Source: Rhizoctonia solani (lineage: Eukaryota > Basidiomycota > Agaricomycetes > Cantharellales > Ceratobasidiaceae). From it: a stretch of DNA of 64,000 bases. Positions 1-64,000 of the stretch are shown one piece after another; the stretch's first letter is position 1; each line of letters begins with the position of its first letter. The stretch is from positions 1 through 64,000 of the forward strand of contig NC_057381.1 in NCBI RefSeq assembly GCF_016906535.1. The letters are read 5' to 3'. The notes beneath the pieces were generated by a model that saw only the letters and a list, made by a program, of their open reading frames with translations, made no database searches and was not told the origin of the DNA. The position numbers were made by a program, and so were the translations under genes.

Positions 1-79
1 AACCTAACCTAACCTAACCTAACCTAACCTAACCTAACCTAACCTAACCTAACCTAACCTAACCTAACCTAACCTAACC
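1..79. repeat. Telomere, 5-bp AACCT/TTAGG repeats
   Basis: About 16 uninterrupted AACCT units start at the first base. The C-rich strand runs 5' to 3' inward, as expected for a left chromosome end. The G-strand unit is TTAGG, not the TTAGGG usual in fungi. The array stops abruptly at the subtelomeric satellite. A base-calling artefact in the telomere is possible, but the array is perfectly regular. Confidence 0.9.
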
Positions 80-1080
80 CTTGACTCGCCCTAACGCAAT
101 TGTGTGTGATATAGTTGCATACCAAGTACGCATCTCTGCATGAGTAGTGCAGTGGATGGTCACATGATTCACCCTAATATAACTGTGGGTGGTATAGTTG
201 CGTACCAAGTACGCAACTCTGCACAAGTAGAGCGGTGGATGGTCACGTGACTCACCCTAACATAACTGTGGGTGGTATAGTTGCGTACCAAGTACGCAAC
301 TCTCCATGAGTAGTGCGGTGGAGGGTCACATGACTCACCCTAACATAACTGTGTGCGCTATAGTTGCATACGCAACTCCGCATGAGTAGAGTGGTGGGTG
401 GTCATGTGACTCACCCTCACATAACTGTGGGTGGTATAGTTGCGTACCAAGTACGCAACTCTGCATGAGTAGTGCAGTGGGTGGTCACGTGACTCACCCT
501 AACACAGTTGTGTGTGGTATAGTTGCGTACCAAGTACGCAACTCTGCATGAGTAGTGCAGTGGATGGTCACGTGACTCACCCTAACACAATTGTGTGTGA
601 TATAGTTGCGTACTTGGTACGCAACTCTGCACAAGTAGAGCGGTGGGTGGTCATGTGACTCACCCTAACATAACTGTGTGTGATATAGTTGCGTACTTGG
701 TACGCAACTCTACATGAGTAGAGCGGTGGATGGCCACGTGACTCACCCTAGCACAGTTGTGTGCGATATAGTTGCGTACGCAACCCCGCATGAGTAGAGT
801 GGTGGGTGGTCATGTGACTCACCCTAACACAATTGTGTGTGATATAGTTGCGTACCAAGTACGCAACTCTGCATGAGTAGAGTGATGGGTGGTCATGTGA
901 CTCACCCTAACATGATTGTGGGTCATATAGCTGCGTACTTGGTACGCAACTGTGAGTACAAGGAGTAATCATTGATCATGTGACTCACCCTAACATTGAC
1001 CATGGTGCTATACTTCTGCATGTGGTACGCAATTCTGTGTGGCATGGGTGGTCAGTTGTCACATGACTCACCCTAACTTA
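80..1080. repeat. Subtelomeric 83-bp satellite with GTAC palindromes
   Basis: About 12 tandem units are marked by CACCCTAA at 170, 253, 336, 412, 495, 578, 661, 744, 820, 903, 986 and 1069. The period is 83 bp, or 76 bp where the palindrome is shortened. Most units contain GCGTAC-NNN-GTACGC flanked by GTT and AAC, with loop CAA or TTG; two have collapsed to GCGTACGC or close to it. Units also carry CACGTG or CATGTG near their end. Each unit contains one CCCTAA hexamer. Confidence 0.92.
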
Positions 1081-1285
1081 GGGGATGGTGGTATTGCTGT
1101 GTGTAAAGTACGCAACTTTTTGTAGGAGGGCTGATGCTTTCCCTATAATCCACCCTAACACCATATGTGGGTTGTGTCCACCTGGTTCCCACCCTGTGCC
1201 ATCTCACAGTTCACCCTGCAGTGTAGCTTGGGCCACCCTGCAGTGTAGCTTGGTTCAACCTACCACCAACCTACTACTTTGTAAT

Positions 1286-1525
1286 AACCATCTAAGTCAA
1301 GTCCCATGTAAGTTCAGTGACCTGTGTGATGAGGTAGGGGGGAATCTCATGCACTTGTGGCTTATGTAAGTAACCTAGGATGTGTTAGGATGCATCCTAA
1401 GTTGCCTTAAAACTGGGAACTGGGAGAGTTGGCTACTCACCAGTCTATCCTAGGTCCATCCTAGGGCTCATCCTAGGATCCTAGGATCCTAGGATGGTTA
1501 GGAGACAAATCCTAGGTGGGCTTAA
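1286..1525. repeat. Single copy of the composite 125/115-bp satellite
   Basis: One 125-bp unit (1286-1410) is followed directly by one 115-bp unit (1411-1525). Both are diverged relatives of the arrays at 10376-11470. The 115-bp unit is rich in CCTAGG and contains a run of ATCCTAGG palindromes. Here the order is 125 then 115; in the large array it is 115 then 125. Confidence 0.85.
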
Positions 1526-3000
1526 AACTGGCCTACACAGCCTGTCACAGCAGCTGCAAGGTTGGCAGGTCACATGTTGCATTTGATTTGTGCACCTGTG
1601 TGGCTCACACTAAATGACCCCTACACTTGAGTCCTGCTTTATAATCTACCCTGAAAATTAAATTCTACTAGGAGACCCATCAATTCTGGATTGTTTGACA
1701 TATATATCACTTGACAGGGTTCATATTGATATTTGACAAGTTATGTAATCCACTTAGATATTGAAATCTTGCTAAGGAACCACGTGATTCCGAGTTGATT
1801 CATATATATCAAGGGTATTTGAAAATGTCATATGAAATCTGACAATGATGCCCTAATAGGGCATTGGATTTCCATTTTGGGAGGTCAACACTACCATAAA
1901 TGGAAAGAGCGGACTCAATAACCCATTGTTATGTGTTTTCCTAGTCCAATAGTATAAGCATATAGCCCTCTAATTTACTTAGCCAGGTAATTCAAAATAT
2001 CTTCCAAAGTCCAGGATAAATGCCCAAATAGGCCATCATGTTTCCATTTTTAGATCTACTTAGTGCCATCAATGGAAAGAGCATGTCCAATTACCCCATG
2101 TGGTATGTCACTTAAGTCTTAGATAGATCTGTACAGTGTCTTGAGAATTTATTGTTCAGCTCTACACTTAATCTGATGTTTTATGGCTGTTAACTAATTT
2201 TCTCAGCATATTGTGGGATATCAATCCAGAGAGCCGAATTTTCTGCATTTTATGAGCTACTAAACACTTGGTTGTGATGAGATTTCACAAACGTCCCTCA
2301 CTATAGGACCCTGAGGACCGGTCGGCGACCGGTCCCCTCTGGTGTCGAGCAGACCATCAACTTTGTCTTGCGTGTATCTCACTCAATACTGAGCCAATCT
2401 ACGTCGTTCTAGTACTGAGGTACTCTGTGCAATTATGCGCATTTTTTGAGCACTTACAGACCTTATTGTGGTGACATTTGGGATGGTCAATTATCTGAGG
2501 GAGGACCGGTCGCCGACTGGTCCCCTCTGGCGCCCATGCTCTACATGTATATTGTTTCCATTATATCTCCACAAATACTAAGCCAAATAACATCGTTCTG
2601 GTGTCAAAATGATTGTATGAGCTAGCTCTACCTTGTGAGACAATAAAAAAGTTTCTGAATCGCGTCCACAAATGTATTTTGTTGTTTTCTCAACGAGTTC
2701 TTGACCAATTTCAAATGTCTTTCCATTTTTGGAAAGTGCGTCTTGGTCCGCATTTTTGACGATTTTTGTTAAATTTCCAATTGACCGGTCGGCGACCGGT
2801 CCTCAAGGCTGCAGTGATAAAATTAGTTAAAAATCGATTATTTTTGACCTCAATAGAATTGCCCCAAATTTTGACAGTAGGTGCGCATGGCATAGGAGAC
2901 CATAATGACAAAGTCTCACGCAATTTGAATCACAGACAAAAGCAGGAATCTCATTATTCTCCAAAATTCAAGCAATTTTTCATACTATAACTTCATATAT
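1526..3000. other. Gene-free AT-rich stretch with a degenerate tandem repeat
   Basis: I see no credible coding region. Between about 2290 and 2810 there are three copies of a degenerate repeat, each carrying the 19-bp palindrome GACCGGTCGGCGACCGGTC or a variant (2316-2334, 2504-2522, 2783-2801). The first two are followed by CCCTCTGG, and similar AT-rich text recurs after each. The rest is low-information AT-rich sequence. Confidence 0.6.
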
Positions 3001-4459
3001 CGATCGCACGCGTCGAGTTTAACGGAATGGGACCTCGGGGCAATGGAGGACGACCTGAAAACCTTCCATGAACTTAAGGAGTTGCTTGTCCTTAAAGGGT
3101 TCTATAAGTCCGAAAGGCGTTTTAACCAGATTCCCAAGTTGCACATGCTACGACACTGGGTACGGTCAATTCGCAAACTGGGTACGCCAGACGGCTACAA
3201 TACAGAGGCTCCAGAACACCTACATATTGAGTACGCCAAAGTTCCGTGGCGCGCATTGAACAAAGTGAAGCCACTGGAGCAGATGGTCATATATTCAACG
3301 TCAGGACGCGATAAGGATGCACCGAAGATACCTGGAGCAATACCTAGGAATGGATCAGGGTGAAGGCAAGAGTCCAGATGGGAGCGAATACGATAAGAGA
3401 CGAACTGAGCTGGAACAGGTTGAGGCACTAGCCAAGCATGCGTTTGGGACTCAGAGCGCGCGTTTTGGCTCTACAACGTCCTTGGGCGTGGAAAAAACCT
3501 GCGGACAAGGCAATGACAACACAAACAGGGAGGACAAGCTTGAACAAATTGTTTACCCATGTCTGTTACGATACATGGCCAAGCAGGCGACCAAGGAGAA
3601 GCAAACCTTCCAGGACTTAATTGACAAATACAAGGCTTTGAATGTCATTTCTGACGTACGCGATTTCCTTACACGCCGATTGGGAGTCCCTAGACACAAC
3701 AGCTTTGTTTCCCAAAACAACTACGTGAATGTCTGGCACAAAATTTATCTATTCCATTCTCCCCCCTTGTTTGCCCCTTTCGATCCCGTTAAGCGAGACG
3801 TAGTACGTGCAAGTGCACCTGAGGTTAGTCCTAGTGGACGGGTTCGTCGGGCTGGTGTCTGGGATGTTGCGTTGTACGTGGAAAAGCCCAACCGCCTGCG
3901 TAAGTATCATTTCTTAACACCCACATTTCTCTACATTCGCTTGCCTATTTTATGTATATCTCTAACCAACTGAGCCCACGACAACAGGTTCTTTTTCAGA
4001 CACAAATGAAAAACACGGGATTCACCGTAAGCTCTCCCTATGATGCACGCTTTACTACTTTAGCATTAAGGCCTACATCTAGGATATCGTGCAGGACGAG
4101 TACGTGCCTTATTCACACTCCCTGCGCACCTACGCTTCTATTATAGTGGTGAATTGGCATACCTTGAGCTTTTTGAGTCGTTCGACGTTTCTGCATCTCC
4201 TTTCACAAAGCTTTACTCAACCCGGCCCGATTTCGATTCGAAGGGTCTTTGTCAAACCCTTGTTATTCCAGTTACCGACATAGTCTTTGCCACGCACCTC
4301 GTCCCTAAATTCCATACGATCGAGAATCAACTGGAGCTTAATCGCTACGTTGATCTTCTCGATACTCGCGGGAACTTTTGGCTTAATCATTACTACAATC
4401 ATCACTTCTACCAGTACATTCAGTATTGGAGGCGTCACCGGCCGCGCCTCCAAGATTGA
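3001..4459 (+). pseudogene. Plavaka-type DNA transposase, C-terminal remnant
   Basis: The C-terminal half of a Plavaka (CACTA-related) transposase is recognisable in order. First comes the block around NQIPKLHMLRHW and DGYNTEAPEHLHIEYAK (3043-3290). A +1 frame change near 3297 then leads into a charged region and the block SFVSQNNYVNVWHKIYLF (to about 3899). After a likely intron (GTAAGT at 3900, AG at 3987 or 3999) comes the family's terminal block with LAYLELFESF and FATHLVPKF (4154-4459). The catalytic N-terminal half is absent, because homology begins abruptly near 3001. It therefore encodes no active transposase. The family call rests on remembered family motifs. Confidence 0.75.
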
Positions 4460-5356
4460 CTTCTTACAAATCTTCAACGCAGCAGGTTTCCAAGACTAGC
4501 GGGGGAGAGAGAATCCCAGGAAGACTCATCCGACTCATCCGTTACGTCTCAACGTTGGGACCCCTCGGCATCTCGACAGGTCCGCTCCCAATAGTCCGCG
4601 TAAAAAGTTTCTGTCCCCCCCCCCCCCCAAACATTTTCCTAATTTTGTGTACGGCTGGGCTTATCGATTGTGCCTCTTCTTAGTCTTAATAATTATATCT
4701 TTACTTGCTAATCGATTGTTTTTGCAAGATTAGCCTGAACATCAACTCGACTACGAGCGTGCTGACAAAACTGCTCGCACTTTTGGGCTTCAATAAACCT
4801 TCCAACCGTCTCGATCACTGGCTCTTCGCACACAAACGCACTAAATCATCATCGGTAATCTTATTCGTTTGTAATTATATCTTTTTTATGTACAGAAGAT
4901 TCCCCGGGGGGAGGGGGCGCGTCGGTCTGGCTCTAGGTAGCACGTGGTAGCGCCATAAGGCGCTTCCGAGAGCCCTATGGCGCTACTGAGGCTCGCCGAA
5001 CCTACGCTGCGCCATAGTGCGCTACTGCGCACATTCCAGCCAATCGGGTTTTTGTTGAGCACGGCAATTGATCAAGTACTGGCGGCACCTGAAGCCTGTG
5101 TAGGCTCAAAATCATTATTTGTATTTACTTTCATTGCTTTCCTTGGATGTCGTTGTAACGTCTTTCTTTATATATACATACGAGTGATATTTCGCGATCG
5201 GACTTTCTGGATCAACCGTACTTTCCCTTTTGGGTGGTTTTACTATATGAGCATATCCATAATATGTCTCATATGACTGACAGATGAAAATTAGATGAAT
5301 TTAACCCCAGCGGATCTAACGATGATCATGAGGTCAGCCGTATCTCATAACCGCTT
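4460..5356. other. Gene-free stretch with GC-rich hairpins
   Basis: No coding region is supported. A C-run lies at 4615-4627. From about 4945 to 5035 there is a cluster of short inverted repeats built on TAGCGCCATA and TATGGCGCTA, plus further GCGC words. This could be the stem of a small hairpin element. Most of the open frames here are short and unlike known proteins. Confidence 0.4.
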
Positions 5357-7588
5357 TTACGTGATCGTTAAGAACCGCCGGCGCTTCTTATCAATGATTA
5401 GATATCGAGATCTCATTAGATTTTCCAGGAATGCTGACGCTGTCGGCGAGTTTGTAGGCACTGGCTGTGCTTGCGGTTGTTGCACCGTAGTGTTCGTTCT
5501 TCCTGTCATCCCGCCTGTGATATTGACCAATGCACGTGTGACCGTGTTGGTAAGGCCGCGTCGGGTTGGGACCTTGACTTCGGTTGCGACGGCGGCGGGG
5601 GGAACGGTGTTGGCGAAAGAACCCGTGCAAGCAACCACGGTCTGGGAGTCCTCTTCTTCACAGGCGCTGTAAATAGACAAGTTAGTCCCCAGTGAATGAG
5701 AAATAAATAAGTTTCGGTAAAACGTTCACTCACCTACACCAGAATCGATGTCCTTCCGCCCAGGCCTTGCTCTGGCACTCTTTGCCGCAGTACTTGGCCT
5801 TGCGACACCGTCAGCACTTGGCAAACTCTCGAGGGAACTCTTCCGATCGCCCACATAACATGTTGCCGCACTGTCGAATTCCGCCTCGCTGATCGTCTTT
5901 TCGGCATGCGTTGCGCATGATTACGCCGGCCCAGTATTGTATTTCGTGGGGGAGCCGGGGGAGAGTGGTTTCGGAGGGGGAGGGACGGAAAGTGAATCGC
6001 TCGACCAGGGAGAAAACATTGGGCGACTGGGCAGCACTGGAGAGCGGTTGGGCCGAAGGTTTGGGCTCGTTACTCGCGTCGACGAGCGCACGGAGGGTCG
6101 CGGGAGTTTCGTAAAAGGCTTGTCAGACGTGTGGATATTTGCTAAGGTAAGCGAGTAGCTGGAGGCTGAACAAGACCTCCTCGTCGCCATACGGTCCAGG
6201 GTTGACAGGGGCGGACCGACGAGTTTCTTGCGCGGTTTGATCTATCTGAGCACCAAGGGTGGCAATGCCCGCTCGGGGCGTAGGCTCCGTACCAGGAGCG
6301 ACCCGAGCCCTTGGAGTTCCGATGGCACCTAGAGCCCCGGGCGGAGCACCCATCGCCAAGTCGTCATTTTGTTCAAGTGCGACGACACCAACGCCGATAC
6401 CCTCGCCCATCATATCCATCGCCATTGCACCGTCTCCATCTGCAGCGTCGACAATGCCAATCGTACGGCGCTCGCCTTGCTGAGCCGTTTGGTCGTCCCC
6501 ATCAGCTTCGGTGTCATCCCCATCCGTATCTCGTTCTCGACGAGGCCTGCGCGTTATCGTCCCTCGTCTGCCCGTGGTTGTAACTTCTCGCGTGGATGTT
6601 TCGTCCGCATCGGACCAAGTTGGCCTTGCGAACGGTTGAGCGACCTGCCTCGGCCCGCCTTCATTATCCCAGATGGGCCTCCCGACGACGGTCCCGCTGC
6701 GATCGCGCCCAGGTACGACTACACTCCCAGTAGGCGTGCCCGAGCCAACAGGGGTGACATTGGCCGAGGCGTCGGATGATTGGGCCGTGTTGGGTGAGAT
6801 GGCACGGCCCATAACGGGAGAGGTGGAGGCAATGGGGATGGGAGATGCAGTGCGGATATCGAATGAGTGCGCATGGGGGCCGCGAGGGGCTGCAAACGCA
6901 CCCGAAGGACCGCTTGGTGCGGGGAGCGATGGGACTCCCACATAACCTCCATCCGAGTCATTGGACATGCTTCGTCCGATAGCGGGAGGTGGAGGAGTTG
7001 GTGAGGGGCCCATATTACTTGCACCGCTCATATCCTCGTCGGCTTCTTCCGAACTGGGCTTGGGGTATGTATTGGTTCGTACAGGGGGGAGGGCCGGAGG
7101 GGGATCAGTGGTGGTGGCGATGCGAGGTTGTGGTTGTGCAATCGCACGCGCCCGCAGGTTGTCAGATGAGGTTGCGTGCTTGAGGGCGCGGGGAAGATCG
7201 AGGGCGCGCTGGCGTTCGAGGGCTTCTTCTCGCCTGCGCACGTGGACTTCACGGGACTCTCGAGGAGCACCGGAACCAGTGGCCGATGGGCCTGCAATGT
7301 AAATTAGTAAGAGTTCGTAAGAGTTCAGGGGATGCATGACGAATCGCATCGTCGCGGGCAGTGAGACCGATATGCTTACCAATTGCGAATCCTTTGCCCT
7401 TGAGCCAGACGGCGAGGATGCAACTAACGACTCCGAGGCCACCAGCCTGGACAACGCCGCGTCGGATATGTTCTGAGCCGCGTACTCCAATATTGACTAC
7501 GCACTGAAATGCGAGACTAAACGTGCGCGCGGCAAGGGGATCGATTTGATAGGGGAAGGGGGTGCCGGGTGTGGGGATATATGGGATG
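5357..7588 (-). pseudogene. MUB1/SamB-like MYND zinc-finger protein, truncated and with two stops
   Basis: The yeast homologue Mub1 is an adaptor for the Ubr2 ubiquitin ligase, and SamB affects fungal morphogenesis. Visible exons are 7380-7588, 5734-7291 and 5357-5666, with GT-AG introns at 7292-7379 and 5667-5733. The family signature SLAFQCVVNIGVRGSE lies in the first visible exon. A long disordered Ser/Pro/Gly region follows, then the conserved PRLPHEIQYWAGVIMRNACR block, and then a MYND finger with its Cys/His ligands (about 5735-5850). Two in-frame TGA codons break it, at 6123-6125 (HV*QAFY) and 5811-5813 (inside the finger, KC*RCRK). Arginine CGA is expected at both. The N-terminal domain is missing: the first visible exon follows an AG acceptor at 7589-7590, and LINE-like sequence lies just upstream. 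It is most likely a subtelomeric pseudogene, unless the stops are sequencing errors. Confidence 0.82.
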
Positions 7589-7642
7589 CTGCACGAACCA
7601 GCGGTAACAACAATAACATGCTTGGACACAACTAGCGCCAAG

Positions 7643-9441
7643 CTAACCGAACGGCCCCTCTTGCGAGGCAGCAAGCCCGGCAGTCACAGCAAAGTTACAA
7701 TCCAACATCACTGAATGGTGGCCCTTGCCGAGGTTGCGATTTGCGGCATCAAGGCATTCGCGCATGGCCACGAATATGCTTTGGGGGTTTGGTTGGGTAA
7801 CAGATTGTGTCTTGAAGCAAACAACAAAAAATTTGTTGTTGCTCTGTGCGGGCGCCGGTTTGGCGATGCCCCTCTTGATAGCAGCGGCAATGTTAGAGGC
7901 CCCGACCTCCGGGGCTTTGGCTGGCGCCCTGGCCGTGACATTGGCAAAGCTGGGGCGCGTTTGTGAGGGGTTTGCGGTTGCGGCGGGATTGGAGTTTGGT
8001 GTGGGTCTGGGTCTAGGCGTACTCGTTTGTGCAGTGTGTACCTGCGGCGATTTGCCTTCGAGCTTGTCTAGGCAAGACCTGATATTGTCCAGCTCCCCCA
8101 TCTTGGATAAGATCGCCTGGAGCATGGTTTGAGTAGGGTCGGTGGTGGGCGCGAGTGCCAGTGCTGGTGGTGGGTTTGGGTTGCTTATCCTCTCGCCTGG
8201 TTTTGCGTTGGCCCCCCAGGTAATTTCGGTGGTTAAGGGGTTGGGTTGGTACGGGCCGTGCTCGGGTTTGTTCATGTATGTGTCTTCCTCTTCCTCTTCG
8301 TCTTGTTTCATCGGTGATTCTGGGCGGCTGGGTGCTGCTTGCGTGCAGTTGTATAACGCGTTTTCGGCGATTGTGGTGATTTGATTGCCAAGTTTTTCGA
8401 TTTTTTGGATGAATGCGTTGGTACTGCTCGTCTCTTCCTCGGTATCGTCGTATAGTTGTCTGTTTTCGATGATGTTGGCGAAGGCTTTGTTAGTAATAGT
8501 ATAGTACTTGATACATCGCTCGAGGGCTTCGTTGTCGGGGTAGCCTCCAGCCTTGAGGCGTTTGAACCAGTACAGCTCTTGGCTGCTGAAAACCCAGTCT
8601 GCCATGGCAGTGACTTGTCTCTCGGTGGGTCTCGTGCGGTTTCGGGTGGGGGTAGTGGATCCAGGCCTAGAAATGGCCTCCGTTTCATCTTGTGTGCTCC
8701 TAGGCAGGCTCGGGAATTTATCATTGTCCAACGTATATTCCGTGAGTTGCGCCAGCGCCGCGCCGGCATCTCTAACCTGTTCAGATTCTTGTGAGGAACT
8801 GATAACCAGTGTGATGCCGGCGTTTGCGACGACAGGGCTTCTCGGCGGGCTTGCGACAAGAGGAACTGTGGGGGGTGGGCTAAGGGTATAGTCCGAAATG
8901 CGGTCAGTTCTCTACGGGGCCCCTAAAAGCCCGGGAGCGCTCTGGAGTGCTCCGGTTTTAGGAACCTCCTCGTTAGGATCCGACAAATCCGGATTGCTCG
9001 GCGAGCTCTTGGGAGCACTCCGCGAGCCCTTCCGAGCGTCATACCAAACGCTCCGGAATGCTCGCCGACAAAAGCGAGTCCCGGAGCGCTCCCGAGATTT
9101 TCGGGGCCCCGTAGAGTTTCGGCTAGCGTGCTGGCGACTGCCTCTTGCGTGCCTCCACTAGGGATGGCAGAGAATAGGTTTTTGTATAAAGGCTTACGAT
9201 TAGGGATGTTGGCTATTTTTCTGGGTTTTTTATCGGAGTCGTCTGAGGCGTAAATAGATATAGAGTTGTTTGAGTCGTTGTTTTTGGGTTTTTTGATAAC
9301 TTTTCTAACAGTCGGGTATTCAGAAGCGATGTCGTGTTCGTGTATACCAGTTGAATCAGAAGTAGAGCAAGTAGAACGACGCAAAATGTTCGAAAAGCGA
9401 GAGCTAATGCCTTTGCCCTTGGGCTCAGGATTGTCAGTCAT
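7643..9441 (-). pseudogene. LINE ORF1-like (gag-like) protein, split by a MITE
   Basis: A single reading frame starts at ATG 9441 (MTDNPEPKGK), runs to 9117, and resumes at 8909 after the 207-bp MITE. Removing the MITE and one copy of its 2-bp duplication restores the frame exactly (TLAE joined to TDRISDYTL). The product is about 525 residues. It is hydrophilic and Pro/Ser rich, with an acidic stretch (DEEEEEDTY), a helical middle part and a C-terminal block beginning NKFFVVCFKTQ. That block resembles the RRM-like end of ORF1 proteins of Tad-type LINEs. The endonuclease and reverse transcriptase are absent. The frame ends at 7643, about 55 bp from the MYND gene. The LINE assignment is an inference and could be wrong. 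Confidence 0.5.
8910..9116. mobile_element. MITE with CTCTACGGGGCCCC termini
   Basis: This is a 207-bp non-coding GC-rich element with inverted termini of about 33 bp, starting CTCTACGGGGCCCC and continuing to CGGGAGCGCTC with few mismatches. It lies in the LINE-like ORF1, flanked by TT on both sides. Excising it with one TT restores that frame. A solo terminus of the same family lies at 13869-13902, at the outer end of the palindrome's left arm. Confidence 0.8.
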
Positions 9442-9485
9442 GGTCGTCATCGTCACGTGACACATAAGGCAAGCACCTCGGGCTG

Positions 9486-10305
9486 GCGTACCTGGTACGC
9501 CGTCAAAGGTAACTGCCAGTGAGTTGCATTATATTATAGTAGGAATATATTGCTTTCATCCCAATTAAGATAGTCATATAAAGACATACATATTCTATTT
9601 TCATCCAGGCTCCGGGGCAGCGTACTTGGTACGCCAGTATAGTCAAGAGCTCCAATTGGTATTTTCTTGTTGTATTTATTACTCTGTCAGAACAACTCCG
9701 TTTGATATACTTGAAAGCTCTACCATTATCTACTCCTCCTTGGCTATCGACTGATACAAGTTGTGGTGGGGCGTTCAATCGTTTAAGTATCAAATCCCCG
9801 GTTACGATTATCTAGATACTTCAATTCCACTTGCCAATTTATTATTCACATCTTTTGAAGGTCATAAGTTGCGGGAATAACAAACGCTTAAAATATAAAT
9901 TACAGAGGAGCAGACATGATAACATATAAGTAACAGGTGGGTGCAAAAGCGTACACAGTACGCTGCACTCAGAGAACAAGCTGGTAGGGAAGAAGTAAAG
10001 AGCTGTGTTGGCACGTAGCGTACTAGGTATGCTGCATGCAGAAGAGTGGGCCCTTGTGACAAGAAAGACAGAGCTGTTTTGCCAAGCAGCGTACTGGGTG
10101 CGCTATGACCACAAGGAGCAGGCCTGCGTGACAAAATGGTGCCACCATGGTGCCAGGGCTGGCGTACTGGGTACGCTGCTTCTCAAAAGGAAGGCTGTGT
10201 GACAGCCTTACATAATTCCATAGCTCTGGTCCGTGGGCAGGCGTACTAGGTACGCCATGGGAAAAGCAGAGTGTAAACACAGTGGGGTGGGTGTACCAAG
10301 TATGC
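9486..10305. repeat. Field of GCGTAC-NNN-GTACGC palindromes
   Basis: Eight copies or near-copies of the 15-bp palindrome begin at 9486, 9620, 9949, 10018, 10089, 10162, 10241 and 10291. Loops are CTG, TTG, ACA, TAG, TGG, TGG, TAG and CAA. Copies from 9949 to 10241 are spaced 69-79 bp apart, which suggests a decayed tandem array. The core is the same as in the subtelomeric 83-bp satellite. No gene is supported from 9442 to 10375. Confidence 0.75.
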
Positions 10306-10375
10306 TATACACATACAAGCTGGCAGGTGGTAGGTGTGACCTTAGTCATGCAGCAAATCCTAACCAAAGTGAATG

Positions 10376-10720
10376 AACTGGGAACTGGGAGAGTTGGCCA
10401 CTCACCAGTCTATCCTAGGTCCATCCTAGTGCTCATCCTAGTATCCTAGGATCCTAGGATGGTTAGGAGACAAATCCTAGGTGAGCTTAAAACTGGGAAC
10501 TGGGAGAGTTGGCCACTCACCAGTCTATCCTAGGTCCATCCTAGTGCTCATCCTAGTATCCTAGGATCCTAGGATGGTTAGGAGACAAATCCTAGGTGAG
10601 CTTAAAACTGGGAACTGGGAGAGTTGGCCACTCACCAGTCTATCCTAGGTCCATCCTAGTGCTCATCCTAGTATCCTAGGATCCTAGGATGGTTAGGAGA
10701 CAAATCCTAGGTGAGCTTAA
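10376..10720. repeat. Three 115-bp satellite units
   Basis: Exactly three tandem copies start at 10376, 10491 and 10606. They are nearly identical, and each contains several CCTAGG/ATCCTAGG palindromes. They join the 125-bp array with no spacer at 10721. A single diverged copy lies at 1411-1525. Confidence 0.95.
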
Positions 10721-11470
10721 AACCATCTAAGTCATGTCTCATGTAAGTTCAGTCACCTTTGTGATGAGGAAAGGGGGAATGTTATGCACTTGTGGCTTAT
10801 GTAAGTCACCTAGGATGTGTTAGGATGCATCCTAAGTCACCTTAAAACCATCTAAGTCATGTCTCATGTAAGTTCAGTCACCTTTGTGATGAGGAAAGGG
10901 GGAATGTTATGCACTTGTGGCTTATGTAAGTCACCTAGGATGTGTTAGGATGCATCCTAAGTCACCTTAAAACCATCTAAGTCATGTCTCATGTAAGTTC
11001 AGTCACCTTTGTGATGAGGAAAGGGGGAATGTTATGCACTTGTGGCTTATGTAAGTCACCTAGGATGTGTTAGGATGCATCCTAAGTCACCTTAAAACCA
11101 TCTAAGTCATGTCTCATGTAAGTTCAGTCACCTTTGTGATGAGGAAAGGGGGAATGTTATGCACTTGTGGCTTATGTAAGTCACCTAGGATGTGTTAGGA
11201 TGCATCCTAAGTCACCTTAAAACCATCTAAGTCATGTCTCATGTAAGTTCAGTCACCTGTGTGATGAGGAAAGGGGGAATGTTATGCACTTGTGGCTTAT
11301 GTAAGTCACCTAGGATGTGTTAGGATGCATCCTAAGTCACCTTAAAACCATCTAAGTCATGTCTCATGTAAGTTCAGTCACCTGTGTGATGAGGAAAGGG
11401 GGAATCTTGTGCACTTGTGGCTTATGTAAGTCACCTAGGATGTGTTAGGATGCATCCTAAGTCACCTTAA
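10721..11470. repeat. Six 125-bp satellite units
   Basis: Six tandem copies start at 10721, 10846, 10971, 11096, 11221 and 11346. They are almost identical, with the last two slightly diverged. Each contains CCTAGGATG and TTAGGATGCATCCTAAG palindromes. The array ends against the truncated gene at 11471. A lone relative lies at 1286-1410. Confidence 0.95.
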
Positions 11471-12229
11471 AAAACTCTCCCAGTTGGCAAAGGGGAAGAA
11501 CAAAGGCACAAAGGTACGTCCAATGAGATTTATTATTGACTTTTATACTAATATACACCAGGAAATTTATCCGCCCGTCAGCTCGACGGTTGTCTCCAGC
11601 ACGCCCCCTCGTCCCGCCGAAGTTGAAGAACCCGCCAGCGCAGAGGCCAATTTGGAGGAGGCTACGCAAGAGTACCCACCGACCGTTGCATCCATCACTC
11701 CGGCCCCAGCTGCGGCCCCACGTCTTGGTTCTGACGCACTTGAAGCTGGTACCCGCGAGCATGACAGCGACGAGGATATCCCAGTGCCTAAACCCGCCCA
11801 GAAGAGGGCCCGGCCCAGCCCCCCGCCAGCCGCTTCTCCCCCTGCTATCACCAACGACGAATCAGTTGACACGGGGAAGAAGCGCAAGACTCCACCTACC
11901 GACGAGCCTACCGCTGCCAATGGGAAGGGCAAGGGCGCAAACACTCAAAAAGCACCGCCAGCTAAGAAGGGTCGAAAAACCGCAACCCTGGCGGCGGTCG
12001 ATGACGAGATGGTCGGACCAAGCGCAGCCGTCGAATCCCAAGCAGCACCAAAGGGTAAACGGGGGCGACAGGCGAAGCAAGAGTTGATCAATGCCACAGA
12101 CGCATTGCTCAGGTAAGTCCTTTTTTTTCTTCTTTTTTCATTTCTCACACTAATAACCGTTTTGCTAGTGATACCCCGCCCGTCCCCGGAAGAAAGACGC
12201 GGAAATCTACCAAGGCTAACAAGCGTTGA
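11471..12229 (+). pseudogene. 3' end of an unrecognised Lys/Pro/Ala-rich protein gene
   Basis: Three exon pieces read in one frame: about 11471-11512 (ending KGKNKGTK), then 11562-12112 after a GTACGT..CAG intron, then 12169-12229 after a GTAAGT..TAG intron at 12113-12168. The protein ends NKR followed by TGA. It is low-complexity and basic, with several KKRK/KKGRK clusters that could act as nuclear signals, and has no domain I recognise. The 125-bp satellite replaces everything upstream of 11471. The segment therefore looks like the tail of a gene cut by satellite sequence, not a complete gene. Confidence 0.5.
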
Positions 12230-13079
12230 GGGTACTTGGCCGCGCGTACAGCCTTGGCTCTCAATTCCCGTGCCCCCTCCAACTATCTCGACTCGTTTTC
12301 GCTCTCGCTCTCTTTTCTCGTTCCATTTCGGCTTTCAGCTCCGGTTTATCCCTTTTTATTCTCGCTTTTTACTATTTCGTTCGGTTTGCCTGTGTTTCTC
12401 CGCTATCCCTACTGTATTATTGTATCCCTTTGTATTCTCCTCTCTGGCGGACTTCATTCTCCACTCGCATTCGATCGCACCATCCATTGAACTTAACGGC
12501 TCGGACATTCTTCTTTTCGGACGATTTTATGCTTTTCTTTTGATCTTTCCCTTCGGAAGTTCCGGGGCCAGTCCACGGGGCACCCGGAGTTTAGGCTTGA
12601 ACCACCTATTTTCATTATATTGTTTTCGTGGCAACTTTTGCAGTTTGCATGCGGAAGCCAGTGGTAAACCCCGGATCTTCCGGGGTTTGGGCACGGTTTC
12701 GGGTTTTATTTCGTGTTTTATGTTCGGAAGTTTCGGTAGTAGACTGCGGGACACTCGGTGTTTAAGTGCGGAACACATTGGAGTTCCGGAGCTGTATCGT
12801 GTATTATATGCGGAACAACCGCAAAAATGAATATTGTAATGTGAAGCTGAAACGTAGCGTGACCACGGAACAACCGTGTCTAAGGAGCGTAACAAAGTAA
12901 CTACAAGAGAAAATTGTCCGCAGTTAAACCCCGGAAATGGTAACGATTCCGAAGGTTCGGAACAATATGAACTGGTCCGTACCCGGAGCCCGGAACTTCC
13001 GCACCTTACCCTCGTAACCTCCCGCAGGTAAAGTCCGGAACATTACCCCCGGAAGTTCCGGACTTTGGGGGGGCACAGT
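12230..13079. other. Non-coding region rich in CCGGAA/TTCCGG, ending in a CACTGTG terminus
   Basis: About 12230-12550 is pyrimidine-rich and may be the 3' flank of the preceding gene. From about 12550 to 13079 the sequence is full of CCGGAA, TTCCGG and GCGGAAC words in both orientations. It ends at GGGGGGGCACAGTG (13066-13079) next to TA. This looks like the end of a TA-inserting element (terminus CACTGTGCCCCCC). I cannot place its other end. Confidence 0.4.
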
Positions 13080-13868
13080 GTACCCTGAAGTTGTACAAAA
13101 CAGCACCGGGGCTTAGACTTGCTGAGCACACACAAATCAGCTCTAAACACCACGTGTCCTATGTTCCAGCAAGGGGATTGGATATAATTGGCCCCTTTGT
13201 GGATTGCGCATAACCTCAGGTAAGTGTGGTCACCGCGGCTACCCAATTACCAAGACTTACATGGAATATCTTTTTCAGTCAAAATGACATGTATCCTGTG
13301 TGGTGCCCCTTATCCGCTTGACACTGGGATGTTGGTACTGAACCCTTCGACCGACTATCAACAATACTTCGAACCCACCCCTCAATTCCTAGCACCCAAT
13401 ACCGCCTACCTACGAGCAATTGCGTAAACTAGTGCGGTCAATTCATTTATTTGGCATATGTACATGTAGAACCCCCGTCCGCGCATAGGATCCAACAACA
13501 TCAAGGGAAGTACGGGGGTGATATGAATCGAGAGTAAAGTACCGAACTACAAGGTAAGAATGTCATGAGGATGCCAAACTCGAATGTACCGGGGCCAGGG
13601 TGCGGAACAAGAGTGGGTGCGCAACGGGGGTGGGTTCGCAACTCAATCGTACAACGTCCCGAGGCGAAGGTGCGGAACCTGCTCGAAGGTGCGGAACAAG
13701 GGTATGGAACGAGAGAGGGTGCGGAACAACCACCACCAACTCCCGGGCAGAAGGTGCGGAACCGGCCGATGGGTGCGGAACACGAGTGCGGAGCGCAGCA
13801 CCAGGTTGTTCAAGGTGCGGAACACCGGGCGTTGTTCCGGACCTCGGGGGGGGGGGGGGGGCACAGTG
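13080..13868. repeat. Outer left part of the giant palindrome (CpG-rich copy)
   Basis: This 789-bp stretch is the inverted counterpart of 49314 to about 50095, on the far side of the copia insertion. It contains a GTAAGT..CAG intron-like segment (about 13220-13279) and a short open frame to 13427, possibly a host gene remnant. At 13583-13840 lies a field of at least ten GGTGCGGAAC words. It ends in a G-run plus CACAGTG at 13868. Most differences from the right copy are CpG here against TpG or CpA there. Confidence 0.8.
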
Positions 13869-14227
13869 AGAGCGCTCCCGGATTTTTGGGGCCCCAGTAG
13901 AGAAGGGCATTTGCACAGCATCTGACGTCAATTTGGAGGATCAAAAGGAAACAAAATGCATATGTTGATTGGATAGATATGTAAATACGTATATGCCAAA
14001 CAAGAAAATGCCCGTTCTGTAACTCACATATTGGTGACATTATGGCCAGCTACCTGCATTTTGGCCACTAACTGTTTGTAACAGGTATCCCGCATAACTG
14101 AAGCTATGTCCGCGCATTCTCAAGGTGACAAAAAGCTCTTCAAAAGGATAAGCATACACAGAGGCCCTCATTTTCTCATTGCGTAACTATAATACACAGG
14201 TTGCTTACGGCCAATCTGGTGGCACAT

Positions 14228-15359
14228 TCATCGACCTATCAGGGAATGACAAGCGAAGTGTACGGTGTCCACGGTACCCAAGACTAGACTACCTGGAGCC
14301 CTAGCAAGTGTCCTCATTACTCCTTTCCAGCGGCGACGATTCTCGGTCACGGGACGCTTCAAAAGCTCTAGTTGTCCTTGAATGGAACGCAGTTCGCGCT
14401 GAAGTGTTTCTCGTTCTTCTATTATTTCCGCACGCTCTTGCGCCCTAGCCTCCTTTATCTCGAGTCGAAGAGCTTCAATCTCTTTCAGCTGCTCAGATAT
14501 TTTCTTCGACATTTCATCCTCAAGAACTTGACCAGCTGCCGTATCCTTTAACTCTAACTCATCATCTACGATCTCCCGCTGGATTGACATGGGAGTTGCG
14601 ACTCCCGCCAGCATTGGCGCGATGATAGCGCGCGCCTGAGCCTGGCTACCGTATTTTGGGAACGAGGCGACCCGTGCTTTTTTCTTTATGAGGTCGCCAA
14701 AGAATGTATCTGTATTGACTAGTTGCTTATGACGCTCTATTTCCTGGGCAGTTGGGGGCGTAGACCACATGTTTGTTACGATTGTAAGGTTTTGGAGAGA
14801 ATCGGTGCCGCATAACTTTTTGAACATTCGTAAGTTTCTTGCTGCAGTTCCGGTAACTCTTGGCTGGGAAATGCTGTGCAAGAAAATGATCCCAGACAGT
14901 AGTTGTCCCTCCTCGTAGCTGAGCACTTGCGTAAGAAACGGTAACATGAATTTAAATACGGCTCCTTACCCCCCTGTTAGGAAATCAGTAATTCGCTGTA
15001 AAATTTCTGTGTCCTTCACGTTGGTGTCATCGAACCCGGGAGTGTCAATCAGTTGAACTAGATATCCATCTTGCTCATACTCTCCTGCCAGAGTCACATC
15101 TTGGGTGCATGAGAAAACATCATGCCCAACAGTAAGGTTTCCTCCGGATGCGTTATTGACGAACTGCGTATGCTCATCAGTCATATACCTACCAAGTACA
15201 TCTCATACGGAGCGGTACAAGGAGATAACTTACCGTCGTCTTTCCCGCACCTGTGGCACCGAAAATGCTAGCCAAGACAGTTTGGATTAGCTTATGCGCT
15301 GGCAGGTGGAGGTATGAGCTTCGTACTCACGCAACTAGGCGTACTCTTGAGGGATTCAT
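14228..15359 (-). CDS. AIG1-like P-loop GTPase A, left-arm copy
   Basis: Four exons (15331-15359, 15234-15267, 14970-15163, 14228-14918) with GT-AG introns encode 315 residues. The start is ATG at 15359. The Walker A/G1 loop GATGAGKTT is at residues 13-21, interrupted by introns on both sides. G3 DTPGFDD is at 61-67, and a G4-like TNMW follows in exon 4. Residues from about 185 to 270 are strongly charged and probably coiled coil; the end is moderately hydrophobic. It belongs to the fungal AIG1/GIMAP-like G-domain proteins, whose cellular role is not settled. Exon sizes 34 and 194 nt match GTPase B, so the two are paralogues. It is divergent from B, with about 2.9 kb between. Confidence 0.8.
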
Positions 15360-18233
15360 GTTATCGTGTGTGGGTACAGGCGCAGCTGTGATGTGTCAGT
15401 TGAACGATAAGATGTGGTAGGTTAGGCGAGTTTTATACCTGCACTTCTGGCGGTGCTAGTCCAAGTTAAGGTACCTCTTGAGAAACTGCGCCATCATGGT
15501 AATCAAAAACAGACGCTCATCTGTACTCGTGTTATCCCCCATGTCGCCCGATGGTGATGAGCTCGCCAACGTGCCAAAGGGGAGGCGGGCAAAGGGTGGT
15601 ATATGTTACTTGCTCTTTTTCAAGTGTTCAATGTAAGCACATGATTACCGCATACCACTTCTGAAAGCTACCTGATAGGGCGGAGACTGGGATACTCAAT
15701 AATTGAAAACAAACGACCGATGTAGGTGTGTGACTTCGGGGCACAAATCTACCTTGGTTGCAAATCTAGGAGTCAGATAAGATGTATTCTCAGGATAAAA
15801 AGTAGGTGGAATCGAGCTGTGGCTTGCAAATGGCGCAATGGATTGCCATTACATGTCTTTAGATCATTGAATCAATAAATACGATGACACGCAATGGCAA
15901 TTCACGCACCATCTGCTGGCCCCTTGTTTCAATTCCGTAGCTACACCCAATGGTACCCACTAGTTCTTGCTCAATTTTTACGCATCACGTAACGTTATTC
16001 TACGAATCCTTAGCCGACGCATTTTTTTCTCAGTGTTATATAACTCAGAATGTAACAAAAATATTGCTAGCCAGCACTGGGCCTGGAAGCCAACTGTGAT
16101 GCAATTGGTAGTTTTGAAGGGAATGCACGGGTGTTATGAGGGACACTGTGGTGTGACAAGATCTTGAAAATCAGTGTGTCAGTAAAATATATTGTTTTTC
16201 AGTATCATATGGCTTGAAAACTACAATATCAGTGTGCCTTCCTCAGCATGAATCAGACTAAGGAATAATTGATATCTAAAACTAGTATGTATTGACCTTG
16301 ATTTCAGCTCAATTTCTACTTAAACACATGTACTTATTTTCAGTATTTTGACCTTGTACAGTGGGAGACGACGCTATTTTCTTGAGCCCACAATTCCAGC
16401 AACACCCTGCAGGCACATCTATCGGGTGTTTTCAGCTATTGCATCTATGATAGACCTTGTGCCGATCGCTGTTGTCTGGATCCAACAGCGGTTCCTGGCG
16501 ACATATTGTAGTTCCCGATACCGACCGTGCCCGTGTTTCTACAGTAGGAAAAACGAGATCCCAGTTAGGGTGGCTCAGAATTATTGAGAAATCAATTTAA
16601 CAGCACTTTGCTGGCTAACACAAATACTAGACACGATCTAAGCTGGATCAACACCCTCAGTAGCGCTGGGCTAGCCGGGTTGGCGCTCAACCAAAGCCGC
16701 CGGGGTTCTGGAGCGCTCGGGAGCACCCACATGCGGTCCGTAGGCTCGGGGAGCCTCTAGAGCGCCAGAAGGAACTTTGTCATTGCTGACAGACACCTAA
16801 AATGGTGTACTATGTCAGTTGCCTAAGCCGCTCCCGGTGCTCCCGAGCGCTCCCGAGCCCCGGCGGTTTTGGTTGAGCGCCCAGCGGCGAGGTAAACTAA
16901 CAACGTGTTGGCCGAGTGAGAACATATGTATCGAGCCCATCACACATGTTAATTTAGGTCATCTGATACGGGCTGCACCATCGTTCATGCGCTGGGTGTA
17001 CACATGTACATCTGAGCTGTGTAAACACGGTTAAAAGGCTCTGCTCATCCGCAACATTGATCAAGCGTCTATTAATGGGGGCCCAAAGGGCGCTAGAACG
17101 CGCGACCACCTGGCGACCGCGTGTTATTCAAGTACAACGGGAAACCCCGATATCAAACACATTGAACCCCGAAAATACGAAAAATCCGCATGACGTCCAA
17201 ATTTGCCAGAAATTCGCACCTCGATGACCCACAGAAGTGAGTTGAGAACGCGGACTCATGTAAAAGCTGGTCGGATTTTGCGAACACTCCGCATATAACG
17301 CGCAATTCTTTAGGTTCAAAAAATATGAAAATTTGGGCTCCACCGTGAAAAGGAGTACCGTGAAGAAGAAATTGCGGCTCGAGAGGCAGCCTTGTTTGCT
17401 GAGATTGAAAGTGATAGGGGGCCGCGAGCCAATTATATCTAGCTTGAGCACTCAACTCAATAATCCGCGTACTTTAGGGCACTTCACAATGTTCGGCCTT
17501 CGGTTGAGATCTTCGTTCGGGGCCAACCTGGCTCGGAGTGTTCCGTAAGCCCTCCTGAACAGCGTGCGAGCACTTTGGAGGATCGAACTTGATCGTCCAA
17601 AGTGCCAACTCACCTTCATAACTAAATGAGCGCTACGGAGCCTTTAGGATCCCCATATAGTACTGTGTGGGCACCTGCCCTGAACTACCCCATCTCTGCT
17701 GGCTTTCATTTACACACCGATTTCATTCCGTGTCCCCGTGCTAAACGACATGGTTGCGTATCAATGAGTTGAGCCTAGTTTGAGCATAGCGTTGTATGAG
17801 TCTGCCATTGGGGGTGACCTGTGTGTCAATGGCGGTAACAGCTCATCAACACGCTGCAGGCGACAACGAAAAAGGGGTAACTTATATCACCACAGCGCCC
17901 TCTTACTGTGCCGATCTATATCCGAAGGAAGACCTCGTTCCAGCCCATGCGGTAAGCTCGCCGCTCATTTTACGGCACACATGTCCTTCTGCGACAGCTG
18001 AGATTGACAGATCAAGGTCTAGCTGTGGCCTCGAAGGCAAACGTTGTAGAATGAGCCCAATTCGAAGAGACTGACAAGGTCAGCTTGCAGCCCTTTGCCC
18101 ACATACTCTTGCAATAAAGCCTTCGAACCTAGTCGCCATCCTTCATATCCATCTCCTTGCCTCACAGATCTGTTGAGCACTCTGAGTATAGAAGACAATT
18201 CCACGGCAATATTCTTGCATTCAAATCGATTAG
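15360..18233. other. Left-arm intergenic region between the two GTPase genes
   Basis: No convincing gene is present. It holds the MITE at 16682-16881 and an imperfect hairpin at about 17569-17605 (GCACTTTGGA and its complement). The short open frames on both strands have no recognisable motif. The block recurs in mirror image at 39904-42777. Confidence 0.5.
16682..16881. mobile_element. MITE with GGCGCTCAACC termini, left-arm copy
   Basis: This is a 200-bp element with inverted termini of about 45 bp. They start GGCGCTCAACCAAA, continue through CCGCCGGGG, and include GAGCGCTCGGGAGC. The inner part is not coding. I cannot identify a clear target duplication. It shares the word GGGAGCGCTC with the MITE at 8910. 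The mirror copy is at 41256-41455. Confidence 0.7.
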
Positions 18234-19639
18234 ATGGCTGCTGAGTGTCCATCCTCTCATTCGATCTCAACCCAATTTCCACCAACGGTTACAATGATTT
18301 CTGGTCCAGTATGCACCAGTGGAGTTGTGCCAGCTCCAGTGGGACCAAGCATGATGGATATGGATGCCACAGAGACCAGACCAAAGTCCACCTCCCTTCG
18401 CGTAGCGTAAGTGATATGCTTTGCCCACTAATCCTTTGGGATGGATGAATGGTTATTGCGAGCTCATAAATTGACATACTCCCCCCCCCCCCCTTATTTC
18501 AGTATCTTTGGGTCCACCGGAGCTGGAAAGACCACTGTGAGCTTAGCATCTCCTACGCGTGTATCTCAAATCTCATTTTTTCGCAGTTTGTCAACATTGC
18601 TTCAGGATCTAAGCTTCGCGTGGGACATGACCTGATGTCATGTACTCGGGATGTATCGCTCGCTGACACGTACCAATACAAAGGTCATGAAATTCAGCTG
18701 ATCGATACTCCAGGATTCGATGACACCAACCTCCCTGACTCGGAGGTATTGAGGCGTATTGCTGACTTTCTGGCAGAAAGGTAAGTTTCAACCTGCTGTC
18801 TCATTACTACTACACGTATGAAGCACCTTGAGCGTAGTTACGAGAAAGAGGGGCCTCTATCTGGGGCCATATTTTTCCATAGCATTGAGAGTATTAGAGT
18901 GGGAGGAGCCGCGGCAAAGACCTGGCGGATCTTTCTTCAACTATGCGGGGAAGAGGCCTACAAAAACGCGCTATTTGTTACCAATCGCTGGACTGACCCC
19001 CCCTCAGGGGAGCATGTAAGGCGCGAGGCGCAGCTAAAGGATAGTCAATTGTTCGGAGAGGCCATCGGAAAAGGCATCAAAGTAGGGCGATATAGTGCTG
19101 GCGGGACCCAAGACGAGGCTCGTACCCTGATTGCGAGTTTATTTAATGCAAGACGGCTCCCATTCGCAATTCAGCGCGAGATGGTGGACGAGAAACTGCA
19201 ACTCGGCCAAACGGCTGCCGGAAAGGTGGTAGCAGATAACCTGGCGGAACTGAAAGCGGAAAACGAACGGGAGCTAGCAGCTCTGAGAGAGGAATTGGAA
19301 GGATCGAACGTAGAAGACGCGGCGGAAATCAGGCTTGAGGAGGAAAATCTGAGGCGGCAGATCGTGGCACGGGAGGCTGAGTGGAACCAGCTAGTTAAAC
19401 ATAAGGAACACAACCCGGCATCACATCGTATCTTATCTGCACTGTCGGGTAAAAGGAGGGGGGATATAAATAGCCCTAGAGTAACTGAAGCAGGCGCGCG
19501 AGGAGGCAAGGGTTCGGACACTGGACCGCCTGTGACGGCTCGTGTTCAGAACTTAGGTTCCCATTCCCAAATGGTGGTCGTGGAGGTAATTGTTCGCAAC
19601 GGAACATCCGTCGGCAATGCAACTCAGAAGCCCCGATGA
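18234..19639 (+). CDS. AIG1-like P-loop GTPase B, left-arm copy
   Basis: Four exons (18234-18406, 18503-18536, 18587-18780, 18838-19639) encode 400 residues. ATG 18234 is immediately preceded by an in-frame TAG. A Pro/Ser-rich N-terminus of about 57 residues precedes the G domain. G1 GSTGAGKTT is at 61-69, G3 DTPGFDD at 109-115, and a G4-like TNRW follows in exon 4. A long Glu/Leu/Arg-rich coiled coil follows, with a Gly/Arg-rich tail. The G1-to-G3 spacing and the 34- and 194-nt exons equal those of GTPase A. The first intron ends in a C-run of 13, one shorter than in the right arm; being intronic, this leaves the protein unchanged. Confidence 0.82.
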
Positions 19640-21833
19640 TTGCCCTGTGTACTGGAGCAGTTTACAATTTGTTTATGATGTTGCTGAAATGTATTACACT
19701 CTTCAAAATGTGCTTGAAGTAGGGAGATTGCATACCTTGAGAAGCTCTGCACATACCGTCGTGAGAGACAGCTGGCTGATCACAACTAACACAAGACTTT
19801 GGTTGGGATTGTAATTTCTGGGGTATGCATATATAAGCAGTCTACCTCTGAGCTACACCATATACCCCCAAGGTAGCAACTATTTGACCCCATCAATCCA
19901 ACCCCGGGGGGGGGTGAAATCTATAGGGTAAATCAGACCTTAAGGGTTCCAAACACTGGCAAATTCCAGTCTCTGTACTAATTGGAACCCTGCTCCTGAT
20001 GCTTTGGTAGGTGCAAGATCCAACCTCCTATATTGGACCCCCCATTTGACCCTTGTAGAGTCCAACAACAAGGTGTGGTTGCCTTAAGATAACAATGATG
20101 ACCTATGTGCTTGTGCATATTGAATAGTTCATTCTTGATATTCCCTTGTGTGAGGTAACACTTGCTGTTTCTTGCTGATTTGGCACTGAGCCTGCTTGCA
20201 GGAGGTTGCTCAGCATATTTTGCATTTCCTCCTTCTGCTTGTCAGTGATGCTTGTGTAAAGGTCTTCATTGCCTATATGTTTGACAACCCAGTTCATGTA
20301 CACCATGCCTACATATACAAGTGCCTTGCCTGGCATTGACTACCCCATACAGTAGACAGCTGTGGGGCAGAGATTGAGATAAAGACATACCTTTCTGTTT
20401 CCATTAAGAAGACATCTTCAATACAAAACCATGCCATGCAGTGGGATGTGCTGAGTGTAAAGCACTCTGAGCAGAATGCAATTTGAGGGTAAGATGCCAG
20501 GTGTCTAAGTTGAAACAAGACAATGCAGCACCAAGTAGTCAATTAACCCCCTTGCCAATAACATGTGATTCCCCATCAATTGATTTGTTACATTCACTCA
20601 GTTCCAAGTGACACTTCCAGGTCTTGAGCTCCTTTTCTCTATATAATTTCTTGTAATTCCTGGAGTGTCCTCCAGCAAATAGGTAGCTGGGGGTGCTGGA
20701 TATGGGTGGTACTATTGATACTGTGATGCCTTTGTTTCAGAATATGTTTATTGTGTGTTTCAACCACACTGTAAGGTGGGCTGCTTGCTAGTGAGAATGG
20801 ACACTCACACTTGTACTACTACAGGGGATGGTCAAGCTACATCAATGAACTATCTAGAGGCAACAAAGAGCACCTTAAGGCCACATCTACTAGGCTATTT
20901 ACAACAGTAAAGGCTTAAGGCCTAAACTATTGTGAATACCAAGTTATTAAAGGGGGCTTGAGGTCCCAATATTCTCTGAAGATAGCAACTATCCCAAATT
21001 GTGGGGTGAAACTAAGACTTTTTGTTTTTGGGATGCCTTGTCCAGAATTCAATTTTTAGTAAACACTAAAGATCAGTATTCCATGTGGTGCTGCACAGTC
21101 TAAGATTTTGTCAAAGTACAGAATGCAATTTTGGTGGTTCTAGTACCAAAAAACAGACTTAACATATGCTTTGGTTGCTGTGGGTAATGTGTGGGTTCTA
21201 TATGCAGTACAAGAGGGGAAGCCTAGTGGTGTGGGCCAGGCCACCCAAAACTGCAACCATCCAGATCAAAGGCTTGGGGTGGCAGAGAATTGCACATGGA
21301 CAAGTATGCTACAAATAGATTTGTGATAATATGAGTAATACAAAAAGAAATAAAAATGTGAAGAAAAACCATGAAATATGCAGCAAAACATAAAGGGATG
21401 GTGGGAGGGTGCTGAAAAATGCAAGTACAGTCTGGGTCCCTGTGCTTGGTACACCATTCCAAGATTGCAGTATGGAATGGTGCTGGCTGACTTACACAAT
21501 TGCAATCTCTCCCCTTGGTCAAGTACATTACAAATCAAATCAAAATATACACTGCAATTATGCAAAAAACATAACAAAATTGTCATAAACAGAGGAAAAT
21601 ATAACTATCTGTAGTTGAACCAGCTTGACTACTAAGCCATAGAGCCCTATTATTCCTCTGCTGACAACCCATGATTACACCTGCTGCCCCCCAAATTTGG
21701 GCTTGGGGCAGCATGCAACCACTTGTACTGGTCTGTTTGGCCATGACCAGAACAGTAGCCCTCCTAAGCCATTGCACTAGCTCTTGGGGCTTGAGTTAAA
21801 CTTACTCTGCACTGATTGCTAATTATACATTGT
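19640..21833. other. Left-arm AT-rich gene-free stretch
   Basis: No coding region is supported. A C/G run lies at about 19903-19915. At about 20755-20900 a sequence resembling the end of the chromovirus LTR family (ACTGTAAGGTGGG, GCTAGTGAG) suggests an old LTR fragment. The rest looks like decayed repeats with few CpG. The mirror copy is 36298-38496. Confidence 0.45.
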
Positions 21834-21838
21834 ATCTG

Positions 21839-22399
21839 TGTCGTGACCCAACTGTAAGGTTGGTCACACGCTAGTGGGTCAGGCGCTTGGGGCCGTAATA
21901 CTACAAACAAAGCTATACGACTACTAACTAAGGCTTTACTAAGGTTACGTAAGGTAACTGTCCTACTGACTATCTACTGGCAAGGGGGGCTTAGCCCTGG
22001 AGGTGTGGTGAGTGCAATAAAGGGGTAAGCAACTGAACTACTTAAGGGCCGGCTACTCAGCTGGCTGGGGGTCCTCCTCAATGGTATGAGACAAGGTAAA
22101 ATCGACTTGGGGTCTCCAAGCAATTTTCCTCTTGTATTTATACACAAGAGAACTATCTACAGGTGGTCAAAGCTTGTGAGAAAGGAAGTACAGATATGAA
22201 AAAGGAAGCGTGCTGCGGGCTGCGTAGAAGCGTGGATTTCTCCTAAGCGCCCTTGGCACGGCATCTCGGCGCGGCAGCTCGGCATAATAAGCGCCGAGAT
22301 CACGTGATCAGAAAAACAAAGATATAGAGTCCGTAAAAAAAACTAAAAATAACAGAAAAATCGTGCGAATCCAATGGTATATGTAAGGAGGTTATAACA
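21839..22399 (-). repeat. 3' LTR of chromovirus 1
   Basis: 561 bp, TG..CA bounded. It lies at the downstream end of the minus-strand element. Compared with the 5' LTR it has five CpG-to-TpG/CpA changes and keeps one CpG that the other has lost. Confidence 0.95.
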
Positions 22400-22410
22400 T
22401 TGCCCCCCCC

Positions 22411-25400
22411 TTAAAGGCTCTTGGCGGAGTCACGAGCCTTTTTCATTCGCAACTTGTTGAAGCGTTGGATCTCCTCTTGACTGTTTTCCAAGAGCTCCTC
22501 AGGTTCCCAGGAATTGTCTTCCGGACCATAACCCTTCCATTTGATTAGATAGAACCATTTCCCTTGTTGCCGTTTGGAATCAATGATCTGTTCCACTTCG
22601 TATTCTTCTTCCCCTTCTATTGTTTCAGGAGGGGGTCGTTCTGGAAATGGTTGACTTGGGGATTCATGACTTTTAGAAAGCAACCCTACGTAGAACACAT
22701 CATGGATTTTCAGCGTATCCGGGAGTTTTAATCGATAGGCGTGGCTGGAGATTTTTTCCGTGATCTCAAATGGTCCCAGTCGCTTGGGATCCAACTTGTT
22801 GGAATTTGTCCTGAGTTCCACGTTCTTCCCATCAAGCCAGACTTTTTCCCCTACAAGATACTCCGGTATTGTTCCCTGGTTTCTGGTCATCCGTTCCTTG
22901 CTTAACCTGAGGGCTGACTTGGCTTCTTTCCATTCGCGGGCTAGTGTGTTTGCTACCTCATCTGCCTCTGGTACGTTGGCTGGGACATTGGAGGGATTCA
23001 TTACTGGATTCCTTCCATAGACTAGTTCAAAGGGGGTCTTTCCTGTAGACGCGTGTTTGGCATTGTTATACGCGTATTCTGCCAAAGGGAGCCAGGTGGC
23101 CCAGTCTGAATGGTCGGCTGCTACGTATGACCTTAGGTAGAACTCAATGAACTGGTTGACCCTTTCCGTCTGTCCGTCGGATTCTGGGTGGTAAGCGGAG
23201 GAAAAGGATGGTTTGATCCCCAGCCTTTGATAAAGTGCCCTGAGAAACTTGCCGGTGAACGTGGTTCCTTGGTCCGAGACGGTTCTGATTGGCAAACCAT
23301 GGAGTTTCCAGACGTGCTTTACAAATAAATCCGCCAATCCCTTGGACGTGACCTTCTTGGACGTGGGAATGAAGTGACCAAACTTGGAGAATGAGTCGAT
23401 AACCACAAGGATAGCATCGTGACCCTGGGACTTGGGAAACCCGGTGATGAAGTCGTACAATATGGTATGGAATGGGTAAGGGGGAACTTCCAAGGGTTTT
23501 AGGGCAATCACTGGGGCATGCGCACGTTGGTTGGCTTGACAAACTGGACAGCATTCAACCCATTCTTTTGCAGAAGACTTCATTCCCGGCCACCAGTAGT
23601 TCCTGCTGATGAGTTCAAGCGTCCTTTGTTGGCCTGGGTGACCTGCCAGGGGGGAGTCATGGAATTCCCTCAATAGTCGCTCTTTCAGAGGTTCTGAGTC
23701 CGGAACTACCAGTTTTCCGCGGTACCATAGCAAATCTTCTTCCCAATTGTAGTCCCTGTAGGCCTTTTGGATGGACGGAGGTGCAATATCCGCATCTTCC
23801 GTTAGGAATTGGATGATTGGCTTGATCGAGGGATCTTCTTTCAGTTTGGAACGAATTTCTGTGACGATTTCTAGTTCCTCTTCTGACGTGTTTGCAAAGA
23901 CCTCTGCTGGTAGCATTACTTCTGGTTCCTGGGGGGTGTCCACGTAATCAGACCGTCTGGACAGGGCGTCCAGTTTCCCTGACTGTTTTCCTGGGCAATA
24001 ATGGATTTCAAAATTAAAGTCGCTCAGGAATACGCGCCATCTGGCGTGCCGCCGGTTGAATGTTCTTGCCTGCATCCAGTACTCCAGGTTTCTATGATCC
24101 GTGAAAACCTGAATGGGTTTGTCCGTTGCTTCTAGAAATATCCGCCATTCTTCCAATGCCTTGATTATTGCCAGGAGCTCTTTATCATGAGTGTCGTAGT
24201 TGGCTTCTGCTCCTGAGAATGACTTAGACATGTAAGCTACTGGGTGTAAGCGGTTATCTTCTCCTCTTTGACTAAGGATTGCCCCCATAGCCACTCCTGA
24301 TGCATCGGTTTCCAGGTAGTAGGGCAGATCCGGGTTGGAGTGAATAAGGACAGGTGACCAGGTGACAAGGGATTTCAACTCTTGGAACGCTTCTTCCTCA
24401 AGGTTTCCCCACGACCAGGGGGTTTCCTTTTTGGTAAGGTTGTGCAGGGGGCGTGCTACTGAACTGAAATTGGGAATGAAGCGGCGGAGGTAATTGACAA
24501 ACCCGAGGAATGCCTGGACCTGTTTAACTGTCTTAGGGGTAGGCCATGACGTGACCGCATCAATCTTCTTTTGATCCATGGAAAAACCTGACGGGGAGAT
24601 GACGATACCCAGATAATCCACTGTGGTGACATGGAAGTGGCACTTGGAGAGTTTACAGAATAATTGATTCTTCATCAGGCGTGATAAGACCTCCCTGACG
24701 TGAGTTGGGTGGTCCTTGGGGTCCTCTGAGAAAATCAAGATGTCGTCCAAATAAATAACCACTGTAACGTCAATGAGGTCTCGGAACAGGTCATTCATAA
24801 AGTGTTGGAATGCGGCAGGTGCGTTGGTAAGTCCGAATGGCATAACTAAGTACTCGAATAGGCCATATTTGGTTCTGAAGGCCGTCTTCCACTCATCTCC
24901 TTCCTTAATCCTGACGTTGTTATAACCCCACCAAAGGTCTAGCTTGGTAAAGATCTTGGCATGTCTGAGTTTGGCCATGAGGTCGTCCTGCCTTGGTAAG
25001 GGGTATACGTTCTTATGGGTTACGTCATTCAGCTTCCGGTAGTCAACAACTAATCTAAGGGATCCATCGGCCTTTTTGACAAACATCACTGGAGCGCCGG
25101 CAGAGGAGGTACTAGGGCGGATTTTGCCCGTGGCCAGTTCCTCATCAATATGCTGCTTCAGCGCTTTAGACTCCGCATCTGTCATACCGTATATGGGACC
25201 GGGAGATAGTTTAGCATCCGGGACAAGATCTATGGCAATGTCATATTCCCTATGTGGGGGAAGCACCTTGAATTCTTCTTTGCCAAAGACCTTGGCAAAT
25301 TCATGGTATTGTTCCGGAAGATCCGCTAGGGGGTTTGAGTCTGCTTCCTCCTCAGAGGCAATCTGCACCTGTTCCGGGAACGTGATTGATCCCTGTTGCC

Positions 25401-25833
25401 AGTCAATGAGGGGAGCTTCTGCCGTTAGCCAAGTCATGCCTAAGATAGCCGGGGTGTTCCCAATGGGACAAACAAGGAAAGGAATGGAATGTGTATGGCC
25501 ATTGGCCAAAACCGTGAGTTGGACCTGGTGCCAAATGCAACCAGTCTGGGAAATCGTACCATCTAACATTCTCACAACTCGTGGATTTTTGAGTTGGGTT
25601 TTTGGGATTTTTAACTTTTCTACAACGGAGGGGGAGATGAAGTTTGAGGTTGCTCCGGAGTCTATGAGTGTTCTGAGAGGTTCTGCCGGGGAGTTTTGGA
25701 CGTATAGGTTGATAAATAATAATGGTTTTTTATTTGAGTCAAGGGCAAGAGAAACAAATTCAAAACTATCTACTAGAGTGTCCATTTTTTGGGTCGGGGG
25801 CTTGGCAGCAGTCCTCAACCTCAATCTTTTCCC
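22411..25833 (-). CDS. Pol of chromovirus 1 (PR-RT-RNaseH-IN-chromodomain)
   Basis: About 1140 residues are open without a stop. Residues count from the TTG codon at 25824. The protease site DSGA is at 55-58. Reverse transcriptase has YPLPRQDDL and the catalytic YLDD (aspartates 360-361). RNase H shows ETDASG. Integrase has the HHCC finger (H..GHPGQ..CPVCQ) followed by a DDE core (VVIDSFSK, VSDQGTTF, DGQTER). A chromodomain (KWFYLIKWKGYGPEDNSWEP) ends the protein and likely steers integration. One oddity is residue 298: the conserved RT motif LDLR is LDLW (codon TGG at 24931-24933), consistent with CGG-to-TGG. The element looks recent, but this change may impair it. Confidence 0.93.
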   Translation of the reverse strand, partial: GKRLRLRTAAKPPTQKMDTLVDSFEFVSLALDSNKKPLLFINLYVQNSPAEPLRTLIDSGATSNFISPSVVEKLKIPKTQLKNPRVVRMLDGTISQTGCIWHQVQLTVLANGHTHSIPFLVCPIGNTPAILGMTWLTAEAPLIDWQQGSITFPEQVQIASEEEADSNPLADLPEQYHEFAKVFGKEEFKVLPPHREYDIAIDLVPDAKLSPGPIYGMTDAESKALKQHIDEELATGKIRPSTSSAGAPVMFVKKADGSLRLVVDYRKLNDVTHKNVYPLPRQDDLMAKLRHAKIFTKLDLWWGYNNVRIKEGDEWKTAFRTKYGLFEYLVMPFGLTNAPAAFQHFMNDLFRDLIDVTVVIYLDDILIFSEDPKDHPTHVREVLSRLMKNQLFCKLSKCHFHVTTVDYLGIVISPSGFSMDQKKIDAVTSWPTPKTVKQVQAFLGFVNYLRRFIPNFSSVARPLHNLTKKETPWSWGNLEEEAFQELKSLVTWSPVLIHSNPDLPYYLETDASGVAMGAILSQRGEDNRLHPVAYMSKSFSGAEANYDTHDKELLAIIKALEEWRIFLEATDKPIQVFTDHRNLEYWMQARTFNRRHARWRVFLSDFNFEIHYCPGKQSGKLDALSRRSDYVDTPQEPEVMLPAEVFANTSEEELEIVTEIRSKLKEDPSIKPIIQFLTEDADIAPPSIQKAYRDYNWEEDLLWYRGKLVVPDSEPLKERLLREFHDSPLAGHPGQQRTLELISRNYWWPGMKSSAKEWVECCPVCQANQRAHAPVIALKPLEVPPYPFHTILYDFITGFPKSQGHDAILVVIDSFSKFGHFIPTSKKVTSKGLADLFVKHVWKLHGLPIRTVSDQGTTFTGKFLRALYQRLGIKPSFSSAYHPESDGQTERVNQFIEFYLRSYVAADHSDWATWLPLAEYAYNNAKHASTGKTPFELVYGRNPVMNPSNVPANVPEADEVANTLAREWKEAKSALRLSKERMTRNQGTIPEYLVGEKVWLDGKNVELRTNSNKLDPKRLGPFEITEKISSHAYRLKLPDTLKIHDVFYVGLLSKSHESPSQPFPERPPPETIEGEEEYEVEQIIDSKRQQGKWFYLIKWKGYGPEDNSWEPEELLENSQEEIQRFNKLRMKKARDSAKSL

Positions 25834-27011
25834 GAATCAGATACCTCAGCAACCTTGGCCTCCTCCTTAATTGTGGCTTTCCAGCCGTTGGGGCATTGCT
25901 TGATGCCGTGGCCCTTTTGTCCGCATTTGACGCATAGCCCAGATGCGCGGCGGCGGTCCCTTTCTTCCGGTGTTACGTAATTAGGATCCTCTGATAAGCG
26001 GACCCTCTGAGTGGTGGTGGTGGAAGTGGTCGCGGCAACCGGGGCCTTGGTGGAAGCCTTTTTGGGGCGGTTCTCCTTGTTCTCCCAACGGATGTTGTCT
26101 ATTTTGACCGAGGCAGCAAATATAGCCTCAAGGTCGTCGTTGGGGATATTGTCCTTGGTGGACAGGAGTTCCTTCACCTTCCAGTGAAGACCGCGCGTGA
26201 ACTGGGCAATGAATGCCTCAGTGTTCCAGTCAAGCTCCGCCATGAGATTGCGGAACTCGGTTACATACTCAGCCGTGGTCGTGGACTGAGTTAGTGCGGC
26301 AATCTTCCTGGCGGCCGCCCTCTTGGCATCGGGATCTGCAAATGCCTCCTTGAATTTGGCCGTTAAGGCCGGGATGGTAGTGGGGGGATTCCCTTCTCCC
26401 TTGATAATGGTCCCAATGAGGGGGAGCGCCCAGTCGGCTGCCTTATCGGTCATGTGGTAGAGTATCCACACGACCATCTGCTCCTCCTCATCAAATTGAT
26501 CCCTGTGTAGGGCCACCCAGAGGAGCATTCGGTCCAGCCATTGGGTGGCTTTGCGGCCCCTAGTATCGCCTTTGTAAGGGTCCGGGAGGTCCATTTTGGG
26601 CCGCTTGGTGCTGGATCCCGCGTCGAAGGGGGTGAGGGAGCTTAGGCTCCTAGGCGTTCCGCGAGGCTCTTTTTTGGGAGCTCGCCTGGGTTCTTCTTCC
26701 TCTTCTGAGTCGAAGCCTGTGCCCCTTGATGGGCGAAAGGGGGCCTTGAGTCCAGGTCTAACCGTTCCTGGAGTGTGGGTTTCCCCCCCCAAGTGGGTGG
26801 GAGGAGTGACAGGCCCAGTCGATGGGCCAGGCTTGGCTTGGGTGGCTCCTTGGTCCTTATCCCCGAGGAGGTCTGCGGTCTCCTTGCATATGGCCCTGAG
26901 TTCAGTGATTTGTTGGCTCTGGGCGCGGATTTGGTCCTGAAGGGACCCGACTGTGGCGGTGAGGGCTGTGATAGCCTCGAGGAGAGCGGCAGGGGACGGC
27001 TCTGGTTCCAT
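25821..27011 (-). CDS. Gag of chromovirus 1
   Basis: The structural protein packages element RNA. The first ATG is at 27011, giving 396 residues. The same frame is open upstream to 27206 with a Ser/Arg/Pro-rich stretch but no earlier ATG, so the true start is uncertain. A short coiled coil (ITALTATVGSLQDQI) is followed by a proline-rich linker. Next comes a capsid-like domain containing WILYHMTDKAADWALP and the region FTRGLHWKVKELL. The CCHC knuckle CVKCGQKGHGIKQC lies about 37 residues before the end. The stop is TGA at 25823-25821, two codons after a slippery heptamer, so Pol is probably made by frameshifting. Confidence 0.88.
   Translation of the reverse strand: MEPEPSPAALLEAITALTATVGSLQDQIRAQSQQITELRAICKETADLLGDKDQGATQAKPGPSTGPVTPPTHLGGETHTPGTVRPGLKAPFRPSRGTGFDSEEEEEPRRAPKKEPRGTPRSLSSLTPFDAGSSTKRPKMDLPDPYKGDTRGRKATQWLDRMLLWVALHRDQFDEEEQMVVWILYHMTDKAADWALPLIGTIIKGEGNPPTTIPALTAKFKEAFADPDAKRAAARKIAALTQSTTTAEYVTEFRNLMAELDWNTEAFIAQFTRGLHWKVKELLSTKDNIPNDDLEAIFAASVKIDNIRWENKENRPKKASTKAPVAATTSTTTTQRVRLSEDPNYVTPEERDRRRASGLCVKCGQKGHGIKQCPNGWKATIKEEAKVAEVSDSGKD
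25827..25833 (-). promoter_or_regulatory. Predicted -1 frameshift site GGGAAAA
   Basis: In the gag frame the sequence reads TCG GGA AAA GAT TGA, so G-GGA-AAA fits the canonical X-XXY-YYZ pattern. Slipping back one base enters the pol frame (GGG AAA AGA TTG AGG). The pol frame has no ATG here, and its upstream stop is at 25839-25837, so only a short window allows the shift. I did not model a downstream pseudoknot. Confidence 0.7.
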
Positions 27012-27515
27012 CCTGGGCAAGTCTTGCGGAGCGGGAGATGTGCTGCGAGAGGCCGGTTGGGAGTGGGATGGAATGGAACGTTGAGAGGAGCGAGAGGAAG
27101 GACGGGAGTATGGGTGGGGAACGCCAGAGCGTGTGGATGGAATTGTGAAACGGCGTGGGGAGTAGTTGCCTGATACAGGACTTATGAGCGGTTTTTTGCG
27201 CAAGATGTTATTCGCTAACTCCTTGCGTCAAGCACCTAGCGTTGGACAATCCCTACAGCAAATCAGCAGATCTGGCGATCGTGATATGTGCGGGTTTTTT
27301 GCAAGCGGGTGTTTCAGCTGTCTAGGAGCGCTACTTGCAGAGTTCCGGCGAAACTTGTGGTATGCGGGTGATCAGAGCCTGTCAGCCTTATAGCAATTTG
27401 GTACTACGTGGGACCGACGCTAGTTTGATTATTAATAGCAAAAGGCGAGTCCGTTCACGTGATTTCCCTTGTGCTAGTACTGGAGGTCCTCTCGTTGTCA
27501 ATCAAAGCCTACAAG

Positions 27516-27529
27516 CAAGTCAATTTTAC
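27516..27529 (-). promoter_or_regulatory. Self-primer binding site of chromovirus 1
   Basis: It lies 2 nt inside the 5' LTR. On the sense strand it reads GTAAAATTGACTTG, complementary to the predicted RNA 5' end in the LTR. It does not begin TGG, so it does not resemble a tRNA 3'-end priming site. Confidence 0.7.
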
Positions 27530-27531
27530 AA

Positions 27532-28092
27532 TGTCGTGACCCAACTGTAAGGTTGGTCACACGCTAGTGGGTCGGGCGCTTGGGGCCGTAATACTACAAA
27601 CAAAGCTATACGACTACTAACTAAGGCTTTACTAAGGTTACGTAAGGTAACCGTCCTACTGACTATCTACTGGCAAGGGGGGCTTAGCCCTGGAGGTGTG
27701 GTGAGTGCGATAAAGGGGTAAGCGACTGAACTACTTAAGGGCCGGCTACTCAGCTGGCTGGGGGTCCTCCTCAATGGTATGAGACGAGGTAAAATCGACT
27801 TGGGGTCTCCAAGCAATTTTCCTCTTGTATTTATACACAAGAGAACTATCTACAGGTGGTCAAAGCTTGTGAGAAAGGAAGTACAGATATGAAAAAGGAA
27901 GCGTGCTGCGGGCTGCGTAGAAGCGTGGATTTCTCCTAAGCGCCCTTGGCACGGCATCTCGGCGCGGCAGCTCGGCATAATAAGCGCCGAGATCACGTGA
28001 TCAGAAAAACAAAGATATAGAGTCCGTAAAAAAAACTAAAAATAACAGAAAAATCGTGCAAATCCAATGGTATATGTAAGGAGGTTATAACA
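27532..28092 (-). repeat. 5' LTR of chromovirus 1
   Basis: 561 bp, TGTTATAACC..GTCACGACA on the sense (minus) strand. It contains the TATAAA box (27830-27835) and the predicted RNA start at about 27801. Diverged relatives occur as solo LTRs in both palindrome arms and at 53118-53635. Confidence 0.95.
27789..27835 (-). promoter_or_regulatory. Core promoter and self-priming RNA start of chromovirus 1
   Basis: TATAAA lies at 27835-27830 on the minus strand. About 34 nt downstream is CAAGTCGATTTTAC (27802-27789). This 14-mer is complementary, with one G-U wobble, to the primer-binding site just outside the LTR. Placement at the expected transcription start matches the self-priming known for Tf1-like elements. 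Confidence 0.7.
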
Positions 28093-28097
28093 ATCTG

Positions 28098-29681
28098 CCT
28101 TGTATAGGCCTTTGTGTGATCTAGTACTGTATTGGGACCTCTTGTTGCTTACATCAAGTAGTACCAAGCCATTACACCTTTACTGCTAGCTGGTCTAGAT
28201 TACTGAGAGTACAGCAGACTCACTTGGTTTAGTTACATTGTCAGTTGTTGTTGGTTATTACCTCATCTGACAAAGTCAGCTGTGATAATACATCCTTTTA
28301 ACTTGTAACAACTGAAACATCAGCACTGTAACACCCTACCCTTGCCCTTGCCACTATGGTCCTTGTCTCTGTCCTTGCACTTGTCCTTGTCCTCATCCTC
28401 ACCTTTGCCCTCCTTGCCCTCCATGCCCTCCTTGCCCTCCTTGCCTTTGTCTTCTTCCTTGTTCTTCTCTTCTCATTCTTTTCCCTTCTCAAGCACCTCA
28501 TAGGTCACAAGCTGCCTCCAATCTAACTTCCCAACTCACCACAACAGCTGACCATGGGCACAATTCAGAGGGCAGATAGGCTGTGAGCACCCTTGGTTTT
28601 TCCTCTGCCAATTGGAAAATGCCTTGCTCCACATTGTATGATAAGGTTTGACTGGCTCTTGGAGGCCATATGCAAATTGCCATGTGTGTATGCATAACAC
28701 ATATTTATTCCTGAGTAGACATCTTGTTTTGTTCTGCACTGGCAACATTGATTCACTCACCCTTTTTGCCAGGCCTGGGCCCTCTCACATGTCATGTCTA
28801 TGAGCCTGTGTTAAAGTAAATAACTAATCTCACAAGAGATATATACATGTATGCTCCATATCTCATACTATGTATTATCTCATCTCTGTTTGTATGGTAC
28901 TGTTTACTCCCACAACAGTATCTCATCCCAAGTTATATTTAACACACATGCATCCTGCATTAAATAGATGGCCTTGTTTACACAGGATATTGTTGTACAA
29001 GAAGATCAGAGCTCAACAACTTAAAGCAAGACATAAATATATATAAGAAGTATATATATTTGCACCATATACTTCAACAGCCTGTCTATCTCCATCAGCA
29101 CAAAATGTAAGTTGTCAAAGTTGACCCCCAGTAGCCTGACTGTATGATGTTCCAGGAGCACCCAGTCAAGGATGCCACAAGACACTTCATTTGCACCCTG
29201 TTATGGAACAGGATAAAATAGTAAAGAACTGCAAAGCAAACATGATTTAGCCTTCAAAATAGTGTAGACAGACTCTTGTAAAGTGCATAGAAAGATTCCT
29301 TGAATTCTTCTGTATTTTCTACTATTTTTAATCATGTAAATACTCAAGGTATTAAGGGAGAAACAGTCCCTTGAAGGAAAGACTTAATGTCCTGGATGTC
29401 TATAAGGATGCCAAGGGGGTTGGCGCTTGTGGTTGCAGTGTACAAATAAATAAGTTGCTTAAGGCAATGGGCTACCTAACTACAGCAGTGGCCAACTATA
29501 CTACAGCATTGAGATTGCTTAAGGCAATGAGGAACTATCTAAGTACAGGGGTAGTTGCTTAAGCTGGTATCTAAGTAACTAAGTAAGTGTGTTTACTGGA
29601 CCTATAGTCCTTGTACAAGGTGGGCATGCAACAAGAGGTAATCAACCTGGGTGTTACCATGGTTGGTTGGCCTCTTTATAT
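28098..29681. other. Left-arm AT-rich gene-free stretch
   Basis: No gene is supported. At about 28330-28480 lies a pyrimidine-rich low-complexity tract made of CCTTGCC, TCCTTG and CCTCCTTGCC words. At 29450-29565 the phrase TTGCTTAAG(GCAATG) recurs three times. The mirror copy is 34714-36297. Confidence 0.5.
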
Positions 29682-29968
29682 ATTACAGAGTGTGGACTAA
29701 TAACAAATACATATATGCAAAACCATATCCAATAAGAACCCCACTCCAACTGCAGCCTTACTCATGACTACATGTCACTGACATGTCATGATGATGTCAT
29801 TGGTGGAGGTGGCTACATGTGCTGAGTAAGCACAGATAGGGACATGGCTGGGCACTTAGCATATAAGGTAAGTGCCAAAGTCACATGATTTGAAAAGTTG
29901 TTTGTTTGTGTTTGTTTAAAGTTGAGAAAATTGGAATAAATTCCGTGGTATTGAATGTGTCTACAACA
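29682..29968 (-). repeat. Dispersed TGTTGTAG repeat, left-arm copy
   Basis: A repeat of about 287 bp begins TGTTGTAGACACATTC on the minus strand. Other copies are at 34427-34713 (mirror) and 53848-54133 (diverged). The TG start and its size suggest a solo LTR, but I see no internal region or target duplication. Confidence 0.55.
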
Positions 29969-29977
29969 CTTGATAAC

Positions 29978-30546
29978 TGTTACACCCTCTTAACATATAC
30001 CATTGGATTTGCCTGATTTTTCTGATAATTTTACTATTTTTTCCAAACCTGTTATCTTATGTTCTTCAATCACGTGATCTCAGCGCTTATTATGCCAAGA
30101 TGCCATGCCAAGATGCCATGCCAAGATGCCATGCCAAGGGCGCTTAGGAGAAATCCATGCTTCTGCACAGCCTGCAGCACTCTTCTCTTTTCAAATAAGA
30201 CTCTTCCATTCTCACACACATAGACCGCTTTGTAGATAGTTCTCTTGTTATAAATACAGCAGGGAAATTGCTTGGAAACCCCAAGTCAATTTTACCTTGT
30301 CTCACATTCACTGAGGAGGTTACCAGAAAGCCAGCTAAGTAGCTGACTGCCAGTAGTTCACACTGCTTATCCCACACCTTACTCATCACACCTCCAGGCC
30401 TCAGGCCCCCTTGCAGCTAGTAGTTAGTAGTAGGACACCCTAAGCATCATCAGATACTGTAGAATAGCCTAGTTAGTGATTTGCATTGTTTAGTACAGCC
30501 TTAAGCGCCCACCCACTAGCATGTACCCAACCTTACAGTTGGCATA
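29978..30546 (+). repeat. Decayed solo LTR of the chromovirus 1 family, left arm
   Basis: About 569 bp align along their length with the 561-bp LTR. Conserved pieces include the CACGTGATCT..GCGCTTATTATGCC region and the AAGTCAATTTTACCTTG start motif. CpG sites are largely replaced by TpG or CpA. An internal GATGCCATGCCAA-type repeat is expanded at 30093-30137. It abuts the next solo LTR. Confidence 0.8.
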
Positions 30547-31118
30547 TGTTACAACCTCCTGATTGATACCATTGGAATCGGACGATTTTTCTATTATTTT
30601 TACTATTTTTTACGGACTCCATATCTGTTGTTTTTCGATCACGTGATCTCGGCGCTTATTATGCCAAGATGCCGCGCCGAGTTGCCATGCCAAGGGCGCT
30701 TAGGAGAAATCCATGCTTCTGTGCAGCCCGCAGCACGCTTCTCTTTTCACATGTAGGCTTCTATTCACACACGCACAGACCACATGTAATTAGTAGATTT
30801 GTCTATATATACAGCAGGGAAATTGCTTGGAGACCCCAAGTTGATTTTACCTTGTCTCATACCCATTGAGGAGGCACCAGCCAGCTAAGTAGCCAGCCCC
30901 CAGAAGTTCTGCTAACGCATCACCCCCCTTAAACTCACTCACCACACCTCCAGGCCTAAGGCCCCCTTGCACCAACAGTAGATAGTAGTTGTTGCCATAA
31001 GCAACTTAGTTAGTTAGTAGTAGCCTTAGATAAGTAGATTAGATAAGCATTGTCTGTATTAGTTATGGCCTTAAGCGCCTGCCACTAGCAAGTACCCACC
31101 TTACAGTGGTGTACAACA
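30547..31118 (+). repeat. Second solo LTR of the chromovirus 1 family, left arm
   Basis: It begins TGTTACAACCTCC directly after the first solo LTR, in the same orientation, and ends at about 31118. It keeps more CpG (GATCTCGGCGC, GCCGCGCCGAG) than its neighbour and is therefore probably younger. Confidence 0.8.
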
Positions 31119-31412
31119 GCATGCAACAATAACTTAAGTTTAACTGGAAAACTGTTCTTAAGTAAGCACTCTGCTTTCCAGAAGCTACTAACCTGAGTAG
31201 CTAAGAGGAAGGTCTGGGCCTCACTAAGAGCACAGCTTGTTTCAGCCTTTTCCTAAAGTATCTTAGTGAGGGAAAGAATATTTTTAGAACTGGAGGCTAA
31301 CTCTTATAAGGCACAGCTTTATGATACAGGCTCTCACTTAACACCTCATCTCTATTCATCTTGTCATGTATCTTACCCTACTGTATATAGTAATCACAGG
31401 CCTCCAAGGGTA
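31119..31412. other. Spacer between solo LTR and foldback element, left arm
   Basis: About 290 bp of AT-rich sequence with no coding potential. It ends in TA at the foldback element. The mirror copy is 32983-33276. Confidence 0.5.
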
Positions 31413-32982
31413 CACTGAGCAGCAAAAGTATTGCAGGTCAGGAGAGGTCAAAAGTTTATCTCCAGTGATGAGCATCCAATTAGTGAATCCCATCCAAATT
31501 TTACTGACACATGTAGCCATTGTAACACTATGCTGTAGCACAAAATCTCACAAATCCATCATGAACTAAGCTCACAACCCCACTTTTGCTATAATGCAAC
31601 CTGCAAAACTTTTGCTGATTGTGTTGAGCATCTTCAAAATCTGCACATAACTGATTATGCAGTTCAGTATAAGTTCTGGTTTTTTGCACACACATTCTGA
31701 GTTATATGGCCCATTGCTGGACAGAGTATTAGCTTGTTTCACCCATTAGGGACTGTGTAACAGAACTGTCTTCTTAGGGCCAGTAAAAGAAACTCAAAAT
31801 TGCAGTTACATTGAACTCAAGGCACGGTGTGGGCTGGAAATGCTTTGGGGTATCTCAGCTGGCTGCTGGTACCTAGTGAGGCTGTCTCCAAGACCATCCC
31901 ATACCTGGGACTGGCAATATAAGGGATTGCAGTGGGTTAGGCTGTATGAGCTGAAAATTGAAATGCCACTCATAAGCTGGAATCCAAGCCAAATAACATA
32001 GAACTTCTAGGAGTAGTACACACAGGTCAAGGGTATGCCAAGATCAGTTATCTATGGCAGCAGTGATGTGTTCACAAAGATAGCATGCAGTATACACAAT
32101 AATTGCAGCCAATGGGTGGGGTCTCAAATTGAACATGTTCTAACTCTGTGATTGTCAATTAGGGAAACAGCCAATTTTCCATCATAAGTTCTGTGTTAGA
32201 GACACCTTCTACTGTATGAGTTTCAACCTCCTCCAATCCACAATCACAGAGTTAGAACATGTTCAATTTGAGACCCCACCCATTGGCTGCAATTATTGTG
32301 TATACTGCATGCTATCTTTGTGAACACATCACTGCTGCCATAGATAACTGATCTTGGCATACCCTTGACCTGTGTGTACTACTCCTAGAAGTTCTATGTT
32401 ATTTGGCTTGGATTCCAGCTTATGAGTGGCATTTCAATTTTCAGCTCATACAGCCTAACCCACTGCAATCCCTTATATTGCCAGTCCCAGGTATGGGATG
32501 GTCTTGGAGACAGCCTCACTAGGTACCAGCAGCCAGCTGAGATACCCCAAAGCATTTCCAGCCCACACCGTGCCTTGAGTTCAATGTAACTGCAATTTTG
32601 AGTTTCTTTTACTGGCCCTAAGAAGACAGTTCTGTTACACAGTCCCTAATGGGTGAAACAAGCTAATACTCTGTCCAGCAATGGGCCATATAACTCAGAA
32701 TGTGTGTGCAAAAAACCAGAACTTATACTGAACTGCATAATCAGTTATGTGCAGATTTTGAAGATGCTCAACACAATCAGCAAAAGTTTTGCAGGTTGCA
32801 TTATAGCAAAAGTGGGGTTGTGAGCTTAGTTCATGATGGATTTGTGAGATTTTGTGCTACAGCATAGTGTTACAATGGCTACATGTGTCAGTAAAATTTG
32901 GATGGGATTCACTAATTGGATGCTCATCACTGGAGATAAACTTTTGACCTCTCCTGACCTGCAATACTTTTGCTGCTCAGTG
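31413..32982. mobile_element. Foldback element at the palindrome axis (copy A)
   Basis: A 1570-bp element whose 743-bp inverted arms (31413-32155, 32240-32982) flank an 84-bp loop (32156-32239). Termini are CACTGAGCAGCAAAAG. The arms look identical. It has no coding capacity and would need a transposase supplied in trans, probably Tc1/mariner-like given the TA site seen at copy B. Its axis at 32197.5 is also the axis of the whole 37-kb palindrome. The TA on both sides here is not independent evidence, because the flanks are mirror images. Confidence 0.9.
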
Positions 32983-33276
32983 TACCCTTGGAGGCCTGTG
33001 ATTACTATATACAGTAGGGTAAGATACATGACAAGATGAATAGAGATGAGGTGTTAAGTGAGAGCCTGTATCATAAAGCTGTGCCTTATAAGAGTTAGCC
33101 TCCAGTTCTAAAAATATTCTTTCCCTCACTAAGATACTTTAGGAAAAGGCTGAAACAAGCTGTGCTCTTAGTGAGGCCCAGACCTTCCTCTTAGCTACTC
33201 AGGTTAGTAGCTTCTGGAAAGCAGAGTGCTTACTTAAGAACAGTTTTCCAGTTAAACTTAAGTTATTGTTGCATGC
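32983..33276. other. Right-arm spacer, mirror of 31119-31412
   Basis: Mirror image of the left-arm spacer. No coding potential is seen. Confidence 0.5.
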
Positions 33277-33848
33277 TGTTGTACACCACTGTAAGGTGGG
33301 TACTTGCTAGTGGCAGGCGCTTAAGGCCATAACTAATACAGACAATGCTTATCTAATCTACTTATCTAAGGCTACTACTAACTAACTAAGTTGCTTATGG
33401 CAACAACTACTATCTACTGTTGGTGCAAGGGGGCCTTAGGCCTGGAGGTGTGGTGAGTGAGTTTAAGGGGGGTGATGCGTTAGCAGAACTTCTGGGGGCT
33501 GGCTACTTAGCTGGCTGGTGCCTCCTCAATGGGTATGAGACAAGGTAAAATCAACTTGGGGTCTCCAAGCAATTTCCCTGCTGTATATATAGACAAATCT
33601 ACTAATTACATGTGGTCTGTGCGTGTGTGAATAGAAGCCTACATGTGAAAAGAGAAGCGTGCTGCGGGCTGCACAGAAGCATGGATTTCTCCTAAGCGCC
33701 CTTGGCATGGCAACTCGGCGCGGCATCTTGGCATAATAAGCGCCGAGATCACGTGATCGAAAAACAACAGATATGGAGTCCGTAAAAAATAGTAAAAATA
33801 ATAGAAAAATCGTCCGATTCCAATGGTATCAATCAGGAGGTTGTAACA
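33277..33848 (-). repeat. Solo LTR, right-arm mirror of 30547-31118
   Basis: Same sequence as the left-arm copy on the opposite strand. Both arms share its CpG pattern, so its decay predates the last homogenisation of the arms. Confidence 0.8.
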
Positions 33849-34417
33849 TATGCCAACTGTAAGGTTGGGTACATGCTAGTGGGTGGGCGCTTAAGGCTGT
33901 ACTAAACAATGCAAATCACTAACTAGGCTATTCTACAGTATCTGATGATGCTTAGGGTGTCCTACTACTAACTACTAGCTGCAAGGGGGCCTGAGGCCTG
34001 GAGGTGTGATGAGTAAGGTGTGGGATAAGCAGTGTGAACTACTGGCAGTCAGCTACTTAGCTGGCTTTCTGGTAACCTCCTCAGTGAATGTGAGACAAGG
34101 TAAAATTGACTTGGGGTTTCCAAGCAATTTCCCTGCTGTATTTATAACAAGAGAACTATCTACAAAGCGGTCTATGTGTGTGAGAATGGAAGAGTCTTAT
34201 TTGAAAAGAGAAGAGTGCTGCAGGCTGTGCAGAAGCATGGATTTCTCCTAAGCGCCCTTGGCATGGCATCTTGGCATGGCATCTTGGCATGGCATCTTGG
34301 CATAATAAGCGCTGAGATCACGTGATTGAAGAACATAAGATAACAGGTTTGGAAAAAATAGTAAAATTATCAGAAAAATCAGGCAAATCCAATGGTATAT
34401 GTTAAGAGGGTGTAACA
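33849..34417 (-). repeat. Decayed solo LTR, right-arm mirror of 29978-30546
   Basis: Mirror image of the left-arm copy, including the expanded CATCTTGGCATGG-type internal repeat at 34258-34302. Confidence 0.8.
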
Positions 34418-34426
34418 GTTATCAAG

Positions 34427-34713
34427 TGTTGTAGACACATTCAATACCACGGAATTTATTCCAATTTTCTCAACTTTAAACAAACACAAACAAACAACTT
34501 TTCAAATCATGTGACTTTGGCACTTACCTTATATGCTAAGTGCCCAGCCATGTCCCTATCTGTGCTTACTCAGCACATGTAGCCACCTCCACCAATGACA
34601 TCATCATGACATGTCAGTGACATGTAGTCATGAGTAAGGCTGCAGTTGGAGTGGGGTTCTTATTGGATATGGTTTTGCATATATGTATTTGTTATTAGTC
34701 CACACTCTGTAAT
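34427..34713 (+). repeat. Dispersed TGTTGTAG repeat, right-arm copy
   Basis: Mirror of 29682-29968. The diverged third copy at 53848-54133 ends at the same CTGTAAT, where the Harbinger element begins. Confidence 0.55.
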
Positions 34714-37700
34714 ATATAAAGAGGCCAACCAACCATGGTAACACCCAGGTTGATTACCTCTTGTTGCATGCCCACCTTGTACAAGGACTATAGGTCCAGT
34801 AAACACACTTACTTAGTTACTTAGATACCAGCTTAAGCAACTACCCCTGTACTTAGATAGTTCCTCATTGCCTTAAGCAATCTCAATGCTGTAGTATAGT
34901 TGGCCACTGCTGTAGTTAGGTAGCCCATTGCCTTAAGCAACTTATTTATTTGTACACTGCAACCACAAGCGCCAACCCCCTTGGCATCCTTATAGACATC
35001 CAGGACATTAAGTCTTTCCTTCAAGGGACTGTTTCTCCCTTAATACCTTGAGTATTTACATGATTAAAAATAGTAGAAAATACAGAAGAATTCAAGGAAT
35101 CTTTCTATGCACTTTACAAGAGTCTGTCTACACTATTTTGAAGGCTAAATCATGTTTGCTTTGCAGTTCTTTACTATTTTATCCTGTTCCATAACAGGGT
35201 GCAAATGAAGTGTCTTGTGGCATCCTTGACTGGGTGCTCCTGGAACATCATACAGTCAGGCTACTGGGGGTCAACTTTGACAACTTACATTTTGTGCTGA
35301 TGGAGATAGACAGGCTGTTGAAGTATATGGTGCAAATATATATACTTCTTATATATATTTATGTCTTGCTTTAAGTTGTTGAGCTCTGATCTTCTTGTAC
35401 AACAATATCCTGTGTAAACAAGGCCATCTATTTAATGCAGGATGCATGTGTGTTAAATATAACTTGGGATGAGATACTGTTGTGGGAGTAAACAGTACCA
35501 TACAAACAGAGATGAGATAATACATAGTATGAGATATGGAGCATACATGTATATATCTCTTGTGAGATTAGTTATTTACTTTAACACAGGCTCATAGACA
35601 TGACATGTGAGAGGGCCCAGGCCTGGCAAAAAGGGTGAGTGAATCAATGTTGCCAGTGCAGAACAAAACAAGATGTCTACTCAGGAATAAATATGTGTTA
35701 TGCATACACACATGGCAATTTGCATATGGCCTCCAAGAGCCAGTCAAACCTTATCATACAATGTGGAGCAAGGCATTTTCCAATTGGCAGAGGAAAAACC
35801 AAGGGTGCTCACAGCCTATCTGCCCTCTGAATTGTGCCCATGGTCAGCTGTTGTGGTGAGTTGGGAAGTTAGATTGGAGGCAGCTTGTGACCTATGAGGT
35901 GCTTGAGAAGGGAAAAGAATGAGAAGAGAAGAACAAGGAAGAAGACAAAGGCAAGGAGGGCAAGGAGGGCATGGAGGGCAAGGAGGGCAAAGGTGAGGAT
36001 GAGGACAAGGACAAGTGCAAGGACAGAGACAAGGACCATAGTGGCAAGGGCAAGGGTAGGGTGTTACAGTGCTGATGTTTCAGTTGTTACAAGTTAAAAG
36101 GATGTATTATCACAGCTGACTTTGTCAGATGAGGTAATAACCAACAACAACTGACAATGTAACTAAACCAAGTGAGTCTGCTGTACTCTCAGTAATCTAG
36201 ACCAGCTAGCAGTAAAGGTGTAATGGCTTGGTACTACTTGATGTAAGCAACAAGAGGTCCCAATACAGTACTAGATCACACAAAGGCCTATACAAGGCAG
36301 ATACAATGTATAATTAGCAATCAGTGCAGAGTAAGTTTAACTCAAGCCCCAAGAGCTAGTGCAATGGCTTAGGAGGGCTACTGTTCTGGTCATGGCCAAA
36401 CAGACCAGTACAAGTGGTTGCATGCTGCCCCAAGCCCAAATTTGGGGGGCAGCAGGTGTAATCATGGGTTGTCAGCAGAGGAATAATAGGGCTCTATGGC
36501 TTAGTAGTCAAGCTGGTTCAACTACAGATAGTTATATTTTCCTCTGTTTATGACAATTTTGTTATGTTTTTTGCATAATTGCAGTGTATATTTTGATTTG
36601 ATTTGTAATGTACTTGACCAAGGGGAGAGATTGCAATTGTGTAAGTCAGCCAGCACCATTCCATACTGCAATCTTGGAATGGTGTACCAAGCACAGGGAC
36701 CCAGACTGTACTTGCATTTTTCAGCACCCTCCCACCATCCCTTTATGTTTTGCTGCATATTTCATGGTTTTTCTTCACATTTTTATTTCTTTTTGTATTA
36801 CTCATATTATCACAAATCTATTTGTAGCATACTTGTCCATGTGCAATTCTCTGCCACCCCAAGCCTTTGATCTGGATGGTTGCAGTTTTGGGTGGCCTGG
36901 CCCACACCACTAGGCTTCCCCTCTTGTACTGCATATAGAACCCACACATTACCCACAGCAACCAAAGCATATGTTAAGTCTGTTTTTTGGTACTAGAACC
37001 ACCAAAATTGCATTCTGTACTTTGACAAAATCTTAGACTGTGCAGCACCACATGGAATACTGATCTTTAGTGTTTACTAAAAATTGAATTCTGGACAAGG
37101 CATCCCAAAAACAAAAAGTCTTAGTTTCACCCCACAATTTGGGATAGTTGCTATCTTCAGAGAATATTGGGACCTCAAGCCCCCTTTAATAACTTGGTAT
37201 TCACAATAGTTTAGGCCTTAAGCCTTTACTGTTGTAAATAGCCTAGTAGATGTGGCCTTAAGGTGCTCTTTGTTGCCTCTAGATAGTTCATTGATGTAGC
37301 TTGACCATCCCCTGTAGTAGTACAAGTGTGAGTGTCCATTCTCACTAGCAAGCAGCCCACCTTACAGTGTGGTTGAAACACACAATAAACATATTCTGAA
37401 ACAAAGGCATCACAGTATCAATAGTACCACCCATATCCAGCACCCCCAGCTACCTATTTGCTGGAGGACACTCCAGGAATTACAAGAAATTATATAGAGA
37501 AAAGGAGCTCAAGACCTGGAAGTGTCACTTGGAACTGAGTGAATGTAACAAATCAATTGATGGGGAATCACATGTTATTGGCAAGGGGGTTAATTGACTA
37601 CTTGGTGCTGCATTGTCTTGTTTCAACTTAGACACCTGGCATCTTACCCTCAAATTGCATTCTGCTCAGAGTGCTTTACACTCAGCACATCCCACTGCAT

Positions 37701-38496
37701 GGCATGGTTTTGTATTGAAGATGTCTTCTTAATGGAAACAGAAAGGTATGTCTTTATCTCAATCTCTGCCCCACAGCTGTCTACTGTATGGGGTAGTCAA
37801 TGCCAGGCAAGGCACTTGTATATGTAGGCATGGTGTACATGAACTGGGTTGTCAAACATATAGGCAATGAAGACCTTTACACAAGCATCACTGACAAGCA
37901 GAAGGAGGAAATGCAAAATATGCTGAGCAACCTCCTGCAAGCAGGCTCAGTGCCAAATCAGCAAGAAACAGCAAGTGTTACCTCACACAAGGGAATATCA
38001 AGAATGAACTATTCAATATGCACAAGCACATAGGTCATCATTGTTATCTTAAGGCAACCACACCTTGTTGTTGGACTCTACAAGGGTCAAATGGGGGGTC
38101 CAATATAGGAGGTTGGATCTTGCACCTACCAAAGCATCAGGAGCAGGGTTCCAATTAGTACAGAGACTGGAATTTGCCAGTGTTTGGAACCCTTAAGGTC
38201 TGATTTACCCTATAGATTTCACCCCCCCCCGGGGTTGGATTGATGGGGTCAAATAGTTGCTACCTTGGGGGTATATGGTGTAGCTCAGAGGTAGACTGCT
38301 TATATATGCATACCCCAGAAATTACAATCCCAACCAAAGTCTTGTGTTAGTTGTGATCAGCCAGCTGTCTCTCACGACGGTATGTGCAGAGCTTCTCAAG
38401 GTATGCAATCTCCCTACTTCAAGCACATTTTGAAGAGTGTAATACATTTCAGCAACATCATAAACAAATTGTAAACTGCTCCAGTACACAGGGCAA
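34714..38496. other. Right-arm gene-free stretch
   Basis: Mirror of 28098-29681 and 19640-21833 joined directly at the empty chromovirus site (about 36298). It contains the purine-rich tract at 35915-36065 (GGAGGGCAAGG words) and the old LTR-like fragment at about 37235-37380. No gene is supported. Confidence 0.5.
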
Positions 38497-39903
38497 TCAT
38501 CGGGGCTTCTGAGTTGCATTGCCGACGGATGTTCCGTTGCGAACAATTACCTCCACGACCACCATTTGGGAATGGGAACCTAAGTTCTGAACACGAGCCG
38601 TCACAGGCGGTCCAGTGTCCGAACCCTTGCCTCCTCGCGCGCCTGCTTCAGTTACTCTAGGGCTATTTATATCCCCCCTCCTTTTACCCGACAGTGCAGA
38701 TAAGATACGATGTGATGCCGGGTTGTGTTCCTTATGTTTAACTAGCTGGTTCCACTCAGCCTCCCGTGCCACGATCTGCCGCCTCAGATTTTCCTCCTCA
38801 AGCCTGATTTCCGCCGCGTCTTCTACGTTCGATCCTTCCAATTCCTCTCTCAGAGCTGCTAGCTCCCGTTCGTTTTCCGCTTTCAGTTCCGCCAGGTTAT
38901 CTGCTACCACCTTTCCGGCAGCCGTTTGGCCGAGTTGCAGTTTCTCGTCCACCATCTCGCGCTGAATTGCGAATGGGAGCCGTCTTGCATTAAATAAACT
39001 CGCAATCAGGGTACGAGCCTCGTCTTGGGTCCCGCCAGCACTATATCGCCCTACTTTGATGCCTTTTCCGATGGCCTCTCCGAACAATTGACTATCCTTT
39101 AGCTGCGCCTCGCGCCTTACATGCTCCCCTGAGGGGGGGTCAGTCCAGCGATTGGTAACAAATAGCGCGTTTTTGTAGGCCTCTTCCCCGCATAGTTGAA
39201 GAAAGATCCGCCAGGTCTTTGCCGCGGCTCCTCCCACTCTAATACTCTCAATGCTATGGAAAAATATGGCCCCAGATAGAGGCCCCTCTTTCTCGTAACT
39301 ACGCTCAAGGTGCTTCATACGTGTAGTAGTAATGAGACAGCAGGTTGAAACTTACCTTTCTGCCAGAAAGTCAGCAATACGCCTCAATACCTCCGAGTCA
39401 GGGAGGTTGGTGTCATCGAATCCTGGAGTATCGATCAGCTGAATTTCATGACCTTTGTATTGGTACGTGTCAGCGAGCGATACATCCCGAGTACATGACA
39501 TCAGGTCATGTCCCACGCGAAGCTTAGATCCTGAAGCAATGTTGACAAACTGCGAAAAAATGAGATTTGAGATACACGCGTAGGAGATGCTAAGCTCACA
39601 GTGGTCTTTCCAGCTCCGGTGGACCCAAAGATACTGAAATAAGGGGGGGGGGGGGGAGTATGTCAATTTATGAGCTCGCAATAACCATTCATCCATCCCA
39701 AAGGATTAGTGGGCAAAGCATATCACTTACGCTACGCGAAGGGAGGTGGACTTTGGTCTGGTCTCTGTGGCATCCATATCCATCATGCTTGGTCCCACTG
39801 GAGCTGGCACAACTCCACTGGTGCATACTGGACCAGAAATCATTGTAACCGTTGGTGGAAATTGGGTTGAGATCGAATGAGAGGATGGACACTCAGCAGC
39901 CAT
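38497..39903 (-). CDS. AIG1-like P-loop GTPase B, right-arm copy
   Basis: Mirror of the gene at 18234-19639. Exons are 39731-39903, 39600-39633, 39356-39549 and 38497-39298, giving the same 400-residue protein with G1 GSTGAGKTT, G3 DTPGFDD and a C-terminal coiled coil. The only difference is one extra base in the intronic G-run at 39643-39656 (14 against 13). Local promoter sequence should be shared with the left copy, because the mirror extends far upstream. Confidence 0.82.
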
Positions 39904-42777
39904 CTAATCGATTTGAATGCAAGAATATTGCCGTGGAATTGTCTTCTATACTCAGAGTGCTCAACAGATCTGTGAGGCAAGGAGATGGATATGAAGGATG
40001 GCGACTAGGTTCGAAGGCTTTATTGCAAGAGTATGTGGGCAAAGGGCTGCAAGCTGACCTTGTCAGTCTCTTCGAATTGGGCTCATTCTACAACGTTTGC
40101 CTTCGAGGCCACAGCTAGACCTTGATCTGTCAATCTCAGCTGTCGCAGAAGGACATGTGTGCCGTAAAATGAGCGGCGAGCTTACCGCATGGGCTGGAAC
40201 GAGGTCTTCCTTCGGATATAGATCGGCACAGTAAGAGGGCGCTGTGGTGATATAAGTTACCCCTTTTTCGTTGTCGCCTGCAGCGTGTTGATGAGCTGTT
40301 ACCGCCATTGACACACAGGTCACCCCCAATGGCAGACTCATACAACGCTATGCTCAAACTAGGCTCAACTCATTGATACGCAACCATGTCGTTTAGCACG
40401 GGGACACGGAATGAAATCGGTGTGTAAATGAAAGCCAGCAGAGATGGGGTAGTTCAGGGCAGGTGCCCACACAGTACTATATGGGGATCCTAAAGGCTCC
40501 GTAGCGCTCATTTAGTTATGAAGGTGAGTTGGCACTTTGGACGATCAAGTTCGATCCTCCAAAGTGCTCGCACGCTGTTCAGGAGGGCTTACGGAACACT
40601 CCGAGCCAGGTTGGCCCCGAACGAAGATCTCAACCGAAGGCCGAACATTGTGAAGTGCCCTAAAGTACGCGGATTATTGAGTTGAGTGCTCAAGCTAGAT
40701 ATAATTGGCTCGCGGCCCCCTATCACTTTCAATCTCAGCAAACAAGGCTGCCTCTCGAGCCGCAATTTCTTCTTCACGGTACTCCTTTTCACGGTGGAGC
40801 CCAAATTTTCATATTTTTTGAACCTAAAGAATTGCGCGTTATATGCGGAGTGTTCGCAAAATCCGACCAGCTTTTACATGAGTCCGCGTTCTCAACTCAC
40901 TTCTGTGGGTCATCGAGGTGCGAATTTCTGGCAAATTTGGACGTCATGCGGATTTTTCGTATTTTCGGGGTTCAATGTGTTTGATATCGGGGTTTCCCGT
41001 TGTACTTGAATAACACGCGGTCGCCAGGTGGTCGCGCGTTCTAGCGCCCTTTGGGCCCCCATTAATAGACGCTTGATCAATGTTGCGGATGAGCAGAGCC
41101 TTTTAACCGTGTTTACACAGCTCAGATGTACATGTGTACACCCAGCGCATGAACGATGGTGCAGCCCGTATCAGATGACCTAAATTAACATGTGTGATGG
41201 GCTCGATACATATGTTCTCACTCGGCCAACACGTTGTTAGTTTACCTCGCCGCTGGGCGCTCAACCAAAACCGCCGGGGCTCGGGAGCGCTCGGGAGCAC
41301 CGGGAGCGGCTTAGGCAACTGACATAGTACACCATTTTAGGTGTCTGTCAGCAATGACAAAGTTCCTTCTGGCGCTCTAGAGGCTCCCCGAGCCTACGGA
41401 CCGCATGTGGGTGCTCCCGAGCGCTCCAGAACCCCGGCGGCTTTGGTTGAGCGCCAACCCGGCTAGCCCAGCGCTACTGAGGGTGTTGATCCAGCTTAGA
41501 TCGTGTCTAGTATTTGTGTTAGCCAGCAAAGTGCTGTTAAATTGATTTCTCAATAATTCTGAGCCACCCTAACTGGGATCTCGTTTTTCCTACTGTAGAA
41601 ACACGGGCACGGTCGGTATCGGGAACTACAATATGTCGCCAGGAACCGCTGTTGGATCCAGACAACAGCGATCGGCACAAGGTCTATCATAGATGCAATA
41701 GCTGAAAACACCCGATAGATGTGCCTGCAGGGTGTTGCTGGAATTGTGGGCTCAAGAAAATAGCGTCGTCTCCCACTGTACAAGGTCAAAATACTGAAAA
41801 TAAGTACATGTGTTTAAGTAGAAATTGAGCTGAAATCAAGGTCAATACATACTAGTTTTAGATATCAATTATTCCTTAGTCTGATTCATGCTGAGGAAGG
41901 CACACTGATATTGTAGTTTTCAAGCCATATGATACTGAAAAACAATATATTTTACTGACACACTGATTTTCAAGATCTTGTCACACCACAGTGTCCCTCA
42001 TAACACCCGTGCATTCCCTTCAAAACTACCAATTGCATCACAGTTGGCTTCCAGGCCCAGTGCTGGCTAGCAATATTTTTGTTACATTCTGAGTTATATA
42101 ACACTGAGAAAAAAATGCGTCGGCTAAGGATTCGTAGAATAACGTTACGTGATGCGTAAAAATTGAGCAAGAACTAGTGGGTACCATTGGGTGTAGCTAC
42201 GGAATTGAAACAAGGGGCCAGCAGATGGTGCGTGAATTGCCATTGCGTGTCATCGTATTTATTGATTCAATGATCTAAAGACATGTAATGGCAATCCATT
42301 GCGCCATTTGCAAGCCACAGCTCGATTCCACCTACTTTTTATCCTGAGAATACATCTTATCTGACTCCTAGATTTGCAACCAAGGTAGATTTGTGCCCCG
42401 AAGTCACACACCTACATCGGTCGTTTGTTTTCAATTATTGAGTATCCCAGTCTCCGCCCTATCAGGTAGCTTTCAGAAGTGGTATGCGGTAATCATGTGC
42501 TTACATTGAACACTTGAAAAAGAGCAAGTAACATATACCACCCTTTGCCCGCCTCCCCTTTGGCACGTTGGCGAGCTCATCACCATCGGGCGACATGGGG
42601 GATAACACGAGTACAGATGAGCGTCTGTTTTTGATTACCATGATGGCGCAGTTTCTCAAGAGGTACCTTAACTTGGACTAGCACCGCCAGAAGTGCAGGT
42701 ATAAAACTCGCCTAACCTACCACATCTTATCGTTCAACTGACACATCACAGCTGCGCCTGTACCCACACACGATAAC
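39904..42777. other. Right-arm intergenic region between the GTPase genes
   Basis: Mirror of 15360-18233, containing the MITE at 41256-41455 and the hairpin at about 40532-40568. No convincing gene is present. Confidence 0.5.
41256..41455. mobile_element. MITE with GGCGCTCAACC termini, right-arm copy
   Basis: Mirror of 16682-16881, with the same 200-bp length and inverted termini. Confidence 0.7.
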
Positions 42778-43909
42778 ATGAATCCCTCAAGAGTACGCCT
42801 AGTTGCGTGAGTACGAAGCTCATACCTCCACCTGCCAGCGCATAAGCTAATCCAAACTGTCTTGGCTAGCATTTTCGGTGCCACAGGTGCGGGAAAGACG
42901 ACGGTAAGTTATCTCCTTGTACCGCTCCGTATGAGATGTACTTGGTAGGTATATGACTGATGAGCATACGCAGTTCGTCAATAACGCATCCGGAGGAAAC
43001 CTTACTGTTGGGCATGATGTTTTCTCATGCACCCAAGATGTGACTCTGGCAGGAGAGTATGAGCAAGATGGATATCTAGTTCAACTGATTGACACTCCCG
43101 GGTTCGATGACACCAACGTGAAGGACACAGAAATTTTACAGCGAATTACTGATTTCCTAACAGGGGGGTAAGGAGCCGTATTTAAATTCATGTTACCGTT
43201 TCTTACGCAAGTGCTCAGCTACGAGGAGGGACAACTACTGTCTGGGATCATTTTCTTGCACAGCATTTCCCAGCCAAGAGTTACCGGAACTGCAGCAAGA
43301 AACTTACGAATGTTCAAAAAGTTATGCGGCACCGATTCTCTCCAAAACCTTACAATCGTAACAAACATGTGGTCTACGCCCCCAACTGCCCAGGAAATAG
43401 AGCGTCATAAGCAACTAGTCAATACAGATACATTCTTTGGCGACCTCATAAAGAAAAAAGCACGGGTCGCCTCGTTCCCAAAATACGGTAGCCAGGCTCA
43501 GGCGCGCGCTATCATCGCGCCAATGCTGGCGGGAGTCGCAACTCCCATGTCAATCCAGCGGGAGATCGTAGATGATGAGTTAGAGTTAAAGGATACGGCA
43601 GCTGGTCAAGTTCTTGAGGATGAAATGTCGAAGAAAATATCTGAGCAGCTGAAAGAGATTGAAGCTCTTCGACTCGAGATAAAGGAGGCTAGGGCGCAAG
43701 AGCGTGCGGAAATAATAGAAGAACGAGAAACACTTCAGCGCGAACTGCGTTCCATTCAAGGACAACTAGAGCTTTTGAAGCGTCCCGTGACCGAGAATCG
43801 TCGCCGCTGGAAAGGAGTAATGAGGACACTTGCTAGGGCTCCAGGTAGTCTAGTCTTGGGTACCGTGGACACCGTACACTTCGCTTGTCATTCCCTGATA
43901 GGTCGATGA
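42778..43909 (+). CDS. AIG1-like P-loop GTPase A, right-arm copy
   Basis: Mirror of 14228-15359. Exons are 42778-42806, 42870-42903, 42974-43167 and 43219-43909, encoding 315 residues. The small second exon carries the whole phosphate-binding loop IFGATGAGKTT. The third intron uses the acceptor TGCTCAG ending at 43218, because this keeps the frame into YEEGQLLSG as in GTPase B. The start ATG follows a stretch with no competing in-frame start that I can see. The function is unproven. Confidence 0.8.
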
Positions 43910-44268
43910 ATGTGCCACCAGATTGGCCGTAAGCAACCTGTGTATTATAGTTACGCAATGAGAAAATGAGGGCCTCTGTGTATGCTTATCCTTTTGAAGA
44001 GCTTTTTGTCACCTTGAGAATGCGCGGACATAGCTTCAGTTATGCGGGATACCTGTTACAAACAGTTAGTGGCCAAAATGCAGGTAGCTGGCCATAATGT
44101 CACCAATATGTGAGTTACAGAACGGGCATTTTCTTGTTTGGCATATACGTATTTACATATCTATCCAATCAACATATGCATTTTGTTTCCTTTTGATCCT
44201 CCAAATTGACGTCAGATGCTGTGCAAATGCCCTTCTCTACTGGGGCCCCAAAAATCCGGGAGCGCTCT

Positions 44269-44523
44269 TGTCAGATGTCTAACACCTGCACGGGACGTCT
44301 CAGTACGGTGGGAGACGAGCGTGCATATATACGGATGTATGTAGTGTACATGAATAGAGACATACCTGCACGGGACGTCTCAGTACGGTGGGAGACGAGC
44401 GTGCAGGAACAAGGTAGTCGACATAAGAATATATAGATCCCCTGAATGGAATAGGGGTAAAGAGCCTCGACCGTCGAGGACCACACGATCACGTGACGGC
44501 GCTGGCGCGCCGCACATCTAACA
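44269..44523 (-). repeat. 3' LTR of the copia element (CpG-rich)
   Basis: 255 bp, TG..CA. It contains a 41-bp motif twice, 80 bp apart (44285-44325 and 44365-44405), with inverted GTCTC/GAGAC words. It keeps all ten CpG sites that the other LTR has lost. Confidence 0.93.
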
Positions 44524-44677
44524 CTCCCCCTGGTCCGAGACGTACATAGAGAGAAAGAGAGAGAGAAAGGATAAAACAATAAAGCGGAAAAAAATTTAAA
44601 AAAAGGAATCAGAAAGTTCAATCATAAGCATATAGAATCATAATAAAAGTAACATCACGGAGCGTGAGTCGAGTTGT

Positions 44678-47600
44678 TTAGCATATACCCGCGCGAGTAC
44701 GACAGTGATGGAAAACATCCTTCGAAGTCGGTTTGGTAAGGAAGTCGGCTAGTTGGTCTCGCGAGGGAATATGGTATATTTTGTATTCCCCTTGAGCCAC
44801 CTGGTCCCGTACGTAGTGGTATCGAATCGCAATGTGTTTGGCCATCTGATGAGACTCTGGGTTCAAAGTGATAGCTATCGCGGCCTGATTGTCACAGAAA
44901 AGCGGAGTCGGGGGTGGTTGTTCTTCCCCTGATAATCCGTCCAACTCCCCCAGCCAACTTTGAACCCAGTATCCCTCCCTGCATGCCATAGACATTGCAA
45001 CAAACTCAGCTTCCATAGTTGATTGGGCAACAACACTCTGGAGTTTGCTGCTCCAACTGATAAGTCCCCCGCATAGAGTTACCGCCCACCCAGTGGTCGA
45101 TTTGTAAGTATCTGGACACATTCCCCAGTCCGCGTCCAAGTATATAGAGAGTTCTTTGGATCCAGTGCGTGAGTATGATACCCCAAGGGTTGAAGTGTGT
45201 CGTAGATACCAAAGAATACCAAGCAAGGCTTCCCAGTGGGCTGGTCCTGGATTAGCACTGAAGCGCAATAGTGTGCAGACAGCATATGCAACATTGGGTC
45301 GTGTTTGACAGCATATAAATAGAAGAGCACCAACCAGAGCCAGGTAAGGGAACTTCTTCATGCGTGTTTTCTCCTCTTCTGTTGACAGGCATTGAGACTT
45401 TGAAAACTTTTTGCAAGGAGGAAGTGGGAGCAATAGTGGGGGAAGGTTGTAGACACCATACTGTCGAGCCAGGTCTTTGATGTAGCGGTTCTGTGTGATT
45501 AAAGCCGTTCCTGCTTTAGGGTCTTGTGTAATTTCTAGCCCTAAAATCTCTTTTGCGCGGCCTAAGTTCTTTAGTTCATATTTTGCGTTAAGTTCAGCGC
45601 AGAACAAGTCCCAAACTGCGTTGTTGGAAGTGGCACCGGTGAGGTTGTCAACATGCACAGCTAGAATAATCAGACCAGTATTGTTGCGTTGTTGCATAAA
45701 GACGCAGTTATTGGAGTTGAAACAGACAAACCCTAGCTCTATAAGTGCCAAAGATAAACACTTGTACCAGACTTGACCTGCTTGCTTAAGTCCATAGAGT
45801 GACTTCACTAGTTTGAGGTACAAGCCCTGGTGCTCTGGGGGAGCAATCCATCCGTCCGGTTGCTCCATGTATATTTCTTCCTCAAGAAGTCCGTTGAGGA
45901 AAGCCGCTGTGAAATCAGCTGCAAATAATGTGAGGCCGTCGCGGACAGATATAGCCACTACTAATTGTAGGGAGGCGGAGCAGGCTACTGGGGAAAACGT
46001 TTTGTTGTAGTCCCGACCAAGACGTTGAGCACATCCTTTGATTACTAGGCAAGCTTTGTACGTGCCGTCAACTTTTATTGCAAAGACAAGCATGCCTTTC
46101 AGAGCTTTGCTGCCGGGTGGGAGGTCTGGGCTGTAGGTAAATGTGCCCTTGCTCAGAAGGGTGTTGAACTCCTTTGCAATAGCGGCCATCCACAAGTGTT
46201 TATCAGGACCTTGAATTGCCTTGTTATATGAGTGTGGGACTGTTACGGGCTTGGGCCTTGCGGTAAATGCGGCTACGCGTGGGGCATAGTTGGGATTTGG
46301 TCTACGTTCTTGAGTACCTTGACAAGGTTCTTGTTGGGGCGGCTGGACACCTGGTTCTTCCTCTAGCCTTTCCTCTTCATCATGTAGGCCTTCTATGTCT
46401 CCTTGCTCCCCCTGATCTTGACTGTTCAAACCAGGAGCATCAAAGTTGTTGTCAAGATCAATAACTCAGGGCGTAGGAGAGGAAACACTCAAGCTGGATT
46501 CTGAGCTGACGTCATCTGTAGGTAGTATACCAAATGCCTGCCAAATGTTGGAATCCAAGGGCGGTGGTACGGGTGGGAGGGGGCTTTGGTTGCAGTTTTG
46601 TTCAACACATACCACATGGCGGGAGTTGCAAAATCTCAGAGTTTTTGGGTCCCAACATCTGTAGCCAGACCCCGTATATCCCGTGAAGACACATTTTGCA
46701 GCTGTTGGGCCAGTTTTGGTACGCTGAGATTCCAGGAGTATAAGCACATAAGCATCACATCCAAAAGAACGGAGATGAGATACGTCTGGGGTGCGGCCAG
46801 TCCATTTTGTGTATGGGATGGACCCCCCAAGAGCTGAGTTTGGACAAAAGTTGAGGGTGTATGCAGCAAATAAGACTGCTTTGCCCCAGAAGCGGGGGGC
46901 TAGGCCCAATTCTTGTAGCACGGCTCATACAATACCCATCACATCCCAATTCTTGCATTCAATACGTCCGTTTTGTTTGGGAGTATAGGGTGACAACGTT
47001 TGATTCACAGTTCCAGTATTGCGTAGAAAACATTCAAAAGTATCTGACATAAACTCCCCCCCTCTGTCCAACATTAAACACTTTATCCTCCACCCTGAGG
47101 ACCGCTCTGCCCAAGCCTTAAACTCCTTGTACCGCTCCAACGCTTCCAACTTCTTCTTGAGCAAGTACGCGTGAAAATAACCAGTACAATCATTGCAGAA
47201 CAAGATGAAGTACCTGTACCCCCCTATGGCTTCAATATCCATAGGGCCGCATATGTCAGTATGCACTAGGTCAAGTGGTACGTTGGAACGGGCGGTTTGT
47301 GGGGAGAAGGGGAGCTTGTGGCCTTTTGCCAATAGGCAGGGCTCGCAAGGATTGGATTGGTGGAGGCGGTTGGACATGGAGAAGTTGCTCACCAACTTCT
47401 TCTTGGCCAGAGCATGTAAGTCATTTCCATTCAGGTGGCCAAACCATGCATGGGCAACGTGAGGATCAAGTGCCGTGGTTGATTTTCCAGCTAGGAAAGC
47501 AGTGAGCGCAAGAACAGGAGTGCGGAGCGTTGGGTGCAGGGCGGTGCATAAGCTGATTGCATAGAGTCCTCCAATGGACTCATTTGCCTTAGCAATAAAA

Positions 47601-49006
47601 ACAATCCCCTTTTTGTTCCAAACTTTGCATTGGTTCCCACGGAATACGGCGTGGAGAGCTGGTTTGGAGTTGCAGGTGAGTTGTCTTATGGAAATGAGGG
47701 TGCATGCAAGGTCCAGGACGTGTAGAGTATGACAAAATATGATGCATTTGCGTTCTCCAGACAATCCATTGATCCAGACTTGGAAGTCCCCTTCTCCTAT
47801 AGCCATAATGAACCTATTGTCACCCAGGTATACTTGTTTAGGCTTGGTTAAGGTCCAATAATTAATGAAAAAGGCCTGTTCAGCTGCGCAATGGCGAGAC
47901 GCGCCTGAGTTGATAGCTGCGTAATTTGAAGGCACTTTCCCGCCGCCTGCCTTGAGTATCAGTCCCCCAGAGATGTCTTGTGTGACGCAATCCAAGCAGA
48001 CATTGTTGGATAGGACTGATGTGGACACACAAAGGATTGTCACTTTTGCGTGTGTGTTGTACCCCAAGGAATTGTTGTTTGTAGACGTAGAACAAGTATC
48101 TAGAGCAGCGAGTCTTGCTTGGATTTGTGCAAGTTGGGCTGCAAGGTCAGACGTTCCTTTGTTGGGCTTGTTTCCTCCAGCCCAAGACTCCTTGCGCTTG
48201 CAAGCCTGCTCCTGTTGTTGGGTCCTCTCCTCTGGCAATAGTGTTGGGCAGTCCCAAGCGTAGTGTCCTGGGTTCTTGCATACATAACAATTGCAGGAAG
48301 ACAAGGGGTTGGGGTTGGTTGTGGCTTGTTTGGCGGTGAAAGTCTCTTTGTTTGTACACACAGCTTGTAGTTGCTCCCAAGTAGTAGATAGCAACTGGTA
48401 CCAGTGTTCAGGGTTTTTGGCGTTCATACCCTCCTGGAGGGTCAAGATCTGTGCCTGCAGAGATAGGGGCATTGCTAAGGCTAGCCGAGCGCAAGTTTTG
48501 GCATTGGACAGGGGTTGTCCGGCGCGCTTCAGGTCAAGAACAAGTCCGCTGAACTTTGCAAGAAAATTGCTAAGAGGGATTGATCCGTTGTTGGAAAACC
48601 TCAGTGTAGCAAGTTTTGTTTGAGTGAGTGTAACGCCCTGAGCGGATTGATTGGCAAAGCACACAACAAGGGCATCCCAACACTTTTTTGGTAAGGTACT
48701 GCAGTCAAGGATGTTGGCGTGGATAGGGTCAACTAAGTAAGCAAGCCAAGCTATTGCAACGTTGCAGTCCTCCTCCCAGGTTGTATATGCCGAGAGAATC
48801 ATGTACTTGGAGGGGTCTGCCCCCTTTTCAATCTTCTCAAGATTGTTGGCAGAATATTTGGGTGGAGGAGAGGAAGAGGGGTTAGCCGGGTCAAAGAACT
48901 TCCACACCTTGTGGGACTTGAGCTCAAATTTGGCGGTTGTTTGCCAAGTATGCCAATTCAAGCCAGAGGCATCAAGGACAACAAATTTAGCTGAGCTTTT
49001 GGACAT
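44678..49006 (-). pseudogene. Copia Gag-Pol polyprotein with two TGA codons
   Basis: One frame of 1443 codons starts at ATG 49006. In order it holds a gag domain, the knuckle CYVCKNPGHYAWDC, protease, integrase (HAWFGHLN..CEPC, then VHTDICGP and DRGGEF), reverse transcriptase (FLNGLLEEEIYMEQP) and RNase H (YLDADWG, ending in KHIAIRYHYVR and DQLADFLTKP). TGA codons interrupt it at 46925-46927 (GIV*A) and 46466-46468 (PTP*V), both explicable as former CGA. Catalytic residues are also lost. The protease reads NSGAS instead of DSGAS (residue 366, codon 47909-47911), and the RT reads VDN instead of VDD (residue 1121, codon 45644-45646). All fit CpG transitions, so the copy should be inactive. Confidence 0.92.
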
Positions 49007-49037
49007 ATTTCTGGGTACGTTCTTAGTTGCGCCGGGC

Positions 49038-49053
49038 GCTGGGGCTCATAACC
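49038..49053 (-). promoter_or_regulatory. Half-tRNA primer-binding site of the copia element
   Basis: The sense strand directly after the 5' LTR reads GGTTATGAGCCCCAGC. Its complement ends GGGCTCATAACC, the anticodon stem-loop of initiator tRNA-Met. This is the site type used by Drosophila copia and yeast Ty5, where a 5' half of the tRNA primes. Confidence 0.75.
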
Positions 49054-49308
49054 TGTCAGATGTCTAACACCTGCACAGGACGTCTCAGTACGGTGGGAGA
49101 CAAGCGTGCATATATACAGATGTATGTAGTGTACATGAATAGAGACATACCTGCACGGGACGTCTCAGTACGGTGGGAGACAAGCGTGCAGGAACAAGGT
49201 AGTCAACACAAGAATATATAGATCCTCTGAATGGAATAGGGGTAAAGAGCCTTGACCGTCAAGGACCACATGATCACGTGATGGCGCTGGCGCACCGCAC
49301 ATCTAACA
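49054..49308 (-). repeat. 5' LTR of the copia element (CpG-depleted)
   Basis: 255 bp. Against the 3' LTR it shows ten CpG-to-TpG/CpA changes plus one other C-to-T; one site has C where the 3' LTR has T. The depletion continues into the flank at 49314-50095. Confidence 0.93.
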
Positions 49309-49313
49309 GCTCT

Positions 49314-50095
49314 CACTGTGCCCCCCCCCCAAGGTCTGGAACAACGCCTGGTGTTCCGCACCTTGAACAACCTGGTGCTGCACTCTGCACCTGTGTTCTG
49401 CACCCATTGGCCGGTTCTGCACCTTCTGCCCGGGAGTTGGTGGTGGTTGTTCCGCACCCTCTCTTGTTCCATACCCTTGTTCTGCACCTTTGAGCAGGTT
49501 CCGCATCTTTGCCTTGGGACATTGTACAATTGAGTTGCAAACCCACCCCCGTTGCGCACCCACTCTTGTCCCGCACCCTGGCCCCAGTACATTCAAGTTT
49601 GGCATCCCCATGACATTCTTACCTTGTAGTTTGGTACTTTACTCTCAATTCATATCACCCCTGTACTTCCCTTGATGTTGTTGGATCCTATGCGCAGACA
49701 GGGGTTCTACATGTACATATGCCAAATAAATGAATTGACCGCACTAGTTTATGCAATTGCTTGTAGGTAGGCGGTATTGGGTGCTAGGAATTGAGGGGTG
49801 GGTTCAAAGTATTGTTGATAGTTGGTTGAAGGGTTCAGTACCAACATCCCAGTGTCAAGCGGATAAGGGGCACCACACAGGATACATGTCATTTTGACTG
49901 AAAAAGATATTCCATGTAAGTCTTGGTAATTGGGTAGCCGCGGTGACCACACTTACCTGAGGTTATGCGCAATCCACAAAGGGGCCAATTATATCCAATC
50001 CCCTTGCTGGAACATAGGACACATGGTGTTTAGAGCTGATTTGTGTGTGCTCAGCAAGTCTAAGCCCCGGTGCTGTTTTGTACAACTTCAGGGTA
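49314..50095. repeat. Outer right part of the giant palindrome (CpG-decayed copy)
   Basis: Inverted counterpart of 13080-13868. In the 300-bp GTGCGGAAC field, about 19 of some 23 differences are CpG on the left against TpG or CpA here. The same bias runs through the rest, for example the short open frame at 49749-49952. Homology stops at about 50095, where the flanks differ. Confidence 0.85.
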
Positions 50096-50816
50096 GGGCT
50101 AGGGGGCAAAGCGCCATTGTTGGACAAGGACCTGCAAGAGGGGAGTGCAGTGGTTGGAGTTGGGGGCGTTAATATACATGTTGTCCCCACTGGAGCAGAG
50201 CGCAGCGCTAATCCAAAGCGCAAGGCATATTTGATATAAAATAGTAAGAACAGAAGCAGACAATACAGAAGGAACAATACTGCCATAGTAAGTTGTCACA
50301 TCAGCAAAAAAGGGGGGTGCTACCTAGAATGGGGTGTCTACATAGTGCTACATAGATCTACATAGAAATGGCAATCTACCTAGAAGTTTGTGGCTAGGTA
50401 GAACCAGGTAGAGCTAGGTAGAGCTAGGTAGATGGCAGGTTTATGACCACTGCCAGAATGATTTTTGAACATAATTGTATTATTCAAGATTTTCTTGCAT
50501 TTACCATATATGGAAAGCGCCCAATTTGCAATTTGATCAAAATCCTGATCTAGCCAGCCAAGCCCTGTCTCTTGCTGACCAATCAGACTCAATGCTAGAA
50601 AATACCCTTGGGTGAAGTTCAAGGGATAACCAGTGGACAAGGGAAGCAGCTGAACTGAGCACTTTGAGGGCTGCTTGACCACACAAGGCAAAGTCACTGC
50701 ATAACCTATAATCTACCTCAGGGCCTCCATCTACCTAGCTCTACCTAGTTCTACCTGAAGTTCCTATAGTTTCTAGGTAGAGGGGGAGGTATCTACAGCA
50801 TCTACCTTGCTACCTA
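50096..50816. mobile_element. Inverted-repeat element built of TAGGTAGA units (probable)
   Basis: From about 50310 to 50436 CTACCTAGA and then TAGGTAGAGC words recur, and about 50715-50816 carries their inverted counterpart. The strongest paired segments are about 50393-50436 and 50727-50758. The centre is AT-rich and non-coding. The end is interrupted by foldback copy B at TA 50815-50816. The 50096-50300 part is separate and unrecognised. No target duplication was identified. Confidence 0.45.
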
Positions 50817-52386
50817 CACTGAGCAGCAAAAGTATTGCAGGTCAGGAGAGGTCAAAAGTTTATCTCCATTGCTGAGCATCCAATTAGTGAATCCCATCCA
50901 AATTTTACTGACACATGTAGCCATTGTAACACTATGCTGTAGCACAAAATCTCACAAATCCATCATGAACTAAGCTCACAACCCCACTTTTGCTATAATG
51001 CAACCTGCAAAACTTCTGCTGATTGTGTTGAGCATCTTCAAAATCTGCACATAACTGATTATGCAGTTCAGTATAAGTTCTGGTTTTTTGCACACACATT
51101 CTGAGTTATATGGCCCATTGCTGGACAGAGTATTAGCTTGTTTCACCCATTAGGGACTGTGTAACAGAACTGTCTTCTTAGGGCCAGTAAAAGAAACTCA
51201 AAATTGCAGTTACATTGAACTCAAGGCACGGTGTGGGCTGGAAATGCTTTGGGGTATCTCAGCTGGCTGCTGGTACCTAGTGAGGCTGTCTCCAAGACCA
51301 TCCCATACCTGGGACTGGCAATATAAGGGATTGCAGTGGGTTAGGCTGTATGAGCTGAAAATTGAAATGCCACTCATAAGCTGGAATCCAAGCCAAATAA
51401 CATAGAACTTCTAGGAGTAGTACACACAGGTCAAGGGTATGCCAAGATCAGTTATCTATGGCAGCAGTGATGTGTTCACAAAGATAGCATGCAGTATACA
51501 CAATAATTGCAGCCAATGGGTGGGGTCTCAAATTGAACATGTTCCAACTCTGTGATTGTCAATTAGGGAAACAGCCAATTTTCCATCATAAGTTCTGTGT
51601 TAGAGACACCTTCTACTGTATGAGTTTCAACCTCCTCCAATCCACAATCACAGAGTTAGAACATGTTCAATTTGAGACCCCACCCATTGGCTGCAATTAT
51701 TGTGTATACTGCATGCTATCTTTGTGAACACATCACTGCTGCCATAGATAACTGATCTTGGCATACCCTTGACCTGTGTGTACTACTCCTAGAAGTTCTA
51801 TGTTATTTGGCTTGGATTCCAGCTTATGAGTGGCATTTCAATTTTCAGCTCACACAGCCTAACCCACTGCAACCCCTCATATTGCCAGTCCCAGGTATGG
51901 GATGGTCTTGGAGACAGCCTCACTAGGTACCAGCAGCCAGCTGAGATACCCCAAAGCATTTCCAGCCCACACCGTGCCTTGAGTGCAATGTAACTGCAAT
52001 TTTGAGTTTCTTTTACTGGCCCTAAGAAGACAGTTCTGTTACACAGTCCCTAATGGGTGAAACAAGCTAATACTCTGTCCAGCAATGGGCCATATAACTC
52101 AGAATGTGTGTGCAAAAAACCAGAACTTATACTGAACTGCATAATCAGTTATGTGCAGATTTTGAAGATGCTCAACACAATCAGCAGAAGTTTTGCAGGT
52201 TGCATTATAGCAAAAGTGGGGTTGTGAGCTTAGTTCATGATGGATTTGTGAGATTTTGTGCTACAGCATAGTGTTACAATGGCTACATGTGTCAGTAAAA
52301 TTTGGATGGGATTCACTAATTGGATGCTCAGCAATGGAGATAAACTTTTGACCTCTCCTGACCTGCAATACTTTTGCTGCTCAGTG
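50817..52386. mobile_element. Foldback element (copy B) with TA target duplication
   Basis: 1570 bp, the same length and ends as the axis element. Unrelated flanks each carry TA (50815-50816 and 52387-52388). The arms differ from each other at about five sites. Near 50867, and at an internal TTTTGC/TTCTGC site, both arms of copy B share bases that differ from both arms of copy A. This indicates conversion between arms within each copy. Confidence 0.92.
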
Positions 52387-52388
52387 TA

Positions 52389-53117
52389 TCTAAGTTTTTG
52401 GGTTCAAAGACAGGGGGGAAAAACAAGCTGGTTTTTAAGCAGCTGTCCCCACCCCTTTATACCTGGGCTTCACTTGGGTCTATATACATATTTCAAATTG
52501 CAGCACAGCCTCAAGAAGCAGTATGAGTCAAAGAAGCATCAGGGTCTTCTTTGATTAGCCAATCAGAAAGCAGTAAAAGGACCAGTGAAAAGAAGTTCCA
52601 GTGGAGAAGAAGCTATATTTGGAAGAGGTTGGAAGAAAAGAAGCTCCAGAACCTTCTAGAGGGATGAGTCATCCACATGGTGTGCACAGCCACACTCAAA
52701 TATGACTCATCCAAATTTCCTTTTATGGTAAACCTATTCCCCAATCTGGCCCAGGATAGCCAGTCACTTGCACAGCCACAATCACATGACAGTGGCATTA
52801 CCATGACAAATGGGACATGATTTAAAATGGCATATATGGTCATGTGATGTGGCTGTGTCAAATCAAATTCATGACTAATCCATCTTTGTCAGCACCAATT
52901 ATATAATCAGCAATTACATAATCAGCAATGACTAAGCATGATTGGATTTGTCATGGTTGATTTGTAATCTTCCCAAAAGGGAAGGTAGACTTCCTTATAT
53001 GGTAACTCCTCAGCAGCCCTTTTTGAATGCATCTCATTTTTCACCATCCTCTCTCAGCCTAGTGTAACTCTTAAAACTTCTTCCATTGATTTCTCTAATT
53101 ATCATTCATAGTAAATC
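52389..53117. other. Gene-free stretch
   Basis: AT-rich, CpG-poor sequence with no supported gene. Repeated phrases such as TCCAAATTT and AATCAGCAAT(T/G)AC occur at about 52690-52930. This is probably decayed repeat material. Confidence 0.4.
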
Positions 53118-53635
53118 TGTTGTGACCCAACTGTAAGGTTGGTCACACACTAGTGGTGGGCACTTAAGGCTGTACTAAGCAATGCTTGTTGCTATACTAA
53201 GGCTATACTACTGGCTGCTTAAGGCAGTGGTGGGTTATCTATCTACAGCATGGGAGGAGGGCCTTAGACCAGTGAGGATGGTAGTAACTACTGAGGATGA
53301 TAACTATGGATCAGTGAAGGACATAAGGGGTCCAAACTACTTAGCTGACTTCTGAATCCTATCTCTGATGAAAGACAAGGTAAAATTGACTTGGGGTCTC
53401 CAAGCAATTTTCCTGCTATATATATACAACAAATAGTGGTTACAAATATGAGGCAGTGTGGGAGAAAGAAGAAAGGAAGTGTGGATTTGCATTAAGCGCC
53501 CTTGGCACAGCATCTTGGCACAATAAGCACCAAGATCACATGATTAGAAAACTAAAGATATAAAGTCCATAAAAAATACTAAAAATAATCGAAAATTCAG
53601 GCAATTCTGGGGGTATTGGTTTCAAGGGTGTAACA
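53118..53635 (-). repeat. Solo LTR of the chromovirus 1 family
   Basis: 518 bp, from TGTTGTGACCC (antisense) to GTGTAACA. It retains the GGTAAAATTGACTTGGGG block, the complement of the RNA start motif. CpG is heavily depleted and no target duplication is visible. Confidence 0.75.
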
Positions 53636-53847
53636 TGGACTACTAGTAAGCAATATACTTCTGAGGGTCCAGCTACTTAGCTGGGCTTCTGGGACCTGTC
53701 TGGATGTAAGACAAGGTAAAATTGACTTGGGGTGTCCAAGCAATTTTCCTGCTCTTTATATACACAAGGTCAAGGTATTTACAAATAGGTGGTACATGAG
53801 AAAAGAAGTGTCCATGTGAAAAAGAAAGTGTGCTGTGGGCTGCGCAG
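53636..53847 (-). repeat. Partial LTR fragment of the same family
   Basis: It contains GACAAGGTAAAATTGACTTG and CCAAGCAATTTTCCTGC followed by a TATA region, then breaks into the TGTTGTAG repeat at 53848. Both LTR ends are missing. Confidence 0.65.
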
Positions 53848-54133
53848 TGTTGTAGACACATTCAATACCACGGAATTTATTCCAATTTTCTTGATTTTAA
53901 ACAAAGTTGAACAGACAACATTTTTGATCACATGACTTTGGCACTTATATCATATGCTAAGCACCAAGCCACGTCCCCATCTGTGCTTACTCAGCACACA
54001 TAGCCACCTCCACCTGGTGACATTATTATGGCATGTCAGTGACATATGCATGAGTAAGGCTGCTTGCTGGGCAGGGTTCTTATTGGTTATACTTTTGCAT
54101 ATATGTATTTGTAATTAGTTCAGACTCTGTAAT
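53848..54133 (+). repeat. Dispersed TGTTGTAG repeat, third copy
   Basis: Diverged copy of 34427-34713. It ends at CTGTAAT, where the Harbinger element starts, so the element probably inserted here. Confidence 0.55.
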
Positions 54134-54796
54134 GGGTACGTTTCCGTAAGGATTTCTTCTAAATTCGTTGTCCTAAATTGGTCCGTTGGGACGGGACGGA
54201 CTTGATCCGCACGGCGGAGGCTGTGCTAGGCTGTGCCAGCGCTTGGACCTCATGTATTGTCTTTCCGTAAGGAATGGCCCATGTAAAATAGATTTCACTT
54301 CTAAAATCATAATCAAAACAAATTGCACATATGCCCCCAAATCAATTCTATGCGTGAGACTCAATATATGCGCCTCTTGGGCCATTGAAATTATATATAT
54401 GTACTACGCAGCTGCAGCTGCATAACTCCTTACCCCCGTCAAGTTATGCAGCGCCGCAGAGACTCGGACGATGAGTATGACGACGACAAAGATGAACTTG
54501 TCTTCCGTCTGTTACTCAGTGGCAATGATCTAGCTATTCCCAGATTCTTGCATGCTTGCTTTAAACACGCTCAACAAATTTGTGCACCAAAGAAGAGGAA
54601 TTGTCATTACCTGAGGCAAGCAGAGCTACAGCAAGCTCCCATGGACAACTCTGGTTGGCAATTGCTCTATCGGAGTCGCAAAGATTGCGCGTACATACAC
54701 GTCTTAGGTATTGACGTTGCAACTTTTGAGTACTTAATGGAATCTGGATTTTGCAATGCTTGGAATACTTGCCCAATTAAACAAACCAATACAAAC

Positions 54797-55241
54797 TGTC
54801 ACGACTCAGCTCGGACCTATGGTTCAAGAGGGCTTAAAGTCCGTGGCACTATCACCAATGGACTATGAGACAGGTAGAGGGGCGACTAGGGCCAGGGGTT
54901 ATGAAATATGGGTAGAGGGCAACGATGGCCTGGTTAACGATTTAAGTAATGAGCACTAATGGCCAACAAGGGCCTGGGCTAAGAGTGTGTATAAGAGCTA
55001 AGGTGATTTGACGAAGAGGTCAAGTCTTGCTGTTAGCGGCAACTTGACCTGGCTTATATACATGAGGAAAGCCACATCAAAAACAACAGTACTAAATAGT
55101 GAGTCATTTACAATTTCACATCATATATCAAATATATCACGTGATCTTGATGAGTCATAAATATATACCAAAAAAGGAAACTGTCTCAGAAAAAAGGTAG
55201 AAAATAGTAAAAATCATGTCATGCCAATGAAGGTCATGACA
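54797..55241 (-). repeat. 3' LTR of chromovirus 2
   Basis: 445 bp, beginning TGTCACGACTCAGCTCGG on the plus strand. It keeps two CpG sites that are TpG in the other LTR. Confidence 0.93.
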
Positions 55242-55252
55242 TTACCCCCTCT

Positions 55253-58200
55253 TCAAGCTCCAACTGCGTCAGGATGTTCCTTGTGAAATTCTTCTAGGAT
55301 TTCTTGAGCATTTCCCACATTGTCTATTGGCTCCCATGAATTACTTCCTTCATCATATCCTTTCCATTTGACCAGGTACCATAACTTCTTTGTTTTCCCT
55401 CGTCCTTTCCATTTGCTATCTAGGATTTTTCTACTTCGTATTCCTCTTCACCTTCTTCTGTGATGATTGGTGCAGGTTGAGGAGGATCACGTCCGTGAGG
55501 ATCGGGGTGGAACTTTGTTAGAAGGTTGATATGAAAGACTGGATGTATGCGCATAGTATGGGGTAGTTGTAATTTATACGCATGCAAACCAATTTTTCAA
55601 TGACTAAGTAGGGTCCTAACTTTTTATGGCTGAGTTTAATGGACGGTCTGTCGGTGGATATATTTTGATGGCTTAACCAGACCTTATCTCCTACTTGAAT
55701 TTCTTCTTCCTCCCTGTGACGTTGGTTGTAGAAATGTTTCATCCTTTCTTGTGACAATGAGAGTGCTGCTTTGACTTCATCGTAGCCTTTTTCTAGGAAT
55801 TCTGCATGTTTGTCTGCATTGGGAACAGATTCATCTGATTTTTGACCCACAGAGAATCGTGGATTTACTCCGTAACATATTTGGAAAGGGGATTTACCCG
55901 TGGAAGATTGCTTTAAGTTATTAAGGGCAAACTCGGCTATAGGGAGTAATGATACCCAGTCCGATTGTTGGTGATTCCCAAACATTCGAATGAAGATTTC
56001 AGCCTCTTTTGTATCCGTTCTGTCTGTCCATCTGTTTGCGGATGGTAGGCTGTAGAGTATGTGGGTTTGATGTCCAGCCTTTTATATAAGTGACGAATGA
56101 ACTTGGCATTAAAAGTGGGACCTCTATCTGAGACTGTACTCCTAGGTAGACCGTGTAATTTCCATACGTATGTGAACAAATTGGCAATGTCGATAGCAGA
56201 CGCCGTGGATTGAGTGGGAATGAAATGTACCATTTTTGAGAACCGGTCAATGACAGTGAGGATAGCGTCAAACCCTTCTGAAACTGGTAATCCTACAATC
56301 ATATCGTATGCTATATCTTCCCAAGGACGTTCAGGAATTTGTAATGGCTTTAATAGACCTATAGGTACTTGATTTGTAGGTTTGGACCGAATGCAGGTTT
56401 CACAATGGTTGACATAAGAGTTGACAAATTTCTTCAGGGAAGGCCAGTAATAATTTCGGGAGACAAGTTCCAATGTTCTGGTCTGTCCTGGATGCCCTGC
56501 TGCTAAAGCGTCATGTCTGGATTCTAGAATAAGGTTCCTGATAGTCTCATCCTTAGGTACAAATATTTTCCCTTGAAACCATAGTAATCCTTCTTTTAAC
56601 TCCCAATCGACTACTTTATTCTTGTTCTGGAGCTTGTACAAGATCTCTTTAAGACGTTCATCCTCATAGATTGCTTCACCAATCAGGTCGTTAATTTCCT
56701 GATCTGGGGTGATTGATGAGATGAAAAGTTCTGGTTTCAAGAGAACTTGGTTCTCTACCCCCCCTTCAAGGGGTACTAGATCATAGCGTCTAGAGAGGAT
56801 ATCTGCCTTCTTATTTTGTGCTCCTGGTCTGTAGATGATTTGGAAATTGTAGTCTACTAGGAAATTTGCCATCGAATTTGACGCTTGTTCAGGGATTGTG
56901 ATGTAGAGAAATACTCCAAATTCTTATGATCTGTTAGAACTTGGACTGGTAACTCTGATCCTTCCAGTAAATGGCGCCATTTTAAATGCCCTAATGACTG
57001 CCAATAGTTCCTTGTCAAAAATGTTGTAATTCTTTTCAGCAGGGGACAGTGACTTGGATAGGTAGGCTACTGGAGCTAGTTTCCCTTCAGGGTTGCGTTG
57101 GGATAATATGGCTCCAGTGGCATAGTCCGATGCATTGCATCTATGTAGAACTGTTTTGTTGTATCCTGTAGGAGTAGTGGCGCAGAAGTGAGGCATTTCT
57201 TTAAACTGTCAAAGGATTGTTGTTCCGCCAATTCCCATTTCCATAGGCTGTCCTTTTGAGCAAATTGTATAGGGGTCGTGCCAAGTTACCAAAATTGGGG
57301 ATAAATCGTCTATAAAAGTTCACAAATCCTAAGAATTCTTGGATGTTTTTGACATTCTTAGGTGTTGACCAATTCATGGCATCCGTGACTTAGATTGGTC
57401 GACTTCTATACCAAATTCCGATATAATGAACCCTAGATAGTCGATCTTCTTGACATGGAAGTGGCATTTTTCAATATTACAAAAGAGGTCATTGTCCTGT
57501 AGCCTCTTTAGCACTTCGCGCACATGAATTTCATGATCTTTCTCGTTCAAGGAGAAGACTAGGATATTGTCCAGGTATATGATGACATAAACATCCAGAA
57601 GATCCCTGAAATTTCGTTCATCATGTCTTGAAAAGCCGCCGGCGCATTGTTAACCCAAAGGGCATAACCAAGTACTCAAATAATCCATATTTTGTTTTAA
57701 AGGCTGTTTTCCATTTGTCGCCTTCTTTAATTCGGACTAAGTTATATCCTGCCCTGAGATCAAATTTACTAAAAATCTTAGCGCCTTGTAGTTTTTCAAT
57801 AAGATTCTGTGGCAAGGGTAGGGGATAGGCGTTCTTCTTGGTCATGCTGTTCAGTCGTCGATAATCTACGCACATGCGTAATTTCCCGTTTTTCTTCTTG
57901 ACAAATAATATGGGGAAGCCATGGGAGATTTAGACGGGCGGATCAGGCCTGCCTTCAGTTGCTTTTCAATGGTTTCCCTGAGTTCCACATCTTCCCTTGG
58001 GCCTAGGCTGTAGATGGGACCATGTCGGGGTTTTGCGTCGGGGAGTAGTTCAATGGCGATGTCGTAAGGACGATGGGGTGGTAATTTGACGATTCCTCTT
58101 CTGAAATACTCTAGCAAATTCTTGATAAGGGACAGGAATTTCTTCCACTGCTTTGAGCTAAAACAGCAGGTGTGGCTAAACAGTTGTTGGAACAATATAG

Positions 58201-58647
58201 AGAATTAAAAACGAGTGTATGTTTTCCCACGAAATTTGGGGATTGTGTTTTTTCAACCATGACATTCCTAAAACTAATTGGTGATTGCCAATATTGGAAA
58301 TATGGCATTCTAGTTCTTCGGTGATTGCCAATGGTACATTTAAACCGAGTAAAATGAGTGATTTGACCAGAATCAATTTCTCGGCCATCAATAACGCGTA
58401 GTTTCTTGGGGATTGGATGTATATAGGTTGGAAGTCGATAGGTTTCTACTAAAAGAGGGTGGATGAAGCAGGAAGTTGCCCCAGAATCGATCATGGCTTT
58501 TCCTTGAAACGGTTTAGCCGAAAAACTTGATTTTTGGGATTTGGGAGTCTCACACGGATTTGCAGTAAACGACGCATATATTTGAGATGAGTTACATAAA
58601 GAAAGAATTTCTAGGTCGTTGTTTACATGATGCAAATCCGCTAGCAT
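55253..58647 (-). pseudogene. Pol of chromovirus 2, frameshifted
   Basis: Blocks in order are: protease with MIDSGATSCF (58111-58647); RT with [16 protein letters not shown] (57621-57875) and a recognisable but broken catalytic region near 57560; RNase H with [21 protein letters not shown] (56924-57196); integrase with HHCC and DDE motifs (about 55937-56872) continuing in another frame to 55518; and a chromodomain with WYLVKWKGY..SNSWEP (about 55253-55460). At least six frame changes occur, one of them a missing A in a run just before the chromodomain (about 55430). The RT keeps LDLR-type FDLR, unlike chromovirus 1. Confidence 0.85.
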
Positions 58648-58779
58648 ACAGCCAAGTGCCTTACTCCTTAATCGGCCTTGGCTTTCCCTTTTCCCGACTC
58701 TTCCTCATCAGAGACAACTTCAATCCTATTTCTTCTTTAGGCCTTTCCCAAGACCATTCGACATTAGCCATGTCCAGAC

Positions 58780-60601
58780 ATGGACTTAGAGGGACAGTTG
58801 CGTGCAAAGTGGCCCTTTCCGCCGCACATATGGCAGTTAGATTGCAAAGCCCCTTCCATCAAGATCCATGGGGCCTGGACCCTTGCTTGTGGCTAACACC
58901 GGGACAGGGGCAACAATTGGTTTAACTGGGGCGGCTGCTGCAGGGCGCTCGTCCTTTTTTAGGGAGGGGAATGGGATCATGGTGTCCTTGGATTCTCCAT
59001 TCCAACAAACATTTGGCATATTGCCAGAGGTAGTGCAAACAATTGAAGTGATAGCGCCTTTCTTGCGCGGCGGGTGGTTGGGTCAATCATATAAACATTG
59101 TCTCCCACATTGAGACGAGTGCGGTTGGAAGGGGGAATGGAAGTGGTAGTGGGGGCGGCGTTGGCGGGGGCGCGGACTGTAGAGACAGAAGGATGAGATA
59201 AGCGTGTGGATTCAATATGGTTTGCGATCTCCTCTGCCTTATCATAGACTTGTGTGCAGTAGCGCGGCGCCATTGGAACATAGTTGACAGCATGATGTCC
59301 TTAATATTGTTTGGAGGCCATCATAATACTTATCGCGCAGGGTTTCGTCGCTATATCCCAGGGACACAGAGTATTGTTGAAATTCCCGGGGTATTCTTGT
59401 ACCGAAGCCTTCTGCCGCAAGTTGTTCCATTTTTGACGGTATTTTCATCACGATTTGTGTCCACATAATGTTTAGTGAACTCTGCCCAGAATACATCAAT
59501 ATCTTCCAATAGTGGGACCGCTTCTCCCCTGAAAACCTTCCTTTCTTTATAGGGGCGAACCCAATCTTCTGCTGCACCTTCAAAATATGACGTTATCCAC
59601 AATATTTTCTCCTTGTGTGGGATCTATTTGCTCCTTTTGCCCTTATATAGGCCTGGCAGGCAATAATGAAATTGAGGGGTCTTCTTTCTTGCCACTGAAC
59701 TTATTGGGTTTAGCAAATTTCAAATCCGAATTGGAAGATGCAGGAGCGGGTGGGGGATTGGTGGAGGTGGCGTGCCAGAAGGTGGAGGTGGGGCCGTGGG
59801 ACGAGTAGTGGAATTGTGGAGTAGCTGGTCTTGCACAGCTTGAATGGAAGCGGCCGCTCCTTGGATTTGGGTGGAGTAGAATATATGTTGATTTCGCGAC
59901 TGGTCGCAATGTTCCTCAAGTTCAGCCCTTAATAATGCTAATTGATCACTTTGGGCTTCGTAAGCCCCTTGTAATTGGGAAAATTTTTTTCAAAATGATC
60001 ATATTCTGGGCTACCATATCAAGGAGTTCGCGATCTGACATTTGATCAAAGGACATGGGAGAATACATGGGGCGGCACAGCCGCAGGAGCAGGAGTGTGA
60101 GTTCGAGAAGATGGTTCAGACCATCCTGATTGTACTTGTGGGTTGATTAAGCTAGTCCCTTCCATTACGCCCAAGCCAGGCGTTGTCGTGCGATACGGCA
60201 AGAACTCATAGTCCCAATAGTAGTGAATCCGCCCCCTTCCATCTTGGGTAGCGTCCTGGATAGATGTGTGTAGATTGTCAAGCTCGATTTCTTTTTCTAC
60301 CAATAGCCTGTCTTTTTCCTCAATAAGCCTTTCTTGCTTCAATGGTTAGAGCAAGGTCGCGATTATGTGCTTCAAGGTTTGCAATTAAATTCCTATGTTC
60401 TGTGCCTCTGTTTCGTATATGGTGTTGAGGGTTTGGCAAAGGATCGATGGCTTTTAGAATTGCAATATTTTGAACGAGGCCGGGTTCCTCGATTCGGGCT
60501 ATGTGTTCTTCAAGGTTTTCAATTCGACCCAAAAGGATATGGTTGATGTCGAGGAGAGTTTTTTCGAGGTAGAGATATGAGTGACAATGGAGTATGGCCA
60601 A
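58780..60601 (-). pseudogene. Gag of chromovirus 2, frameshifted
   Basis: Gag can be followed through several frames. It has an N-terminal coiled-coil region (60046-60601, broken near 60330), a proline-rich linker (59643-59909), a capsid-like segment with YFEGAAEDWVRPY (59351-59602), and a CCHC knuckle CHMCGGKGHFARNC (58794-58835). At least four single-base frame changes separate these blocks. The order and spacing match chromovirus 1 Gag, so this is one former gene. Confidence 0.75.
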
Positions 60602-61003
60602 AAAATGGCAAAAAGAACAAGATCTAGAAGTCGAACACTAGGATGCGTTCCCGATACAAATCGGTACTCGATCAGATAGACGAAACGGGTTTATAGCGCT
60701 AAAATACTAACTGTTTGCTTTCCTACTAGCGTTAGACTATCCTTATATTGATATCAACAGCTGTGTACGAGCGTGATTAACAATCAGGTTTTTAGTAAGC
60801 GGAAGGTTGGCTGACTAACAGCGTATGGCTAAAGGTGCGGACACCCTGGTATGCGGACGATTGCTAGCAAGGGGCTATCCCGCGGCTTTACTGCCACTCG
60901 TATTCCTGTCTTTGATTATTATACAGGGGCTACGATGTGATGGCTTTTCAAGCTTTGGTGCTTATCCAAGCGTAGGTCTCGTTTGTCGACAGGAGTACAA
61001 GTA

Positions 61004-61015
61004 AAGACTTGACCT
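61004..61015 (-). promoter_or_regulatory. Self-primer binding site of chromovirus 2
   Basis: Two nt inside the 5' LTR, the sense strand reads AGGTCAAGTCTT, perfectly complementary to the LTR RNA-start motif. The sequence is unrelated to the chromovirus 1 site, so the pairing has been kept independently. Confidence 0.7.
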
Positions 61016-61017
61016 AG

Positions 61018-61465
61018 TGTCATGACTCAGCTTGGACCTATGGTTCAAGAGGGCTTAAAGTCCGTGGCACTATCACCAATGGACTATGAGACAGGTAGAG
61101 GGGCGACTAGGGCCAGGGGTTATGAAATATGGGTAGAGGGCAACGATGGCCTGGTTAACGATTTAAGTAATGAGCACTAATGGCCAACAAGGGGCCTGGG
61201 CTAAGAGTGTGTATAAGAGCTAAGGTGATTTGACGAAGAGGTCAAGTCTTGCTGTTTAGCGGCAACTTGACCTGGCTTATATACATGAGGAAAGCCACAT
61301 CAAAAACAACAGTACTAAATAGTGAGTCATTTACAATTTCACATCATATATCAAATATATCACGTGATCTTGATGAGTCATAAATATATACCAAAAAAGG
61401 AAACTGTCTCAGAAAAAAGGTAGAAAATAGTAAAAAATCATGTCATGCCAATGAAGGTCATGACA
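61018..61465 (-). repeat. 5' LTR of chromovirus 2
   Basis: 448 bp, with TATATAAG (61283-61276) and the self-priming RNA start motif. The three extra bases relative to the other LTR are in G, T and A runs. Confidence 0.93.
61239..61283 (-). promoter_or_regulatory. Core promoter and self-priming RNA start of chromovirus 2
   Basis: On the minus strand TATATAAG is followed 33 nt later by AAGACTTGACCT (61250-61239). This 12-mer is perfectly complementary to the primer-binding site outside the LTR. The geometry matches chromovirus 1. Confidence 0.7.
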
Positions 61466-62599
61466 CAAACCATACTGGCGCAAGTTGAGTTGGGGTGCGT
61501 TTGCTTGACGCGGCAGGTGGCTTAGGGTTGGCGTTACATTATCTGTGCAGCACTATGAGCAAAGTTGCGCTCCAGGTTGTATTTGCACTTGTGCCTTCAA
61601 CTGTTTTGCGCTACATCAATTTTGCTCTAGATATTTTACTTGAAATACTGAAGGAGATTCCTGAGGCCCACTTAGCTTGGCCGACCGAAGCAAAAATGCA
61701 GGAAAACTCGCATTTGATCACTAGGAAGCATTGCGGAGCAAAGTACCTTGACGGTGCATTTGGGTTCATGGACGGCTTGAACCTTCCACTCCAAGCAAGC
61801 GGTGACCATAACAAGCAAAATGCAAACTATAATGGCTGGCTACATAAACATGTCATTAGCAATATCATAGTCTTTTTGCCTGAAGGTAAGTTTGTATATT
61901 AATAAGCATGTGCACATATTGACCAAGTACTACTATACTACAAATTCAAGGTACAATCATGGTTGCTGTGATGAACGCGCCCGGTAGTTGGCACGACTCA
62001 AACATGGCTTGGCCAATATACGATTTGCTAAGACATAAGACGCCCAACAGCTGCTTCCTCATTGCCAACAGCGCGTTCCCTTGTCTTGGCGTAGGAGAAG
62101 CCCAAAAGATCAAAGTGCCGCTCAAGATCAACGTTTGCAGAACCAGAGAGCAAGATCAAGAGTCCCAAGAGGTTACAACGGCGCGTCAAGCTGTTGAGTG
62201 GGGAATGCAAGCCATTCAAGGGTGTTTTTCTTGATTGTACATGCCGCTCAACGCTCACGATGCTATGGGCCGCTCTTGACTTATAGAAGTGTGCTTTTGG
62301 ATGCATAACGTTTGAACAGAGAGAGTTGAAGTTAACCAGATACAAAGTGTATATATGCCAATGTGGGGTAACGGAGAGGGACAGCGTATGAGCAATTGGG
62401 AGTTATTTATTTGTACACTGCAGACTGATTGCGTTCAAGAGTTCTACATCAACCGCGGCTTGACTTTCAACTGAATAAAAAATGCTTTTATTGCTTCATT
62501 TATACAAATGGATATACATTGCCGTTTAACACACGTAAAGACAGTAATATAAACAAATAAACAATCATTTGTTGAATGGATGCGAGGGGTCAAAGCGGT

Positions 62600-64000
62600 C
62601 TAGGTTGTTGATGGTACTATGCGTGTCTTTGCGACCAGAAGTTGCAAATACTGCATTGGCGCTGAACCAGCAGGAGCCGTTGGTGCCAGCGCGCGTTGAG
62701 CAAGAGCTTCCTCAACACGCTCTTGAACCTTCTTGTTGAGCTTGTATTCGATAAGCTTCAGCTTGAGTTTGCGTATCTTCTGGTGAGCTTTGGCCAGCTG
62801 TTTCTTGAGCTGTTGGACCTTCCAACCCGATTGCATGTACGCAATGGTCTCAAAGTTTCCCTCTTCTTGTTGCTTGAGATAACTGCTGATAAACTCACCG
62901 TTGTTGTCTGATATAAGGTCAATAATGTTGTTGCTTGACGAGGCCTTGGGCTCAGGGCGCCAAACTGTTGGTTTGGCCTCCAACTTTGGCTTCTTGCTGC
63001 CGTGGTCTCTATTGGCCTGAGCAGAGCCAGGAGCCTTACGCTTGTTCAATGGACTCGCTTCAAGCTTCACCGGCGTCTTGACTAAAGGACGGCTACCAGT
63101 TGCAGTAGCACTTGGCGCCTTGCTTGGCAAAGGAGCCTGGGCTTTGTTCAGACAAAGTTTCAACATTGGGAAGGGGGCCGGACCGGTCGATGTTGCCCCC
63201 ACAGCCAATGAGTGTGCCAGGGGTTTTGGGGTTGTGGGGGCCTTGGGCGACAACATGGCCTTGGACGGTGATGCAATAGTTGTGTCAATATTGCTGAGGT
63301 GTAGACCCCACAAAGGCAATTTGCTGTCAGCTCAAGGATCTGTTGCCGTGCTGATTGGGGGCCAATCCTCCTCTCCGTCACTGTTGCAATTCTCTGCACC
63401 TTTGCCTGCCCCTGAGTCACCACTATCACCCGCAACCTTGTCGTCCAAGCCCGCCCAGACTTCACTTGGATTTCCGCCAGCCCCTGTTTCATTGTTCCCG
63501 CAGTTGCCGGCATCGTCTTTGACCTCGGCGTCCTCATCCAGAAGGGGAACTTCGAAGTTAGGGGCGCGCTTGAAATCAAGCCTCAGGCGCCTCATCTTGG
63601 TCTCAGCAAGGTTGAATTCAATCTCTGTCTCCTCGTATTTGTCAGGGGCACTCAAGTCATCCAGCAAGCCCATTGCATGCAATTTACTGATGCCTTCTTC
63701 GACTGCTAACGCAAGACAATGCAAGGGATGCATCTTGCTTTGTCCAGTCGGCTTGGGGAGCTTCAGGACCTTATGTACAACCGCGTGAGCCTTTTGCTTT
63801 AAATATCAGGATAGGATACATAGGATACGTACCTTAACCCAACAATTCTTGCAAACCTTGCCGCTCCGAGCTGTGAAGCTTTGAGCCGTCATGTTTTCGC
63901 CAACTATCTCCCACTGGTTGCTACCAACCGGGCGTACCACAGAGATGATACGGAAAACCAGCAAGTAGTCCTCAATTGTCCAGGTGCAGGCACCTACCTT
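62600..64000 (-). pseudogene. Myb/SANT-like Harbinger partner protein with a TGA codon
   Basis: The gene enters from beyond the window. The visible exon 63833-64000 encodes a Myb/SANT-like helix block (WTIEDYLLVFRIISVV, then NQWEIVGENM). A 42-bp GT-AG intron (63791-63832) follows. The next exon runs in one frame to the stop at 62600, interrupted only by TGA at 63332-63334 (ATDP*ADSK), explicable as CGA. The middle is acidic, the rest is Lys/Pro/Ala rich with KKPK-type clusters, and the C-terminal part is probably coiled coil. Such proteins bind element ends and help bring the transposase to the nucleus. It converges on the transposase, with stop codons 126 bp apart. Confidence 0.7.

Follow-up and report, generated by a model that had tools for sequence, protein, structure and literature searches.

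The left end of contig C12 of Rhizoctonia solani carries a palindrome of about 37 kb, in which two 12-kb arms without a single substitution face each other around an 84-bp loop. Judged from the assembled sequence, the structure is very probably real in the genome. Its most likely origin, to which we assign a probability of roughly 0.6, would be a genuine inverted duplication near the chromosome end that was seeded by a palindromic transposon-like repeat, then broken and joined to subtelomeric sequence.

Anatomy of the palindrome and its flanks

The window analysed comprises 64,000 nucleotides at the left end of contig C12 (1,953,953 bp), in a genome of 40,703,773 bp in 16 contigs from strain XN, which we take to be AG1-IA. 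The genome was analysed without five XN scaffolds (400 kb), the published assembly amounting to 41,104,060 bp with an unplaced part of 400,287 bp (PMC7884421). The features of the window are collected in Table 1. Rfam and tRNA scans of the 64 kb gave no matches. Three features were absent from the first-pass annotation of this DNA: the dispersed nature of the palindromic repeat at the axis, the right-arm Copia insertion, and the presence of another large inverted repeat next to the palindrome.

Table 1. Features of the 64-kb window at the left end of contig C12
Feature	Position	Strand	Basis
Telomere, (CCTAA)n, TTAGG type	1..80	.	13 overlapping three-unit TTAGG matches within 3-77
Subtelomere	82..13080	.	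recurrence of parts elsewhere in genome, among the matches listed
Putative junction scar	13055..13080	+	26-bp near-copy of 13834-13868, 2 mismatches, shorter G run
Left outer arm	13081..13868	+	13081-13855 pairs with 49321-50095, 95.6%
Left arm, distal identical part	13869..21838	+	arm alignment
GTPase-like gene exon, left copy	14228..14965	-	mirror of 43172-43909
Second GTPase-like gene exon, left copy	18785..19639	+	mirror of 38497-39351
Ty3/Gypsy chromovirus-type retrotransposon, left arm only	21839..28092	-	LTRs 98.9%, target duplication ATCTG
Left arm, axis-proximal identical part, including left inverted repeat of central element	28093..32155	+	arm alignment
Central palindromic TA-ended element	31411..32984	.	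two 745-bp inverted repeats, 0 differences
Element loop, 84 bp	32156..32239	+	identical in copies at contig 50815 and 93817
Right arm, axis-proximal identical part	32240..36302	-	arm alignment
Right arm, distal identical part	36303..44268	-	arm alignment
Second GTPase-like gene exon, right copy	38497..39351	-	mirror of 18785-19639
GTPase-like gene exon, right copy	43172..43909	+	mirror of 14228-14965
Copia-type retrotransposon, right arm only	44269..49308	-	LTRs ~95%, target duplication GCTCT (44264-44268, 49309-49313)
Right outer arm	49309..50095	-	30/47 CpG sites lost relative to left, within 49321-50095
Second inverted repeat, part inside window	50814..64000	.	54134-64551 is an insertion in its left arm
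Palindromic element copy	50815..52388	.	outer edge (within one base) of second inverted repeat

Base-by-base alignment of the left arm (13869-21838 plus 28093-32155) with the right arm (32240-44268) yielded no substitutions and one 1-base gap. It covered 12,033 left-arm bases, the 5-bp target duplication being counted twice. The pairing of x with 64395-x near the axis, proposed in the first-pass annotation, proved free of mismatches from 28093 to 32155. The distal part (13869-21838 against the reverse complement of 36298-44268) was likewise devoid of substitutions and contains the gap. From its length and exactness, an inverted match of 12 kb cannot be due to chance. Within the loop, 31 of the 42 mirrored positions are unlike. 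The mirrored parts had all been regarded as identical; this holds for the inner arms but not for the outer 775 bp (13081-13855 and 49321-50095), which differ by 34 substitutions (95.6% identity).

The previously noted 6259-bp shift between the arms is exact, being the sum of a 6254-bp retrotransposon in the left arm and its 5-bp target duplication. This element encodes reverse transcriptase, RNase H, integrase and a chromodomain in one frame, as in Ty3/Gypsy chromoviruses, and its mirror site in the right arm is empty, with a single ATCTG. The right arm in turn contains an element assigned to Ty1/Copia by its Copia-type reverse transcriptase, LTRs and 5-bp target duplication; its integrase match is weak (E 0.0043) and its frame interrupted. 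Its mirror site in the left arm is also empty, with a single GCTCT, indicating that the Copia insertion is later than the duplication. The presence in each arm of one private retrotransposon facing an empty site shows the arms to be two distinct pieces of DNA with separate histories.

The sequences beyond the arms are unlike. No pair linking 1-13080 with 50096-64000 was found among the 60 best self-matches or among self-matches over 400 columns, and 50096-50814 aligned with 11473-13080 at chance level only. We found no other copy of the arm showing the state before duplication. TTAGG repeats are present at 32 of 32 contig ends, so that all 16 scaffolds are telomeric on both sides. A plain fold-over of a single molecule, which the first-pass annotation had put forward as the alternative and for which a missed sequencing adapter would be an example source, is unlikely given these telomeres, the unlike flanks, the different insertions of the arms with their empty mirror sites, and a loop that belongs to a dispersed repeat.

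The left flank is of subtelomeric type. Among the matches listed, copies of 82-1289 lie close to many contig ends and copies of 1488-2992 and 5440-10723 close to several, with telomere orientation kept; 2989-5059 has its second occurrence at an internal place on contig C8, 5442-10701 has a further one inside C12, and none of these matches covers 11473-13080. Subtelomere-type sequence is also found internally on C12 at 106-118 kb in unchanged orientation, suggesting that this end may have undergone an earlier extension.

In protein searches, an arm protein matched a '50S ribosome-binding GTPase [Rhizoctonia solani]'. At E 0.001, each of the two arm genes retrieved 2 proteins, including one encoded on contig C12, and on these searches they look lineage-restricted.

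The palindromic element at the axis

The axis of the palindrome coincides with that of an element of 1574 bp, made of two 745-bp inverted repeats and the 84-bp loop, which is 99.3% identical to the copy at 50815-52388. All 84 loop bases are conserved in the two neighbouring copies compared. The possibility that the central repeat was unique sequence was rejected, as it occurs at no fewer than 30 near-full-length places in the genome; this count is a lower bound, with 40 of 55 candidates scored (96 matches, most copies being matched on both strands). Flanks were inspected at 21 of the 30 places. All 21 copies start with TACACTGAGCAGC and finish with GCTGCTCAGTGTA, with TA at each end, and these dispersed copies with conserved ends correspond to what is expected of a Foldback-type DNA transposon with a TA target. 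Foldback and Tc1-mariner-like non-autonomous elements have long terminal inverted repeats, a short loop and TA at both ends. The R. solani element is like them in all three respects, which makes them its candidate family.

Mirrored flanks were present at a single one of the 21 copies, that at the palindrome axis (identity 1.00, for up to 400 bases on each side). At the other 20, flank mirror identity ranged from 0.19 to 0.32, which is chance level, and the idea that every element copy lies within a large palindrome was rejected. The giant palindrome is thus an event that took place at one copy, whose axis it shares.

Several contigs have the majority of their element copies gathered at one internal site. 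This clustering, together with the two GTPase-like genes in each arm, would be compatible with a functional palindrome under selection, acting as a centromere-type inverted repeat or to double the gene pair. The lack of mirrored flanks at 20 of the 21 inspected copies speaks against it, and we regard it as very improbable.

In 16 of the 21 copies, the identity between the two inverted repeats is 98.6% or higher. Similarity to the axis copy is 90.4-96.1% for 16 of the 20 others and 97.5-99.3% for the remaining 4. As the arms are alike within copies even though the copies have diverged, most of them seem to have been equalised, or to have been born equal. This is not universal: five copies, L037 (90.5%) among them, fall below 98.6%, and certain copies match another one at 98-99.9%, the best pair reaching 99.87%.

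Divergence, outer junction and proposed origin

In the outer arms, 30 of the 34 differences are CpG sites preserved in the left arm but lost from the right one (47 versus 17 CpG), whereas CpG loss affects none of 319 sites in the inner arms. We read these losses as methylation-type decay. Heterozygous SNPs in XN are described as transition-rich, yet repeat-induced point mutation (RIP) as not prevalent, in the genome paper (PMC7884421). The CpG-type differences between the Copia LTRs (10 of 10) are all losses in the outer LTR, so that part of the contrast between inner and outer sequence may be regional and not due to conversion.

Non-CpG differences affect 0 of 12,033 positions in the inner arms, 4 of 775 in the outer arms, 2 of 259 in the Copia LTRs and 0 of 561 in the Ty3 LTRs. 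Compared with the inner arms by Fisher's test, the excess was marked for the outer arms (p = 0.00001) and the Copia LTRs (p = 0.0004) and weaker for the pooled LTR pairs (Copia, Ty3 and 54797/61018; p = 0.009). Since such differences are lacking inside and present both in the outer arms and in the LTRs of the later-inserted Copia element, the suggestion of the first-pass annotation that gene conversion keeps the arms alike is supported, not proven. The R. solani palindrome shares long near-identical arms with the Y-chromosome palindromes, reported to be kept alike by arm-to-arm conversion (PMC6790999). It might instead be that the arms are identical merely because the duplication is very young, without gene conversion, as the Ty3 LTRs differ at CpG-type sites only (6 of 6) and CpG loss appears regional. 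We favor this possibility less, because Copia postdates the duplication and nevertheless has non-CpG differences between its LTRs, as have the outer arms, while the inner arms have none. Provided that the arms exist and undergo conversion, the Copia insertion would serve as an internal clock that divides converted from unconverted sequence.

The subtelomere abuts the left outer arm at 13080/13081, next to the near-copy of arm sequence listed in Table 1. An exact pattern derived from both junction sites was found at two places in 40.7 Mb, both of them here, and its reversed control at none; no mismatches were tolerated, and looser copies elsewhere would be missed. CpG sites have been lost from the right-arm counterpart of the near-copy. 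When longer homology was sought across position 13080, nothing beyond a 19-bp stretch of this near-copy emerged. Its presence suggests a repair scar, the left arm being the derived one. Telomere-bearing unrelated sequence is joined to the end of one arm, as expected of a fold-back duplication with telomere capture, and the axis lies at a pre-existing inverted repeat with a single-copy spacer, as expected of a fold-back duplication.

We propose the following order of events. The element, with its 745-bp inverted repeats and 84-bp loop, would already have been present next to unique sequence, in a region rich in transposons. A stalled fork or a break may then have led to fold-back of a strand on the inverted repeats, or to U-turn recombination between sister copies, so that the flanks were duplicated outward in mirror orientation while the loop remained single. 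The resulting dicentric or broken molecule would have broken about 12.8 kb from the axis (the later Ty3 element excluded) and been healed by the joining of subtelomere and telomere (1-13080) at 13080/13081. Copia would next have inserted into the right arm and Ty3 into the left. Conversion between the arms probably re-equalised the inner 12 kb, and the outer 775 bp, severed by Copia, would have drifted, mainly through CpG loss.

The same product could have arisen through crossover on sister chromatids between the element's inverted repeats, a non-allelic homologous recombination, rather than through intra-strand fold-back and hairpin replication. Such a route was proposed for the isodicentric origin of Zymoseptoria tritici chromosome 17 (PMC3681731), and identical inverted repeats of 745 bp are ample for recombination. 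We hold it to be possible though the less likely of the two routes; the sequence cannot separate it from fold-back, the loop remaining single in both.

The proposed fold-back origin has precedents. In yeast, fold-back at inverted repeats, hairpin capping, a dicentric intermediate and repeat-mediated telomere capture have been shown (PMC10622511), and an inverted duplication centred on a palindrome has been described in Escherichia coli (PMC3315005). The yeast duplications share with the R. solani palindrome an axis at inverted repeats and a broken dicentric, proposed here, stabilised by telomere capture, but were experimental and involved short natural inverted repeats (PMC10622511), whereas the present case is natural, has 745-bp repeats and received later insertions. 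Closer to R. solani, Croll et al. (2013, PMC3681731) described a large palindrome at 500-550 kb on chromosome 14 of Z. tritici and proposed a breakage-fusion-bridge origin, with inverted-repeat crossover, for the new chromosome 17. Both palindromes are natural, large and found in a plant-pathogenic fungus, with transposons and proposed bridge cycles. In Z. tritici, Copia remnants flank the palindrome, inside an accessory chromosome (PMC3681731); here, a palindromic repeat forms the axis near a chromosome end. The first-pass annotation called the structure unusual for a fungus and subtelomeric; the place and the host stand, and the chromosome 14 precedent tempers its rarity. By analogy, the R. 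solani case may work like these yeast, E. coli and Z. tritici examples. Unlike them, it involves a dispersed palindromic repeat that lies at the axis of the first structure and also bounds the adjoining one.

Among the titles listed in our literature search on R. solani assemblies and centromere, large palindromes, fungal bridge cycles, fold-back and basidiomycete chromosome ends, none concerned this locus, and 'palindrom' and 'centromer' each occur 0 times in the main text of the XN genome paper (PMC7884421). The palindrome would be a natural, base-resolved record of palindrome-based inverted duplication, breakage and re-capping, a pathway otherwise documented mostly in tumours and in experiments with yeast and bacteria. 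As a likely culprit element can be named, the model indicates other sites in Rhizoctonia genomes at which similar events are to be expected.

Assembly and the adjoining inverted repeat

The XN assembly was built from PacBio reads with a mean length of 11.5 kb; contigs from three assemblers were compared and merged, and Pilon was used (PMC7884421). The marks that separate the arms sit 4.1 kb on either side of the axis, so that reads of about 8.3 kb suffice to tell the arms apart. The main rival to a real palindrome is an assembly mis-join, in which two loci or contigs were fused head to head through the palindromic element and the arms represent a dispersed duplication. The dispersion of the axis repeat would allow it, as would the read length, the merging of assemblers, the five unplaced scaffolds of 400 kb (PMC7884421) and the probable residual indels in the neighbouring inverted repeat (see below). 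Against it, reads of that length bridge the marks, and the junction near-copy at 13055-13080 derives from the arm itself. Moreover, as all 16 scaffolds are telomeric at both ends, the continuations of both loci would need to be in the unplaced 1%, or else to have been swapped at another element copy. We consider a mis-join improbable; it keeps some weight because 400 kb of scaffolds lie outside the genome analysed.

The arms might also stem from the two haplotypes of a heterokaryon's nuclei, one carrying Ty3, the other Copia, collapsed head to head at the element. XN is multinucleate and has 2.56 heterozygous SNPs per kb (PMC7884421). At this genome-wide mean, about 31 differences would be expected over the arm length compared, where none was observed, and the flanks beyond the arms are unmatched, whereas alleles would match. 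This makes a mixture of haplotypes very unlikely.

With the contig sequence extended to 106 kb, a second inverted repeat was seen adjoining the first palindrome (contig 50814-75069 versus 79935-95391). Its main arms (64552-73552 and 83055-92068) differ by 2 substitutions and 23 gaps. Sixteen of the gaps are bases absent from the left arm, between 64599 and 73064, and are probably uncorrected long-read errors. In the other seven, it is the right arm that lacks a base, once in a C run and six times within 73493-73523. These probable errors imply that the consensus in repeats is imperfect and that the arm identity of the first palindrome could be partly technical. Segments 50814-54133 and 92069-95391 are 98.3% identical, with 45 mismatches, mostly in the element loop because both loops point the same way while the arms are mirrored; 52389-54133 alone has 1 substitution. 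Insertions of 10.4 kb (54134-64551) and 1.6 kb (81450-83054) occupy the left and right arms, respectively.

The outer edges of the second repeat coincide, to within one base, with two copies of the element, 50815-52388 and 93817-95390. It is conceivable, if tentative, that the element constitutes a set of fragile sites, that at least two fold-back cycles here left tandem inverted repeats and that conversion keeps both the 745-bp and the 12-kb arms in step. The outer inverted repeat of the 50815 copy has 4 differences from the element of the first palindrome and its inner one has 7, the latter being nearer to the 93817 copy (2 differences). This mixed similarity is a weak hint of exchange between the two inverted structures. 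The spacer of the second repeat measures 4.9 kb and is flanked on both sides by inverted copies of a 1.5-kb repeat (93.6% identity), which we read as LTR-like from its ends and which has a third copy at 118606-120157.

Internal clusters of the palindromic element

Among the matches listed in the R. solani XN genome, most copies of the palindromic element (the TA-ended repeat of 1,574 bp at the axis of the giant palindrome) fall at a single internal site on each of contigs C1, C2, C3, C11, C13 and C15. These clusters are candidate centromeres.

Clusters of the palindromic element among the matches listed
Contig	Cluster (kb)	Further copies (kb)
C1	648-728	
C2	970-1019	
C3	1595-1655	226, 3181
C11	1225-1249	
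C13	842-866	
C15	833-886	

C11:1225349-1249088 and C13:841823-865606 each carry three copies, with mirrored spacing, and the single pair compared was 99.87% identical. The two chromosomes perhaps have this segment in common, in inverted orientation.

A second inverted repeat, and CpG loss in the palindrome's Copia element

A second large inverted repeat (C12 50814-95391, with 50814-64000 inside the window) adjoins the giant palindrome and is bordered at both outer edges by the palindromic element. Sixteen short deletions at C12 64599-73064 all lie within a single arm, substitutions being nearly absent alongside them; these deletions are likely long-read errors left uncorrected in the deposited assembly. 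In the Copia element of the palindrome's right arm (44269-49308), 10 CpG sites that are lost from the outer LTR are all intact in the inner one, marking a decay boundary within a single element.

Subtelomeric sequence and contig ends

A subtelomeric minisatellite with an 83-bp period occupies positions 82-1077 and, among the matches listed, recurs near many contig ends. Subtelomere-type sequence also occurs internally at C12 106-118 kb, oriented as at the left contig end, and may represent a former chromosome end. At the right ends of C7 (2198243 and 2287570) and C10 (2017338 and 2106521), repeats about 89 kb apart match in series, and both contigs may end in a shared block some 90 kb long or longer.
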